Positions 1 to 64,000 of a stretch of 64,000 nucleotides of DNA are shown here, in pieces (positions within the stretch are counted from its first letter, which is position 1; each line of letters starts with the position of its first letter). Both the position numbers and the translations under genes were made by a program. Origin of the DNA: Vibrio mimicus. Lineage in GTDB: Bacteria; Pseudomonadota; Gammaproteobacteria; Enterobacterales; Vibrionaceae. The notes beneath the pieces were generated by a model. That model ran no database searches. It saw only the letters and a list, made by a program, of their open reading frames with translations, and had not been told where the DNA came from. The stretch spans positions 2,465,501 through 2,529,500 of the forward strand of contig NZ_CP077426.1 of NCBI RefSeq assembly GCF_019048845.1. The letters are read 5' to 3'.

Positions 1-1379
1 CCTCTTTCCAAGCTCTCGCAGTCTCACTCTCTGGTCGGGTGGGTACGGGTAATATTGCAGGTGTGGCAGCGGCGATCGGTTTTGGTGGTCCTGGCGCGGT
101 ATTTTGGATGTGGACGGTAGCCTTTTTCGGTGCAGCCACAGCCTATGCAGAATCCACTCTGGCGCAAATCTACAAGGAAGAAGATAACGGGGAATTCCGT
201 GGTGGCCCAGCTTACTACATCGAAAAAGCCATGGGGCAAAAATGGTATGCTTGGATCTTTGCGATTGCTACCATCTTCGCCTGTGGTGTACTGCTACCGG
301 GCGTACAGTCCAACAGTATTGGTAATGCGGTTGAGTCAGCGTTTGGCTCTGGCCCGATGATTGAAACCGCGATCGGCACCTTTAGTTTTGCCAAAATTTT
401 CACCGGTACTGTCGTTTCAATCCTTCTCGGCTTCATTATTTTTGGTGGTGTGAAACGTATTGCGAGTTTCACCCAGATCATCGTGCCTTTTATGGCACTG
501 GCGTACATCATTACCGCATTCGTGATCATTTTGCTCAACATTGGTGAAGTGCCACGTATCGTTGCGATGATCGTGGGAGATGCCTTCTCACCAATGGCGG
601 GGGTTGGTGCTGCCATTGGTTGGGGGGTAAAACGTGGTGTTTACTCTAACGAAGCTGGTCAAGGTACTGGCCCACATGCAGCGGCCGCGGCAAGTGTGGA
701 ACACCCAGCCCAACAAGGCTTAGTACAAGCATTTTCTATCTACATTGATACCTTGATGGTTTGTTCTGCAACGGCATTCATGATTTTGATCACCGGTGCT
801 TACAACGTACATGGCGCGGGTGAAGGCATCTTCCTTGTGCAAAATCTACCTGCAGACATTATTGCTAGCAGCCCAGCCTTTACTCAAATTGCAGTAGATA
901 GTGCCCTGCCCGGCATTGGTAAACCTTTCGTGGCGTTTGCGTTGTTCTTCTTCGCCTTCACCACAATTTTGGCTTACTACTACATCGCCGAGACTAACGT
1001 TGCATACATCCGCCGCACCTTCAAAGTCGATGGCCTGATGTTTGTGCTCAAAATCGTACTCATGGCCGCCGTGTTCTACGGTACGGTTAAAACCGCTAAC
1101 TTGGCGTGGGCATTGGGTGATGTTGGGGTAGGTTTAATGGCTTGGCTCAACATCGTTGGTATCATTATTATCTTCTTCATGTCTAAGCCAACCATGGCTG
1201 CGTTAAAAGATTACGAAGACCAACAAAAACAAGGTGTGACCGAGTTTATCTTCAACCCAGTTAAGCTTGGCATTAAAGGGGCCACTTATTGGGAAGGAAA
1301 ATACCTCCGAAAAACGGGCAAAGCGCCAAAGTCGGAAGTAAAAGAGACCCATGAGGTAGAGCAAACTAGCTCAATATAA
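1..1379 (+). CDS. Na+/alanine (AGCS family) symporter, 5' end cut off
   Basis: Sodium-coupled amino acid symporter of the inner membrane, alanine/glycine:cation symporter family. The frame is open from base 3, so the start lies outside the window. The visible 458 or so codons hold the family signature GGPGAVFWMW followed by a chain of hydrophobic segments, and the tail after the last segment is hydrophilic and lysine-rich. Family members are about 450-550 residues, so only a short N-terminal part is missing. A strong terminator follows at 1411. The family is clear; the exact substrate (alanine, glycine or serine) cannot be read from sequence. Confidence 0.9.
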   Translation, partial: SFQALAVSLSGRVGTGNIAGVAAAIGFGGPGAVFWMWTVAFFGAATAYAESTLAQIYKEEDNGEFRGGPAYYIEKAMGQKWYAWIFAIATIFACGVLLPGVQSNSIGNAVESAFGSGPMIETAIGTFSFAKIFTGTVVSILLGFIIFGGVKRIASFTQIIVPFMALAYIITAFVIILLNIGEVPRIVAMIVGDAFSPMAGVGAAIGWGVKRGVYSNEAGQGTGPHAAAAASVEHPAQQGLVQAFSIYIDTLMVCSATAFMILITGAYNVHGAGEGIFLVQNLPADIIASSPAFTQIAVDSALPGIGKPFVAFALFFFAFTTILAYYYIAETNVAYIRRTFKVDGLMFVLKIVLMAAVFYGTVKTANLAWALGDVGVGLMAWLNIVGIIIIFFMSKPTMAALKDYEDQQKQGVTEFIFNPVKLGIKGATYWEGKYLRKTGKAPKSEVKETHEVEQTSSI

Positions 1380-1410
1380 GAAAAAGCAGTGAACACAACA
1401 TAACTAAGTC

Positions 1411-1446
1411 AAAGGGTTAGCACAAGCTAACCCTTTGTTTTTTTTA
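1411..1446 (+). terminator. Rho-independent terminator of the symporter gene
   Basis: Stem AAGGGTTAGC / GCTAACCCTT with a short ACAA loop, then a run of T from 1438. It lies 31 bp after the symporter stop and also separates it from the convergent sulfatase gene. Confidence 0.85.
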
Positions 1447-1463
1447 TGAATACTGATGATGTA

Positions 1464-3446
1464 TTACTTTGTTTTCGGTTCGATGATGTTGAACCAGAAC
1501 TCGAAGTTATCCAACATGCCAGCGATATCCGTTAATACTTTACCGTTACCATCGACTTTCGCTTTCCCCTCTTTGGCTAATTGGAGAATAGTGGTTTTCC
1601 CCATCAGCACTCGGTTCAGTTCCGAACGATTGATGGTCAGTGTCATATCAGGCTTATCAGACTGAATCCCTTTCAGGTTATTCAAGTGTGCGTTTTCCAA
1701 CTCAACCAAGAATTTCTCATTCACATCTGGCAGTACAAAGTTGATGGTGTAATCCACACCGACCGCTTTGTCACCGTTGAGGCGTACCCCTAAATAATCG
1801 AGGAATAGTTCAGTATCCATCGCCACAACCACATCTGCACTTGCCGTTTTAGTGGCTGACACTGTCGGCAAGCCATTACGTAGTTCGTAAGCCCCCATCA
1901 AATAGGTGTTACGCTCACCCGCCGATTCACTTTGGTAACCCAGTTGCTCTAAACAGTCCGCTTGCAAGTAACGCGCTTGTTTATTACTTGGCTCAGCAAA
2001 TACGGCTTTGTCGACAATTTCCGCACACCAGCGGTATTCCCCTTTACTGAATGCGTCTTGGCCCATCTTCAGCACGTTATCCATGCCACCCATTGCAGCT
2101 ACGTATCTCGGTGCAGCATCCGTTGGTGCCAATGGACGTAACGTGGCAGGGTTCATGTCGAAGTAACCCAAATATTTGTTGATCACCGCTTTGGCATTGC
2201 GATGGTAACTACCGTGGTATCCGCGGTTATACCACTCGTGTGCTAAAACATCTGGCACATGGAATTCATCTTGAATTTCGTTAATCGTGACACCGTGGTT
2301 AGCTAAGCGCAGCGCTTGATCATTAATGTAACCGTACATATCGCGCTGTTTACGCAGGAAATGGTTGATATTGTCATTTCCCCAACGTGGCCAAGTATGG
2401 GAAGCGAACATCACATCGGCGTCTTTGGCGTACATATGAATAGATTGGTTGATGTATTTGCTCCATGCTTGTGCATCACGTACTTCAGCTCCACGTAAGG
2501 TATATACATTGTGTAGACCACCTACCGTGTTTTCCGCCATCCACAACGCTTTGAATTGAGGGAAGTAAGTATTCATCTCCGCTGGCGATTCCGTTCCCGG
2601 TGTGTTTTGGAATTCCATCGTTATTCCATCGATCACAAGGGTTTCAGTTTGTTTGGCGATGACTTTGGTCGGCGCAATCAGGCTTACTTCACCTTGCGCA
2701 ACATTTTTACCAATCGCCGCATCAACTTGCCCAGTGGCACCTTTAGGCAGTACGTTGCCATATTGATAGGTGGTACGACGCGACATGGCATTTCCTGCCA
2801 ACACGTTTTCCGCCACCGCATGATTTAAGAACCCTTTCGGAGCAATCACTTGCACTTCGCCACTGTCCACCTGCTCTTGGCTAACAATGCCTTTTACACC
2901 ACCAAAGTGGTCAGCATGCGCATGGCTGTAAACTATCGCTTTTACTGGGCGCTCACCTAACTCTTTATTCACAAAATCCAATGCCGCCTTGGCCGTTGCC
3001 GGTACAGTGAGAGGGTCAAACACTATCCAGCCTGTATCGCCCTTCACAAAGGTGATGTTAGCCAAATCGTAACCACGCACCTGATAAATACGATCCGTCA
3101 CTTTATACAAACCGTGGTGCATGTTCAGCTGTGCCTGACGTTGTAAGCTTGGGTGAATACTGTCGTAGTCTTTTCCATCCAATAGAAAGCTGTAATTACC
3201 TAATTCCCAAACCACCTTGCCGTTAGCATCTTTAATTTTGAGATCTTTTTGCTGTGCGATCAGACCTTTCTCAACCAGTTTAAAATCTTCTTTATCGTCA
3301 AATGGTAAAGTGCTGCGTTGCTCTGCAGCAAAAGCTTGCGTTGTCGCACTCGGTGCTTTGGTATCTGCAGTCAAAGAATGGGCTAAAACAGGTGCTGAAG
3401 TGGCAACTAATACAGCGAGTAGTGTAGGTTTAAAGACGGTTTTCAT
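1464..3446 (-). CDS. Secreted alkyl sulfatase (SdsA1-like metallo-beta-lactamase fold)
   Basis: Hydrolyses sulfate esters of long alkyl chains such as dodecyl sulfate, releasing the alcohol and inorganic sulfate. The 660-residue protein starts with a Sec signal peptide (about residues 1-22, cleaved after VLA). The zinc-binding motif HAHADH lies at residues 175-180, typical of class III alkyl sulfatases in the metallo-beta-lactamase superfamily. After the catalytic domain come a helical dimerisation region and a C-terminal SCP2-like lipid-binding domain, as in P. aeruginosa SdsA1. The length fits the family. The ATG at 3446 is preceded by a GAGAGAT ribosome site. The LysR gene just upstream on the same strand could be its regulator, but nothing in the sequence proves that. 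Confidence 0.88.
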   Translation of the reverse strand: MKTVFKPTLLAVLVATSAPVLAHSLTADTKAPSATTQAFAAEQRSTLPFDDKEDFKLVEKGLIAQQKDLKIKDANGKVVWELGNYSFLLDGKDYDSIHPSLQRQAQLNMHHGLYKVTDRIYQVRGYDLANITFVKGDTGWIVFDPLTVPATAKAALDFVNKELGERPVKAIVYSHAHADHFGGVKGIVSQEQVDSGEVQVIAPKGFLNHAVAENVLAGNAMSRRTTYQYGNVLPKGATGQVDAAIGKNVAQGEVSLIAPTKVIAKQTETLVIDGITMEFQNTPGTESPAEMNTYFPQFKALWMAENTVGGLHNVYTLRGAEVRDAQAWSKYINQSIHMYAKDADVMFASHTWPRWGNDNINHFLRKQRDMYGYINDQALRLANHGVTINEIQDEFHVPDVLAHEWYNRGYHGSYHRNAKAVINKYLGYFDMNPATLRPLAPTDAAPRYVAAMGGMDNVLKMGQDAFSKGEYRWCAEIVDKAVFAEPSNKQARYLQADCLEQLGYQSESAGERNTYLMGAYELRNGLPTVSATKTASADVVVAMDTELFLDYLGVRLNGDKAVGVDYTINFVLPDVNEKFLVELENAHLNNLKGIQSDKPDMTLTINRSELNRVLMGKTTILQLAKEGKAKVDGNGKVLTDIAGMLDNFEFWFNIIEPKTK

Positions 3447-3551
3447 TTGATATCTCTCTTCATGCCTTTAGTAATGCCATCAAGAATAAGAGAGAAAAAT
3501 CAGCAAAACGATTCGTGTAACAATAAACCAATATTAAGCAATGCTTAACAA

Positions 3552-4454
3552 TTAACAGAGGATTTGCTCTATTTGTTGGCGCAACCAAATCAATCCTTTA
3601 TCTTGCTGTTTAGCGCTATGCCAACACATAAAAGTAGGGACAGGGCGAATATCAAAAGGAAGAGGCTGAATTTGTAAGCCCAGCTTTGCGGCCCACATAT
3701 CGGCAAGTCGTTTAGGTGTAAAACAGAGCAAGTCAGTCACTGATGCCGTGGCCATTAAGTTCAACATCGACTCGCTTTGATAATGCACTTTACGCGCAGG
3801 AAGCGCTTGCTCCAATAAACTAGAAAACATGTAGTGACCAAAACGGCGACTGGTTAATGCAGTGTGCTTTTCCGCAAAAAATTGCAGAACCGTCAGTTTA
3901 CCGTTAAGGCGAGGGTGATTTTTAGCATATACCACGACCAAGCTTTCTTCGGTGAGTTGCGCAGTGATCACCGAGGGATGACTAATAGGGATCGATGATA
4001 AGAAAAGGTCCGCTTTTCGTTCGCTCAAGACTTGACTGGGCGTGAAATGATTCTCTTCATAAGGCGTTAATTGGACAGAAACATTCGGCGCAACATCGCT
4101 AATTTGGTGCAATAACCGAGGTAATACCACCAAATCAAAATAGGCATGCCCACCGATCACAAACTCTCGAGTGCTGGTTTCAGGATCAAAAGTAGTATCG
4201 GTTTCCAACCCAAAACGAATTGCGCTGAGCCCTTCAGAAACATATTTATGCATATTGAGGGCATGCTGAGTGGGTTGCAACCCACGCCCCTGCCGCACAA
4301 AGAGGGGCTCACCAACCTGATCTCGCAATCGTGCTAAGTTTTGACTCACAGCAGCCGATGTCATGTTCAGCTTATCTGCCGCTTTACTCACCGAACCTAA
4401 TGTCATTACCGCATCAAACACCGTCAGCAGGTTTAGGTCATAATCTCGCAGCAT
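3552..4454 (-). CDS. LysR-type transcriptional regulator
   Basis: DNA-binding regulator of 300 residues. The N-terminal winged helix-turn-helix includes the LysR-typical stretch SVSKAADKLNMTSAAVSQNLARL split over residues 20-45, and the rest is a periplasmic-binding-protein-like effector domain. An in-frame TTG lies two codons upstream (4460), but the ATG at 4454 has better spacing from GGA and is preferred. It is 105 bp upstream of the alkyl sulfatase gene on the same strand. The closest family feel is the NodD/YidZ-like group. The inducer and target are unknown. Confidence 0.85.
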   Translation of the reverse strand: MLRDYDLNLLTVFDAVMTLGSVSKAADKLNMTSAAVSQNLARLRDQVGEPLFVRQGRGLQPTQHALNMHKYVSEGLSAIRFGLETDTTFDPETSTREFVIGGHAYFDLVVLPRLLHQISDVAPNVSVQLTPYEENHFTPSQVLSERKADLFLSSIPISHPSVITAQLTEESLVVVYAKNHPRLNGKLTVLQFFAEKHTALTSRRFGHYMFSSLLEQALPARKVHYQSESMLNLMATASVTDLLCFTPKRLADMWAAKLGLQIQPLPFDIRPVPTFMCWHSAKQQDKGLIWLRQQIEQILC

Positions 4455-4614
4455 GGTCAATCCGTTTTAGTGATCATAGAACTGCGTGATATTACTCGAT
4501 TTAAAGCAAATTGACTTTCATCTCTATGCCTTATTGCAACTAAGTTAACCCTTTTGCTTCCTTAGAAAGCGAATTTGCACCACATACACCACTGTGGATC
4601 GTTTGCTTATGCAA

Positions 4615-4645
4615 TAAAAAAAGGGCTAACCACAGGCTAGCCCTT
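4615..4645 (-). terminator. Terminator of the acetate/succinate transporter gene
   Basis: On the minus strand an 11-bp stem (AAGGGCTAGCC / GGTTAGCCCTT, one G-U pair) with a 3-base loop is followed by a T run. It sits 19 bp after the transporter stop codon. Confidence 0.85.
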
Positions 4646-4664
4646 CCACGTTCCCAAATGTTAA

Positions 4665-5258
4665 TTACGCAGCCAGCTCTTGCGCTTTAACTGGCTGTAC
4701 GCGCTTTTCGCCGATTGGCAGTACAACGCGACCGTATTCATTGTTCAGCACTTGTGCCATTGCGAAGTAGATAGCGCTCGCGCCACAGAAGATGCCTTCA
4801 AAACCTGCGATAGTACCAATCAGCTCGCTACCAGTGAAATCACGAGCAGCCAGCAGAGCAAACAAGATGGTCAGAGAACCAAATACCACTTGTTTCGCCG
4901 TTGGGTAGCACAGAGAACCAATGAACATAAAGCCAGTGAAAATACCCCACAGAGCCAAGTACCACCCCATGAAAGGCGCAGGGCTTGCAGGCAGCCCCAT
5001 GTGTGGCATTACGATCAAACCAACCAGCGTCAGCCAGAACAGACCGTAAGAAGTAAATGTCGTTGTACCGAAGGTGTCACCACGTTTAAAGCACATGATG
5101 CCGACGATAACTTGACTCAGACCGCCGTAAAAAATACCCATCGCCAGAATCATTGAGTCGATTGGGAAAAAACCTGCGTTATGGATATTAAGCAGAATGG
5201 TGGTCATACCGAAACCCATCAGACCGAGTGGTGCTGGGTTGGCTAGCTTAGTTGACAT
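4665..5258 (-). CDS. satP: Acetate/succinate transporter (SatP/YaaH family)
   Basis: Inner-membrane acetate and succinate uptake protein of the GPR1/FUN34/YaaH family, which forms hexameric channels. The family signature NPAPLGL is at residues 7-13 and is followed by six hydrophobic segments in 197 residues, the normal bacterial size. The start at 5258 has AGGTAAG upstream. It stands alone with its own terminator. Family assignment is firm; the gene symbol is by homology to E. coli satP. Confidence 0.88.
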   Translation of the reverse strand: MSTKLANPAPLGLMGFGMTTILLNIHNAGFFPIDSMILAMGIFYGGLSQVIVGIMCFKRGDTFGTTTFTSYGLFWLTLVGLIVMPHMGLPASPAPFMGWYLALWGIFTGFMFIGSLCYPTAKQVVFGSLTILFALLAARDFTGSELIGTIAGFEGIFCGASAIYFAMAQVLNNEYGRVVLPIGEKRVQPVKAQELAA

Positions 5259-5391
5259 GTGAACTTACCTTCAGAGTGTGAATTCAAAAATGTTTGTAAA
5301 AATTACGCGCGGATTTTAATTAACAGGCAGATAAAAGAAAAAAGATCTTATTGGAAACTTAGATTGTTGAAACAGTTAGTTACAGATGCGA

Positions 5392-5422
5392 ATAAAAAAT
5401 CGCCCAACCTAAGTTGAGCGAT
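5392..5422 (-). terminator. Terminator of the chitinase gene
   Basis: On the minus strand ATCGCTCAAC pairs with GTTGGGCGAT around a TTAG loop and is followed by a T run. It lies 27 bp after the chitinase stop. Confidence 0.75.
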
Positions 5423-5448
5423 GAAATAAACACTTTTAATACAACAGC

Positions 5449-7158
5449 TTAGCAAGACACCTTATCCCAGAACCAGTTAGATTGAGTGGGTGACTCCCAA
5501 ACGCCTGGGCTGTTCTTAGCAATAAAGCATTGGCCGTTATAGGTCACTTTATCGCCGTTCGAGACCTTAGTAACTCCAGGTTGCCACACAATGGCATCCG
5601 TAGGGGCTGGCTCTGTCGGCGGCACTGGTGTTGGCTCAGTGGGTGGCACAGGCTCAGTCGGAGGTACTGGCTCTGTTGGCGGAGGAGTCGGTTCCGTTGG
5701 CGGTGTTGTTTCACCAGAAACCAACGCCCAAGGGCCACCTTTGGTAGGATCATCACCTTGTGTCCACCACTTGGCTTGATAAACCGCGCCTTTATAACTT
5801 ACCTTATCACCCGTGTTATAAACCTTACCGACTTCCCATGCAGGGGCACCACCGACTGGTGGATCCGTGGGATCTGTCGGTAATGGATCGAGCTTTTCCA
5901 CTACACGAACTTTTGGCCAACTCGCATGTGAACCATACAAGTTGGTCACACATTTCTCATAGTCACCTTTCACTAAAGCGGAATAAGCGGTTTGGAAGCC
6001 CACCAACTCACATTCAAATGAGTAGCCACCTGGACGATCTGGGTAATATTTCCAGTTACCATCCCAGTTGGTGTAAAGCACATCGGTCGCACCATTGAGA
6101 TTTAAACTGCCGTAGGGCAATTGCTGCCAGCAAGTATTCTTCTCATCCGCTTCGATCGGAATTTGATAATGCGCCGCTAAGCCTTCCCAGTAACGAATAC
6201 GGTTAACTGGCTGACCTTTGTCTTTATTCTGCTCACCGCACTCAATACCACCGTTAATGATGTTGATCGTGGTACCAAAACCATAACCAATCCCTGCATC
6301 AATTTCACGTTGTGATGGAACCCAAGTACGATCAATCACATGCAACATAGCGGGCTTTGGAGCTTGTGGTGTCAAGAAGAACCAGATGGCAGATGCTAAG
6401 TTCAACCACGAATCAGCCACTAATCCGGGATTATTCAATAGTACCTTAGCATCACCATCAAACATGGCTTCGGAGAAAGCACCGTAGTTAAAGTGGTAAG
6501 AAAGCTGTTTTGCACCACGGCCAAAGTAACCTTGCCCAGTAGCACAAGGCCACTTCTTGTTCTGCCAGTCATTTTGACCACACCCCGTGGTATAACCTTC
6601 TTGACCTTCTGACCAGCCCATTTCCCGCACATGCACTAAAGCTTGCTGCCACTCTTCCAAAGCTAATGGGTTATCAGAAATATTGTCTTTCGCGATATGC
6701 CCGCCCGTTTCTTGAGCAAAGTGAGCAAAAGCCGTCACGATCGATTTTTTACAAATCGCATCGGAATTACGGCCATCGGTATACTCCGCACAAAATGCAG
6801 GGAATTTACCAATCGCACGCAAGAAACGAGTATAGGTGTATTCAGGCGCCGCCATATGAGTGAGGAAATTCCACTCTGATTCAGGAAATACGCGCTCAAC
6901 CCGTTTAACGTTATCAGGGTTTGTCGCCAGCCCCGGCTCGATCGCATCGACAATCGCATTAGATCGAGTTGCTAACGCATTCGACCAGATACCGTACATA
7001 GGATTGGCGGTTTTGGCTTGCTCTGCTGCGGCAATATCCGCTTTAGCCACCACATAACCACCAGGGTTTTGTGGATCAGGCTGAATATTCATTGCCGCTT
7101 GTGCTGGCAATGCGCACGCCATAGCCACCCACCACGCCGTGTGTTTGAGTTTAAACAT
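5449..7158 (-). CDS. Secreted GH19 chitinase with two chitin-binding domains
   Basis: Extracellular endochitinase of glycoside hydrolase family 19. Order of parts: signal peptide (MFKLKH start, cleaved after AQA), GH19 catalytic domain containing [11 protein letters not shown] (catalytic Glu), a CBM5/12-like domain ([16 protein letters not shown], with paired Trp in KWW), a proline/threonine linker made of PPTEP repeats, and a second, cysteine-bearing CBM5/12-like domain at the C terminus. The ATG at 7158 is chosen because it begins the signal peptide. An in-frame GTG at 7215 would add 19 residues with charged ends that do not improve it. In V. cholerae a chitinase is the usual neighbour of guaA, so this gene marks the far side of the island insertion. 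Confidence 0.9.
5597..5718 (-). repeat. Degenerate tandem repeat encoding the Pro-Thr linker
   Basis: About eight imperfect 12- to 18-bp units encode [11 protein letters not shown] repeats between the two chitin-binding domains of the chitinase. Such linkers often vary in length between strains. Confidence 0.8.
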
Positions 7159-7343
7159 AGATGAAAGCCCTTCTCTCAACTTGGAAATCCATTTGAGAGT
7201 AGGCTTATTGAGCACTAATTTAATAGTAAAAAATAAGGAAAAAGCCAGAATTGCGAGCCATTTCAGGACGATGTAAATCGTACGCTTGCGGTCTACATAA
7301 AGATTTTGAACGGAAATACAAAAACAACAGATTCTGTTGCAAA

Positions 7344-7374
7344 AGAAAAAACCTCAGACTATGTCTGAGGTTTT
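7344..7374 (-). terminator. Original guaA terminator, displaced by the island
   Basis: CCTCAGAC / GTCTGAGG stem with a 3-base loop, flanked by A and T runs; the minus-strand reading ends in six or more T. It lies about 20 bp beyond the far attachment site at 7393-7405, exactly where the guaA terminator would be before insertion. It can act in both directions. Confidence 0.8.
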
Positions 7375-7392
7375 ATGTGATTTTTATGGAAT

Positions 7393-7405
7393 ATTATTCC
7401 CACTC
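7393..7405 (-). other. Distal attachment site of the island (attR-type)
   Basis: Minus-strand sequence GAGTGGGAATAAT matches the end of guaA (GAATGGGAATGAT at 26081-26093) at 11 of 13 positions. GAG-TGG-GAA-TAA encodes Glu-Trp-Glu-stop, the conserved GuaA C terminus, so this copy is the original chromosomal guaA end. Confidence 0.85.
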
Positions 7406-7543
7406 TATTATTAATTAATAAAAATAACCAACATATTTCAACATCTTATAGAATAAAGATATAAAAATACCATAAATTATACCATACCTAGAAAAACTCG
7501 CTTTTTTAAACGAAAGGCAATGACCTGATATTCAAAATCTAGA

Positions 7544-9829
7544 CTAACGATCAAGGAGAGGTATGAACAGGTTCCGAAGAGCCATGTCGTCAAACTTATC
7601 ACTCTCACTGCTTTTCGAAGACGAAAAGGTAACCGGGGAAGCATTACTGCTCTGCTCCTCGATTTCCCCTATCCGGTCCTCGATGGCTGAAACAGCGTCA
7701 TTCAAAGTTTTCTCCGATACACCAAATCGCGGTGCGAACTTTTTCAGGTCATTAATCCGATCCTCTAAGGAGGATTCGCTATCATCCTCACAAATACGGC
7801 TGCTGTTCTCCTCAAACTCTTCGAGCACAGCTTTGTGTATCGCACTCATAATACTGTCAGGCAGCCCGGTCGCGGCATCCACTGCATCAACAAGCTTGGA
7901 AAGCATATCACTTGAGCTCCAGCGTATCGTGTTCGAGAGTTCTTTTTCGAGCACCTCCAACAATTCGTCTTTGTAAACAAAGGGCTTGTCATCACCATGA
8001 CCTCTAACCTTAGAAATAAGTTCTATCAGAGCTTCTCCATCCGACCATGAAGAGAAACCCTGCTGTGGATTACGGGCAATCACCATAATGCTATCAGCAA
8101 AGTTCCGTTCATTAGTGATCTGCCACCAGTCCATCAGTATGCGAAGCCGCTTTGAGTTCGAAGCATCATTATATTCAAGCGACCCAGGTTCTCCTGCTTT
8201 CGGGCTCCAATGCGGGCGTGTTTCAATCATTTCCAGCAAGTTAGCGCAAGCCTTGGCTATTTTCGCTTGATCGTCTTCACTAAACACGCTTTGACAAACA
8301 AAGTCCCATAGGCTCGCCAGCCAATCTATTGAGGCGGCAGTAAGAACAAGACGAATAAGAAGACTCGTGTCTAACAAGTAAGTTGAGAGATAGTCCTTTA
8401 GTGAAGGGTTGATAAAAGAGACTATCGGCCCTCGAATATTAACTATTTTCACAAAGCTACCTTCCAAAATACGGAGTGCTTCTTCGAAGTCTTTAGGACC
8501 GTGAGGCAGTCCGTAAGCTTTGCTCATTCCTGCATGAAGGGGCTCGAAAGATGAGCGTAGCTTTGCAAGAGACACACCGTATTCTGAAAGGAAAAACATC
8601 GCCATTAGGAGATGCTTGCACCGGTGATCAATGTGAGTACGGAAAGCAGTGTCCCAAATCTGACTAGGGTTATTCAGAGCTTCAATAAAGGCAGAAGGAT
8701 AATTATCAGGATCAATATCACTGATATTCAGTGCGTCGGTCATCGCCTCGATAACGCGTGGGTTGTAGTTCTTGTGATCGACAATTTTCGCGAGCTTAGA
8801 GCTCTTCACTAGCGCCCGGATATACAGCTGCGGTGTATCCGACACTAGCAGGTGATTATAGAGAATTCTCGCCTTGATTCGGCGGGTATAAACACCAACA
8901 TCGAGTACGTACTTCGTCACATCAAGGCGCTGATCGCCAAGATGCTCTGAGACTCTCCGAGCCTCCTCAAAAATGTACCCCCTCGTCGTTAGGATAAAGC
9001 GGGCATTTGGTGAGCGGCGCACACGGCTCATGAACTTCGCTAAGTCTGAATCCTTATGCGCTAAAGCTTGTCGATCTAGAGCGACCTTGCCAAGAAAGTC
9101 ATCAAAGAGAAAAACCTGCTTTTTGCTATCGTTGATCGCAGCAAAGCCGTCTTCCAGACTACGGATAGGAACAAGCTCCCACTCCTCACTCAAGAGGGTG
9201 TAGCAAAGAATCTCGGCCAGTGTCGTTTTACCTACGCCCGGTGGGCCGGAGATTATGAGAAGCTGATACCTATCTAGCTTAGTTAGCGATTCATCAAAGC
9301 TAGGATTTGATGCATATACACGAACTTTCTGCTCTATGTCTTCACGCGTGATCGCTGCAAAGGTATGGGCAGCCGCACGTATGACCTGCTCTAATACACC
9401 CGCTCCAGACAGCCACAGCTTGATGTGCGACTTGAGAATCTCAGGGTACTTACGGAGAAGTCCATTAATGTCCTCTGGACCAAAGATATCCGCTTCAGAC
9501 TTCAGACTCGGTCCTATGATCGGAGAGAGCCTGCTCTTACCAGTCGGAGTTAACCTACAGGAAGTCGCTAGAATATAACGAGAGGGGGCCAGTTTATCGA
9601 TGGATAACCGCTCACGCTTCATGCTAGTCACCAGCTTACTATACGACGACCCCTCATAATGCTTCGCCTGAAGAATAACTCTCCCGCCAGCATGTGAGTG
9701 TCGGCCGTCAATGCCACTATCAGGACCAGCACAGAATGCTTCGAAGCGAAGTCCCTCCTCCTTCCCGATAAGATCTAGGACGAGGTCCTCAAAGTCGGCC
9801 GATGAGAGATTCTTGAAATCGTAACTCAT
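7544..9829 (-). CDS. Mrr-type nuclease fused to a STAND-like NTPase (candidate defence protein)
   Basis: A 761-residue fusion. Residues 8-70 match the Mrr/PD-(D/E)xK restriction endonuclease fold, with catalytic Asp41 (SGIDGR) and Q54-x-K56 (LQAKHY). Residues 187-380 hold a P-loop NTPase with Walker A GPPGVGKTT (195-203) and Walker B VFLFDD (239-244), close to the nSTAND3 group. The remaining C-terminal half is helical and probably senses a trigger. A nuclease joined to a STAND switch is the design of Avs-type anti-phage proteins, but the C terminus is shorter than in the large Avs proteins and no TPR repeats were evident. It lies 97 bp downstream of the PHP-SMC gene on the same strand and probably shares its operon. 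No clear Shine-Dalgarno precedes the ATG. Function is inferred. Confidence 0.75.
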   Translation of the reverse strand: MSYDFKNLSSADFEDLVLDLIGKEEGLRFEAFCAGPDSGIDGRHSHAGGRVILQAKHYEGSSYSKLVTSMKRERLSIDKLAPSRYILATSCRLTPTGKSRLSPIIGPSLKSEADIFGPEDINGLLRKYPEILKSHIKLWLSGAGVLEQVIRAAAHTFAAITREDIEQKVRVYASNPSFDESLTKLDRYQLLIISGPPGVGKTTLAEILCYTLLSEEWELVPIRSLEDGFAAINDSKKQVFLFDDFLGKVALDRQALAHKDSDLAKFMSRVRRSPNARFILTTRGYIFEEARRVSEHLGDQRLDVTKYVLDVGVYTRRIKARILYNHLLVSDTPQLYIRALVKSSKLAKIVDHKNYNPRVIEAMTDALNISDIDPDNYPSAFIEALNNPSQIWDTAFRTHIDHRCKHLLMAMFFLSEYGVSLAKLRSSFEPLHAGMSKAYGLPHGPKDFEEALRILEGSFVKIVNIRGPIVSFINPSLKDYLSTYLLDTSLLIRLVLTAASIDWLASLWDFVCQSVFSEDDQAKIAKACANLLEMIETRPHWSPKAGEPGSLEYNDASNSKRLRILMDWWQITNERNFADSIMVIARNPQQGFSSWSDGEALIELISKVRGHGDDKPFVYKDELLEVLEKELSNTIRWSSSDMLSKLVDAVDAATGLPDSIMSAIHKAVLEEFEENSSRICEDDSESSLEDRINDLKKFAPRFGVSEKTLNDAVSAIEDRIGEIEEQSSNASPVTFSSSKSSESDKFDDMALRNLFIPLLDR

Positions 9830-9926
9830 AATTGGGGGCCGTTAGCGAATCGTAAGACAGCTGCACTCGCGACAGCAGCCTTGAACTGAAAACGACGTTT
9901 CTCCAGATTAAGAATATCGATCAGCC

Positions 9927-12560
9927 CTATTGTTTCCACAGATTATAAACCTCTTTACGTCGATTGAAGGCCTCTTGGCCTCCTTCCATGATATTGATAA
10001 TCGCATCCTGCACTGGGCCTGCATCTATGCTTCCGCTTTGTACCGTGGCATTTTCGTTATTATACTGGCAGGCGTGTACTTGCTCCGCGTCACCTAGCAC
10101 TGGAAAATTGGCGTTATGAGTCGCGAAGATGAATTGAGCATACGGCTTCATCTCTCGTAATAGCTTTATCACGTCATCGTATATAGTCTGGTTATCGAGA
10201 TCGTCTTCCGGTTGGTCGATTATAATTATGTCGTTCTGACGCTGACTTAGCACGTACAGCAACAACGCAGAAGCGCGCTGCCCGAGCGAGTGGTGTTTCA
10301 ACTCTTTACCACGATAGCGGATGACAAAAAGGTTGGGCACTTGCCAAGTAACGAGTTCAACCAAGTTCTGCATGAAGGTTTTCTCGAAAACTTCGGGTGT
10401 ACTGCCCGCCTTAGCTAACGCTGTCGGCAGAGCACGCAACAAACCACCGAAATCAGTGTAATCTTCCATTACCGCACGCAAGGTAGTTTCACGGATATTA
10501 CTGCCCTTAAATAACTGCTGCATGAAGCCTATGGCTGCTTCCTTGTCACCCTTAAAGTCGCCATCTATTTGCAGAGCTGTATGACTGGAGTTAACGCGGT
10601 CGAGCTCAAACTGGATTGTGTTGAATTCGCGCAACCATAGTTCGTTAAGCTTATCGATCTCGGTAAACAACGAATCACGAATACTGCTCTGTTGGCTTTC
10701 CTGCTTGTTCAGCGCAACTAGCATTTGTTCCGCTTGGGTTTTGCGTTGTTCCTGGGTAAGAAAATCGTCCGGCTGAATCACACTCATCCCAGACTGTTTA
10801 AGCTCTTGAGACAATTGCCGCTCGACCTGGGCGAACTCTTCCTGAAGATTCGTACGCGCCTCCTCAAACTCATCTTGTTTAGCATTAAGGCGAATCGTGA
10901 TCTCACGCGCATCCTGCTCAACTGTTTTAAGCTGTTCCAGCTTAGCAAGCAGGTTGGAAAACTCTGCGTAGTAGGCTGTAAAAAACTCTGGATTCTGCTT
11001 GGATACATGACCCGTAGCGTCACGCAGTTCATCTTTATGCTCGGCGATCAATTGCCCCAGCGCGAGAACAAAACTATCCGCACGATCCTTCATGTGCCCT
11101 AGTGCAGAGGCATCCTGCTGAAAACCGAGCCGTTTCTGGAGCTTGTCTGCAACTCCGTACTCTTCAAATTTCTTCAGCCTGAAGTTGGCATCTGTAAGCT
11201 GGGCTTCGAAATCTCGCTGAAGCTCGGCGGTATTACTGAGTTGAAGCCAGCGTTCAGCAGCATCGCGCACGTTTTGCCGCTGCGCCTCGATTTCATCACG
11301 CTGTTCTCGGAGCTTTTCGCCAACCAGTTTTTCTACCAGATCAGTCTCAAAGCCGTCACCAGTACTGGAGAGGTCCTTCTGTCCAAAGTAGATTGGGCGA
11401 CGCAATACAGTTTCTCGAATTGATACTCCTGGTTGTAATTTCCCATCCAAATAGACATTTGGCAGCTCACGAAAAATACGAGAGATGGTGAACTCCTGTC
11501 CGTAGATATCACAAGCTGTTAACGTCACTTTGCCACCACTACCGAGAGTATGGCGAATCAACTCGTCTTTGTACTTGGTGTCCTGGGCTTTCTCACCGCG
11601 AGAAATATCAAGAGCATACCTTACCGCCTCAAGAATTGAGGACTTACCGCTACCACGAATACCTATTAGAGTATTAAGACCAGAAGAAAAATGCAGAGTC
11701 TTCCCTTCAAGGATACCGCCATCAAAACGAATGCTACGAATGAAAGATGCTTGATGTTTAGGTGGTTCGAAAGCTACGCGAGCACTAGGGCTGCTCAAAG
11801 CAAACTTTACGGCTTCGAAAGACAGTTCGCCCAATTTAAGATAACAAACATTACCTTGACCAATATCCTCTATGCGTTTGGCATCACATCCTTCAAGCTC
11901 GGCAGGATACCAATCACCAAGTTGCTGCCGTACCTTGGCCCGGCAAGGCTTTCCCTTTTCTTGCAGTTTGTTGTAAGTGCGGACCTTCTGAAAGCCAAGA
12001 GTACGACGACGGAAGAGTTCATTTTGACTCAATTCGGAGAGTCGCCCCCCCTCTAGTTCAGACCAAAGTCCGCTTGGCGCTTCAACGTGAGCAAAGACTA
12101 GGAAATAGTCGCGATGGTAACTTTCTAGCTTTTTTAGTGTTTCTAGCAGCGACAGAGAGGACCTTCCGTTTTCCTGCTCGTAATGAGCAGGGATTTTTCC
12201 TTCAAAAGCAACTCCCAAGAAAGGGTTGATATGATCATGGCCGTCCTCCAACCAGTCATCAGAGAATACAACTAGCGTGTGAATGCCATTGGCCCCGTCA
12301 TTGACTGACAACTCTACGCCAGGTAATAAGGAAATCCCCTTTTTTTGGGCCGTCTTGCGTAACGCCTTAAACTCACTAAAGTCGAACTTGTTATGATTGG
12401 TAATCACGCCTAGCCGGATATTCGCTTTCTCCAGTGCGTCAACGTAGTTGCTATTGTAATAGTTATCATCGCCTGAGTACTTGAACTCGCGATCCGCGCG
12501 AGTGTGCATATGAAAGTCCGCTCGAACCCACTGCGCACCCTGATCAAAAAAAACATCCAT
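9927..12560 (-). CDS. PHP-domain phosphoesterase fused to an SMC-like ATPase (TrlF-like)
   Basis: An 877-residue protein. The N-terminal PHP domain shows H17-x-H19, N55-H56, E83 and H158. The usual last metal motif (S-D-A-H) reads C225-D-A-K228, so one ligand is missing. An ABC/SMC-type ATPase follows: Walker A GIRGSGKSS at 300-308, a long coiled coil from about 420 to 650, a signature-like LGQRAS, and Walker B with D-loop IIIIDQPEDDLDN near 780, then a TH-N switch (FATHNAN). PHP-ATPase fusions of this plan are found in bacterial islands and are usually annotated TrlF-like. A nucleic-acid-cleaving role is plausible but not shown. Its start overlaps the stop of the RHH gene by one base (TAATG), so translation is coupled. 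Confidence 0.75.
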   Translation of the reverse strand: MDVFFDQGAQWVRADFHMHTRADREFKYSGDDNYYNSNYVDALEKANIRLGVITNHNKFDFSEFKALRKTAQKKGISLLPGVELSVNDGANGIHTLVVFSDDWLEDGHDHINPFLGVAFEGKIPAHYEQENGRSSLSLLETLKKLESYHRDYFLVFAHVEAPSGLWSELEGGRLSELSQNELFRRRTLGFQKVRTYNKLQEKGKPCRAKVRQQLGDWYPAELEGCDAKRIEDIGQGNVCYLKLGELSFEAVKFALSSPSARVAFEPPKHQASFIRSIRFDGGILEGKTLHFSSGLNTLIGIRGSGKSSILEAVRYALDISRGEKAQDTKYKDELIRHTLGSGGKVTLTACDIYGQEFTISRIFRELPNVYLDGKLQPGVSIRETVLRRPIYFGQKDLSSTGDGFETDLVEKLVGEKLREQRDEIEAQRQNVRDAAERWLQLSNTAELQRDFEAQLTDANFRLKKFEEYGVADKLQKRLGFQQDASALGHMKDRADSFVLALGQLIAEHKDELRDATGHVSKQNPEFFTAYYAEFSNLLAKLEQLKTVEQDAREITIRLNAKQDEFEEARTNLQEEFAQVERQLSQELKQSGMSVIQPDDFLTQEQRKTQAEQMLVALNKQESQQSSIRDSLFTEIDKLNELWLREFNTIQFELDRVNSSHTALQIDGDFKGDKEAAIGFMQQLFKGSNIRETTLRAVMEDYTDFGGLLRALPTALAKAGSTPEVFEKTFMQNLVELVTWQVPNLFVIRYRGKELKHHSLGQRASALLLYVLSQRQNDIIIIDQPEDDLDNQTIYDDVIKLLREMKPYAQFIFATHNANFPVLGDAEQVHACQYNNENATVQSGSIDAGPVQDAIINIMEGGQEAFNRRKEVYNLWKQ

Positions 12561-12742
12561 TAACGTTTCACCTTTGAGTCATCAAGTCTTAGTCCATGCG
12601 TTTTTGCGTACTCTAGAACGAGAATTTCAATCATTGATGTAACGGAACGTCGTTCACGCTCAGCTGCTAGCCGCAAAAGTTGCTTGATCTCGATTGAGGT
12701 GCGAATTGAAAGGGTTTCGTCTTTCACGCTTGACATAGCCAT
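12560..12742 (-). CDS. Small ribbon-helix-helix (Arc/CopG-like) protein
   Basis: Sixty residues. The pattern ETLSIRTSIEIKQLLRLAA followed by ERRSVTSMIEILV fits a ribbon-helix-helix DNA-binding fold: a short strand, then two helices with a Ser/Thr-rich turn. It is the first gene of the operon with the PHP-SMC and Mrr-STAND genes and overlaps the PHP-SMC start by one base. The likely job is autorepression of that operon. An ATG two codons in (12736) is an alternative start. Confidence 0.65.
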   Translation of the reverse strand: MAMSSVKDETLSIRTSIEIKQLLRLAAERERRSVTSMIEILVLEYAKTHGLRLDDSKVKR

Positions 12743-12863
12743 GTCCGTTCAGCATTGTTGTGTTGCAAATGTACTGCGTTTTACGCAATTTGGGGAGTGC
12801 TCAAATCACGAAACAAGCACAGGCATTTTGAGCCTAAGCAGATTCTTAATTATTGAGCGGAAT
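12743..12863. promoter_or_regulatory. Divergent promoter region of the RHH-PHP-STAND operon
   Basis: Intergenic gap between the leftward RHH gene and the small rightward gene. It contains the palindrome TGCGTTTTACGCA at 12775-12787, a candidate operator for the RHH protein. No convincing -35/-10 pair could be fixed by eye. Confidence 0.35.
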
Positions 12864-13052
12864 ATGAGCGACAAGAAAGCACCCGACGAAGCTCCCAACT
12901 TGGAGTTACAGCACACAGTTCACAAGAGTCCATCTGTCCGGAGACTTACACATCTAGAACGTTCAGAACTTCGGCGGGATATGATGGAGTCTTCAGCTTG
13001 GGCAAAGGAAGAACTGGCCCGCCGACGTAAAAACAAGGGAGAGAGATCATAG
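12864..13052 (+). CDS. Small hypothetical protein, unrecognised
   Basis: Sixty-two residues, highly charged, with a C terminus rich in Arg/Lys and Glu (ELRRDMMESSAWAKEELARR). The ATG at 12864 has GAGCGGA upstream; longer in-frame starts would overlap the RHH gene and are unlikely. It is divergent from the RHH operon and ends 6 bp before the convergent traJ stop. No family was recognised. It could be a small regulator or a spurious frame. Confidence 0.45.
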   Translation: MSDKKAPDEAPNLELQHTVHKSPSVRRLTHLERSELRRDMMESSAWAKEELARRRKNKGERS

Positions 13053-13057
13053 CCTTG

Positions 13058-13381
13058 TCATAGCTCAGACCTCGGCATAACGACCCTCGTCATGATCTTA
13101 CCCATTTCCTCCTGCCTCGCCTCGATCTTACTGAGAACAGCCAGGATTGTTGACTGGCCGAACTGGGCAGTTCGCACGTCATCGGTCAGCCATAGCTTCA
13201 ATAAGCCACCCAAACGGCCAAGATCGCCGTTAATTCGAGCCAACTCCCGTACCTGCTCACAATCGACCACACCCTTGATCTTGTAGCCCTGGCCAACCTC
13301 ACGCAGATAACGCGCAGCGCTCATGCCTGCTCGCTTTGCTTGCGCCTCGATATGCTCCTTTTCCTCGGGTAAGCAGTACAC
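13058..13381 (-). CDS. traJ: TraJ-like oriT-binding protein (IncP relaxosome component)
   Basis: Binds the origin of transfer and recruits the relaxase in IncP-type mobilisation. Residues YCLPEE, the GMS-x-A-x-YL region, and above all RINGDLGRLGGLLKLWLTDD closely match TraJ of RP4/RK2 as recalled. The GTG at 13381 is the first standard start in frame, but similarity to RP4 TraJ (ITRKSSTPIK before VYC) continues upstream to about 13411, and no ATG, GTG or TTG exists in the 17 codons before the GTG. A good AGGAGG lies at 13425-13430, inside the end of the preceding gene. Either a rare start (ATA at 13411) is used or the N terminus is shortened. The matching oriT lies at 16636-16794. Confidence 0.85.
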   Translation of the reverse strand: MYCLPEEKEHIEAQAKRAGMSAARYLREVGQGYKIKGVVDCEQVRELARINGDLGRLGGLLKLWLTDDVRTAQFGQSTILAVLSKIEARQEEMGKIMTRVVMPRSEL

Positions 13382-13421
13382 CTTGATCGGCGTACTGCTC
13401 TTCCTCGTTATTCGTTTTGCC

Positions 13422-13649
13422 TTACCTCCTTGTTACCTGGCGGATAGTGTCCAACGCCTCCTGGAAGTCCTCGGGCGTCGCTCGGCCAGTTTCACCCTGG
13501 TAGTACAGGATCGTGAACATATTGGCGACCGCCTCCGCGACTGGCAAAACCTGCCGGGCGGTTTCCTGGTCGATGAACTCCAGGGCGGCCAGCTTGATCG
13601 CAGCCTGATGAATTGCTTGCTGAACTTCGATATTATGTGTGGTTGTCAT
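13422..13649 (-). CDS. Small hypothetical protein in the transfer region
   Basis: Seventy-five residues, mostly helical by composition, soluble, acidic in the middle. It has a strong ribosome site (AGAGAGGTGAC) before the ATG at 13649. Its stop overlaps the ribosome site of traJ, which suggests coupled expression. No family recognised; a relaxosome accessory protein is possible from position alone. Confidence 0.6.
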   Translation of the reverse strand: MTTTHNIEVQQAIHQAAIKLAALEFIDQETARQVLPVAEAVANMFTILYYQGETGRATPEDFQEALDTIRQVTRR

Positions 13650-13683
13650 GTGTCACCTCTCTGTCAGGTGGTATGTGAAAATG

Positions 13684-13709
13684 CGGGCCGGTGCACCATC
13701 ACCGGCCCG
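13684..13709 (-). terminator. Strong hairpin between small transfer-region genes
   Basis: Perfect 10-bp GC-rich stem (CGGGCCGGTG / CACCGGCCCG) with a 6-base loop, followed on the minus strand by CATTTT. It may terminate or attenuate transcription coming from the trb genes before the traJ unit. Confidence 0.6.
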
Positions 13710-13721
13710 TGTGCTTTCTAA

Positions 13722-13976
13722 CTACTTGCGTCGGCCAAACGGCCAGCGTCTCATTTTGTCGATTTGATCGACAGATCTCGTCATGTCCTTGTAAGTACGC
13801 CCGGCCAACCTGTTTTGGAATACCTCCATTTTAACGGCAATGGCTTTCATCTTCGGGCCGTGTCCGGTGTTGTGCAGCCACTGCCCCAAAAAATAGAAGG
13901 CCAGCATCACAATGAACATCACTGCGAAGAAACCAAATACCTCCGCAAGGTTTTGGGGTGGAAAGTTAAACTCCAT
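13722..13976 (-). CDS. Small membrane protein, unrecognised
   Basis: Eighty-four residues with one clear transmembrane helix (about residues 12-32, FGFFAVMFIVMLAFYFLGQW) and a basic cytoplasmic tail ending RRWPFGRRK. AAGGA precedes the ATG at suitable spacing. It follows the trbL-adjacent gene with a 20-bp gap. It may belong to the mating apparatus or its exclusion function, but no family was recognised. Confidence 0.6.
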   Translation of the reverse strand: MEFNFPPQNLAEVFGFFAVMFIVMLAFYFLGQWLHNTGHGPKMKAIAVKMEVFQNRLAGRTYKDMTRSVDQIDKMRRWPFGRRK

Positions 13977-13996
13977 AATCAGTAATCCTTATCTAG

Positions 13997-14284
13997 TTAG
14001 GCCATGCGGCCTTTTTTAACAAAGCTGGCAATCTCACTATTTCGTTCCTGCTGAAGTTCCTGGGCATACGAAACGTAATCCTCAACGTCGAAGGTGTGCT
14101 TTTCCGGGTCGCGCTCTTGCCATTCTGCGTGTGCTTGGCGGGCTTCTTCCTGGTCCTCACTGGACAGGCCATCAAAGCCGCCGATTTGATTCATCCAGCC
14201 AGTGCCGACGCCGCCTAAGCTATCGCTGTCAAATGCAGGGGAAGCGTCGTCAGTCGCCCTCCTTGTCGTCGTCATCCCCGTCAT
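13997..14284 (-). CDS. Small hypothetical protein overlapping the end of trbL
   Basis: Ninety-five residues, acidic and glutamine-rich in the second half (ARQAHAEWQERDPEKH, AQELQQERNSEIASF). It begins 35 bp before the trbL stop in another frame, so it is probably translated by coupling. A second ATG lies three codons in. No family recognised. Confidence 0.55.
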   Translation of the reverse strand: MTGMTTTRRATDDASPAFDSDSLGGVGTGWMNQIGGFDGLSSEDQEEARQAHAEWQERDPEKHTFDVEDYVSYAQELQQERNSEIASFVKKGRMA

Positions 14285-15545
14285 CTTTCGTACTATTTCG
14301 GATCGAGCTAGCTAAACGACCTCCAGCAGTGCGGCCAATTCGATCCCCGGCCATATCACTCATTCCCTTCATCAAATTCGCACCGGTATCCGCTGCAATA
14401 CGACCCGCTTTCACAGCGCTGCCTTTAAAGCCGCCGCCAGAAGATTCGCCACCGCTAGAGGATTGGCCAGAGGCTTGGGAAAAGGAGCCAGCTTCATCCG
14501 AATCGCCGCCACCGCTAAATGCTTCGCCCAGGCTCGACATAACGTCAGTATTGTTCGCTACGTTCTCACCTGCTTTTGCAAATGCAGCCTGAATAGCAGA
14601 CGCACCGCCGACGGTAGCCATTGCTGCACCGGCAGCCATACCACCAGTGGCAACAGCCGCTCCGGCCATCGCTCCGGCACTGATACTGCCTGCACCTGCC
14701 GCTGCGCCGCCTCCAGGAACCAGGCTGGCGACCACATTGGGAACCGAGTGAATGAGCATCACGAGAACCAGTGAAACGACAAAGATCACCAGCAGTTCAC
14801 GCATAGGGGCATCATTGGATAGATCGGCATAGAAACCGTCCATGATCGACATGGCAATGCCAATGAGCAACGTCATTGTCATCAACTTCAAAGCAACGCC
14901 CAATACGCTTTTGAAGTAGTTGATTGCTATATCTGAAGTCCAGCGCGAACCACCAAAACCCAGCACGAAGACACCGGCATAGATCAATATCCAAGCCGTC
15001 ACCAAGGCCAACAACACATTGGCCGCCACTACCGCCATACATGCCAAAATTGCCAGCGTGATTAAGAAGATAGACAAGTTATCTATCGGGCTTGTGATGC
15101 TGTAGGACTCACCAGCTTTCACAATAATGTCGAACGCAATACTAATAGGCTCTGACGGGGTTAGATCTCTCGGAAGGCCACCGGCTTGAGCACCGATCAT
15201 TCTCAACGAGTCGATGATTGACGTCGCAAAGTCTGGGCCGTTTCTGAGCAACCAGAGAAAGAAACCAAACGTCAGGATGAAGCGCACGAACTCGGCAAAG
15301 AACTCCCTTATATCTGCTTGTTTAAGGATTAAGGTCCCGCCAGTCCAAACAAGGGATATAGTGCCCAGCGTCCAGAACAGCCAGGCGGCATAGTTTGTAA
15401 TTACCGTGCCCCAAGTAGCACTGGCCGTCATGAAACGCACGGCCACTTCATCCAAGACACCATTAGGCTCAATGGCCGCTGACGCAGTTTGCGAAGTCAG
15501 TAAAACTGCCAGGAGCATTACAAGTCGAATGAATATCTTGCTCAT
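14250..15545 (-). CDS. trbL: TrbL, membrane subunit of the P-type conjugation system (VirB6-like)
   Basis: Polytopic inner-membrane component of IncP-type mating-pair formation. The 431-residue protein has an N-terminal signal-like helix (MSKIFIRLVMLLAVLL), about six further hydrophobic helices, then a Gly/Ala/Ser-rich cytoplasmic tail (GGGAAAGAG and later SSGGESSGGG) as in RK2 TrbL. The ATG at 15545 is used because it directly follows the trbK stop (2-bp gap). The usual downstream trbM-trbP genes are absent, as are trbB-trbI, so it must work in a complex supplied by another element or compete with that element's own TrbL. Confidence 0.85.
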   Translation of the reverse strand: MSKIFIRLVMLLAVLLTSQTASAAIEPNGVLDEVAVRFMTASATWGTVITNYAAWLFWTLGTISLVWTGGTLILKQADIREFFAEFVRFILTFGFFLWLLRNGPDFATSIIDSLRMIGAQAGGLPRDLTPSEPISIAFDIIVKAGESYSITSPIDNLSIFLITLAILACMAVVAANVLLALVTAWILIYAGVFVLGFGGSRWTSDIAINYFKSVLGVALKLMTMTLLIGIAMSIMDGFYADLSNDAPMRELLVIFVVSLVLVMLIHSVPNVVASLVPGGGAAAGAGSISAGAMAGAAVATGGMAAGAAMATVGGASAIQAAFAKAGENVANNTDVMSSLGEAFSGGGDSDEAGSFSQASGQSSSGGESSGGGFKGSAVKAGRIAADTGANLMKGMSDMAGDRIGRTAGGRLASSIRNSTKDDGDDDDKEGD

Positions 15546-15592
15546 GATTAGAACCCCTTGTTCTTGGAGCGATCCGTGGGTTCGCCCATATC
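15543..15592. repeat. Direct repeat copy 1 (trbK end and trbL start codon)
   Basis: Fifty bp matching 15743-15792 at about 39 of 50 positions, spaced exactly 200 bp. It encodes the C-terminal tail DMGEPTDRSKNKGF of TrbK and includes the start codon of trbL. Confidence 0.85.
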
Positions 15593-15745
15593 CCAAAGAC
15601 AGTTCCCTTCTTCCCTCTGCTCTTTCGTCAGGTTTGGGTTGTCACAGTTGATCGTTGCAGGCTTTGGCCCGTCATTTTCACCGCACCCCACCAGAACGAA
15701 AGAGGCCAACGCGCTAACGATAAAAACTCGGGTGATATTCTTCAT
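15548..15745 (-). CDS. trbK: TrbK-like entry-exclusion lipoprotein
   Basis: Small lipoprotein that blocks entry of a second IncP-type element. Sixty-five residues, signal peptide with lipobox LVGC (lipidated Cys at residue 21), close to the 69 residues of RK2 TrbK. It sits between trbJ and trbL as in IncP plasmids, with 2-bp gaps on each side. Its last 16 residues are nearly identical to the TrbJ C terminus. Sequence identity to RP4 TrbK is low beyond the lipobox, so exclusion specificity may differ. Confidence 0.8.
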   Translation of the reverse strand: MKNITRVFIVSALASFVLVGCGENDGPKPATINCDNPNLTKEQREEGNCLWDMGEPTDRSKNKGF

Positions 15746-15792
15746 GATTAAAATCCCCTGTTTTCTGAACGGTCGGTTGGCTCGCCCATATC
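15743..15792. repeat. Direct repeat copy 2 (trbJ end and trbK start codon)
   Basis: Partner of the copy at 15543-15592. It encodes the TrbJ tail DMGEPTDRSENRGF and includes the start codon of trbK. Confidence 0.85.
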
Positions 15793-16524
15793 GAACAACC
15801 TTTCACGGGACGCTTGATATTGAGCTTCACGGTCAGCATCTGCCTGCATTCGAGTGCCAACGGCATTCTGCTGGGCAATCAGCAGGCTACGGATTTGCAG
15901 GAGCTGGTTGGCCTGGTTGCTGGCGAGTTGGTTGGCGTAACCAATGGCGGCCAGTTGGCCGTCCGCGCCCTGGGCGGCAGATTGCAGACGCTCGAGCTGT
16001 CGAGCGTCCGCCTGCAAGTTGTCTTGCTGCTGCTCCAAGCCCTTAAACAGCGCGTCGTTGGCCTTCTTCTGCGATTCAGACGCCAGGCGGCGGTTCTCGA
16101 CCATCGCGGCCCGTTCGGCATCGCTGCACCCCGCCGACGAGAAGCACGGTGAGCTGCGGTAATAGGCCACGTCCTGGAACTTGCCCAGGTAGGCATCGAG
16201 GCTGCCAAGCTGATTTTGGTAATAGGCGAGCGTGTTAGTCGCCTGGTTAAGATCGTTGATGGTGCGCTGTGCTTGGTCCCAAATATGGGCCGCCGGGGCC
16301 ATCGTGTTTTGCAGTTGGTTTTCGTACTGCTGAAGTTGGGTTTGGTATTCCTGAATCTGCTTGGCCGTCTGCGCGACCGCTTCTAAAGCAGACATGATGT
16401 TTTGCGTCAGATTGGTGCCATCAACTACTGGAATACCGGCGTAAACGGGCTGCAAGGTGCAGGTCGTCATAGCGACAGCCAGAGCAATTTTAGCGGCTAA
16501 ATTTTTTCTTTTAACTTTTTGCAT
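15748..16524 (-). CDS. trbJ: TrbJ, periplasmic mating-pair formation protein (VirB5-like)
   Basis: Exported minor-pilin-type component of the P-type conjugation system. The 258-residue product begins with a signal peptide (MQKVKRKN, hydrophobic core, cleavage near VYAG), followed by long Gln-rich helices (QEYQTQLQQYENQLQN and further repeats) as in TrbJ. The ATG at 16524 has GGAGAT seven bases upstream; an in-frame upstream start adds no signal features. It is the first gene of the trbJKL unit, 100 bp from oriT. Two cysteines near residue 130 (CFSSAGC) may form a disulfide. Confidence 0.85.
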   Translation of the reverse strand: MQKVKRKNLAAKIALAVAMTTCTLQPVYAGIPVVDGTNLTQNIMSALEAVAQTAKQIQEYQTQLQQYENQLQNTMAPAAHIWDQAQRTINDLNQATNTLAYYQNQLGSLDAYLGKFQDVAYYRSSPCFSSAGCSDAERAAMVENRRLASESQKKANDALFKGLEQQQDNLQADARQLERLQSAAQGADGQLAAIGYANQLASNQANQLLQIRSLLIAQQNAVGTRMQADADREAQYQASRERLFDMGEPTDRSENRGF

Positions 16525-16635
16525 ACGTTGATCTCCATTACCAATGAATGCTTTATCGTGCCTTTCAATGCATAACGTATAAGCCCAATAATTGGACATA
16601 AAAGTTGACATGGAGATATTTAAGCAATAACTCCT

Positions 16636-16794
16636 ACGGCGGTAGCCGGTAGCCTCGCAGAGCAGGATTCCCCGTTGAGCGCCCCCAGCGCGAATAAGGG
16701 AAAGTGAAGATAGTTAATTGGCTCCGCCGATTAGCTAACTTCACCTATCCTGCCCGCCTTTCAGCGTTGTTTACGCCAAGGAAAGTGTTGCAAC
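16636..16794 (+). other. oriT: Origin of transfer closely resembling RP4/RK2 oriT
   Basis: The stretch holds blocks remembered from RP4 oriT in the same order: CGGCGGTAGCCGG, CTCGCAGAGCAGGATTC, GCGAATAAGGG, a 19-bp inverted repeat, the nick region CTTCACCTATCCTGCCCG, and GCCAAGGAAAGT. The inverted repeat arms are 16704-16722 and 16726-16744 and pair at 16 of 19 positions, with outer ends GTGAAG / CTTCAC. By analogy the relaxase would cut between G16752 and C16753 on the plus strand, so the replication module would enter the recipient first and trbJKL last. The inner arm sequence differs from RP4, consistent with a co-evolved TraJ. Confidence 0.9.
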
Positions 16795-17463
16795 GAAAAT
16801 CTGTTTTTTAGTGCAAACCATATAAAATCGCTTGTTCACCTTATTGCTAGAACAGAAGCACGAAATAAACACGTAATTTCAGGCAATTACTACGCTAACG
16901 CTGGGGTTTACACAGCAAACAAACACAGCAATACACAGCTTTTCCAATTCTGGAGGAGTTGCGCCCCTCAAGTGTCAATGAAACGTGCGAGTGCTAGGAA
17001 TGCATCCGATGTAGCGCTCTGTATTCCAAGGACTTTAAAAAACCCAGACACTCTGACGGCCTTTTCTTTGACAGTTTCAGATTGGTATCGGTTGGGTCAT
17101 CAGGTCAGGAAGGATCGCTACCAACACTCTGTGCGTGTCGAGCCGCTAGCGCCCAATTTCGGACAGATTTTTGAGCACAACGTCAGTGTGGATAGGAAAT
17201 GTAGTGTTGTAGTATGGTGCTACTACATACTACAACCTACAAACCGCACACATTTTCAGCCTACTACCGGCTTAAGTAGCTATTCATCTTGATGTATGGA
17301 ATACGGCTTCCTGAGCCGCCCAGAGAGGCGCCCTCGCTACCCCTGAACGACGCTCCTGGGGCTTATAAAGCGGCTTTGGTCGTGCTTCGGACGGATTGAA
17401 CGCCAAGGAAAGGTGATAGCCTTGGCGAGGAAGCAGCATCGGCCACCCTCTTGGCGTTAAAAC
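16795..17463. other. Long non-coding stretch between oriT and the iteron origin
   Basis: About 670 bp with no supportable gene. Part near 16800-16970 is AT-rich; 17190-17250 has repeated CTACTACATACTACAAC-like runs. A CCAAGG...CCTTGG inverted repeat lies at 17403-17427. It probably belongs to the origin region. Confidence 0.5.
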
Positions 17464-17643
17464 ATCGGCCGGAGGCCGATAGATAATCAACCTCCAGCAC
17501 CCAGCTGGAGGTTGCTGGATATCCTGAGATATCCTGAATATCCTGCCAAAACAGCAAAAAATCGGGCGGGTGTGAGTCGCTATCGGGCGGGTGTGAGTCG
17601 CCATCGGGCGGGTGTGGGACGCTATCGGGCGGGTGTGAGGCGC
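17464..17643. other. oriV: Putative origin of vegetative replication (IncQ-like oriV)
   Basis: Contains, in order: a hairpin ATCGGCC-GGA-GGCCGAT (17464-17480), a perfect 11-bp stem CAACCTCCAGC / GCTGGAGGTTG (17488-17514), three ATATCCTGA-type direct repeats (17516-17545), an A-run, and four 21-bp iterons. It abuts repC. Iterons plus stem-loops beside repC is the plan of IncQ origins. No RepB-like primase gene was found in the island. Confidence 0.75.
17561..17643 (+). repeat. Four 21-bp iterons
   Basis: Copies begin at 17561, 17582, 17603 and 17624; the unit core is ATCGGGCGGGTGTGAGTCGC with one to three changes in the last two. The fourth copy overlaps the last codons and stop of repC. Confidence 0.92.
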
Positions 17644-18377
17644 CTTATCCTATTCTCAGCATCTATTGTTATTCCAACTTCATGCAATTTTTCTGCATCC
17701 TCCCTAAGCCTGGAACGCCCATTTCGCATCTTCTTACTATTGATGTTTTCACCACAGACTGCGCGAATGAGAGTATCAACATGCCACCCTCCGGCGGGAT
17801 CATTCTTGTGGGTCAAGATGTGTCGCGCGACCGCCTGGCTAATCCCGTGCTGCAAGCGAGCAATTGGGGCAGGATCGTAGTACAGGCTAAGGTCATGCTC
17901 CAATAACATGACCAAGGCGATACCAAGCCGAACTCTCCACAGATTTCGCTCTCCTCCCGTCAAGGGATCAGGGCGTGTCATAGGTGAAGGGATAACATGA
18001 TCGATCAAGCCGCCGATTATCGGAAAATCGAACTGTGGTGTTTCAATCGTTACTGTTGCTGCTCGCAGCTCTGCCAGCAGCTTCTCAAGATGGGAGGAAC
18101 TATACCGGCTATCTGACAACGTTTTCCGCACTTTGGCAGGGTCTACCAATAGCTCTATACCACCATCTGAAACATCGCGTCGACGTTCGGCACAGTGCAA
18201 AATAGCCTCAACAACATCTGCGTGCCGCTGACCAAGCCTTCCCTTAATGCGACAGCGGCCAAAGGATGTTTCCATCAAGTCAGCCTCCATCAGGCTTGGA
18301 CGCTGACTGGCCTGGTAAAGCATCACTCTTGCCTGTGCACTGGTACTAGTTGGAGTGACCTTGTTACCAGTTGTCAT
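17622..18377 (-). CDS. repC: RepC-like iteron-binding replication initiator (IncQ type)
   Basis: Initiator expected to bind the iterons next to it and melt the origin. The 251-residue protein has winged-helix features, and its C-terminal part (WHVDTLIRAVCG, then RNGRSRLREDAEKLHEVG) aligns in pattern with RSF1010 RepC, while the N-terminal half is diverged. The ATG at 18377 overlaps the end of repA by 14 bp and has GGAAGG upstream, so it is translationally coupled to repA, as in IncQ plasmids. Confidence 0.75.
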   Translation of the reverse strand: MTTGNKVTPTSTSAQARVMLYQASQRPSLMEADLMETSFGRCRIKGRLGQRHADVVEAILHCAERRRDVSDGGIELLVDPAKVRKTLSDSRYSSSHLEKLLAELRAATVTIETPQFDFPIIGGLIDHVIPSPMTRPDPLTGGERNLWRVRLGIALVMLLEHDLSLYYDPAPIARLQHGISQAVARHILTHKNDPAGGWHVDTLIRAVCGENINSKKMRNGRSRLREDAEKLHEVGITIDAENRIRRLTPAR

Positions 18378-19227
18378 CAACGCCTTCCATAGCAACTTTA
18401 GATTTCTTGAACGGTAATACTCCTTTGGCCTTACGCTGCCTCTCCAGCACGGCAGGTTTCAGAACACCGCCTTCGTGACGCCTGAACCAACGCTCGGCGA
18501 AAGGAGAGCCATAATTCGCCTTGCTAACGCCATAGCGGACGAAGTACCCACGCTGACTATCATCAACACCCCATTCTTCAGCCTCGGTTTGCGTCATGCC
18601 AGACAGGTACGATTGCCAGCGAATGTTATCGACCAGAACAGACGACCCACGGCTGGCCTGCTGCTGGTCACCCGCACCAATCATGGCGGCGCTCTTACTG
18701 GTATGGTGCAAAAATACGATAGAGCACCCCGTATCGGCGGCGATGGCCTCCATACGTCCGATCACTTGTGCCATTGGACCGCTAACGTTTTCATCTTCGA
18801 TGTGGAAACGGCGTAAGGTGTCCAAGATCATCAGGCGACGGCCTTCAGCCGCTCGCTTAAGGCCATCGAACCAATCGAGACACATGATGTTGGGGCACCT
18901 TCCTATCAGCGGCTCAATCAGCAAACCTTTAGCAACAGCTTGCCGCTGCTCGGCAGTGAGATGTGCCCCAAGCGCATGTAATCGGTGATGGATAGCAGCA
19001 GGAGGATCTTCTGCGGGAAGATAGATAACTGGCCCAACTGTAAATTCTCCGACTTCCAGCAAGTCCGGGCCTCCAGCGATCTGCGTTGCAAGCTGCAAGG
19101 CCAGCATGGATTTTCCGGCACCACCTGGTGAAACCAAGGCCCCCACCGTACCGGCAACCATGTTAGGTAAAACATAATCAAGAGGCTGCGGCGTTTCAGA
19201 AAAGGCCGCCATAAGATCAAGGGCCAT
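18364..19227 (-). CDS. repA: RepA-like hexameric replicative helicase (IncQ/RSF1010 type)
   Basis: RecA-fold DNA helicase of 287 residues. Walker A SPGGAGKS at 33-40 and Walker B LMILDT at 132-137; the stretches LDYVLPNMVAGTVGALV, DQQQASRGSSVLVDNIRWQS and RWFRRHEGGVLKPAVLERQR are nearly identical to RSF1010 RepA as remembered. The C terminus is about ten residues longer than RSF1010 RepA. It lies four bases after alpA and overlaps repC. This is a strikingly close match for a gene in a Vibrio chromosomal island and marks the replication module as IncQ-derived. Confidence 0.9.
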   Translation of the reverse strand: MALDLMAAFSETPQPLDYVLPNMVAGTVGALVSPGGAGKSMLALQLATQIAGGPDLLEVGEFTVGPVIYLPAEDPPAAIHHRLHALGAHLTAEQRQAVAKGLLIEPLIGRCPNIMCLDWFDGLKRAAEGRRLMILDTLRRFHIEDENVSGPMAQVIGRMEAIAADTGCSIVFLHHTSKSAAMIGAGDQQQASRGSSVLVDNIRWQSYLSGMTQTEAEEWGVDDSQRGYFVRYGVSKANYGSPFAERWFRRHEGGVLKPAVLERQRKAKGVLPFKKSKVAMEGVDDNW

Positions 19228-19231
19228 ATTG

Positions 19232-19462
19232 TTAGGCCTCTATGGTGGTGCCAGGTCGAGCAGCCTGGATTCCAGACGCTTTACGCGCCGCTATCCATTC
19301 TTCGACTTCCGACAAATCCCAAGCAACATTTCTGCTTGTAAGCGCTATGCGCTTCGGAAACTCCCCACGCTGTTCCAGGTTATAAATTGTGCGCGTTGAA
19401 AGTGGAATCATCTCCAGGAGCTGTTTCCTGTTGATGAGAACTTTATTTGCCATTGTTTGCAT
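19232..19462 (-). CDS. AlpA-like helix-turn-helix regulator/excisionase
   Basis: Seventy-six residues with the AlpA pattern: LINRKQLLEMIPLSTRTIYN (recognition helix), LEQRGEFPKRIAL, and W at the end of strand (VAWDLSEVEEWIAARK). AlpA proteins act as activators or excisionase-like factors in P4-type islands. The ATG at 19462 has GGAGGT six bases upstream; longer in-frame starts lack this. It is the first gene of alpA-repA-repC, so it may link excision with replication. Confidence 0.8.
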   Translation of the reverse strand: MQTMANKVLINRKQLLEMIPLSTRTIYNLEQRGEFPKRIALTSRNVAWDLSEVEEWIAARKASGIQAARPGTTIEA

Positions 19463-19548
19463 GCTTGAACCTCCATTTACCTGTTGAGGCTTCATCGTGC
19501 CAAGCAATGCAACTTGATTAAGCTTTATTTTTGGACTATAAGGTTGTT

Positions 19549-20592
19549 ATGAATATCGAAAACCAAGCTAGACTAGACCTAGGGCAAGACCACATAGCCA
19601 TCCTTCCAGGCTGCGCCCAGCCTGTTTCTCTTGCTATCGCCAAATTTAGAACGCGCTGGGGACCTTACTCTGCCTTCTCTCGGCGCTATCCCATTCTTCG
19701 CCTGATACAAGAACTGATCGATCCTGCCATAGCTGAGTACATGGATTCCCTACCAAACAGCTATAAAAACCATGTTGCGGGTATTGGCTCAGGAGTTGGA
19801 TTTAGCGAAATCATCCGGCTGATAGGGCTGGAAGCAATGGTGCGCATGCAGCGCCAACTGCTACGTCAGTTCATAAAGACAAGTGATGCACAAACCCAAA
19901 GAGATCAGTGCTTCGTCGCAACCATTGAATCGTTAATTGAATTAACCTGGGATTGCGCCTGTAAGCGTCCGAAGAAATCAACAGCGACCAAAGGCGTCAA
20001 CCTAAACGTACAACGAAAACATAGTTTCTGCGAATTCTGTGGGAACCTTACGGAGTACTCAAAATTCATGCTCACAGTAGAGCAGAGACAAACAAATGAG
20101 GTTGAACTTATAGACCACAAGAAACTAGAACTTAGCCACAATTACTGCAAAGAGCATCGCCCCAAACTTGCCAATGACGAGTGGAATCCAAGTTACAAAC
20201 AGGCAAAGCGCTCCCTCGCACAATTCAATATCGAACTTTCTAGGTTAGCTCATCAATCTGCACATCGCGCTAAGCCTCATGCTATGTCAGGAGACAAACT
20301 GATCGATGACTATTTCTTCCTATTCATGTTGAATTTAACATTACAGCCAGCAGACGTAGCGGAGCTTCGCAACCTAGCTCGAAAGATGGTCGACTCTAAA
20401 CTTTCAGACAATAAGAAGAAAATGCTGGTACTTCAGCATTATGGCTACACTCAATCTCAAATAGGCACAAAGCTACTAAGCAGAAAACAACAACCAATGA
20501 CACCTCAAGCAGTATCTAAAGCATTAGCAGCAGTTCGCAAAGATTTTGTGCTTCCTGCTAACAGGCCGGGAAAAAGCCAACAGAAATTTTAG
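19549..20592 (+). CDS. Zinc-finger / helix-turn-helix protein, unrecognised
   Basis: A 347-residue protein, divergent from alpA. It has a treble-clef-like set C161-x2-C164 (CEFCG) and C200-x2-H203 (CKEH), and near the C terminus a helix-turn-helix-like stretch (YGYTQSQIGTKLL then MTPQAVSKALAAVRKDF). The ATG at 19549 has AAGG upstream; a TTG at 19531 is less likely. Nothing in the N-terminal 120 residues was recognised. From its place opposite alpA-repAC it could be the island's control protein. Codon use looks more AT-rich than the rep and trb genes. Confidence 0.7.
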   Translation: MNIENQARLDLGQDHIAILPGCAQPVSLAIAKFRTRWGPYSAFSRRYPILRLIQELIDPAIAEYMDSLPNSYKNHVAGIGSGVGFSEIIRLIGLEAMVRMQRQLLRQFIKTSDAQTQRDQCFVATIESLIELTWDCACKRPKKSTATKGVNLNVQRKHSFCEFCGNLTEYSKFMLTVEQRQTNEVELIDHKKLELSHNYCKEHRPKLANDEWNPSYKQAKRSLAQFNIELSRLAHQSAHRAKPHAMSGDKLIDDYFFLFMLNLTLQPADVAELRNLARKMVDSKLSDNKKKMLVLQHYGYTQSQIGTKLLSRKQQPMTPQAVSKALAAVRKDFVLPANRPGKSQQKF

Positions 20593-20715
20593 CGGCTAAA
20601 ATATACCAACCCAGGCTTGAGCCGATACTCTCTTTCCGAATTGGAAGAAAACAACGGCCCAAGGAGACATGAAACTTCTATTAGATGAACTTGGAGAGCA
20701 TTACCTTAAGTATGC

Positions 20716-22581
20716 TCACGTAGTACCCAATATAGTCGTACCATCTATGGTTTCGACTCCCGCCGGCGCCAATAATTGCTGTATCCAGCCAATAGCATGC
20801 CCTCGCTCAACGCACTGGGAGAAAAACGCACGCTGCTTTGCTCTGGTAAAGGCAACAAAAAAAGTGTTTAGCTCTTCACCCCGTTGCGGCGTAAGGCTCC
20901 ACCAAGTCTGATTGTCGAGCCCATAAAATATCATCGTATGGAACTCAAGACCTTTGCTTTTATGGATGGTCATCAGAGCTACCTGGCCAATACCTTCGAA
21001 CTCATCCAGCGCTTCCGTCCAACTGCTGCTGTGTTCTGCACACTCCTTCAGGAGAGTGACAAATCCACTCCACACCCTCTCAAAATCCCTTGCACGCAGG
21101 TAAGCGGGAAAGGATTGCCGAAGCCTAGGGGTCCCTACAAATTCAAGAAGCATCTCTGCAATCTCTTCCGCTGCATCCGGATCAGGCTGGCGACGCGCCA
21201 ACTCTGCCCTTAATTGACGGACGAATGCTTCAAGCTTAACCAGTAACCGTTCCTGCGTGAGATCGTTATCCGGATCGGCAGCCTCCAGAAACAGATAGTT
21301 CTGCTGGGCCTGCTCCCAGTTTTCTGGGCTTCGGTCCGTCGCTCCCAGGCGGAGCAAAGGAACGAATATGCTGGTCAGCTCTTCACCAAGCAGATCCTGT
21401 ATCTGAATTTCACCGACTGACCGGGCCGCATTTCTGATCCTGAGACCTCGTGCCGCAAAAGCAGGGGCTATCTCACCCTCCACCTGATCTGCCCGCATTC
21501 TGATCAGAATTGCTACATCATGTGGCGCAACACGCCCTGACTGAACCTCACGGCTCACCCATTCTGCCAGATAATTGTTCTCGTCATCTGCGTTCCGGAA
21601 TTGCCAGATAGCAGAAACCTCACCTTCAATTTCACGGGTCCCTTGTGCCTGCACCGCTTCCACATTGCCGTCTATCCGGCGGGCAATCTCGTGCTGAATA
21701 CGAACCAGATCCGCATGTGACCGCCAGTTTGAAAGCAATGTGATGCGCCTCGCACCAAAGTCGTTTTCAAACTGGTCGAAGGCGTCATCCATGGCTCCCG
21801 CCCATCCCATGATGCGCTGCTTATCATCGCCGACTGCCGTAAAGACAGCGTCACTGCCATCAAATGCCGTTAGCAGCATGTCGTACTGGGCATAGGTTGT
21901 ATCCTGATATTCATCAAGAAAGACGATGGGATATGTTGCCTGTAAGGCCCGGCGGATATATGAATTTTCCTGAAGCAACAGTTTTACAAGCCTGTTTATC
22001 ATCGGGAAGGACAGGGATATCTCGTCGCCCCCGAAGAATTGTTCATGCCAGTAATCTGCTAACGCACGATGTACTTCAGATCCATTTGACAAGTCAATTG
22101 GCAGGTCTGTCAGAAGCAGTCTTCTCTCAAGCTGTTGAGCACTCACTTCGTGATAGCCATGTCGCTCAATAAAATCGTCATAATCCCTGCGAAACGGATT
22201 AACAATCTGATACGTACCGGGCGCATTGAACGGCTCAGGTAAAGCCGGACGAAACCGGTCCAGAAGCCCCTTGGTAAAGGCATCAAAAGTCATCGAATCA
22301 AAGCGCCGCGCCTGATCTCTCGGGCAACGCTTTGCAACCCTTTCGGCGAGGTTTCGGGCGGCATCTTTTTTAAAGCTGATGGCAAGAATACGTTTGGGTG
22401 CTGGACAAATACCGGTCTGCAGAAGATAGGTCGCCTTCTGTGCCAGAAACTCAGTTTTTCCGGCACCAGCACCAGCGGTCACAAGGATGCTGCTATCGGT
22501 TTCACGTAAGGCCTCCCACGCTCTGCCTTCCAGACCACCGACACCCTGAGGTACCCATTCGTCTCTGCTTACACGGGTCAT
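20716..22581 (-). CDS. gajB: GajB-like UvrD/Rep-family helicase (Gabija defence)
   Basis: Superfamily 1 helicase of 621 residues. Motif I AGAGAGKT (36-43), motif II DEYQD (near 222), motif III GDDKQRIMGWAGA, motif V TIHKSKGLEFH, and motif VI VAFTRAK (near 577) are intact. It overlaps the OLD nuclease gene by four bases (ATGA at 22578-22581). In Gabija, GajB senses DNA ends and drives GajA cleavage of phage DNA. The protein is longer than the classic 494-residue Bacillus GajB. A non-defence UvrD paralogue is unlikely given the paired nuclease. Confidence 0.87.
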   Translation of the reverse strand: MTRVSRDEWVPQGVGGLEGRAWEALRETDSSILVTAGAGAGKTEFLAQKATYLLQTGICPAPKRILAISFKKDAARNLAERVAKRCPRDQARRFDSMTFDAFTKGLLDRFRPALPEPFNAPGTYQIVNPFRRDYDDFIERHGYHEVSAQQLERRLLLTDLPIDLSNGSEVHRALADYWHEQFFGGDEISLSFPMINRLVKLLLQENSYIRRALQATYPIVFLDEYQDTTYAQYDMLLTAFDGSDAVFTAVGDDKQRIMGWAGAMDDAFDQFENDFGARRITLLSNWRSHADLVRIQHEIARRIDGNVEAVQAQGTREIEGEVSAIWQFRNADDENNYLAEWVSREVQSGRVAPHDVAILIRMRADQVEGEIAPAFAARGLRIRNAARSVGEIQIQDLLGEELTSIFVPLLRLGATDRSPENWEQAQQNYLFLEAADPDNDLTQERLLVKLEAFVRQLRAELARRQPDPDAAEEIAEMLLEFVGTPRLRQSFPAYLRARDFERVWSGFVTLLKECAEHSSSWTEALDEFEGIGQVALMTIHKSKGLEFHTMIFYGLDNQTWWSLTPQRGEELNTFFVAFTRAKQRAFFSQCVERGHAIGWIQQLLAPAGVETIDGTTILGTT

Positions 22582-24539
22582 TCATTCTCTCCTGACAGAT
22601 GGAGCTTATCCGTAACGTACTCAATGAGCGCCCTAAGCTCTGCTGGAGCGGATGCAGCAACACCGCCGTCCGCGATGCGGGAAAAAGCCGCTAGGTGAGT
22701 TTCGGGCTTACTGCGACTCAGGAACAGATAGGGATACCATTTGAATGCATCATCAAAATGAGCAGTATACAAGGCAGGATTACCACCTGTTTTCAGCGTG
22801 CTGACCTTTTTGGCTTGAATAGCAGCAGCACTACTCTGGGGTCCATTACCACCTGGATTGGCAACCTGATAAGCGGTTGGAAAGGCGAGCAACATGGCAA
22901 AGTCGAGATCAATGGGAGCGGAAAAGAAAACACCCTGCTCATTGAAAGCTTGAAGCCATTGACCTTGCGAACCTTCGTTATAAAGCTGTTGGTCGGTAAG
23001 CTGAACAGCATTCGCACGACTTCTGTTCCCCCAATCGTTCCCAATATCTGCTAGATTCTGAAGACAACTCCTCATGGCGTTCGCCCCACCATGCCTGCGC
23101 CCCAGATCAAGATCGAGCAATGTGGCATGTGGAATCTCAAGATTATTAAGCAGCCGCCAAAAATGCGCTACGAATCGTCCACCGAGCGGAACGACGGGAA
23201 CGAATGATGGATCAAGGGGAACACCCATTTCCTCCGCAATTTTCGGAATAACGACTCGCTCAGAGTCTCCCTCACCTAGGATTACAAATCGTGCAAAATA
23301 AAGTTCGGGATATGCCTTTACGGCCAGTCTGACATACACGCTGGCCTCAACATCATCCTCAGGCAGGATCAGTTCTCGGATTGATGAGCACCGGGTGCTC
23401 CGGTCCATACGAAAATATCTCACTTCCTCCGGCTCTATCCGGCTCAGGATAGCCGGGGAATGGCTGGATAGCAGAACCTGGGCGGAAGGCAGTGCGCCGA
23501 TCTCTCTTGCCTGCTTGATGATGCGAGACAAAAAGAATGGTGACAGACTGTTTTCTGGTTCTTCGATGGCAAGAATCGTCAGGTGAATACGGCGTAACTT
23601 ATCCTGTTCAAATGAGCTATCATCAGCAGGCAAAGAAAAAGCTTCCCGCTCGGTTTCGAGCGTTGCCGCTGTAAGGGCAATATGGAACAGAGAGCGCTGA
23701 CCGTCACTCAGCTCGGACAAACGGCGCTCCTGACCTTCTTCATCAGGCGTAAAGGTAAATTCGGCTTTACGAACAAGCTCCTCAAAACGGTTTTCGATAA
23801 GCCTTAAACGCGGCTGACTGTCTGTATCGGCTTCATGGACCTGTTGCCACCGTCTTGAAAGACGCCCCAGCAAGACCCTTAACGGCTCCTCCTCCTCAAA
23901 ACTGCTCTGGATCTGACCGGCATTATCAGAGCTTGCATCCCTAAATGCTGTCGACCACTTGGCAGCCTGCCATAACCGCCCTTTTAGAAGGGCGGTCACC
24001 TGAGTCGTCGCATCACGATTTGCCGGTAAGTAAATAAACTGGATTGAAGAGCGCTCTACAGCCTGAACCCTGGAACAGTCATCCCATTCAAAATTATCAT
24101 CCAGGGTTCTTATCCAGCGTATATCCTCTTCAATTGCTCCTTCCGGCGTACCGTCATCCGTCCATGTTGCTTTTAGTCGTATCCGGGCCTTAAGGGGCTC
24201 TCCCTCACCGGAAGCCGCCATCTGATTAAAGAACTCCGGAACGGCATCAAGAGGAGAAGCGTCTTGCTCTTCCAGTTCAGGGAAGGCAAGTACCGCTTCG
24301 ATAAACAAACTATCGCCAGACTGCAGCTCCTGCCGGTCAATAGGTATGTGAAAATCCCGACGCTGTACCGACCGTTGCGATGATGATGTACCAAACAACC
24401 TGGACACAGCTTGCAGCACCGCGGTCTTTCCGGAGCCGTTTCCGCCAACAAGTATTGTCAGCTCTTCCTCGAAATTTAGCTCGACCACCTCATGCCCGAA
24501 ACAACGAAAATTCTGTAGCTTTATCTTCTCTATTTTCAT
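22578..24539 (-). CDS. gajA: GajA-like OLD-family nuclease (ABC ATPase plus Toprim)
   Basis: ATP-controlled DNA endonuclease of 653 residues. ABC ATPase with Walker A GGNGSGKT (32-39), a signature-like LSDGQRSLF, Walker B ILAIEEPEN (near 320) and switch His in LLSSHSPAIL. A Toprim domain follows with EGDSE (near 420) and LDLDLG (near 476), the metal-binding set of class 2 OLD nucleases, which are defined by a neighbouring UvrD helicase. It is longer than the 578-residue Bacillus GajA. The gene starts 47 bp after the integrase stop, on the same strand, so both may share a transcript. Confidence 0.87.
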   Translation of the reverse strand: MKIEKIKLQNFRCFGHEVVELNFEEELTILVGGNGSGKTAVLQAVSRLFGTSSSQRSVQRRDFHIPIDRQELQSGDSLFIEAVLAFPELEEQDASPLDAVPEFFNQMAASGEGEPLKARIRLKATWTDDGTPEGAIEEDIRWIRTLDDNFEWDDCSRVQAVERSSIQFIYLPANRDATTQVTALLKGRLWQAAKWSTAFRDASSDNAGQIQSSFEEEEPLRVLLGRLSRRWQQVHEADTDSQPRLRLIENRFEELVRKAEFTFTPDEEGQERRLSELSDGQRSLFHIALTAATLETEREAFSLPADDSSFEQDKLRRIHLTILAIEEPENSLSPFFLSRIIKQAREIGALPSAQVLLSSHSPAILSRIEPEEVRYFRMDRSTRCSSIRELILPEDDVEASVYVRLAVKAYPELYFARFVILGEGDSERVVIPKIAEEMGVPLDPSFVPVVPLGGRFVAHFWRLLNNLEIPHATLLDLDLGRRHGGANAMRSCLQNLADIGNDWGNRSRANAVQLTDQQLYNEGSQGQWLQAFNEQGVFFSAPIDLDFAMLLAFPTAYQVANPGGNGPQSSAAAIQAKKVSTLKTGGNPALYTAHFDDAFKWYPYLFLSRSKPETHLAAFSRIADGGVAASAPAELRALIEYVTDKLHLSGENE

Positions 24540-24586
24540 CCCTGATTACCTTTTTGTAAGAGATGCCTTTAAAAGTTAGCGAGCCC

Positions 24587-25774
24587 CTAAACAACCCACT
24601 CATCAATCATATCAGCCCAGTCTTGCAACATAGATGTACGCTGATCACGATACTCGGCTTTGTTATATATCGCCCTCACACCCTTTTGCTCATGTGCCAG
24701 GCATTTCTCTATCCAATCGGTGTTGTAACCGGCTTCATGGAGCAAGGTACTGGCTGTTCGTCTCAGGTCGTGCGGGCCGAATTTGGCAAGCGGTTGTCCC
24801 TCTTTCTGAGCTAGCTTGTAAGTCATCGTCATCACCCGGTTCAGCGTGGCACTGCTCATCGGGACGTCAGAATCGTAGCGTGATGGCAGAACATAATCCG
24901 ATCCACCGGAGAACGTCTTCAAAGCGATGAAGATATCCATGGCCTGCCTGGATAGAAACACCAGGTGAGGATTTCGCCGCTTCATCCGTTCTTTGGGGAT
25001 CGTCCAGAGCGCTTCGCTGAAGTTGATCTCACTCCAGGTGGCATTCGTCAGCTCGCTTTTACGCACCATCGTCAACAACAGTAGCTTTACCGCTGCCCGG
25101 ATCGATGGCGATGTACCAATACGCCCCATGTACTGGTACATAATCCTGATTTCTTCGGGCGTAAGGGTTCGATCTCTCGGCTCAAACCTAGCAATGCTTG
25201 CGGGCCTAACCAGGTCTGCCGGGTTCTCAACCTTCTGGCCTCGCTCAGTCGCCCAGCGGTATACCTGGAGTACAATCTCACGTGCATGAACCGCCGTAGC
25301 AGGCGCACCGCGCTCTACTATGGCGTCGGTAAGTGCTCGCAAGTCCTCGTGGGTGATTTCGGTCAGCTTCTGATTGCCGAATTTCGTTTCCAGCTCTCTC
25401 GTATAAACCGAGCGGCGCATATCACGGGTAGAGTCGGCCATCTGGTAGCCACGTAGCCACTTTTCCGCCCAGGCACCAAAGGTTTCAGCCCCTTTAACAC
25501 GCGCCTTGTCTCGGGCCTTCTCCTTCGCTGGCGACTTTCCATCGGCGACCATCCGCCTGGCTTCACCAAGTCGCTCACGGGCTTCTGCCAGCGTGATCCC
25601 CCCAACGCCATAGCGGCCAAAGGTGATTGTCTCTTGCCTGCCATTGATCGAGTAGTTGTAACGGAATGAGATGGAACCGGCAGGAGTGACAGCCACATAG
25701 AGGCCATCCCGGTCATTCACCTTGTAGAGTTTATCCCTCGGCTTGAGGTTGCGCAGCTTGGTATCGGTCAGCAA
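24587..25774 (-). CDS. int: Tyrosine integrase of the P4 family, guaA-targeting
   Basis: Site-specific recombinase of 395 residues. N-terminal DUF4102-type arm-binding domain (LRNLKPRDKLYKVNDRDGLY), SAM-like core-binding domain, and C-terminal catalytic domain with Arg near 236 (TMVRKSEL), H335-x2-R338 (HDLRRTAS), H361 (LAHEQKG) and nucleophile Y370 (IYNKAEY). No ATG fits the N terminus; the likely start is TTG at 25774 with AAGGA eight bases upstream. It lies 306 bp from the guaA junction and faces away from it, the usual layout for integrases at guaA. Confidence 0.92.
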   Translation of the reverse strand: MLTDTKLRNLKPRDKLYKVNDRDGLYVAVTPAGSISFRYNYSINGRQETITFGRYGVGGITLAEARERLGEARRMVADGKSPAKEKARDKARVKGAETFGAWAEKWLRGYQMADSTRDMRRSVYTRELETKFGNQKLTEITHEDLRALTDAIVERGAPATAVHAREIVLQVYRWATERGQKVENPADLVRPASIARFEPRDRTLTPEEIRIMYQYMGRIGTSPSIRAAVKLLLLTMVRKSELTNATWSEINFSEALWTIPKERMKRRNPHLVFLSRQAMDIFIALKTFSGGSDYVLPSRYDSDVPMSSATLNRVMTMTYKLAQKEGQPLAKFGPHDLRRTASTLLHEAGYNTDWIEKCLAHEQKGVRAIYNKAEYRDQRTSMLQDWADMIDEWVV

Positions 25775-25794
25775 GAGTCTTATCCTTCTTCGAT

Positions 25795-25952
25795 TCCAAT
25801 ACCATGCTGGAAGATTACCCGAAAATCAGGGAATTAAATCAATAAAAACATATATTTAAATAATTTCGATACCATGAACACACAGGATCAAGCAGCATGG
25901 TATCGGCTATCACTCATGGCATCATGTCTCGATAATACCACCTTGGATACCA
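25795..25952. repeat. Repeated ATACCA motifs with a 10-bp inverted repeat near the att site
   Basis: CGATACCATG at 25867-25876 and its exact inverse CATGGTATCG at 25896-25905, with further ATACCA copies near 25797, 25935 and 25948. Between int and att, such repeats fit integrase or excisionase arm sites. ATACCATA copies also occur near the other end (7469-7489). Confidence 0.6.
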
Positions 25953-26003
25953 CGCTCAAGCGGTGCTTCCCGCTGCCATCAGCTGCCAAATACTGCCAGA
26001 CAC

Positions 26004-26033
26004 AAAAACAAAAAGCCCATGAAAACATGGGCT
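26004..26033 (-). terminator. Island-borne terminator serving guaA
   Basis: AGCCCATG / CATGGGCT stem with a 4-base loop, followed on the minus strand by TTTTTGTTTTTG. It lies about 50 bp after the present guaA stop and replaces the displaced original terminator. Confidence 0.85.
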
Positions 26034-26080
26034 TAAGTGTTATTAAATGCCAGTTAGTACCAGCTAGTGCCTAACGTGTG

Positions 26081-26093
26081 ATCATTCCCATTC
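26081..26093 (-). other. Proximal attachment site inside the guaA end (attL-type)
   Basis: Minus-strand GAATGGGAATGAT, covering Glu-Trp-Glu-stop of GuaA. Compared with the distal copy it differs at the third and eleventh bases, silently changing GAG to GAA and TAA to TGA, so these last bases come from the island. Confidence 0.85.
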
Positions 26094-27635
26094 AATCGTA
26101 GCAGGTGGCTTACCGGAGATGTCATACACCACGCGAGAAATGCCATTCACTTCGTTGATAATGCGGTTGGAAACCTTACCCAAGAACTCATAAGGCAGGT
26201 GCGCCCAATGTGCGGTCATAAAGTCGATAGTTTCGACTGCACGCAGTGACACAACCCAATCGTACTTACGGCCATCGCCCATTACACCTACTGAGCGTAC
26301 TGGTAGGAACACAGTAAAGGCTTGAGAAACCTTGTTGTACAGATCCGCTGCGTGCAGCTCTTCAATGAAGATCGCATCTGCACGACGCAGTAAATCACAG
26401 TACTCTTTCTTGATCTCGCCAAGCACTCGCACACCAAGACCTGGGCCTGGGAATGGGTGGCGATAAAGCATGTTGTAAGGCAAGCCAAGCTCAAGACCGA
26501 TCTTGCGTACTTCGTCTTTAAACAGCTCACGCAGTGGCTCAACAAGACCCATTTTCATGTCATCTGGCAACCCACCCACGTTGTGGTGCGATTTGATCAC
26601 ATGCGCCTTACCGGTTTTTGAAGCCGCTGATTCAATCACATCTGGATAGATAGTGCCTTGCGCCAACCATTTAGCGTTTTTCAGTTTTTTCGATTCTTCA
26701 TCAAACACTTCTACAAACACACGCCCGATGGTTTTACGCTTGGCTTCAGGTTCATCAATGCCTTCTAGCGCTTTCAAGAAACGCTCTTCTGCATCCACTT
26801 TGATGATGTTTAGGCCAAATTTGTCGCCAAACATATCCATCACTTGCTGACCTTCGTTCAAACGCAGTAAGCCGTTATCCACAAACACACAAGTCAGGCG
26901 GTCACCAATCGCACGGTGAACCAGCATCGCAACCACAGAAGAATCCACACCGCCAGAAAGACCAAGGATCACTTCATCGTTACCCACTTGCTCTTTAATA
27001 CGCGCAACGGCATCTTCAATGATAGATTCAGACGTCCACAGACGCTCACAACCACACACGCCAAGAACAAAGTTCTCCAGCATCTGCAAACCGTTTTGGG
27101 TATGCGTTACTTCTGGGTGGAACTGCACGCCGTAGTATTTCTTCTCTTCATTGGCCATCGCTGCATATGGACAAGTGTCTGTTTCACCGATTTTCACGAA
27201 ATCAGCTGGAATTTCGACCACTTTGTCACCGTGGCTCATCCAAACATCTTGAGTCAATTCAAGATCTTTAAACAGCGCTGATTCGCCAGAAACTTTCACC
27301 TGAGCATAACCAAATTCACGCTCATCAGAGGTCGCGACACGGCCACCTAACTGCTCAGCCATGGTCTGCATGCCGTAGCAAACGCCAAATACTGGCACGC
27401 CACTGTCAAACACATATTGTGGGGCACGTGGCGAATTGGCTTCGGTCACGCTTTCAGGGCCACCAGAAAGAATAATACCGTCTGGATTGAATTCGCGAAT
27501 GTCCGCCTCTTCTACATCCCAGCTCCACAGCTCACAGTACACACCGATTTCGCGCACGCGACGGGCAACCAGCTGGGTATATTGAGATCCGAAATCGAGG
27601 ATCAGAATTCGTTGGTCATGAATATTCTTAGTCAT
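26082..27635 (-). CDS. guaA: GMP synthase (glutamine-hydrolysing)
   Basis: Last step of GMP synthesis: XMP + Gln + ATP to GMP. 517 residues. N-terminal class I glutaminase with [10 protein letters not shown] (nucleophile Cys) and FHPEVTHT (His, Glu); ATP pyrophosphatase domain with the SGGVDSS P-loop; C-terminal dimerisation domain ending TIEWE. It forms the guaBA unit with guaB upstream. The island sits in its final codons but the protein is unchanged, because the island restores Glu-Trp-Glu and supplies a stop and terminator. Confidence 0.98.
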
Positions 27636-27685
27636 TGTTTAGCAGTCTTATCAGCCAAGTATTAAAAACAGGAAGTCTTAAAACG

Positions 27686-27705
27686 GAGGCGAGTCTACTC
27701 GCCTC
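27686..27705 (-). terminator. Hairpin in the guaB-guaA gap
   Basis: Perfect 8-bp stem GAGGCGAG / CTCGCCTC with a 4-base loop; on the minus strand CGTTTTAAG follows. It may attenuate read-through from guaB into guaA or protect the guaB end. Confidence 0.5.
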
Positions 27706-27742
27706 ACATTCAGTCATCAAGCATTAAAGCAAACGTTTACGC

Positions 27743-29206
27743 TTAACCCAGACGGTAGTTTGGAGCTTCTTTCGTGATCTGCACGTCATGTACGTGAGAC
27801 TCTTTCATACCCGCACCAGAGATACGTACAAATTGAGCTTTAGTACGCAAATCTTCTACCGTGGCAGAGCCAGTCAGCCCCATACAAGAGCGTAGGCCGC
27901 CCATTTGTTGATGGATGATCTCTTTCAGATGACCTTTGTAAGCGATACGGCCTTCGATGCCTTCTGGCACCAGCTTGTCCGCAGCGTTATCGGTTTGGAA
28001 GTAACGGTCTGATGAACCTTTTGACATCGCACCCAGTGAGCCCATACCGCGGTAGGCTTTGTAAGAACGGCCTTGGAACAGAATGACTTCGCCCGGTGCT
28101 TCTTCAGTACCTGCGAACATAGAGCCAACCATCACACAAGATGCACCAGCAGCAATCGCTTTAGAAATATCGCCAGAGAAACGGATACCGCCGTCTGCGA
28201 TAACTGGAATACCGAACTCTTCCGCCACGCCAGCCGCATCCGCAATAGCAGTAACTTGAGGAACACCAACACCTGTTACGATACGAGTAGTACAGATAGA
28301 GCCAGGGCCAATACCGACTTTCACTGCACTCACGCCCGCTTCAATAAGAGCGCGCGCACCTTCAGCGGTCGCCACATTACCACCAATGATTTCAAGATGT
28401 GGGTAAGCCGCACGAGTTTCGCGGATACGTTGTAGGACACCTTCCGAGTGGCCGTGAGAAGAGTCGATCAGCAGTACGTCAACGCCCGCTTCAACCAAGG
28501 CTTTAACTCGCTCTTCGTTGCCAGGAGCTGCACCAACAGCAGCACCAACACGCAGACGACCTTGGTCATCTTTACATGCATTTGGTTTGCTTTCGGCTTT
28601 GTGGAAGTCTTTCGCGGTGATCATGCCTTTAAGTTGGAACTCGTCATTCACCACCAGAATTTTCTCAACACGCGCTTTGTGCATCTCTTCTTGCACTTCA
28701 GCACGGCTTGCACCTTCTTTAACCGTCGCTAGGCGCTCTTTTGGCGTCATTACTGCGGCAACAGATTTGGTGAGATCAGTAACGAAACGAACGTCACGAC
28801 CAGTGATGATACCAACCAGTTCATTGTTTTCAGTCACAACAGGGAAACCAGCAAAACCGTGGTGGTAAGTCAATTCCATTACATCAGCGATGGTTTGCTC
28901 AGGGCGAACCGTCACAGGGTGAGTAACCACACCCGCTTCAAAGATTTTCACTTGGTGAACTTGAGCAGCTTGCTGTTCAATCGACATATTCTTGTGAATA
29001 AAGCCAATGCCGCCTTCTTGAGCCAGAGCGATCGCAAGACGTGCTTCCGTGACAGTATCCATAGACGCAGAAACCATAGGAATGTTCAGCGCGATATTTT
29101 TGGTCAACCGAGTGCGAAGATCGGCAGTGTTTGGAAGAACGGTGGAATGAGCAGGGACGAGTAGAACATCGTCAAAGGTTAGAGCTTCTTTTGCGATTCG
29201 TAGCAT
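27743..29206 (-). CDS. guaB: IMP dehydrogenase
   Basis: Oxidises IMP to XMP with NAD+, the committed step to GMP. 487 residues: TIM barrel interrupted by two CBS domains (about residues 95-200), catalytic loop [11 protein letters not shown] with the active Cys, and the mobile flap with YRGMGS. The ATG at 29206 is the family start ([13 protein letters not shown]); a TTG two codons earlier is not needed. It is divergent from xseA, as in many gammaproteobacteria. Confidence 0.97.
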
Positions 29207-29414
29207 GTGCAATATCTCACAACAGGAGTGTTAACAACGGAAATCCACTTCATCGTTTCGCCTAATAAAATGGATTTATATTTGATATTGCGGACGGATT
29301 ATACGCCCGAGGCAATCGGTTGACTATACATTTTTTCATTTTTTATTTGCATTTCACCCCTTGATATGTATTATATTGCGGCTAATTTCCATACCCACGT
29401 CTGAGGAATCAGCG

Positions 29415-30755
29415 TTGTCTTCTTCTCTCGCCAATCGAAATATCTACACCGTTTCCCGTTTAAATTCTGAAGTTCGTTTATTACTGGAAAATGAAATGGG
29501 GATCGTCTGGTTGGTGGGTGAAATTTCTAACTTCTCCGCCCCCGTTTCTGGTCACTGGTACCTCACCCTAAAAGACAGCCAAGCGCAGGTAAAATGCGCC
29601 ATGTTCAAAGGCAATAACCGTCTGGTGAATTTCAAGCCGCAAAATGGTCAGCAAGTATTAGTCAAAGCTCGGCTTTCTCTTTACGAACCGCGCGGTGACT
29701 ACCAAATAATTCTTGAAAGCATGCAACCGGAAGGGGATGGCCGCCTACAACAGCAGTTTGAACAACTGAAGATGCAGCTCGCCGCAGAAGGCTTGTTTGC
29801 TCAGACGCGAAAGAAACCACTTCCAGAAAACCCTCGCTGTGTTGGGATAATTACCTCACGGACTGGTGCCGCACTGCATGATATTTTGCACGTGCTCAAG
29901 CGCCGTGACCCGAATTTGCCTGTGGTGATCTACCCCACTCTCGTACAAGGCGAAGATGCCGCTATTCAAATTGCCCAAGCGATTGGTCGTGCAAATTCAC
30001 GCGCGGAGTGTGATGTATTAATCGTGGGTCGCGGTGGCGGCTCTTTAGAAGATTTGTGGTGTTTTAACCATGAAATCGTGGCGCGTACTATCGCCGCGAG
30101 TGAAATCCCGGTTATCAGTGCGGTAGGCCATGAAATTGATGTCACCATCGCCGATTTTGTTGCCGATGTTCGCGCCCCAACGCCATCAGCAGCTGCAGAG
30201 TTAGTTAGCCGAGATAATCGCCATAAACAGCAAGCCTTGCATCAATGGCAAGCCAAACTCGTCGGCGCCATTCGTCATTATTTGGCACTACAACATACGC
30301 AATTTGCCCGCTTACAGCACAAGATCGATAAACAGCACCCACAGACTCGCTTAGAGCGTCAACAGCAGCAACTTGATGAACTCAGCCTGCGTCTTGAGCA
30401 AAAGATGCAGCACCGTCTGGCAACTCAGCAGCAGCGTTGGGAGCGCTTAAGCCATAAGATCGAACTCCATTCGCCCATTCACTTGATCCGCCAGCAGCGT
30501 TTTAATCTGATCCAGCAAGAGCAGCGAATAAATCAGTCGATCCAGCACCATTTGATCCAATCACGCCATCGCCTTGCTTTACTCAGTGAGAAGTTGGATG
30601 CGGTCAGCCCTCTTGCCACATTAGCCCGTGGCTATTCGGTGACACGCACTGTTCAAGGTGAATTAGTTCGCCAAAGCACCCAAGTGAAACCAGGTGACAC
30701 TTTAGTCACCCAGCTAATGGATGGCGAGATTCTCTCTACAGTGAATTCGCGCTAA
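29415..30755 (+). CDS. xseA: Exodeoxyribonuclease VII large subunit
   Basis: Large subunit of exonuclease VII, which degrades single-stranded DNA. 446 residues: N-terminal OB-fold ([10 protein letters not shown]), central catalytic domain with GRGGGS and the [14 protein letters not shown] region, then long Gln/Arg-rich coiled coil that binds XseB. The TTG at 29415 is chosen: TGAGGA lies just upstream and the product [12 protein letters not shown] matches family starts, while ATG at 29361 would add a hydrophobic extension not seen elsewhere. Confidence 0.95.
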
Positions 30756-30969
30756 GCGGCTGGAAGACAAAACGGATTTTTGACTTCGATTTAAGCTCAT
30801 TGCATTGATTACAAAAGTAATTTGCCGCACCACATGCCTGCAGCTTTTCTAACTCGCAGTCACACTCGGGGCAAAAACCCACTTTACGATAATCCTGAAC
30901 ACAAGCAGTACAGTGATACTGCCCTGTCCATTCCAACTCTTGACCACATACAGGACATGGGTTGTCCAT
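30736..30969 (-). CDS. Zinc-ribbon protein, YfgJ-like
   Basis: Seventy-seven residues with four CxxC-type pairs (CPVC, CTAC, CPEC, CNQC) forming two zinc ribbons, like E. coli YfgJ (DUF1407), which also lies near der. The end overlaps the 3' end of xseA by 20 bp in the opposite direction. GGAGAG precedes the start. Function unknown; a nucleic-acid or protein-binding role is typical for such ribbons. Confidence 0.8.
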
Positions 30970-31264
30970 TGCGCTCTCCTTAGTATTTTGCGTTGCGTCA
31001 CATAATCTCTATAGCGGGGATCATGCACCATGATCCTTATCACGCCTACTTAGTTTAATGCACAGTGTTTAACCAATACCTGATACTCTTTTAAACAAGA
31101 TCCTACATTGATCTTCCGCTCAAAAGCTTTTGATCAGCGATCTGCCCCTAAAAGAACTTTTATATAACCACCCACCGAAAGCATAAGTTACATATCCTGC
31201 ATTTGGATTTTAAACAGCTGTTAATTCCATAAAATGCATTATTTCAAATAAAAATCAGAACATA

Positions 31265-32158
31265 CTAAAAAGATCCCTCTAATCCAGTCGGTTCTGTGTA
31301 AGTTACTGCTTCAATATGCTGTTCATCGACTTGTTTTAGCACTACTTTGATCATCTGAAAGGCTTCCAACCCTTTGGTATGTGTTCCTCCGCAAGGAATA
31401 CGAGCTACGGACCCTTCATGTAAATCACATACCCAGTAACGCGAGTCTGTCAGAGCCAAACCTTCACACTCAAGTTGAATCGGACTCGCTAACGCTAGCC
31501 ACTGCACAAGCTGCTGATTAGTGTTTTGCTCTATCAAATCCAAATCTCTCAGTACATCATCATTATTTAAGCCGCGCTTACGCAGTGTTTTTCCTAAACG
31601 GTACAAATCTATTGAACAATTTGGCGTTACGAAACTTGATATCTGCGCATAGCTATTGAAATCGAAATACCCATGCGGGTCTTTACGGTCGGCATCTTTA
31701 CGCCAATAGCTCTGAGTCAAAACCTTATTCAGCGCTAAGTAAGCTAAATGACCAGCACTATGACCTCGGCTCAAGCTGGCTTGGTATGGAGCATCCACCA
31801 CCAATTTAACGCTCTCACCCACTTTGAGTGCGGGTGGCATTTGGCTTAGACGGTGTACGACCACAAATATCCAGCCTGCCTCATCGCGTTTTACGGGAAT
31901 ATCACTTCCGACATACAAATGACCCGATACTTGTTCAATGGCACCCACTAAACAGTCAGTAACAGGATATTCCTCTCCTTGCCAGATGAATACACCACGA
32001 TCCGCCGGATGGTCGGGCCAAATATGGCTAACCGGATGAAAAGGCGTTTTATAAGTAACAACATCAACCCCAGTAGAATGGGGCTGATACAGCATAACTT
32101 GGGAATCAAGTGAAGTGATACCCTGTGGAAAAGTAACTTCTGTTGCGCAATAGATCAT
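31265..32158 (-). CDS. AlaX-like alanyl-tRNA editing protein
   Basis: Free-standing editing domain related to the second part of alanyl-tRNA synthetase, expected to deacylate Ser-tRNA(Ala) or Gly-tRNA(Ala). 297 residues with zinc motifs HSAGH (HxxxH) and C-GGTH in RIPCGGTHTKG. The ATG at 32158 follows AAAGGA; the TTG at 32182 lies inside the der terminator and is unlikely. The N-terminal 100 residues resemble the beta-barrel half of such proteins. Confidence 0.82.
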   Translation of the reverse strand: MIYCATEVTFPQGITSLDSQVMLYQPHSTGVDVVTYKTPFHPVSHIWPDHPADRGVFIWQGEEYPVTDCLVGAIEQVSGHLYVGSDIPVKRDEAGWIFVVVHRLSQMPPALKVGESVKLVVDAPYQASLSRGHSAGHLAYLALNKVLTQSYWRKDADRKDPHGYFDFNSYAQISSFVTPNCSIDLYRLGKTLRKRGLNNDDVLRDLDLIEQNTNQQLVQWLALASPIQLECEGLALTDSRYWVCDLHEGSVARIPCGGTHTKGLEAFQMIKVVLKQVDEQHIEAVTYTEPTGLEGSF

Positions 32159-32180
32159 GTAATAGCAATCCTTTAGAGAC

Positions 32181-32208
32181 AAAAAAGCCCAAGTAAACTT
32201 GGGCTTTA
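32181..32208 (-). terminator. Terminator of the rodZ-to-der operon
   Basis: GCCCAAG / CTTGGGC stem (32187-32204), loop TAAA, with a run of six T on the minus strand. It lies 5-30 bp after the der stop. Confidence 0.85.
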
Positions 32209-32212
32209 TAAA

Positions 32213-33697
32213 TTATTTTCTGCGGTTCTTCACCATGCTCATCAAGCGCTTGCGTTGTCGCTCTTGTGAGAGGGTCATTTTATTTGTCTTACCTTCAAAT
32301 GGGTTTTCGCTATTTTGGAACTGGATACGAATCGGTGTACCCATGATTTCTAGCGATTTACGGTAATAGTTCATCAAATAACGCTTGTACGAATCAGGCA
32401 GCTCGTTCACTTGGTTACCGTGGATAACGATGATTGGTGGGTTATAACCACCTGCGTGTGCATATTTCAGTTTCACACGACGGCCACGCACCATAGGGGG
32501 TTGGTGATCATCGGTTGCCATTTTCATAATACGTGTCAGAACCGAGGTGCCCACACGGGTTGTCGCAGAGCGATACGCTTCTTGCACCGATTCAAACAGG
32601 TGACCCACACCTGTTCCATGCAGTGCTGAGATAAAGTGAATACGCGCAAAATCAACGAAACCAAGACGGCGATCCAGCTCTTTCTTCACGTGTTCTTTAA
32701 CGTCAAGACTCAAACCATCCCACTTATTCACCGCAATCACGATGGAGCGGCCAGAATTTAGGGCAAAACCAAGCAAGCTAAGATCTTGATCTGAGATGTT
32801 CTCGCGTGCATCAACCACTAACAGAACAACGTTAGCATCTTCAATCGCTTGCAAAGTTTTGACTACCGAGAACTTCTCAACAGTTTCATTGATACGCTTA
32901 CGACGACGCACGCCCGCAGTATCAATCAACACATATTCACGCTCATCACGCTTCATCGGGATGTAGATAGAGTCACGCGTGGTTCCCGGCATATCGTAAA
33001 CCACTACGCGCTCTTCACCCAGAATGCGGTTAGTCAGTGTCGATTTACCCACGTTTGGACGACCAATGATCGCAAGTTTAATCGGTAGATCTTGCAGACG
33101 CTTGTATTCCGCTTCCGCTTCTTCTTCGCTGTACTCTAGCTGCTCTTCTTCAGGATCTTCTTCATTAGTCAGATCTTCAAGCTGAGCTTGCTCAGATTCC
33201 ATTTGCTCTGCAAACGGGTTAAGAGCGCGGTCAATCAATGCACCCACACCACGACCGTGTGCTGCAGCGATTTGGTACATCTGCTCCATACCTAGCTGCC
33301 AGAATTCAGCAGAAGCGGCATCCGCATCGATACCATCAACTTTATTCACCACCAGAATGGCTGGCTTTTCGATTCGGCGCAGGTGTTGAGCAATTGCTTC
33401 ATCAGCAACCGTCAGACCAGCGCGACCATCGACCATGAATAACACCACATCAGCTTCATCAATCGCAGCGAGCGATTGCTGAGCCATCTTGGTTTCTACA
33501 CCTTCTTCTGAACCATCGATACCACCGGTATCAACCACGATAAATTCGTGTTCACCCAACTTAGCTTGACCGTATTTACGATCACGAGTTAAACCGGGAA
33601 AATCCGCGACTAATGCGTCCCGTGTGCGAGTGAGTCGATTAAACAGCGTCGATTTACCGACGTTTGGACGCCCAACAAGAGCAACAACAGGTACCAT
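32213..33697 (-). CDS. der: GTPase Der (EngA), 50S ribosome assembly
   Basis: Essential double-GTPase that matures the large ribosomal subunit. 494 residues with two G domains: GRPNVGKST at residue 8 and again near 214, each followed by DxxG and NKxD motifs (VNKVDG, VNKWDG), an acidic linker between them rich in Glu, and a C-terminal KH-like domain. It is the last gene of the rodZ-ispG-hisS-yfgM-bamB-der cluster and ends at a terminator. Confidence 0.97.
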
Positions 33698-33844
33698 AAC
33701 AACCTCTACAAAATTTCATCTTATGTAGTTATAGGTAAACACTCTGTCACAAGCGCTAAATTTTTACCTATAACCACTTTTACCTATAACCACACAGACG
33801 GACAGCATAATGGCACGATCAATTTGGTGCCACTAGCAATAAAA

Positions 33845-33874
33845 CGGCTCCTAACTGTTTCCAGCCAGGAGCCG
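33845..33874 (-). terminator. Terminator after bamB
   Basis: On the minus strand a 13-bp stem (CGGCTCCTGGCTG / CAGTTAGGAGCCG, two G-U pairs) closed by a GAAA tetraloop, then TTTTATT. It lies between bamB and der, so der probably also has its own promoter in the 33698-33840 gap, where TTTTACCTATAACCAC occurs twice (33757-33797). Confidence 0.85.
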
Positions 33875-33894
33875 CGTGTGAATCATATCACAAT

Positions 33895-35055
33895 TTACTG
33901 TTGAATCGTCAGCTTCTTTATTTGCCCATCGCGAGTCACGATAACATAGCCATCACTCAACACTAATGGCCCAACAGCAAAACCGCTGTCATTGGCCAGT
34001 TGCTGAGCAACAAATTCACCACTATCACGATCAATCCAATGTAAGTAACCTTCCGCATCCCCCACAACAACATAATCACCGATTAATTTCGGTGCGGTAA
34101 GTAGGCGATGCTCAAGTTTGCTATTGTTCCAAATTTCCGTTCCACTGCGAGTATCTACCGCTACCAAGTGATCTTTATCGGTAACTAAGTAAATACGGCT
34201 GCCATCAGTCGCCATGTCGGTTGCAGAAGAGTAGTTACGCTTCCACACTGGCTGACCTGAACGTAAATCAATGGCGATGAGTTGACCGTTAAATCCAACG
34301 GTAAATAGCGTACCACCTATGACCAAAGGAGATGCATCCACATCCACTAAGCGATCGATTTCTGTCGCTCCCTTTGGCTGACCCACTGGCTGTTGCCAAA
34401 TCAGTTGACCACGTTCGGCAATCGCAGCAGCCAGACGACCACTCGGGGTTCCCCAGAATACGCCACCAGAAACTGCGGTCGGACGGCTGTCACCACGCAG
34501 AGTTAAATTAGGAACTTCGGTGCTGATTGTCCATTTTTGCGCGCCATCTTCTTGATTGAGCGCAATCAGCGCACCACGGCTGGTGTTCACGATAACAATG
34601 TTGTTGTCAGCTGCCGGAGCGGCAAGAATTTCGCCTTCCAAGATCGAGGTCCATAATGGCTCCCCAGTTTCGGCATCTAACGCATTCATTACGCCATTTT
34701 CACTGCCAATGAACAATTTACCAAAAGCAGCAGTGATGCCACCGGATAAGCGGGCGGAACCATCAACCTCAAGATCAGTGCTCCAAATCACTTTACCGTT
34801 TTGTGGATCCAACGCTTTGACGATACCATCACGACTAGCAACGTAAACTTTATCGTAAGCATAGTCCGGTGCGAGTTTTGAGAAGTAGTGACCAACGCCA
34901 TCTCCCACCGAAGTGCTCCATTGAGTTTTCGGTGTAAATTCACTTTTCACAATGGGCAGTGGAGCCATAATGACGTTTTCTTCTTCACTGGCACAACCTG
35001 CGAGAAGTGTTAGCACACCCGCCGCGACCAGCACTTGATTGAACAGCTTCTTCAT
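33895..35055 (-). CDS. bamB: Outer membrane assembly lipoprotein BamB
   Basis: Subunit of the BAM complex that inserts beta-barrel proteins. 386 residues: lipoprotein signal with lipobox LLAGC (Cys21), then an eight-bladed beta-propeller built from PQQ-like repeats (ALDPQNGKVIWS, ALDAETGEPLWT, AIDLRSGQPVWK, AVDTRSGTEIWN). It lies 12 bp after yfgM, in the standard order. Confidence 0.96.
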   Translation of the reverse strand: MKKLFNQVLVAAGVLTLLAGCASEEENVIMAPLPIVKSEFTPKTQWSTSVGDGVGHYFSKLAPDYAYDKVYVASRDGIVKALDPQNGKVIWSTDLEVDGSARLSGGITAAFGKLFIGSENGVMNALDAETGEPLWTSILEGEILAAPAADNNIVIVNTSRGALIALNQEDGAQKWTISTEVPNLTLRGDSRPTAVSGGVFWGTPSGRLAAAIAERGQLIWQQPVGQPKGATEIDRLVDVDASPLVIGGTLFTVGFNGQLIAIDLRSGQPVWKRNYSSATDMATDGSRIYLVTDKDHLVAVDTRSGTEIWNNSKLEHRLLTAPKLIGDYVVVGDAEGYLHWIDRDSGEFVAQQLANDSGFAVGPLVLSDGYVIVTRDGQIKKLTIQQ

Positions 35056-35067
35056 CAGGGAGTGCCC

Positions 35068-35682
35068 TTACTTCGCGAGATCATCCAATTTCATTTGCAG
35101 AGTTTGGCTAGCATCATCGGCTTGTTGGGCTTCGGTATAAGCCGCATAAGCGCCTGTACTATCCCCTTTACGCATCAGAATGTCACCTCGCAGCTCAGCC
35201 ACACGACCTAACCAAGATTTTTCTTGAATATTGCCTAGCTGAGCCAGTGCTTCCTCAAATTGACCTTGCTCTGCTTGTAAACGAGCAACACGATATGTCA
35301 GTAGCGGTTTCAATGCCGGATCTTTGGTCACGCCACTTGCCCACTCAAGCTGAGCAAGAGCCTCATCCAGTTGACCAGCATCGACCTGTACTTTTGCCAG
35401 TTGCATTGCTGCTAACACGGCATATTCAGTCTCTTTATTGGCATCAATAAAGGTTTGGATAGAAGCCTCTGCTTCAGCGCCTTTGGCAACAAGGGCATCC
35501 ATCGCTTGACTGTAACTGTGCGATGCGGCTTCTTGAGCTGAAACGACTGAATCTTGGTAGTAACGCCAGCCAAATAGACCACCTAGGCCAATCACAGCAC
35601 CAAAGATTACCGCTTTGCCGTTCTCTTTCCACCAATCTTTTATCGCTTCAACTTGTTGTTCTTCAGTATCGTAGAGTTCCAC
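35068..35682 (-). CDS. yfgM: Sec translocon accessory protein YfgM
   Basis: Membrane-anchored periplasmic protein that links SecYEG with periplasmic chaperones. 204 residues: short cytoplasmic part, one transmembrane helix (about 23-42, AVIFGAVIGLGGLFGWRYY), then TPR-like helices. The start is GTG at 35682 with AGAGGACAGG upstream. Confidence 0.92.
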   Translation of the reverse strand: MELYDTEEQQVEAIKDWWKENGKAVIFGAVIGLGGLFGWRYYQDSVVSAQEAASHSYSQAMDALVAKGAEAEASIQTFIDANKETEYAVLAAMQLAKVQVDAGQLDEALAQLEWASGVTKDPALKPLLTYRVARLQAEQGQFEEALAQLGNIQEKSWLGRVAELRGDILMRKGDSTGAYAAYTEAQQADDASQTLQMKLDDLAK

Positions 35683-35718
35683 TTCCTGTCCTCTTATTTA
35701 AAACGTGCTGCGGGAGAA

Positions 35719-36987
35719 TTACGCTAAATGAGCCAATAATTGAGCCACTTCAGCTTGAGCAATAGTGCTCTGTTCACCGCCCGCTAAATCTTTAACTACC
35801 ACGGTTTGAGCAGCGACTTCGTCTTCACCCAATACCAATGCAATGGCTGCACCTACTTTGTCAGCGCGTTTAAATTGCTTTTTAAAATTGCCCCCACCAA
35901 AGTGAGTCATCACGCGCAGACCCGGTACTTGTTCACGCAGTTGCTCAGCGAGTTTCATTCCCGCCATCATGGTGCCTTCACCCGCAGTCACCATGTACAC
36001 ATCTACACTGCGACGAATTTCAGTATTACCCAAGGTTTCCATCATCAGTACTAGACGCTCTAAGCCCATGGCAAATCCCACTGCAGGAGTCGGTTTACCG
36101 CCCAGTTGCTCAACCAAACCATCATAGCGGCCACCACCACAAACGGTACCTTGAGAACCTAGACTTTCGGTGATCCACTCAAAAACCGTGCGGTTGTAGT
36201 AATCAAGACCGCGTACCAAACGCTGATTAACCGTGTATTCGATGCCTGCGGCATCCAGAAGTTCACACAAGCCTGCAAAATGTTGTTTTGATTCCGCATC
36301 CAAATAGTCAGACAGCTGTGGTGCATCACCCAAAATCGCCTGTACATCAGGATTTTTTGAATCCAGTACACGCAGCGGGTTGGTGTACATACGGCGTTTG
36401 CAATCTTCATCCAGTACACTGTGATACTGTTCAAGATATTCAATCAAGGCACTACGGTAATTAGCCCGCGCTTCTAGCGAACCAATTGAGTTCAACTCTA
36501 AACGAACATGTTCAGCGATACCTAACTCTCGCCATAAACGCGCCGTCATCATGATTAGCTCAGCATCAACATCAGGGCCATCCAAACCAAACACTTCCAC
36601 ACCACATTGGTGGAACTGGCGATAACGGCCTTTTTGCGGACGCTCATGGCGGAACATCGGCCCCATGTACCACAGACGCTGCTCTTGGTTGTACAGCAAG
36701 CCATTTTCAATACCTGAACGCACACAACCCGCCGTGCCTTCTGGACGTAGCGTTAAGCTGTCACCGTTGCGATCTTCAAAGGTGTACATCTCTTTTTCCA
36801 CCACATCGGTCACTTCACCGATGGCGCGGCTAAATAGATGAGTCATCTCAACGATTGGCATACGAACTTCGCTGTAACCGTAAGCGCTGATTACATTTTT
36901 CACCACGCCTTCCACTTTTTGCCAAAGTGGAGACTGGGTTGGGAGACAATCGTTCATGCCTCGGATTGCTTGAATAGTTTTTGCCAC
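35719..36987 (-). CDS. hisS: Histidyl-tRNA synthetase
   Basis: Class II synthetase charging tRNA(His). 422 residues with motif 2 region ([19 protein letters not shown]), the two histidine-specific stretches [14 protein letters not shown] and the GGRYDGL segment, motif 3 (GFAMGLERL) and a C-terminal anticodon-binding domain. The start is GTG at 36987. Confidence 0.97.
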
Positions 36988-37012
36988 AATTCTTACCGTT
37001 ATATCGTTGAGA

Positions 37013-38143
37013 TTAATCTTGTTCTACTTGTTTGATGTCGATGCGATTTTTTTCGTCAAGTTGCGCCGCTTTAGCACGAATTCGCGCTTCTAATTGAGCA
37101 ACCAGATCATCGTTATCAAATCGCTCTTTCTGGCGCACGCCATCTTCATAGAACGCACTTTTCTTATTGCTGCCCGCTAAACCTAAGTGAGAAACTTCTG
37201 CCTCACCAGGGCCATTTACCACGCAACCAATGATTGACACATCCATTGGTGTCAACACATCTTCGAGACGTTGCTCTAGCGCGTTGACCGTACCAATTAC
37301 GTCGAATTCCTGACGTGAACAACTTGGACAAGCAATAAAGTTGATGCCACGCGAACGAATGCGCAGCGATTTTAAAATATCGAAGCCGACTTTGATTTCT
37401 TCAACCGGATCAGCTGCCAGCGAAATACGCAGCGTATCGCCGATACCTTCGGCAAGCAGCATGCCAAGGCCAACAGCCGATTTAACAGAACCAGCACGCG
37501 CACCACCTGCTTCGGTAATGCCTAAGTGCAGTGGTTGATCGATTTTCTTCGCCAGTAAGCGATAAGACTCTACGGCGAGGAATACATCGGAGGCTTTTAC
37601 ACTGACTTTAAACTGATCAAAGTTAAGACGATCTAAAATATCAACGTGACGCATTGCCGATTCGACTAGCGCTTCCGGCGTAGGTTCGCCGTACTTTAGC
37701 TGAAGATCTTTCTCGAGCGAGCCACCGTTGACACCAATGCGAATCGGAATACCTTTATCACGCGCGCAGTCAACGACTGAGCGAATGCGTTCTTCATTAC
37801 CGATATTGCCTGGGTTGATTCGTAAACAGTCCACGCCGTATTCTGCCACTTTCAGCGCGATACGATAATCAAAGTGAATATCAGCCACCAAAGGCACTGA
37901 GACTTGCTGTTTGATCTGTTTGAACGCCTCTGCAGCATCCATTGTAGGGATCGAGACGCGTACGATATCTGCACCCACTTTTTCCAAAGACTTGATCTGC
38001 GCAACCGTGGCAGCCACGTCAGTGGTTCGGGTATTGGTCATGGATTGTACGGCGATGGGTGCACCATCACCAATAGGAACGTCACCCACATAGATACGTG
38101 TCGAGGGGCGACGCTTAATAGGAGACTCATGTTGCATAGACAT
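37013..38143 (-). CDS. ispG: 4-hydroxy-3-methylbut-2-enyl diphosphate synthase
   Basis: Iron-sulfur enzyme of the MEP isoprenoid pathway, making HMBPP. 376 residues: TIM-barrel part, then the 4Fe-4S-binding domain with Cys in [11 protein letters not shown] and in [13 protein letters not shown] second ATG two codons in (38137) is an equal start choice. Four bases separate it from rodZ. Confidence 0.97.
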
Positions 38144-38147
38144 TTTT

Positions 38148-39185
38148 CTAAGGTAAGGTCAATCTTGCTACTTTGCCGGAAGTATACCCAGAAAGGTCAA
38201 CCGGCTCACTCGCTAATGTGATTGAAACGCCTTCTGGCGCACCAAGCACTACTTTATACGGGCGCAAACCATTCAAACTAATGCTCTGTCCGGCTTTTTT
38301 AACTCCAGTGGAGAGCGTTTTACCCGTTGCATCTTTCACTTGAATCCAACAGTCAGAGGAAAAGTTCATCACCAATAACGCAGAAGTCCCTTCAACAGGA
38401 GCGACAACTGGCTCAGTAGAGGAAATAGGTGTGGTAACTGCAGGCTGCGTTACTGGAACGGCCTCCGTTTGCTCAATCGGTGTCACCACGGCTTCCGTTG
38501 AAGTAGAGGCTTCTGTCGCCACTTCAGCACCATTAGGTGCCGGAGAGGTAAGTTCATCGGATTCACTTGTTGTCGGTGGCACTTCCAACAGAGGAGTTTC
38601 TTCACTCGGTGGCGCGCTATTCTGGAGATCATTCAGCGGTGGTACGGTGGCAAACTCTTCGTTGGCAATACCCGTTTCATCTGCGGGTTGCATATCGATT
38701 GCAGGCGCGCCTTCTTCTGCCACCGCTTGAGGAGGAATTAAGTTACTTTTCTGATTGTTCTGCCACCACCACAGGGTAGACATACCGACAATCACCGCAA
38801 ATACCACCCAAGTGATAAGCATAATGCGAGTATCGTGTAGCTGACGCTTAGTTTTCTTAGAGAAACTCTTCATATCAGGTTGTGCGGTCTCCGGCTGACA
38901 GTAGCTGTCATCAAAGGCGCACAAAATTTCTGATTCACGAATGCCAACGGCTTTCGCGTAAGAGCGTAAGTAACCACGCGTGAATGTTGCGACTTGACCA
39001 TCTTCAAAACGGTTCTCTTCGATACTCTGAATAATAGAGAGTCGTAATCTGAGTCGATCCGCAATTTGACGCTGGGTTAACCCCAAATCTTCACGTTTTT
39101 GTTTGAGCAGCGTACCTGGTGCAACTTTGTCAATCACTTGCTCAGGGGTTTCTGGTTGGGTGTAATCGTGTTGTTCAGTAGTCAT
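38148..39185 (-). CDS. rodZ: Cytoskeletal shape protein RodZ
   Basis: Links MreB to the cell-wall elongation machinery. 345 residues: cytoplasmic helix-turn-helix domain ([22 protein letters not shown]), a juxtamembrane basic stretch, one transmembrane helix ([21 protein letters not shown]), a Pro/Thr/Glu-rich periplasmic linker and a C-terminal DUF4115 beta domain. ATG at 39185 is the family start ([16 protein letters not shown]); GTG at 39233 would extend it without support. Confidence 0.93.
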
Positions 39186-39498
39186 CCGTAAATTCAATCT
39201 CTTAGTCTGGACTAAGCCGCTTGGGTCGCTCACTTTTATTCTTCATTATAGGTAGTGATGAGACAGCTTTGCTTAATCGATGCAATCAGTTAGCGCTTAG
39301 CTTCGGTATACTCAAATCAAGTTTGAGAAAATTTGCCCCATTCTAATAGATATTGTTGACTAAACAATAAAGAAATGGCCAATAAATCACAGTTAGCTCA
39401 AGGTTTTTCTTTGATCTGACATTCAAGATAAGCGAATTGTCGTTATATTAGGCAAAAATAAAGCCAGAGAAACTTCTCTGGCTTATCTGGCTGATGAA
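39186..39498. other. rodZ upstream region and rlmN terminator
   Basis: About 310 bp without a gene. It holds the rodZ operon promoter region (AT-rich 39340-39410) and, at 39461-39484, the hairpin AAGCCAGAGAA / TTCTCTGGCTT with T-rich minus-strand tail (TTATTTTTG), the terminator of rlmN. The pilF/pilW gene found here in enterics is absent. Confidence 0.75.
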
Positions 39499-40620
39499 TT
39501 ACAGTGTTTTCACTGGAATGGCTTGTTCAGCCAATTGTTTTGCCTTGGTACGTTTGGTTCGGTCGATGACATCACCGACTAACTGGCCACAAGCTGCGTC
39601 AATATCATCTCCGCGAGTCTTGCGAATCGTTACCGTGTGCTCATATTGCATCAAAGTTTTTTGGAAACGGTCGATGCGCGAATTACTTGGCTTTTTGTAT
39701 GGTGAGCCTGGATACGGGTTAAATGGGATCAGGTTAATTTTACAAGGCGTGCCTTTCATGAGCTCAGCGAGTTCATGGGCATGCTCAGTTCCATCGTTCA
39801 CATGATCCAGCAGCACATACTCCACGGTCACCTTGCCACGGTTGGCATTCGATGATGCGATATAGCGACGTACTGTGGCTAAAAATTCTTGGATGTTCCA
39901 GCGATCATTGATCGGCATAATTTGGCTACGCAGCTCGTCATTTGGCGCATGCAATGAGATGGCGAGTGCCACATCAATTTGCCCGATCATCTGCTCTAAA
40001 CCAGAAACCACACCGGAGGTGGAAACTGTTACACGGCGCTTAGACAGACCAAAGCCGAGATCATCAAGCATAATCTCTAACGCTGGGATGAGGTTTTTCA
40101 TGTTGAGCAGAGGCTCACCCATGCCCATCATGACCACGTTAGTGATTGGACGGCGTCCAGTTTCTTTCTCTAGGCCGATTTCACGTGCAGCACGCCAAAC
40201 CTGACCGATAATTTCAGAAACACGTAGGTTACGGTTAAAGCCTTGCTGAGCCGTTGAGCAGAATTTACATTCCAACGCACAACCCACTTGGGAAGAAACA
40301 CAGAGCGTCGCGCGGTCTTCTTCTGGGATATAAACCGTTTCAACATCCTGATCACCCACACGCATTGCCCATTTGATGGTGCCATCGGCTGAGTGTTGCG
40401 CTGCCGAAACATAAGGCGCGCGGATCTCACACTTCGCTTTGAGCTTTTCGCGAAGTTGTTTGTTGATGTTGTTCATTTGATCAAAGTCATCACAACCAAA
40501 GTGATAAATCCACTTCATGACCTGTTCGGCACGAAACGCTTTCTCACCTAGCTCTTCGGCAAAAAACGTACGTAAACCCTTGCGGTCAAAATCGAGTAGA
40601 TTGATTTTTTCTGTGGTCAT
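39499..40620 (-). CDS. rlmN: 23S rRNA / tRNA adenine-C2 methyltransferase RlmN
   Basis: Radical-SAM methylase of A2503 in 23S rRNA and A37 in some tRNAs. 373 residues with the cluster motif C-x3-C-x2-C in CALECKFC and the resolving Cys in DDIDAACGQ near the C terminus. ATG at 40620 follows GAGAGG; upstream in-frame ATG gives no family similarity. Confidence 0.96.
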
Positions 40621-40793
40621 GGTGCCTCTCAAGAAGACGGAACAGTAATTAAGGGCGCGAATTGTACAGCCTTTATGCAGCGACAACAAGGGCTGTAAAA
40701 GCGTGTCATTTCTAAGGTGTTAATTCTTGATGGGTTGTTTTTTGTGTAGATTTTAGGCTCCACATTGGGAGCCTAAATAACCCTATTCAAAAG

Positions 40794-41222
40794 TTATGAA
40801 CGAGGGCAGATTTCTGACTCTGGAAAGAAGAATTCAATTTCACGAGCAGCCGATGCTGGGCTATCACTCCCGTGTACTGAGTTATAACGCATGCTCAGTG
40901 CATAATCGGCACGCAACGTACCGCAAGCCGCTTCCTCTGGATTAGTTTTACCCATCAGTTCACGGTAACGCGCAATGGCATTTTCACCTTCCAACACTTG
41001 CACCATGATCGGACCTGAAGTCATAAATTCTTTCAGGGGTTCGAAAAAGGGTTTGCCTTCGTGCTCAGCGTAAAAACCACTCGCTTGCTCTTCCGACAGG
41101 TGAACCATTTTCGCCGCAATGATCTGCAAACCCGCTTTTTCGATGCGATGGTAAATTTCACCAATCAGGTTACGCTTCACCGCATCCGGTTTAATGATCG
41201 AAAATGTTCTTTCTAGAGCCAT
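40794..41222 (-). CDS. ndk: Nucleoside diphosphate kinase
   Basis: Balances NTP pools by phosphate transfer. 142 residues, normal size, with the active-site signature NSVHGSDS (phospho-His) and the [15 protein letters not shown] start. An inverted repeat TTTAGGCTCC / GGGAGCCTAAA lies 20-40 bp downstream but lacks a T run. Confidence 0.97.
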
Positions 41223-41269
41223 AAAATTTCCTTTTGTTTATTGTGCTTGTTTTAATTCTCTTAATAAAA

Positions 41270-41296
41270 ACAAGGCAGCTTTACAAGCTGCCTTTA
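41270..41296 (-). terminator. Terminator of pepB
   Basis: AAGGCAGCTT / AAGCTGCCTT stem with a 3-base loop and, on the minus strand, GTTTTTATT after it. Confidence 0.82.
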
Positions 41297-41299
41297 AAT

Positions 41300-42589
41300 T
41301 TATGCTTGCTGCATCATAATTCGTGCGAGCATTTTCACGCCCATGCCCGTGGCTCCAGCGGCCCATTTATCGCTGGCTGACTTGCGATACGTGGCTGAAC
41401 AGTCAAAATGCAGCCAACCTTGTTGATATCCTTCGACAAAATAAGAGAGGAACGCCGCTGCAGTACTGGCGCCTGGCGTATAATCGCCATTGCTGATGTT
41501 AGACAGATCCGCAAAGTTAGAAGGCAGCATCTCACGATGGAATTCAGCCAGAGGCAGTGCCCACAACGCTTCATTCTCTTCTTTTGCCGCAGTTAATGCT
41601 TGTTGACTCAGCGACTCATCATAAGAAAGCAGTGCGTGGTAATCATTACCCAATGCGTTTTTCGCCGCACCGGTTAAGGTTGCGCAGTCGATGATCAGTT
41701 GTGGTTTTTGCTCACTAGCGTAGATAAGGCCATCGGCCAGAACCAAACGCCCTTCCGCATCGGTGTTCATGATTTCTACGGTTTTGCCATTTTTGTAGGT
41801 GATAATGTCACCGAGCTTCAATGCACGACCGGAAACCATGTTTTCCGCACAGCAAAGGATCAGTTTCACACGCTTGTTGAAACCGCGCATGATCGCTAAG
41901 CCCAAAGCGCCCGTGATCATACCTGAGCCGCCCATGTCCGCTTTCATAGCTGACATCATGTTGGAAGGCTTCAAGCTGTAACCGCCTGAATCAAAGGTAA
42001 TACCCTTACCTACTAAACAAGCGAATACCGGTGCGTTTTCGTCGCCCGTTGGGTTGTAATCCAGTTGCAGCATGGCAGAAGTGCGTTCAGAGCCACGGCC
42101 AACAGCATAAATACCTTCCCAACCTTCGGTGAGCAGATCTTTATCTTTCACGATGCGGTAAGAAACATGTTCCGGCGCGAGTGATTTGATAAATTCTGCC
42201 GCCATCGTCGCCAGTTGACGTGGAGCCACTTCTTCCGCGCTTTTGTTGATGATATCGCGCGTCCAATCCGTTGCTTTAATGCGCGCTTCTAGCTCTGCTT
42301 GTTCAGTAGCAGCTAACGCTTTCCACTCGACGGTATTGCGTTTTTTCGCATCACGGTAGCCTTGATAGAAAGCCCAAATGCTCTCCAAATCCCAACCTTC
42401 TCCAGCCAGGAATATTGTGCGGATACCTTGATTATCTAACTTACGAGCTGCGCGTTGGATCGCGCTGAAATCTTGTGCTTGAGCCAAGTGAATGGTTGCA
42501 CCTTGCTCTGCAAAGGAAATGAGCGCTTTCTCTCCCCACTGAGGCTGGGCAGCTTGAGTACTCAAAAATACAGACATCTGTGTAGACAT
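41300..42589 (-). CDS. pepB: Peptidase B (M17 leucyl aminopeptidase family)
   Basis: Manganese-dependent aminopeptidase. 429 residues; C-terminal M17 domain with [15 protein letters not shown], metal Asp in MKADMGGSG, and the signature [17 protein letters not shown] at 42589 follows AAGGAG. It sits downstream of the isc operon, separated by a terminator. Confidence 0.95.
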
Positions 42590-42687
42590 GGTTTCTCCTT
42601 GTCTTAAATATTGGCTTTGCCTGTGCCATCTCATTAAATCGCCACGATGTTAGCATTATGTCGAGACAAAATGTCAAACGAATAAAA

Positions 42688-42712
42688 AAACGGACCAAGT
42701 GGTCCGCATTTT
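42688..42712 (-). terminator. Terminator of the isc operon
   Basis: CGGACC-AAGT-GGTCCG stem-loop (42691-42706) with A and T runs on both sides; minus-strand tail is TTTTTTTA. Confidence 0.85.
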
Positions 42713-42746
42713 TTGATAAGAAGTGTTAACTCTGTGAGGTTTCTGG

Positions 42747-42941
42747 TTATTCAAACTCATCCATCCAGCACAGAATCACCGCTTCGAGGATTTTTTCGTT
42801 GGAATGGTTCGGATCATCTTCAAAATCTTCCAACTCCATAATCCAACGATGCAGATCGGTAAAACGTACTGTTTTTGGATCGACATCTGGAAACTTATCA
42901 CACAGTTCAATCGCGATATCGCGCGAATCTGTCCATTTCAT
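42747..42941 (-). CDS. iscX: Iron-sulfur cluster assembly protein IscX
   Basis: Small acidic protein that binds IscS and modulates cluster assembly. 64 residues starting [10 protein letters not shown], with [17 protein letters not shown] at 42941 has GGAAGG upstream. Last gene of the isc operon. Confidence 0.94.
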
Positions 42942-42989
42942 GATTGACCTTCCCATTGGTTTTGCCTCGGTATTCACCGAGGCAGAGAA

Positions 42990-43328
42990 TTAATGATCTT
43001 CGCTCGCGTGGTTCAGAGTGTACTTCGGAATCTCTACTACTAGGTCTTCATCCGCCACTCGAGCCTGACAGCTGAGACGAGATTCTGGCTCCAGACCCCA
43101 AGCTTTATCCAGCATATCGTCTTCCAGCTCATCACTCTCTTCCAGTGAATCAAACCCTTCTCGAACGATACAGTGGCAAGTAGTACAAGCGCACGATTTC
43201 TCACACGCATGCTCAATAGCGATACCGTTTTTGAGTGCCACATCAAGAATCGTTTCCCCGGTTTGCGCTTCTAACACTGCGCCTTCCGGGCAAAGGGTTT
43301 CATGAGGCAAAACAATAATCTTTGGCAT
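42990..43328 (-). CDS. fdx: ISC-type 2Fe-2S ferredoxin
   Basis: Electron donor for cluster assembly. 112 residues with adrenodoxin-type ligands C-x5-C-x2-C in ACEKSCACTTC and a distant fourth Cys in RLSCQARVAD. ATG at 43328 is the family start (MPKIIVLPHE). Confidence 0.95.
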   Translation of the reverse strand: MPKIIVLPHETLCPEGAVLEAQTGETILDVALKNGIAIEHACEKSCACTTCHCIVREGFDSLEESDELEDDMLDKAWGLEPESRLSCQARVADEDLVVEIPKYTLNHASEDH

Positions 43329-43341
43329 GTTGGTAATCTCT

Positions 43342-45192
43342 TCAAATCTCGTCAACGGAGTGGCCAGCCAGTGCGCTACGAATCGATTTATCCATTCGTC
43401 TTGACGCAAAATCCTGACTCGCTTTGTCTGTGTCTTTTATTCCTTGCTCAATGGCATCCGCATTATCGCCATTGCGCAGTTCAATCAAGCGCTCGATCGC
43501 CTGTAATAAAGTTTGGCGCTCTTGCTCGTTCAGCAGCTCATCACCATCCGCTTGCAGGGCTGAAACTAAGCCTTCAATCACGCGATCGGCTTCTACGCGC
43601 TGCTCTGCCAACGCACGCGCCAGCATATCCTCTTTAGCATAGGCCATGGAGTCTTTGAGCATCTGGGTGACTTCGTCATCGCTTAAACCATAAGATGGCT
43701 TAACCTGAATCTCTGCTTGTACACCGGTGCTTTTTTCCAAAGCCGTCACGGAAAGTAAACCATCCGCATCCACTTGATAAGTCACGCGAATGTGCGCAGC
43801 ACCTGCCGCCATCGGCGGTATGCCTTTGAGTGAGAAGCGTGCCAGAGAGCGACAGTCATCAACCATTTCACGCTCCCCTTGAACCACATGCACACTCATC
43901 GCCGTTTGCCCATCTTTGAAGGTGGTAAACTCTTGCGCGCGAGCGACAGGAATAGTGGTGTTGCGTGGGATGATTTTTTCGACCAAACCGCCCATGGTTT
44001 CAATCCCCAAAGAGAGTGGGATGACATCGAGCAGCAACATTTCTGCATCAGGCTTATTGCCGGCCAGAATGTCAGCCTGAATCGCCGCCCCAATCGCGAC
44101 CACTTCATCTGGGTTAATGCTGGTCAGTGGTGTGCGGCCAAAAAACTCCCCCACTTGCTCGCGCACAAACGGTGTGCGGGTTGAACCGCCCACCATCACG
44201 ACTTCGAGCACTTCATCCGCTTCAACACCGGCATCTTTCAATGCGCGGCGGCAAGAAAGTAGCGTCTTTTTCAACAATGGTGCAATTAGGTTTTCCAACT
44301 CTTCACGAGTAAGCGAACCTTGCCAGCCAAGCACATTCAGCTCAGCCGTCATGTATTCAGTCAGATCGATTTTGGCTTGTGTCGCGGCGTTAATCAGCGC
44401 GCGCTGCTGCTCAGCGGTTAAACTGGTGAGTCCGATTTGTGCTTGCAGGTGATCGGCGATCAGATGGTCAAAATCATCACCACCCAGTGCAGAGTCACCA
44501 CCGGTTGCGAGCACTTCAAACACGCCGCGTGAAAGGCGTAAAATCGAAATATCGAAGGTGCCGCCACCTAGATCGTACACCGCGATCACACCTTCTTGGC
44601 CTGAGTCCAAACCATAAGCAATCGCCGCTGCTGTCGGCTCATTGAGTAAACGCAGCACATGCAAGCCCGCTAACGCCGCAGCATCTTTAGTCGCAACCCG
44701 CTGCGCATCATCAAAATACGCAGGTACCGTGATGACCACACCCGCTAAATCGCCGCCCAAAGTAGCGGTGGCACGTTCTGCTAAAGCTTTCAAAATATCC
44801 GCAGAAATTTGAATTGGGTTTTTATCACCTTGCGCGGTTTGCACAATCGGCAAGCCTTTCTCGCTCGCTTTAAAGCGATAAGGCAGATGAGGATAACGCT
44901 GATTAATGTCTTGCAGTGAACGTCCAAGCAGACGTTTTACCGAAATCACTGTGTTATGCGGATCGGTTTCTGCTTGTTCACGAGCTAGATAGCCCACTCG
45001 AGTTTCATCGACACCATAATTCACCACGGACGGGAGAATACTGCGCTCTTGGCTATCCACCAGTGTACTGGCGGTTCCACTACGCACAGACGCCACTAAG
45101 GAGTTAGTGGTGCCTAAATCAATACCCGCAGCCAATTTATGCTGGTGTGGTGCCGAACTTTGACCCGGCTCTGCAATCTGAAGTAATGCCAT
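43342..45192 (-). CDS. hscA: Hsp70-class chaperone HscA
   Basis: Specialised Hsp70 that releases clusters from IscU. 616 residues: ATPase domain with [24 protein letters not shown] and the GGSTRTPFV motif, then a substrate-binding domain. Works with HscB, encoded 23 bp upstream. Confidence 0.97.
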
Positions 45193-45215
45193 CAGTTGTT
45201 CCTTTGAATCTTGAA

Positions 45216-45731
45216 TTAGCCAAGCAGTTGGTCTTCGACTCGTTCTACTTCATTTTTTAGTTTGGCAATAAATTTGAGCTTTCTGACTTGGTCGGCCGCC
45301 GCTAGCCACTCACTTTGTGATAAGAGTTGCTGCAACTGAGTAAGATAAGCGCGCTGCATCTTGGTCACTTTGCTGTCAAAATCCATCAATGCCGTTTCTG
45401 GTTCTGCATGCGATGTGACGGATTCCAACTCCTCACGCAGCTCCATCTGTTCCATTAGGAACATAGGATCTTGCAGAGTTTGCTGCTCGGCATTCATCTC
45501 AATACCTTGTAAAGACAAGAGATATTCAGCACGGCGCAGAGGATCTTTCAGCGTTTGGTAAGCGTCATTAATTTGCGCAGCTTGTTGCACCGCCAATAGG
45601 CGATCGCGCTCAGAAGCGGTGGCAAAATTATCCGGATGGAATCGTTTTTGCAACGCTCTGAACTGAGAAGAAAGAAGGCTACCATCCAGTTCAAACTGAA
45701 TCGGCAGCCCAAATAATTCAAAATAATTCAT
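45216..45731 (-). CDS. hscB: J-domain co-chaperone HscB
   Basis: Delivers IscU to HscA. 171 residues: J domain with RFHPDNF and a C-terminal three-helix bundle. Standard length and place. Confidence 0.96.
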
Positions 45732-45779
45732 CTTGATAGCGGTCCTGTGATCGAGAACGATCTCGATGGTCAGTTACCG

Positions 45780-46103
45780 TTAAACGTTGAAGCTTTCACC
45801 ACAACCACATTCACTTTTGACATTTGGGTTGTTGAATTCAAAGCCTTCGTTTAACCCTTCTTTTTTGTAATCGAGTTGAGTGCCATCTAAATAGACCATG
45901 CTTTTAGTGTCAATAATCACTTTAACGCCATGGCTTTCAAATACGTGGTCTTCTTCGTTGAGATCATCAACAAATTCGAGCACATACGCCATTCCGGAAC
46001 ACCCAGTCGTCTTGACACCAAGACGTAAACCGATGCCTTTTCCACGATTATCCAGAAAAGTTTTAACTCGGCTTGCTGCGGTTTCGCTAAGAGTGACGGC
46101 CAT
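45780..46103 (-). CDS. iscA: A-type carrier protein IscA
   Basis: Iron-sulfur carrier. 107 residues with the three conserved cysteines: one in [10 protein letters not shown] and the pair in ECGCGESF at the C terminus. Confidence 0.96.
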
Positions 46104-46163
46104 ACTTCAACCTTATGATTTCAATAAATTAAAGGGTGGGAGCTGCGACAGCTCCCAAACGAA

Positions 46164-46547
46164 TTAGTGTTGATGCTTTTTCTTGTAATCCGCAACAGCG
46201 GCTTTGATGGCATCTTCGGCTAGGATAGAACAGTGAATTTTCACTGGTGGCAATTCAAGCTCTTCAGCGATTTCGCTGTTCTTGATCGCTGCCGCTTCAT
46301 CAATGCTCTTGCCTTTTACCCATTCAGTCACTAGCGAGCTAGAAGCGATTGCGCTACCACAGCCGTAAGTTTTGAATTTTGCATCTTCGATGATGCCTTC
46401 TGGTGACACTTTGATCTGCAGACGCATCACGTCGCCACACGCAGGTGCGCCAACCATGCCGCTACCTACAGAAGGATCTTCTTTATCAAATGAACCAACG
46501 TTACGTGGGTTCTCGTAATGGTCAATGACCTTTTCGCTGTATGCCAT
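46164..46547 (-). CDS. iscU: Iron-sulfur scaffold IscU
   Basis: Scaffold for new 2Fe-2S clusters. 127 residues with Cys in APACGD, YGCGSA and HCS, and the HscA-recognition LPPVK motif (ELPPVKIHCS). Confidence 0.97.
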   Translation of the reverse strand: MAYSEKVIDHYENPRNVGSFDKEDPSVGSGMVGAPACGDVMRLQIKVSPEGIIEDAKFKTYGCGSAIASSSLVTEWVKGKSIDEAAAIKNSEIAEELELPPVKIHCSILAEDAIKAAVADYKKKHQH

Positions 46548-46583
46548 GTTCGTTACCTCGAATCCTTTATAACCTTGGTGTGA

Positions 46584-47798
46584 TTAGTGATGAGCCCACT
46601 CAACGGTGTTCAGATCGACACCCTCTTTGTACATATCCCACAATGGAGACATGTCACGCAGTTTATCTACCGCTACGCGGATCAGTTCAATCGCATAATC
46701 AATTTCAGCTTCTGTAGTGAAACGCCCGAAAGAGAAACGAATTGAGCTGTGCGCTAATTCATCGTTCAGACCCAAAGCACGCAATACGTAAGAAGGCTCA
46801 AGGCTAGCTGAAGTACATGCACTGCCTGACGATACAGCCAGATCTTTCAGTGCCATCAGCAGAGATTCGCCTTCAACAAAGGCAAAACTCACGTTGAGGT
46901 TATGTGGTACACGTTGCTCAAGATCGCCGTTGATGGTTACCGCTTCCATATCTTTGATGCCAGCCAGCAAACGCTCACGCAACGCGAGTGCGTGCTCATA
47001 ATCTTTCTGCATCTCTTCTTTTGCGATACGGAACGCTTCACCCATACCAACAATTTGATGAGTCGCTAATGTACCAGAGCGGAAACCACGCTCATGACCA
47101 CCACCGTGCATTTGTGCTTCTAGACGGATACGTGGCTTGCGGCGCACATACAGAGCACCGATGCCTTTTGGGCCGTAAATTTTGTGTGCAGACAGTGAAA
47201 TCAGATCCACTTTCAGCTCTTGAACATCAATCGCGACTTTGCCAGCCGATTGTGCTGCATCAACGTGGAATACCACTTTGCGTGAGCGGCACAGTTCGCC
47301 AATTGCGGCGATATCTTGGATCACACCGATTTCGTTGTTCACGTGCATGATAGAAACCAAAATGGTGTCATCACGCATCGCGGCTTCAAGTTTAGCCAGA
47401 TCGATCAAGCCATTTGATTCTGGATCAAGATAAGTCACCTCAAAACCTTCACGCTCAAGTTGGCGCATAGTATCTAGCACGGCTTTGTGCTCGGTTTTGC
47501 TGGTGATAATGTGCTTACCTTGCTTGTTATAAAAGTGAGCAACACCTTTGATTGCAAGGTTGTCAGATTCTGTTGCACCCGAAGTGAAAACAATTTCACG
47601 TGGGTCTGCATTCAATAGTTCTGCGATTTGCTCACGCGCAGTGTCTACGGCTTCTTCTGCCTGCCAGCCATAACGGTGTGAACGCGATGCTGGGTTACCA
47701 AAGATACCGTCCATCGTCATGCACTGAACCATTTTTTCAGCCACACGCGGATCAACTGGGCATGTTGCTGAATAATCTAGATAAATAGGCAGTTTCAT
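46584..47798 (-). CDS. iscS: Cysteine desulfurase IscS
   Basis: PLP enzyme supplying sulfur for clusters and tRNA thiolation. 404 residues with the PLP-lysine motif [12 protein letters not shown] and the active Cys in [20 protein letters not shown] precedes the ATG. Confidence 0.97.
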
Positions 47799-47824
47799 TT
47801 TCTACTCCAGTGTAAACCTTGCCG

Positions 47825-48346
47825 CTATGAGCGAACATTAATACCAAAAGGCGCAGCACCAATGGTGACTGTTTTTGTGTTATTTTGCGAAACCCTTTGG
47901 TTGACCGAAAGATGATGATCTTGTCGATCCGAAACTTCGATAACTTCGTTATCCACCATCAGCTCACCGAGCGTAATGTTGTTCAAAAAATCAGTAATGC
48001 GTGAACTGAGATCACGCCACAGTGTGTGAGTCAGGCAGCGAGTTCCGCCTTGACAATCGCCTTTCCCATTACATTTGGTTGCATCAACCGATTCATCGAC
48101 CGCTGCAATAACAGTGCCGATAGAAATGGCATACGAATCCATTCCTAGGCGATAACCGCCACCAGGGCCACGCACACTGGCGACTAAGCCCGCTTTACGC
48201 AACTTAGAAAAAAGTTGTTCTAAGTACGAAAGAGAAATGCCTTGGCGCTCAGAAATATCCGCCAATGGTACTGGGTTTTGTTGCGAATGCAGAGCCACAT
48301 CTAACATGGCTGTTACCGCATATCTTCCTTTAGATGTCAGTCTCAT
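47825..48346 (-). CDS. iscR: Iron-sulfur-responsive repressor IscR
   Basis: Rrf2-family regulator that represses the isc operon when it carries a 2Fe-2S cluster. 173 residues: winged helix starting [16 protein letters not shown], and cluster ligands C-x5-C-x5-C in [15 protein letters not shown]. The ATG at 48346 is the family start. Two candidate binding sites lie just upstream. Confidence 0.96.
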
Positions 48347-48389
48347 AATCACACCGTATCCACACTGTTTATGTGGCTGGAAGTTTTTC

Positions 48390-48439
48390 ATACTTGAGTT
48401 TTTTGGTCAAGTATTTATTTGACTAATTTAGTCAGGTAT
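48390..48439. promoter_or_regulatory. Two IscR-type binding sites in the isc promoter
   Basis: Site 1, 48416-48439, on the minus strand reads ATACCTGACT-AAATT-AGTCAAATA and fits the type 1 IscR consensus (ATA--YGACT----AGTC---TAT). Site 2 is an inverted repeat ATACTTGA (48390-48397) / TCAAGTAT (48407-48414). The pair fits negative feedback as in E. coli. Confidence 0.8.
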
Positions 48440-48460
48440 TTAACCCTGAGACTTATAAGC

Positions 48461-49192
48461 TCATTTTCTATACGCAATCGACTTTTGCACTGAGGTTAGA
48501 ATACCACGCAAGATATTGATTTCTTGAGCTTCAGGTCGAGCACGAGTAAACATTCGGCGCAGTTTATTCATCACCTGCCCCGGTTGCTGCGCAGAAATAA
48601 ACTCGGTTTGGGTAATCACTTTTTCAAGATGTTCATAGAATAATTCCAGCTCTTGATGGCGTGGGTATTCTTCCTCTTGCTGTGCTCGAGATTGGCTCTG
48701 TTCAACACTTAGATACGCCATGCGCACTTCATAACTTAGCAATTGCACTGCCATAGCTAAATTGAGTGAACTGTATTCTGGATTCGCAGGCACACACACA
48801 TGGTAGTGGCACAATTGCAGCTCATCATTGGTCAATCCGGTACGTTCGCGGCCAAAGACCATCGCAACAGTATGCTGTGAAGCTTCAGCAATCAGTTTTT
48901 CACCACATTGACGCGGTTCCAACATTGGCCAATCTAGAGTTCGGGAACGAGCACTGGTACCCACAACGAGCCCGCAATCAGCAACGGCCGCTTCAAGCGT
49001 TGGAAAAATCTGTGCATTCAGTGCTATTTCGCTGGCTCCAGCGGCTAGCGCGATCGCTTGAGCATCAACCTGACACTGCGGATCCACCAACACCATTTGG
49101 CTCAGCCCCATGACTTTCATCGCCCGAGCGGCCGAACCAATATTTCCAGAGTGAGAAGTGCCGACTAATACGACTTTCACGCGATCTAACAT
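48461..49192 (-). CDS. trmJ: tRNA (Cm32/Um32) 2'-O-methyltransferase TrmJ
   Basis: SPOUT-class methylase of the tRNA anticodon loop. 243 residues with the N-terminal [20 protein letters not shown] and the knot segments [14 protein letters not shown] and [17 protein letters not shown] at 49192 is the family start. Confidence 0.95.
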
Positions 49193-49372
49193 TATCTGCT
49201 CACAGTACTCCAAACAAAGCCGCGCGATAGTAACACAAACCTGACTAAAATGGTCAGACCCTTTGCTTCCTCAAACAACCAAGCGCACAAAAAATAACCA
49301 CTTCCATTTTTGATTTGTTTTGGTATACTGCCGCCCGCTTTTTCGTTCTTTAACATCCGTTGGGAAACTTGT

Positions 49373-50176
49373 ATGCATCCAATGCTAAATATCGCTATTC
49401 GCGCCGCGCGAAAAGCAGGTAACCATATTGCCAAATCTCTGGAAAACGCAGAGAAAATTCAAACTACTCAGAAAGGCACCAACGACTTTGTCACTAACGT
49501 CGACAAAGAAGCAGAAGCGATTATCGTTTCAACCATCAAAAGCTCTTACCCTGAGCACTGCATCATTGCAGAAGAAGGCGGCCTTATCGAAGGTAAAGAT
49601 AAGGAAGTGCAATGGATCATCGACCCACTGGATGGCACCACTAACTTTGTAAAAGGTTTACCTCACTTCGCTGTTTCTATTGCGGTACGCTTTAGAGGCA
49701 AAACTGAAGTCGCTTGTGTTTACGACCCAATGACTAACGAACTGTTCACTGCACAACGTGGTGCGGGTGCACAGCTCAACAACGCTCGTATTCGCGTTCA
49801 GCCAATCAAAGATCTGCAAGGCGCAGTTCTGGCAACGGCTTTCCCATTCAAACAAAAACAACACTCAGAATCTTTCATGAAGATCCTCTCTGCGATGTTT
49901 GTTGAATGTGCGGATTTCCGTCGTACAGGTTCAGCAGCACTGGATCTATGCTACCTAGCTGCAAACCGTGTTGATGGTTACTTCGAACTAGGCCTAAAAC
50001 CTTGGGACATGGCTGCGGGTGAACTGATTGCTCGTGAAGCGGGGGCTATCGTGACTGACTTTGCTGGCGGCACTGATTACATGCAATCGGGCAACATCGT
50101 GGCATCAAGCCCACGTGGTGTGAAAGCGATTCTGCAGCACATCCGTGAAAACGGTAACAGCGCAATTTTGAAATAA
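49373..50176 (+). CDS. suhB: Inositol-1-monophosphatase / Nus factor SuhB
   Basis: Phosphatase fold protein that in enterics also joins rRNA antitermination complexes. 267 residues with metal motifs EEGG and the signature WIIDPLDGTTNFVKG, plus PWDMAAGELIAREAGA. ATG at 49373 is the family start (MHPMLNIAIRAARKAG). Divergent from trmJ, as usual. Confidence 0.95.
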   Translation: MHPMLNIAIRAARKAGNHIAKSLENAEKIQTTQKGTNDFVTNVDKEAEAIIVSTIKSSYPEHCIIAEEGGLIEGKDKEVQWIIDPLDGTTNFVKGLPHFAVSIAVRFRGKTEVACVYDPMTNELFTAQRGAGAQLNNARIRVQPIKDLQGAVLATAFPFKQKQHSESFMKILSAMFVECADFRRTGSAALDLCYLAANRVDGYFELGLKPWDMAAGELIAREAGAIVTDFAGGTDYMQSGNIVASSPRGVKAILQHIRENGNSAILK

Positions 50177-50201
50177 TATCCGCTCCGTCACAGCTGATAT
50201 C

Positions 50202-50232
50202 GCCCTGCCATTATGGCGGGGCTTTTTTTTAT
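50202..50232 (+). terminator. Terminator of suhB
   Basis: GCCCTGCC-ATTAT-GGCGGGGC stem (one G-U pair) and eight T. Confidence 0.82.
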
Positions 50233-50317
50233 CTGCTTTTACCCAGTTCAAACAAGTAAGAGTATTTGCTGTTGCAGTCGTAATAGCATGCATACTCATT
50301 GAGTAACCTGATAAAAA

Positions 50318-50350
50318 TAAAAAACCGCTGACCAAGCAGCGGTTTTTTTA
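50318..50350 (-). terminator. Terminator of the sec operon
   Basis: AACCGCTG / CAGCGGTT stem with a 6-base loop, A run before and T run after; serves secF on the minus strand and can work both ways. Confidence 0.82.
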
Positions 50351-50370
50351 TTAATAAGCCTAAAAAATGA

Positions 50371-51318
50371 CTAAGGCATTTCATCCAGATCTGCGCCCTC
50401 TTTCTCCACTTGTGGAGGAAGCAAGTGCTCACGGGTAATCCCGAGTTTTAGCGCCAGTGCTGATGCCACATAGATAGAAGAATAAGTACCGACAGTAATA
50501 CCTAGCAACAAGGCTAGCGCAAAACCGTGGATCATCGCTCCACCTTGGGTAAAGAGTGCAATGACCACAAACAAGGTAGTACCTGAGGTGATCAGGGTAC
50601 GGCTCAAGGTTTGAGTAATTGAGCTGTTCATGATCTCTGCCGGTTCTTCTTTGCGCATCTTACGGAAGTTTTCACGGATACGGTCAAACACCACGATGGT
50701 ATCGTTGAGTGAGTAACCCACAACCGTCAGCAATGCCGCGACAATCGTCAGGTCAACTTCGATCTGTAAGATAGAGAAGATACCTAGCGTGATGATGACG
50801 TCATGCGCCAACGCCAGCACAGCACCCGCTGCCAAACGCCATTCAAAGCGCACAGAAACGTAAAGCAAGATACACAACAAAGAGACCAGAATCGCTAGAC
50901 CGCCCGCTTCAGTGAGTTCATCACCTACGTTCGGACCAACAAACTCGATACGGCGCATTTCAACGTTGCCGCCCGTACCTTCTTTGATTGCTGCGAGAAT
51001 CTGGTTACCCAGCGCCTCGCCCGCCATATCATCACGCGGACGTAGACGTACCATCACATCACGTGCAGAACCGAAGTTTTGCACTGTGGCATCACCAAAG
51101 CCTTTCGCTTCAAGAGCGCTACGGATTTGCTCCAAATTGGCAGGCTGTTCAAAGCCCACTTCAATCAAAGTACCGCCCGTGAAATCCAGCCCCCAGTTCA
51201 GCCATTTAGTAGACAAAGTAAAAATCGATGCGGCAATCATCACCAACGACAAAGCAAAGGCGAATTTCGACCAACGCATAAAGTCGATCATTTTGTCTGC
51301 TTTTAGGATTTGAAACAT
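50371..51318 (-). CDS. secF: Protein translocase subunit SecF
   Basis: With SecD pulls exported proteins using the proton motive force. 315 residues, six transmembrane helices, large periplasmic loop after the first; GLDFTGGT and the LTVVGYSLNDTIVVFDRIREN motif are present. Confidence 0.97.
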   Translation of the reverse strand: MFQILKADKMIDFMRWSKFAFALSLVMIAASIFTLSTKWLNWGLDFTGGTLIEVGFEQPANLEQIRSALEAKGFGDATVQNFGSARDVMVRLRPRDDMAGEALGNQILAAIKEGTGGNVEMRRIEFVGPNVGDELTEAGGLAILVSLLCILLYVSVRFEWRLAAGAVLALAHDVIITLGIFSILQIEVDLTIVAALLTVVGYSLNDTIVVFDRIRENFRKMRKEEPAEIMNSSITQTLSRTLITSGTTLFVVIALFTQGGAMIHGFALALLLGITVGTYSSIYVASALALKLGITREHLLPPQVEKEGADLDEMP

Positions 51319-51332
51319 AACTTACCCCAGCC

Positions 51333-53186
51333 TCAGATCGACAATTTGTTGATACGTTTGCCACCATACATCAGGTTCACGATACAACGTGTTCCAATAA
51401 TGGCGGTAAACATAGAGGTTAAAATACCGATAGACAGCGTCACCGCGAAGCCTTTAATTGCACCTGTACCTACGGCAAACAGAATGATCGCAGTAATTAA
51501 GGTGGTAATGTTGGCATCGGCAATGGTACTGAATGCGTTAGCGTAACCTTGGTGAATCGCTTGCTGTGGATTTTTCCCTTCACGTAGCTCTTCACGAATA
51601 CGCTCAAAAATCAGCACGTTGGCATCGACTGCCATACCCACTGTCAGCACGATACCCGCAATACCCGGCAAGGTCATGGTTGCACCGGGAATCATCGACA
51701 TCACACCAATGATCAACACAAGGTTTGCCATTAGTGCCACGTTAGCGATCATGCCGAACTTACGATAGTAAAGTAGCGTAAACAGCATTACTGCTACCAT
51801 GCCCCAAATACAGGCTTGAATACCCATGTCGATATTCTGTTGACCCATTGATGGGCCGATAGTGCGTTCTTCAACGATAGAAATTGGGGCAATCAGTGCA
51901 CCTGCACGTAGCAACAGAGCTAGGTTATGCGCTTCAGATGGTGAATCAATCCCAGTAATACGGAAGTTACGTCCCAGAGCAGACTGAATCGTCGCTTGGT
52001 TAATCACTTCTTCATGCTTGGTCAGAATCACTTTACCTTCAGGAGAACGCTTACCGCTGTCTTTGTATTCCGCAAATACGGTCGCCATCAGCTTGCCGAT
52101 ATTCTTTTTCGAGAACGCCGACATCTTGTTACCGCCTTCGCTATCGAGCGAAATGTTCACCTGTGGGCGACCATATTCGTCGGCGCTTGAGCTTGCATCG
52201 GTAATGCTTGAACCACCCAGAATCACGCGCTTTTTCAGCACCACAGGACGACCATTACGATCAAACTTGATTTCGCTTCCTGCTGGCGCACGTCCTGCTG
52301 CTGCAGCTGCGAGGTCGGCTTTATCGTCAACTTCACGGAATTCAAGGGTTGCAGTCGCACCTAAGATTTCTTTAGCACGCGCAGTATCTTGTACACCCGG
52401 TAGTTCCACCACGATGCGTGTCGCACCTTGGCGTTGAACCAGAGGCTCAGCCACACCCAGTTCGTTCACGCGATTACGCAAAATAGTGATGTTCTGCTCA
52501 ACGGCGTAGTTACGAATTTCCTGCAAGCGCGCTTCGGTAAACTTAGCCAGTAGCACGAAACGGCCATCCGTCTCTGAAGTCGTAAAGGTCATATCACGGT
52601 GTTTCGACTCCAGAAGCAGCTTGGTTTGCGCCAGTTGCTCTGCATCACGCAAGGTTACTTCAACCGCATCCGGCAGCGGACGGATCGCACGATAACGAAT
52701 TTTTTCGTCACGTAAATCACCGCGGAAAGCTTCTTCTTGTTGAGTAACCAGCTTTTCCATTGCGGCATCCATGTCCACTTCCATCAGGAAATGTACACCG
52801 CCACGCAGGTCAAGGCCGAGCTTCATCGGTGCAGCACCAATCGACTCAAGCCAGTTTGGTGTTGAAGGCGCAAGGTTGAGCGCAACGATTTTGTCGCTAC
52901 CGAGTGCTTCGCTAATGATATCTCGGGCGCTGATTTGCGTATCCGTATCATTGAAACGAACAAGGATAGAGCCATTTTCAAGAGCAATGGATTTTTTGGA
53001 GAGGTGCGCTTTATCGAGCGCAGTGGTGACAGCATCCAGCGTTGACATATCAACAGAGGCGCCACGCGCCCCTGTAATTTGGATAGCTGGATCTTCACCG
53101 TAGATATTTGGAAGTGCATACAAAGCTGCAATGGCGATGGTCAACATCACCATCAGATACTTCCATAACGGATAACGGTTTAGCAC
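51333..53186 (-). CDS. secD: Protein translocase subunit SecD
   Basis: Partner of SecF. 617 residues, six transmembrane helices with a large periplasmic region; [15 protein letters not shown] and the [18 protein letters not shown] motif identify it. The start is GTG at 53186. Confidence 0.97.
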
Positions 53187-53207
53187 AGCGAGGATCCTAT
53201 GGCTGTT

Positions 53208-53540
53208 TTAAAGAGATTTCAGCGTACCTTTTGGCAACACTGCAGTCACGAAGTCCTTCTTAATCACAACTTCGTTGTTGGTGTTCAACTCGATAGTGAT
53301 GTAAGCGTTGTCTTCAGCAATCTTAGTGATACGACCAACCAAGCCACCGCTGGTTAGCACTTCATCACCTTTTGCCATGGATGACATTAGGCTTTTGTGC
53401 TCTTTCACACGCTTAGCTTGTGGACGGTAGATCATGAAATAGAAGATCACTGCAAACATTGCGAGCATGATGATCATTTCAAAACCGCCACCTTGTGGGG
53501 CACCTTCGCCTGCGGCATGTGCTACAGAAATTAAACTCAT
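53208..53540 (-). CDS. yajC: Sec translocase accessory protein YajC
   Basis: Small inner-membrane partner of SecDF. 110 residues with one transmembrane helix (MIIMLAMFAVIFYFMIYRPQ) and the conserved tail GDEVLTSGGLVGRI. Confidence 0.95.
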   Translation of the reverse strand: MSLISVAHAAGEGAPQGGGFEMIIMLAMFAVIFYFMIYRPQAKRVKEHKSLMSSMAKGDEVLTSGGLVGRITKIAEDNAYITIELNTNNEVVIKKDFVTAVLPKGTLKSL

Positions 53541-53644
53541 TGAGAAACGTCCTCTAAGTTATTGTTGTTTAATGTTGATTCTATTGGGATGCACAAGGTT
53601 GAATTCAAGCGGCTTAGCACACAAATCCAACCCAGTGCACGAAA

Positions 53645-54850
<1,206 letters not shown>

Positions 54851-55012
54851 TCAGCAGGTCTACAATCCAAGCCTTATATCATTGAATAAGGCTCTTTGCG
54901 GAGCGGTCGCGTTTCCCTGCGAAAAAGGCCTGAACCTTTTCTGGCTACTGCCAGCACTCGTTTTCGTTATCCCTATTTATTTGAAATTGCCACTCCAAAT
55001 AATTAGGGATGG

Positions 55013-56071
55013 TTACGCTTTAGTCGTCTGCTTACGAATAAACATCGCATCACCATAACTAAAGAAGCGATATTGCTCTTTTACCGCATGTTCATAAGCC
55101 GCCATGGTGTGCTCATAACCAGCAAACGCACTCACCAACATGATCAAGGTTGATTCTGGTAAGTGGAAATTGGTGATCAAGCAATCCACCAACTGGTATT
55201 GATAGCCTGGGAAGATGAAGATTTCGGTATCACCAAAGAAAGGCTTTAATTCCGTGCCTTTTTTCAGTGCATCTTGCGCGGCACTTTCCAGCGAGCGAAC
55301 CGATGTGGTACCCACAGCAATCACTCGGCCACCACGCGCTTTGGTTGCAGCAACCGCATCCACCACTTCTTGTGGTACTTCTACGTATTCCGCATGCATG
55401 TGGTGATCGTGAATATTTTCCACGCGCACAGGTTGGAAAGTCCCTGCGCCAACATGCAGTGTCACATACGCCAACTCAACACCTTTAGCTTGGATCTGCT
55501 CCAGCAGTGCTTGGTCAAAATGCAAACCGGCGGTTGGTGCGGCTACCGCGCCTGGTTTTTGGTTGTAAACGGTCTGGTAGCGTTCTTTATCCGCATCTTC
55601 ATCCGGACGATCGATGTAAGGCGGCAATGGCATATGGCCGATTTGGTTGAGAATATCCAATACCACGGTTTCCGCGGTAAAACGGATTTCAAACAACGCA
55701 TCGTGACGCGCCTGCATCACGGCATGAAACTCATCGTTCTCGCCTAAATAAAGTTCAGTGCCCGGTTTTGGCGGTTTTGATGAGCGAACGTGCGCCAAAA
55801 TCGTGTGTTCATCAAGCATGCGCTCCACCAATACTTCCAACTTGCCGCCGCTGGCTTTGCGCCCAAACATACGTGCAGGGATCACTCGTGTGTTGTTAAA
55901 CACCAGCAGATCACCTGGTTCAACGAATCCGAGAACATCTTTAAAGGTTCCATCCGTCAGTTGACCGCTGTTGCCGTCAAGTTGCAGCAAGCGGCTCGCG
56001 GTACGTTCTGCTTTTGGGTAACGAGCAATCAGCTCGTCTGGGAGTTCAAAGTGAAAATCTGAAACTTGCAT
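55013..56071 (-). CDS. queA: S-adenosylmethionine:tRNA ribosyltransferase-isomerase
   Basis: Next queuosine step, making epoxyqueuosine on tRNA. 352 residues with [24 protein letters not shown] and TAGLHFD. It precedes tgt, with a 228-bp gap (54785-55012) that holds no gene or clear hairpin. Confidence 0.96.
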
Positions 56072-56342
56072 GGCTCTTTCTTGATTAAGTGATCAGTAGT
56101 GTTGCCCGATTTCGCGGCACGCCAGTATATACCTAAGTGTGCTCAAGATACAGGAATGGTGCGTGAGTATGCACTCCTCTGAAAGTAACCTTTTGTAAAG
56201 CGCGGACTCCGCATAGATAAACACTAGTAAACCGCATATTTCGGTTTCAGTTCGCAGAAGTTGAATGCCGATAGCACTATAGTTAACAGGAAAGGGTTAA
56301 AAACCCGACTCTGATTTATCTCTTTGACCAAAGGAGTTGGCT

Positions 56343-56786
56343 ATGATCAAAGTTGAAGACATAATGACACGTAACCCACACACCTTGTTACGTACTCATA
56401 CTCTTAATGATGCAAAACATCTGATGGAAGCGCTGGATATTCGGCACATTCCGGTGGTAGATGCCAACAAAAAATTGCTCGGCATTGTTAGTCAGCGGGA
56501 TTTATTGGCCGCTCAAGAATCGAGCTTACAACACTCAACTCAAATCACTTCTTATCCACTTGAGGCACCGCTATATGACGTGATGCACACCGATGTGGTA
56601 AGCGTAGCGCCACAAGCCGGCCTCAAAGAAAGTGCTATTTATATGCAAAAGCACAAAATTGGCTGTTTACCTGTCGTAGCCAAAGGTGAATTGGTGGGGA
56701 TTATTACCGACAGTGATTTTGTCACCATCGCAATCAATCTGCTTGAGTTACAGGAAGAGAGTGAGCCTGAAGAGCTAGACGGCTAA
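56343..56786 (+). CDS. Two-CBS-domain protein (AcuB-like)
   Basis: 147 residues, almost entirely two CBS domains (VEDIMTRNPHTLLR... and VMHTDVVSVAPQAGLKE...), which usually bind adenosyl ligands. AAGGAG lies six bases before the ATG at 56343. It stands alone. Often annotated acetoin utilisation protein AcuB, but no acetoin genes are near, so the role is open. Confidence 0.85.
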   Translation: MIKVEDIMTRNPHTLLRTHTLNDAKHLMEALDIRHIPVVDANKKLLGIVSQRDLLAAQESSLQHSTQITSYPLEAPLYDVMHTDVVSVAPQAGLKESAIYMQKHKIGCLPVVAKGELVGIITDSDFVTIAINLLELQEESEPEELDG

Positions 56787-56997
56787 CCTGCGCTAAAACT
56801 TTTCCTTTCATTAGTTAACTTCAGTATTACGAGAGAGAGAATTTTTCACTCTCTCGTAGAAAATCACATCTCAGAATTAGCCACTATTAATGATAAGAAA
56901 CTATACTAGTAGTCATACCATTACAGGCAAGATGCAACTTGTCGCTTATTCTCGTCATTGGCTTTTTACATTACCGGATTGTTTTCAGGGGGAAAAC

Positions 56998-58941
56998 ATG
57001 AAGCTCAAACAGCAACTTTTGCTCGGATTTGGATTAACTTTACTTCTACTTTTAGCCATTTCACTCCTCTCTTTTTATCGTTTTTCAACCACAGGGGAAG
57101 GATTTAAATCTTATCGAGATCAAGCCGTAACCAGTGTTGCTATTGGCCGAGTACAAGCCAATATTTTAGATGCGCAGCTTGCCTCTCATAAATTCATCAA
57201 ATCTCAAGATCCTTTGCTAAAACAACAAGTAGAAGAACGAATCAGCAGTGCCATTGCCTTATTGGATGAAACGCTAAGCCTCAATTTACCGCAAGATCAA
57301 GAAGATATAATGCAAACGATCAAAGCTCAGGTGACCGATTATCGCGGTGATTTTGCTAACGTGGTGGCATTAATTGACCGACGTAACGATGCAGTGAGTA
57401 AGCACCTCGACCCAAACGGGCTCGCTATGCTTCAAGCGATGAGCAATATTGTTGATAGAGCTGCAGCTTCACAAAATATGCAAATGTTGGTCACCACAGG
57501 CCAGACACAGGAGCATATCTTATTAGCCCGTCTCTATGCGGTAAAATTCCTAGTGACTAACGTAGAGGATGATGCAGATAAGGCAGTAAAAGAATTTGCT
57601 TATATCCAAGAACGGACTCAAGAGCTAAAGGGGTTTGTCGAGGGTGATAATCAGAATGCCGAACTGTATCAAACCTTTTTAAATGCCTTTACTCAATACC
57701 AACAAGCCTTCCTTGATATACGGCAAATTATTGAAAAGCGAAATGAACTCGTTCGTACCCAACTCGATGCTGCAGGTAGAGATACCGCCACATCGATTGA
57801 ACAAGTAAAACTCGATGTTAAACAGGTGCAAGATGAGCTAGGACCCCAGATGGTCGACAACATTGATAGCACCCAATCCATGTTGCTGATCCTCTCTCTT
57901 ATTGCTGTGAGCTGCGCCCTGAGTATCGCTCTGTTTATCTATCGCAGCATTCTCAAAGTGGTGGGGGGTGAGCCTGCTGAAATTGCCGCCATTGTGCAAA
58001 GCATCGCGAAAGGTAACTTAGGCAATCAACATCGACTCACAGGCACTGAGTCGGGAATCTATCTTTCAACCCTGCAAATGCGCGCAGAACTGCAACGTAT
58101 TATCGGCAGTTTCCATCAAATTTCTGACAGTGTTTCATCCGCTACAGAGCAACTAAGTAGCGTGGTCGAACAGTCAGAGAAAAATGCTCAGCAAGAGCTG
58201 CATCAAATTGAGCAAATTGCAACGGCGATCACCGAACTTTCTAGCACCGCCAATGAAGTCAGCATGAACGCCAACAACGCAGAAGATGCCGCCAATCAAG
58301 CCAATGGTAACGTTTCCGAAAGTAAATCTGCGTTAGCCGCTTCCGATAACATCGCTAATTCGATTGCTAATTCGATCAGTGAAACCACACAGATCGTCAA
58401 CCAACTGCATGGCTACTCAATTGAAATTGGTTCTGTGGTTGAGGTCATCAACAACATCTCTGAACAAACCAACCTATTAGCCCTCAATGCGGCCATTGAA
58501 GCAGCACGAGCGGGAGAACAAGGAAGAGGGTTTGCAGTAGTCGCCGATGAAGTACGCTCGTTGGCAGTAAAAACCCAAAAATCCACTTTGGACATCAAGG
58601 ACATTATTAGTCGACTGCAAAAACAAGCGGAGCACGCGAATGATTTCATGCAATCCAACATTTCTTTGGTCGATGATTCTCGCGATATCAGCCGCCGTCT
58701 CCATGCTGCTTTTGAAGCGATCAGTCATTCCGTCTCCACAATTTCGGATATGAACACCCATGTTGCAACGGCGTCTGAAGAGCAATCAGGAGTCACAAAA
58801 GATATTTCATCTAACATCAGCCATGCCTTTACTTTGGTACACCAAAATGTATCTGGCATAGCCGAGAGTAAACAATCCAGTGAGCGGTTAGGTGAATTGG
58901 TCGAAGAGCAAAAAAGTTTATTACGTTTCTTTAAGCTCTAA
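56998..58941 (+). CDS. Methyl-accepting chemotaxis protein
   Basis: Transmembrane chemoreceptor of 647 residues. TM1 at about 8-28, a long helical periplasmic sensor, TM2 at about 293-316, then the signalling domain with the conserved hairpin tip (near 481-521: [34 protein letters not shown]). ATG at 56998 follows AGGGGG and directly precedes TM1; upstream ATG at 56890 would add 36 residues. The ligand is unknown. A 9-bp hairpin ACCACCGCC / GGCGGTGGT follows at 58986-59007. Confidence 0.93.
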
Positions 58942-59022
58942 AGAAGTTCTAAAGAAGCTCTTTTTAATAAGATACATTTCTCAACCACCACCGCCATTGG
59001 CGGTGGTTTAGGTTATGGATGA

Positions 59023-59048
59023 CAAAAAAGGCGGCCATTCGGCCGCCA
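59023..59048 (-). terminator. Terminator of aceA
   Basis: GGCGGCC-ATTC-GGCCGCC stem-loop (59030-59047) with six T on the minus strand. Confidence 0.85.
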
Positions 59049-59076
59049 AGGTTCGCACAGAATTGTGGATTATCGA

Positions 59077-60390
59077 TTAGTGAAATTGATCTTCTTCGGT
59101 AGAGCCCTTCAGAGCTGTCACTGAACTATTGCCACCTTGAATGGTATTGGTCATCTTATCGAAGTACCCTGTTCCCACTTCTTGTTGGTGCGCCACGAAG
59201 GTGTAGCCTTTTTCTGCCGCTTCAAACTCTCGACGCTGAACCATTTCCACATAGTGACGCATACCTTCGCCTTGCGCGTAAGCATGTGCTAACTCAAACA
59301 TGTTGAACCACATATTGTGAATGCCCGCTAAGGTGATGAACTGGTACTTGTAACCCATATCCGACAAGGCTTGTTGGAAATGCGCGATGGTTTTCGCATC
59401 CAAATTCTTCTCCCAGTTGAACGAAGGTGAGCAGTTGTAAGCCAGCAGTTGATCTGGGTATTGCGCATGAATCGCTTCAGCAAATTTACGCGCTTCTTCC
59501 AGATCCGGCTTCGCGGTTTCACACCACACCAAGTCTGCGTAAGGAGCATAAGCCAAGCCGCGAGAAATCGCTTGGTCAATACCAGCACGTACACGGTAAA
59601 AACCTTCGGAAGTACGCTCACCGGTTACGAAATCGGCATCATAGGGATCGCTGTCTGAAGTGAGCAAATCCGCAGCGTTGGCATCGGTGCGAGCAATCAC
59701 TAACGTAGTCGTGCCTGCAACATCAGCGGCCAAACGTGCTGCTATCAGCTTCTGCACCGCTTCTTGAGTCGGTACTAACACTTTGCCACCCATGTGGCCA
59801 CATTTTTTCACGGAAGCCAGTTGGTCTTCAAAGTGAACGCCAGCAGCGCCAGCTTCAATCATCGATTTCATCAACTCATAGGCGTTGAGTACGCCACCAA
59901 AACCCGCTTCCGCATCTGCCACAATCGGGAGGAAGTAATCAATGCCACCTTCATCCGCTGGTGATTTGCCGCTTGACCACTGGATTTGGTCAGCGCGACG
60001 AAACGCGTTGTTAATACGGCGCACCACTGAAGGAACTGAGTCCACTGGATAGAGAGATTGGTCTGGGTACATGGTGCCAGCGGTATTGTTGTCGGCTGCG
60101 ACTTGCCAACCAGAGAGATAAATCGCCTCGATACCCGCTTTCGCTTGTTGCACCGCTTGGCCGCCAGTGAGTGCGCCCAAACAGTTCACATACCCTTTTT
60201 TGGCTGAACCATTCACCAGTTCCCACAATTTGTCTGCACCTCGTTGGGCGATGGTGTTGGCTGGTACGATCGAGCCGCGCAAACTCACCACCTCTTCTGC
60301 GGTGTAGGTGCGTTTCACATTTTTCCAGCGTGGGTTGGTTGCCCAATCTTTTTCTAGTGCTTCAATTTGTTGGCGACGAGTCAGTGTCAT
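59077..60390 (-). CDS. aceA: Isocitrate lyase
   Basis: Glyoxylate shunt enzyme splitting isocitrate into glyoxylate and succinate. 437 residues with the signature [14 protein letters not shown] (catalytic Cys) and the DAEAGFGG metal region. Downstream of aceB with a 129-bp gap. Confidence 0.97.
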
Positions 60391-60519
60391 AATCTATCCC
60401 TCTTGTATATTGGTTGCCTGTTGGCAGCTCGATTCCTTGTTCGATCAGTACTGCGCTCGCTGATCGTAAAGTGGTTTCACGTTACTGGTGTTTTTTCACC
60501 TTACTGGTGTTATAGAGGC

Positions 60520-62157
60520 CTACGGCAAGTAGTCGTAGCCTGGTATGGTTAAGAAATTCGGTAGCTCTTGGCTAGTCGTTAAGCGCTCCATCAATTCGCC
60601 CGCTTCAGCAAAACGCCCTTGTGCAAAACGAGACTCTCCGATTTCGCTTTTCACCACCTCAATCTCTTGTTTGAGGTAGTCGCGAAACAGTTCGTTAGTA
60701 ACCACTTGCCCGTTATCTAACGTTTTGCCGTGTTGGATCCATTGCCAAATCGAAGCGCGTGAAATCTCCGCTGTTGCCGCATCTTCCATCAAACCGTAGA
60801 TCGGCACACAACCGTTACCAGAAATCCATGCTTCGATGTATTGCAACGCAACGCGAATGTTGTGGCGCATGCCATGCTCGGAGCGTGGCCCATCGCAAGG
60901 CGCTAAAAGATCGGCCGCGGTTATCGGAGCATCGGCCATCCGGCTCACGTTGAGTTGGTTTTTGCGCTCACCAAGTACTTCGTTAAACACCGCCATTGCG
61001 GTATCCGCTAAACCTGGGTGTGCGACCCAAGTGCCATCGTGGCCATTGGTCGCTTCAAGCATTTTGTCGCCGCGAATTTTTTGTAGCACTTGTTCATTGA
61101 CCGCAGGATCTTTGGCTGGAATAAACGCCGCCATCCCGCCCATCGCAAATGCGCCGCGTTTATGACAGGTGTAAATCAACAAACGGGAATACGCATTGAG
61201 GAAAGGCTTATCCATGGTCACCACTTGGCGATCCGGCAATACGCGGTCGGGATGCTTTTTCAAGGTTTTGATGTAGCTGAAAATATAATCCCAGCGTCCA
61301 CAGTTCAGACCGACAATGTGCTCTTTAAGTGAGAACAAAATCTCATCCATCTGAAATACCGCAGGCAGAGTTTCAATCAACACCGTTGCTTTGATGGTTC
61401 CCGTATCTAAGCCAAAGTAATCTTCAGTGAAATGGAACACATCACTCCACCACTGCGCCTCTTGATAAGCTTGCAGCTTAGGTAGGTAGAAATAAGGGCC
61501 ACTGCCTTTTTTCAATAGTGCACGATGGTTATTGTAAAAATAGAGCGCGAAATCAAACAGTGAACCAGGAATCACCAAGCCGTTGTATGTGACATGTTTT
61601 TCTTTGAGATGTAGACCGCGTACGCGGCAGATGAGCACCGCAGAGTTGGCATTGAGTTCATAACGCTTGCCATTGTCTGGGTTGGTATAGTTTATGGTCC
61701 CCAGAATCGCATCACGCAGGTTGATCTGCCCATCCAACACTTTGTCCCACGCGGGCGACATCGAATCTTCAAAATCAGCCATAAAGACTTTCACATTCGC
61801 GTTGAGTGCATTAATCACCATTTTGCGATCAGTTGGACCCGTGATCTCCACTCGACGATCCTGCAGATCTTCAGGAATGCCGAGAATTTTCCAACTCCCT
61901 TCACGAATATCTTTGGTTTCGGGAAGAAAATCAGGTAGCTGACCTTGATCGATAAGCGTTTGTTTTTGTTCGCGTAAGGTCAAAAGTTCATCCACTCGTG
62001 ATGCAAAGCGCTCACAGAGATGATGTAAAAAAGTTTGGGCTTCGACAGGGAAAATCGCTTGATGTTCGGGCGAAAGGGTACCCACCACATCAAGCTTGCC
62101 TTGGGGCGTTTTTGCTGCAGTTGATTGTTGAGTTAATTCGGCAGTATTGGTTGACAT
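60520..62157 (-). CDS. aceB: Malate synthase A
   Basis: Joins glyoxylate and acetyl-CoA to malate. 545 residues with ADFEDSMSPAWDK (catalytic region), GLNCGRWDYIFSYIK and ATNGHDGTWVAHPGL. ATG at 62157 follows AAGGATGGA. Forms the aceBA unit. Confidence 0.97.
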   Translation of the reverse strand: MSTNTAELTQQSTAAKTPQGKLDVVGTLSPEHQAIFPVEAQTFLHHLCERFASRVDELLTLREQKQTLIDQGQLPDFLPETKDIREGSWKILGIPEDLQDRRVEITGPTDRKMVINALNANVKVFMADFEDSMSPAWDKVLDGQINLRDAILGTINYTNPDNGKRYELNANSAVLICRVRGLHLKEKHVTYNGLVIPGSLFDFALYFYNNHRALLKKGSGPYFYLPKLQAYQEAQWWSDVFHFTEDYFGLDTGTIKATVLIETLPAVFQMDEILFSLKEHIVGLNCGRWDYIFSYIKTLKKHPDRVLPDRQVVTMDKPFLNAYSRLLIYTCHKRGAFAMGGMAAFIPAKDPAVNEQVLQKIRGDKMLEATNGHDGTWVAHPGLADTAMAVFNEVLGERKNQLNVSRMADAPITAADLLAPCDGPRSEHGMRHNIRVALQYIEAWISGNGCVPIYGLMEDAATAEISRASIWQWIQHGKTLDNGQVVTNELFRDYLKQEIEVVKSEIGESRFAQGRFAEAGELMERLTTSQELPNFLTIPGYDYLP

Positions 62158-62740
62158 AAATTCCATCCTTGAAACGCTCACCAAAAATCATTTGTAACTT
62201 TAAAACAACAAATTTCAGTTACTTTTCTTGCTTCTCTCTGTGCATAAAAGTCACCTAAATCAACTCCATTTGCAAGAAGTAAAGCACTAGACATAAGTCT
62301 TAACATCGCCAATAAACCTTAACCCACAAAGCCTTTTCACGAAAGAGCAAAAGTTAACCAAACGTTAAATTCAAAGTTTTCTTCGGTTACAGAAACAGCA
62401 TTAGAAACAGCCTAAAAAATGTAATTAATAACGAAATTAAATTACACATTAATTGACATAGAAAAAGACAATCAAACGGATGTTTAAATTATTAGACATG
62501 ACTAAAAGGCCAGTTTTTATTGGGTTAGAGAAGAGGAATTAGAAGGTGATTTAAACAGTATTGAAAGCAGAATGTGTAAAATTGACATTGTGAATATTTA
62601 CAATTTTATGAAAGCCCCACCAATTTTGATTTGTGAAATTTCACAATTAAAAAATTACTAACCACAGAAAATGCTAAAAAGCACGCCATATACGGCGTAC
62701 TTTCACTAGTAACTAAACATATTGAATGTACGACCAATCG
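62158..62740. other. aceB upstream region; no gene seen
   Basis: About 580 bp of AT-rich sequence, probably the aceBA control region. The oxyR-like gene's terminator is at 62680-62701 (AGCACGCC / GGCGTACT, one G-U pair, minus-strand TTTTTAG). The remainder shows no supportable gene. Confidence 0.7.
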
Positions 62741-63646
62741 CTAAAGCAGTTCAGAAACCACTTGAGACAATTGTTCAAAAGTGTGCGTCCTAGAGGAACT
62801 TGGTCGCCAAACCAAGCCAATTTCCCGATACGCTTTTTGACCAGGAGGGTCGACAACGACTAAATTCTGGTTATCCAACAGGCCATGATCAATCGCCATT
62901 TGTGGGATAAAAGTGGTACCTAAACCGTTGGCCACCATTTGTACCAAGGTGTGCAAACTGGTAGCGGTAAATGGGTTTATTTTCTCTTTATCGGTTAACT
63001 TACAGGCCGATACAGCATGCTCGGTAAGGCAATGCTCATTCTCAAGCAAAAAGACCGACTCATCGGGCAGATCATCATATTTGATAGGAACACGAATTCG
63101 ATCAGCCTGATGACGACTGATCACCATGCGAAATGGATCATGTCCAACGATGCGCGTTTCCATATTGCCGATTTCAACCGGCAGCGCCAGAATCAACACA
63201 TCCAACTCACCACTGCGCAGTGCCGAAAGCAGGTTGCTAGTGGTATCTTCACGCAACAGTAAGTGCAGTTTGGGGTAGCGTTGGTTGATCTCTTGCACCA
63301 AATCACCAAGTAAAAAAGGCGCTATAGTGGGAATGCAACCCAGTCGAAGTTGCCCTTCCATTCCGTCGCCTTGGCAAAGCTTACCTAGCTCGACCAAATC
63401 TTGGCCTTTAGCCAATAACTCACGCCCATGCTTGACCACCAGTTCTCCAGCCCGTGTAAAGACCAACGGGCTTTTCTTATCCTGCTTTTCATATAATGGA
63501 CACCCAATCAACTCTTCAAGGTTTTGAATACCTTTGCTCAGCGTTGATTGGCTGACAAAACAGCGCTCGGCTGCCTCACTAAAATGACGCATTTCATACA
63601 ACGTCACTAAATAGGATAATTGTTTTAGACTCGGCCACTTACTCAT
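62741..63646 (-). CDS. OxyR-type LysR regulator
   Basis: 301 residues; winged helix with HFSEAAERCFVSQSTLSKGIQNLEE split around residues 22-46, and OxyR-like effector features: the HEIGHbour pattern EHCLTEHAVSACKL carries redox Cys residues corresponding to OxyR Cys199/Cys208 (CLTEHAVSAC spacing of eight residues). Divergent from the peroxiredoxin gene. In V. cholerae this pair corresponds to an OxyR paralogue and its peroxiredoxin; the symbol is left blank because two OxyR paralogues exist. Confidence 0.85.
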   Translation of the reverse strand: MSKWPSLKQLSYLVTLYEMRHFSEAAERCFVSQSTLSKGIQNLEELIGCPLYEKQDKKSPLVFTRAGELVVKHGRELLAKGQDLVELGKLCQGDGMEGQLRLGCIPTIAPFLLGDLVQEINQRYPKLHLLLREDTTSNLLSALRSGELDVLILALPVEIGNMETRIVGHDPFRMVISRHQADRIRVPIKYDDLPDESVFLLENEHCLTEHAVSACKLTDKEKINPFTATSLHTLVQMVANGLGTTFIPQMAIDHGLLDNQNLVVVDPPGQKAYREIGLVWRPSSSRTHTFEQLSQVVSELL

Positions 63647-63846
63647 GTTCTTATCAGTACCTTAGGTCAAACTTGCTTCACAGCTAACGCTTCTCATATT
63701 TATCGCTTTTTTCGATTAACTCAATCTATTTAATTCGCTTTTTTCGATCCTACAATCTGTACTATAGTTTGTCCCGTTCAAATACGGACTGAGCCGTGAA
63801 TCGAAATCACATCTTAGCAATTACCATACTTCTTAGGAGCAAAATA

Positions 63847-64000
63847 ATGGTACTAGTTGGTCGCAAAGCCCCTGATTTTACTGCTGCAGCTGTTCTGGGT
63901 AACGGTGAAATCGTTGAAAACTTCAACTTCGCTGAGTTTACAAAAGGTAAGAAAGCTGTTGTTTTCTTCTACCCACTAGACTTCACTTTCGTTTGCCCAT
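63847..64000 (+). CDS. Typical 2-Cys peroxiredoxin (AhpC/TSA family), 3' end cut off
   Basis: Thiol peroxidase removing hydrogen peroxide. Only 51 codons are in the window, ending in the active-site stretch YPLDFTFVCP with the peroxidatic Cys. TTAGGAGC precedes the ATG. Divergent from the OxyR-type regulator, its probable activator, across a 200-bp gap. Confidence 0.92.
   Translation, partial: MVLVGRKAPDFTAAAVLGNGEIVENFNFAEFTKGKKAVVFFYPLDFTFVCP

Follow-up and report, generated by a model that had tools for sequence, protein, structure and literature searches.

A guaA island of Vibrio mimicus as a probable relaxase-less satellite of IncP-type plasmids, with an exchangeable TrbJ-tail/TrbK/TrbL cassette

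We analyzed a stretch of 64,000 nucleotides of Vibrio mimicus (assembly GCF_019048845.1, contig NZ_CP077426.1, positions 2,465,501 to 2,529,500; hereafter the window) and conclude that the island inserted there at guaA is probably a GIsul2-type, relaxase-less satellite that depends on IncP-type conjugative plasmids; this reading takes in its proposed excision, the re-typing of a mating pore, recognition through protein tails and the binding of KorB. IncP plasmids are broad-host-range gene vehicles. A preliminary description of the island had proposed an SGI1-like lifestyle with an IncP helper, in which TrbJ and TrbL remodel the pore and TrbK excludes rivals. That proposal gains from the swapped cassettes, the matching of TrbJ and TrbK tails and the kept KorB operators described here, but an IncP helper and pore reshaping by the TrbJKL of GIsul2-type islands are not new ideas, both belonging to a hypothesis already in print (Guedon et al. 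2017, PMC5704250); tail matching, cassette swapping and kept KorB operators are new. No report of TrbJ/TrbK tail matching, or of islands keeping KorB operators, turned up in searches of PMC.

Anatomy and spread of the island

The features are collected in Table 1. As the preliminary description had it, oriT, traJ, trbJ, trbK, trbL, int, alpA and a replication module are all present (by Rfam, NCBIfam and Pfam matches, with RepC assigned by place and homologues), so that the int, alpA, repA, repC backbone of GIsul2-type islands is complete. Its statement that relaxase, coupling protein, pilin and secretion ATPase are lacking was likewise borne out: none occurs among the 19 island open reading frames (ORFs) scanned (by Pfam, ten of them also by NCBIfam), and in the whole genome a profile search found neither VirB4 (PF03135) nor a relaxase of the family searched for, PF03432. 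The island oriT is the sole copy of RF01760 in the genome, and plasmid R485 carries the same oriT at 87% identity. Recognition sequences of a helper (oriT and KorB operators) are thus present in an island without its own PF03432 relaxase or a close KorB. The iterons, the PtaRNA1 RNA and the two exact KorB-operator sequences had gone unmentioned in the preliminary description.

Table 1. Features of the island and its insertion site (positions in the window)
Feature	Position	Strand	Evidence or remarks
Whole island between att repeats	7393..26093	no strand	distal GAGTGGGAAT 7396-7405, guaA-side GAATGGGAAT 26084-26093
nSTAND3 NTPase with Mrr-type nuclease domain, cargo slot 2	7544..9829	-	PF20720, PF04471; PADLOC PDC-S73 490 bits
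TrlF-family ATPase, cargo slot 2	9927..12560	-	NF045780, 584 bits (cut-off 350)
TraJ, oriT-binding relaxosome protein	13058..13381	-	NF010451, 179 bits (cut-off 134)
ptaRNA1-family toxin	13422..13649	-	PF12703, 108 bits
PtaRNA1 antisense antitoxin RNA	13643..13716	+	RF01811, 78.6 bits
Block exchanged between islands: trbJ tail, trbK, trbL, small ORFs up to PtaRNA1	13715..15870	-	borders approximate; identity profiles, allelic types
trbL (VirB6-like)	14250..15545	-	TIGR02783, 254 bits (cut-off 129)
trbK, entry-exclusion lipoprotein	15548..15745	-	weak family match, 20 bits (cut-off 23); lipoprotein, expected place
trbJ (VirB5-like)	15748..16524	-	NF010452, 393 bits (cut-off 286)
KorB operator TTTAGCGGCTAAA	16489..16501	no strand	within trbJ signal-peptide codons; exact sequence
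IncP-type oriT (scored as Rfam traJ-II RF01760)	16651..16755	-	100.2 bits, E 3.8e-19
Four 21-bp iterons, probable oriV	17561..17644	no strand	repeats in sequence
RepC-type replication protein	17622..18395	-	477 homologues; adjoins repA; relative has repC annotated there (only 26% identical); no Pfam match above cut-off
RepA-type helicase	18364..19227	-	Pfam PF13481, 103 bits; relative's copy annotated 'helicase RepA family'
AlpA, probable excisionase	19232..19507	-	Pfam PF05930, 51.7 bits
orfP, conserved, next to alpA	19531..20592	+	no Pfam/NCBIfam match
KorB operator TTTAGCGGCTAAA	20588..20600	no strand	spans orfP stop codon; 1,093 bases before alpA match start; exact sequence
GajB of Gabija, cargo slot 1	20716..22581	-	PADLOC 712 bits
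GajA of Gabija, cargo slot 1	22578..24539	-	PADLOC 795 bits
Tyrosine integrase Int	24587..25774	-	Pfam PF00589, PF13356
guaA ORF	26082-27635		insertion site of island

The att core at the guaA 3' end, GAGTGGGA, has its guaA-side copy as GAATGGGA, which is a site of the GIsul2 type, and the island ends match those of published guaA islands (PMC7775301). The ars genes, resG and the CR2-sul2 unit of GIsul2 are not among the ORFs scanned; we do not treat this cargo as defining, because cargo varies among relatives. The protein orfP is present in 23 further loci over 80% of its length, and its AF2 model (pLDDT 78.5) has no PDB match at E 0.001. For TrbJ, no PDB relative was found by sequence at E 0.01, and the AF2 model reaches only a modest mean pLDDT of 66. 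A P4-like phage satellite, considered for the sake of Int and AlpA, was set aside, there being no capsid-hijacking gene among the 19 ORFs scanned.

A RepC profile search of genome contigs gave 61 loci, and IncP-type trbJ occurs in 27 of 65 RepC loci. At least 80% of window positions 13000-19600 is held by seven of 5,426 Escherichia coli genomes, at 95-99% identity.

An exchangeable cassette and matched tails

Nine islands share a near-identical backbone with the one in the window (Int 97-99%, where an Int is present; RepC 94-99%; TrbJ body 92-98%), and among them the TrbJ tail, TrbK and the TrbL N-terminus split into three types, with between-type identities of 21-41%, 17-40% and 43-68%, respectively. 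In locus L050 the RepC is only 72% identical to that of the window, yet the TrbJ tail, TrbK and TrbL N-terminus are 100, 98 and 99% identical, and dS between the two is 1.22 for trbJ as against 0.02 for trbK and 0.17 for trbL. The borders of the cassette are identical when identity profiles are read from both sides, and the cassette co-varies as a unit over the 25 islands having all genes (partial Mantel r 0.81-0.86, 0 of 2,000 permutations). When each of 21 hand-chosen satellites was set beside the closest of 13 plasmids that have a fuller trb operon, identities were 71-93% for the TrbJ body, 47-62% for the TrbL N-terminus and 21-52% for TrbK. On these alignments, the cassette of TrbJ tail, TrbK and TrbL travels between backbones as a single block, and its alleles are not those of the IncP-type plasmids used for comparison; what is new is that this block swaps among three alleles, one of which stands unchanged in a divergent backbone. 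The backbone of locus L012 is itself mosaic, since its RepA and the window's share only 54% identity.

TrbJ and TrbK of one element have C-terminal tails that are alike, and the tails co-vary across elements; in the AF2 model the last 13 TrbJ residues, which match the TrbK tail, are predicted to be unstructured. The discovery set comprised 50 loci, less three without a lipobox TrbK, the remaining 47 being thinned to 29 by TrbK identity. There the tail score was 49.5 for paired and 20.4 for unpaired proteins (0 of 20,000 permutations, in a test run after the pattern had been noticed in the same loci), and the TrbK or TrbJ partner from the same element ranked first in 16 of the 29 loci and below third in five, including R751 (L069) and pBS228 (L096). 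For an independent set fetched later, with TrbK chosen by position and hydrophobicity only, 23 of 29 loci were used (five had no TrbK by this rule, and one TrbJ was cut) and thinned to 15; the scores were 54.1 for paired and 21.7 for unpaired proteins (0 of 20,000 permutations). Matching is mostly absent from Ti/Tn4371-type pairs gathered in the same way (25 of 29 loci used), which rules it out as a universal MPF_T trait, and for R46 and R388 it is not significant (own partner third of 31, the likeness being by eye only). Where tail residues are identical, in 16 chosen loci, the third codon bases agree in only 55 of 115 cases; on this ground we attribute the match to selection on the peptide and reject recent gene conversion as its origin.

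Among windows of TrbL, those tracking TrbK most closely are residues 1-60, 106-165 and 226-270 (partial r 0.73-0.81, computed without a permutation test and with 11 of 50 loci dropped), and residues 61-105 track it least (partial r 0.24-0.33). By our reading of the hydrophobic segments, the three best windows would be periplasmic; residues 151-225 also track TrbK fairly well (r 0.58-0.72), so the contrast with the predicted loops is partial. The pattern suggests a part in entry exclusion, with TrbK copying the TrbJ tail and probably facing TrbL, and may be how IncP-type plasmids tell self from non-self in transfer; the matched tails name a candidate peptide and, in the periplasmic loops of TrbL, a candidate receptor. 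Published observations touch on this in several ways. The C-terminus of TrbK is required for exclusion in pKPC_UVA01, and the same source describes IncP TrbK, as of 2022, as lacking an identified donor partner (PMC8923210). When tra2 genes and traF were tested in recipients, trbJ and trbK alone gave protection from killing by the RP4 secretion system (PMC11045733). Exclusion by pKPC_UVA01 also required trbK in the donor, whereas IncP TrbK is said to act in the recipient only (PMC8923210); the donor-side need is not predicted by the tail model.

KorB operators, proposed life cycle and alternatives

KorB operators outside trbJ occur in 23 of 32 islands with IncP trbJ or oriT, as against one of 33 islands without (Fisher 2.5e-9, which overstates independence because the island loci are related). 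In 16 of these 23 islands, an operator lies 0.20-0.36 or 1.04-1.10 kb upstream of alpA. For the operator within trbJ the source is IncP trbJ itself, where R751 has it too; in the independent set it is found in only 11 of 28 trbJ loci. KorB itself has no close homologue in the genome of the window, the best match being 32% identical over 140 residues. Links to other IncP regulators were dropped: the exact KorA core has 0 sites in the 32 islands and one in the 33 others, KorC operators have 0 in both, and TrbA operators (five versus two) are unconvincing. The KorB operators suggest a link between IncP satellite and helper, in the role that AcaCD boxes fill in SGI1.

In the life cycle that we propose, the entry of an IncP plasmid would be followed by excision of the island through AlpA and Int and by its replication. 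Plasmid TraI would nick the island at oriT, and island TrbJ and TrbL would join the plasmid-encoded mating pore and change its exclusion type, the re-typed pore escaping recognition by the recipient's plasmid-encoded TrbK and the island's own TrbK excluding donors of the same type. Recognition would probably go through the free C-terminal tail common to TrbJ and TrbK: a TrbK anchored in the recipient would show the incoming TrbL, at its periplasmic loops, the peptide that TrbJ carries, and so block the pore. Helper KorB would bind the island operators, serving either island regulation or partition of the excised circle. We put forward a joint reading only tentatively, holding it slightly less probable than its negation: IncP entry exclusion would be tail mimicry, with recipient TrbK carrying a copy of the donor TrbJ tail and competing for the site where that tail docks on the periplasmic side of TrbL; together the three would be a transferable code of self and non-self, hence the carriage of exactly trbJ, trbK and trbL by satellites; and KorB operators would be kept so that the helper's partition and repressor protein treats satellites as its own.

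The shared tail might instead be an assembly or processing signal for a common chaperone, peptidase or anchor, and not an exclusion code, with TrbL co-variation arising from tight linkage; adjacent genes do swap together, and linkage alone yields co-variation of TrbK with TrbL. We think this unlikely, given that TrbJ and TrbK tails match in different elements, those of the independent set included, which linkage cannot produce, and that the TrbK C-terminus is needed for exclusion by pKPC_UVA01. A better case can be made that the KorB operators are hijacked centromeres, through which the helper's IncC/KorB partition system segregates the excised, replicating island with no gene regulation involved, a possibility that we take seriously while leaning against it. 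In the IncP plasmid RK2, KorB serves as the ParB protein (PMC5577506), the window's operators lie within trbJ and at the 3' end of orfP and not at promoters, KorA operators are missing from all 32 islands, and no ParA or ParB is found among the 19 ORFs scanned. KorB, however, can silence promoters from 45 bp to more than 1 kb away (PMC11790492), and with operators placed upstream of alpA in most operator-bearing islands, regulation may still play a part.

The genes could also serve as a shield and not as a pore kit, protecting the host from incoming IncP-type secretion systems alongside other defence genes, with TrbL a passenger or a partner for TrbK function. Recipient trbJ or trbK does protect against RP4-mediated killing, the island carries Gabija, TrlF and nSTAND3 genes, and in the same slots of relatives 11 of 20 cargo proteins are other defence genes. 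An oriT is needless for a shield, however; TrbK of the satellites is so unlike the nearest plasmid alleles that it would probably exclude those plasmids poorly; and purifying selection acts on trbL (seven pairs, dN/dS 0.07-0.18), all of which leaves this explanation rather improbable. That the island is an eroding remnant of an IncP plasmid or ICE integrated at guaA, which would fit the missing relaxase, coupling protein and secretion ATPase and the damaged or probably damaged trbJ or trbK of three loci (L004, L016, L037), we regard as very improbable: guaA islands in many genera have the same genes, trbJ dN/dS is 0.04-0.12 (eight pairs), oriT and KorB operators are kept and intact cassettes are exchanged. 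The recurrence and low dN/dS led us to reject a decayed ICE and answer the concern, raised in the preliminary description, that the set might be a one-off decay product.

Relation to known mobile elements

The preliminary description knew of no named family of this type; GIsul2 and its guaA relatives had in fact been named (Harmer et al. 2017 and Nigro and Hall 2011, cited in PMC9376610 and PMC5704250), and the guaA 3' end site of the GIsul2 kind is in print. An element of R485, which we call GIsul2-like because of its gene content (its record gives no such name), shares with the island Int, AlpA, RepA/RepC, an oriT upstream of trbJ, TrbJ-TrbK-TrbL, the ptaRNA1 toxin and the lack of a relaxase. 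Identities between the two are 88% for Int, 89% for AlpA and 86% for RepA but only 26% for RepC, and the cassette allele differs (TrbL 45%). Unlike GIsul2, the island carries TraJ, orfP, Gabija and other defence genes in place of ars, sul2 and IS91-like genes.

SGI1, a satellite of IncC plasmids, resembles the island in having no relaxase and in supplying replacement pore subunits (PMC5389848, PMC5704250), and its VirB6-like TraG disables entry exclusion (PMC5389848). The genes are unrelated, however: SGI1 has a trmE site, TraN/TraG/TraH and AcaCD activator boxes, whereas the island has a guaA site, Trb genes, KorB operators and TrbK, an exclusion lipoprotein of a sort not described for SGI1 in the portions of the literature consulted. 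The 'IncP island' IMEs (Yoshii et al., via PMC5704250) share trbJ-trbK-trbL, traJ and the guaA site with the island, and mobilizable plasmids of the pMATVIM-7 type share trbJ-trbK-trbL and traJ (pMATVIM-7 also the ptaRNA1 toxin), but both encode the MobP/TraI relaxase that the island lacks; a relaxase is also present in seven loci with the island's backbone (L019, L020, L029, L031, L035, L038, L050). The matched TrbJ/TrbK tails would account for the carriage of trbJ, trbK and trbL, and not of the remaining pore, by hitchhikers of two sorts, the guaA islands and mobilizable plasmids such as pMATVIM-7.

The absence of a helper (VirB4, PF03432 relaxase) from the genome of the window was counted against the satellite reading, and so was the case of ICERspD18B. 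This element, which has the guaA site, int, alpA, repA/repC and trbJKL in common with the island and differs in its resistance cargo, is reported to form a circle and to transfer to E. coli, with no helper named in that account (PMC7775301).

Island anatomy and relation to GIsul2

The island lies at the 3' end of guaA and reads, from that gene, Int, the Gabija genes GajA and GajB in a first cargo slot, orfP, AlpA, RepA, RepC, four 21-bp iterons, an IncP oriT, TrbJ, TrbK and TrbL; then come small ORFs, a toxin of the ptaRNA1 family and its antisense RNA, TraJ, and another cargo slot, occupied by a TrlF-family ATPase and an nSTAND3/Mrr protein. The oriT matches Rfam traJ-II (100 bits) and occurs as a single copy genome-wide; no match to VirB4 or to the PF03432 relaxase was found in the window's genome (each matched in 1 of 14 control genomes in the same search). 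The conserved orfP is divergent from alpA and has cysteines invariant across 22 sequences; neither Pfam nor NCBIfam has a family that matches it, and no PDB fold matches significantly. The traJ-II family (RF01760), an Rfam 'cis-regulatory RNA', coincides here with the nick region (nic motif) of the IncP oriT, upstream of trbJ and not of traJ; what the family captures may be a conserved transfer origin in the DNA and not an RNA.

Positions of island features in the window
Feature	Position	Remark
Island	7393-26093	
att repeat, guaA side	26084-26093	GAATGGGAAT
Cargo slot, int side	20716-24539	
TTTAGCGGCTAAA, exact copy	20588-20600	end of orfP
orfP	19531-20592	strand opposite to neighbouring island genes
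oriT (RF01760 match)	16651-16755	
TTTAGCGGCTAAA, exact copy	16489-16501	in trbJ
Swapped block, border	~15,850	within trbJ
Swapped block, border	~13,740	just before PtaRNA1
PtaRNA1 toxin/antitoxin	13643-13716	at one border of swapped block
Cargo slot, att side	7544-12560	
att repeat, distal	7396-7405	GAGTGGGAAT

The gene set listed in the preliminary description (oriT, traJ, int, alpA, a replication module and, from the trb genes, only trbJ, trbK and trbL) is confirmed. The interpretation placed on it, a satellite that remodels the mating pore of IncP plasmids through TrbJ and TrbL, is largely right but not new, because section 3.2 of PMC5704250 already suggests that the IncP pore is reshaped by the GIsul2 proteins TrbJ, TrbK and TrbL, which would permit retrotransfer; the window's island is of the GIsul2 kind and a fresh example within it. 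PMC9376610 reports that GIsul2 depends on Int for its excision and integration and that overexpressing AlpA has an effect; PMC7775301 reports that a relative forms a circle and was transferred to E. coli.

A swapped block spanning the TrbJ tail, TrbK and TrbL

Among nine near-identical backbones, identity to the window is 97-99% for Int (where present), 94-99% for RepC and 92-98% for the TrbJ body, the exception being a RepA of 54% in L012 (L-numbers denote compared loci and plasmids). The block from the last residues of TrbJ (VirB5-like) through TrbK (the entry-exclusion lipoprotein) and TrbL (VirB6-like) comes in three types among nine loci: A (window, L002, L003, L008), B (L004, L009, L010) and C (L011, L012). 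Between types, identity is 21-41% for the TrbJ tail, 17-40% for TrbK and 43-68% for the TrbL N-terminus. The backbone of L050 diverges (RepC 72%), yet the block of this locus is type A (100%, 98% and 99%, respectively). The borders agree from both directions in identity profiles. Across 25 islands, the TrbK, TrbJ-tail and TrbL N-terminal distances intercorrelate at 0.81-0.86 after correction for RepA, RepC and TrbJ-body distance (0/2,000 permutations); TrbK distance did not correlate with RepC distance when the TrbJ body was corrected for (0.03, 622/2,000).

Each of 21 hand-chosen satellites was compared with whichever of 13 plasmids carrying a more complete trb operon came closest in the TrbJ body (12 of the plasmids are typed as conjugative and one, L100, as non-mobilizable). 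At a TrbJ-body identity of 71-93%, the TrbL N-terminus reaches only 47-62% and TrbK 21-52%; in the 24 pairs among these 13 plasmids whose TrbJ bodies are 70-82% identical, the TrbL N-terminus is 62-88% identical (72-88% in 21 of them). This divergence is the trace that would be expected from evading the helper's exclusion, and is not proof of it. The conjugative plasmids L102 and L104 (TrbJ body 99%, tail 38%, TrbK 35%, TrbL N-terminus 52%, C-terminus 94%) form a pair that shows the same putative specificity block swapping between plasmids too. The window's TrbL has 1,152 matches among 72,556 plasmid records, the best four with 73-75% identity over 60-63% of its length and the other 1,148 below 60%; two of these four plasmids were examined, one typed non-mobilizable and one mobilizable.

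Matched TrbJ and TrbK tails and a proposed exclusion mechanism

In the window, TrbJ ends in ...DMGEPTDRSENRGF and TrbK in ...DMGEPTDRSKNKGF, and a likeness of tails recurs in other elements with different residues (...PKNWLQVKP and ...PKNWLEVKP in L015; ...YRASPARTW and ...FKPSPKREW in R751). Over 29 dereplicated loci, own pairs stood at 49.5 against 20.4 for other pairs (0/20,000 permutations as high), and the own partner ranked first in 16 and among the top three in 24. No such pairing was found between the TrbJ and TrbK bodies (4,057/5,000 permutations as high), and for the TrbL tail it was not clear (337/5,000). Because these 29 loci had prompted the idea, a new set of 29 was fetched from a search of 311 genomes, with TrbK chosen by position and hydrophobicity alone; TrbK was present in 23, of which 15 remained after thinning, all less than 70% identical to the first set. 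Here own pairs stood at 54.1 against 21.7 (0/20,000), with the own partner first in 8/15 and in the top three in 13/15. Selection appears to maintain the tail peptide, since of 115 identical residues in the last 12 codons of 16 chosen loci only 55 share the third base (2 of 10 in the window alone). Among Ti-type TrbJ sampled across the phylum, with TrbK in 25 of 29 loci, own pairs stood at 27.2 against 18.7 (0/20,000), but the own partner came first in only 6/25; only seven pairs reached at least 38, of which five are IncP-like by profile score, and the other pairs lay at 12-30. The tails of R46 (IncN) and R388 (IncW) are alike by eye, but the own partner ranked only third of 31.

The TrbK C-terminus of pKPC_UVA01 is essential for exclusion according to the relevant part of PMC8923210, which gives no donor partner as known for IncP TrbK; trbJ expressed by itself in a recipient is described in PMC11045733 as protective against the RP4 secretion system, as is trbK. 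The TrbL windows that track TrbK type most are 1-60, 106-165 and 226-270 (partial r 0.73-0.81, without permutation test), followed by 151-225 (0.58-0.72); those tracking it least are 61-105 (0.24-0.33) and beyond 316 (0.26-0.43). Judged from the hydrophobic segments, the first three would face the periplasm, and the last 13 residues of TrbJ are unstructured in its AF2 model (mean pLDDT 66). From the role of the TrbK C-terminus, the protection by trbJ and these windows, we propose that the TrbJ tail would dock at the periplasmic side of TrbL and that the recipient's TrbK would compete for this site. Exclusion by pKPC_UVA01 also required trbK in the donor (PMC8923210), which the model does not predict. 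The island is more interesting because the matched tails and the swapped block together make the partner of TrbK directly testable. No mention of the matched tails was seen in the likely papers among those listed by searches of open-licence PMC full text, which include few subscription papers and so do not prove novelty.

KorB operators, relatives and cargo

The two exact copies of TTTAGCGGCTAAA in the island (against an expectation of 0.11 for the whole 64-kb window, one mismatch allowed) match the KorB operator, an identity supported by R751, where 50 kb contain nine exact copies, including one in trbJ. The 4.35-Mb genome has one further copy, in a gene resembling a PTS gene by eye. In the first set, the exact operator is kept in 38 of 39 loci whose TrbJ retains LAAK (0.25 expected in those 38 from codon usage), and in the independent set in 11 of 28 trbJ loci. 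Outside trbJ it occurs in 23/32 islands with an IncP trbJ or oriT against 1/33 without (Fisher 2.5e-9, kinship of loci ignored), the sole exception being L054, whose contig ends inside repC; 200 control palindromes averaged 0.015 matches (maximum 2), whereas the operator has 39 matches outside trbJ and 26 within it. It lies upstream of alpA by 1.04-1.10 kb (the end of orfP) in 11 islands, by 0.20-0.36 kb in five islands lacking orfP and by 1.28-2.31 kb in seven, and some islands have an additional copy between repC and trbJ. No close KorB was found in the window's genome (best 32% over 140 residues; the positive controls R751 and p7ME01 matched), and the helper's KorB is the likely ligand of these predicted operators, which may serve regulation or partition. 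No paper in open-licence PMC full text, which includes few subscription papers, joins KorB with GIsul2, and no mention of KorB operators in islands was seen in the likely papers among those listed; this is not proof of novelty. The mobilizable plasmid pMATVIM-7 (L007) has three KorB operators, trbJKL and the ptaRNA1 toxin, with no KorB match; it may be a plasmid that hitchhikes on the helpers used by the islands.

Relatives in E. coli number 7 of 5,426 genomes (80% or more of the 6.6-kb query, 95-99% identity); the two examined carry cargo unlike the window's and have no TraJ match. A RepC profile search of genome contigs gave 61 loci; the window and three loci from E. coli bring the total to 65. 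Of these, 27 have a trbJ sharing 50% identity or more with that of the window, and seven (L019, L020, L029, L031, L035, L038, L050) also have a full-length TraI match. Absences carry little weight in some loci, because contig ends cut them. In L018 and L024 the guaA/Int/RepC backbone lacks a KorB operator and comes with trb genes that are only distant relatives and run in the opposite direction; it looks as though islands with this backbone had become suited to different helpers. dN/dS is 0.04-0.12 for trbJ (eight pairs), 0.07-0.18 for trbL (seven pairs; one not computable) and 0.09-0.55 for trbK (eight pairs). The trbJ of L004 is damaged (an internal stop in the record), as probably are the trbJ of L016 and the trbK of L037.

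The cargo slots hold differing defence genes in related backbones; across the window, L002, L010, L031, L038 and L053 these are Gabija, PDC-S06, PDC-S20, a CBASS-type cyclase, type II restriction-modification and an Avs1b-like match. Among 20 cargo proteins examined, 11 have PADLOC matches at E 1e-10.
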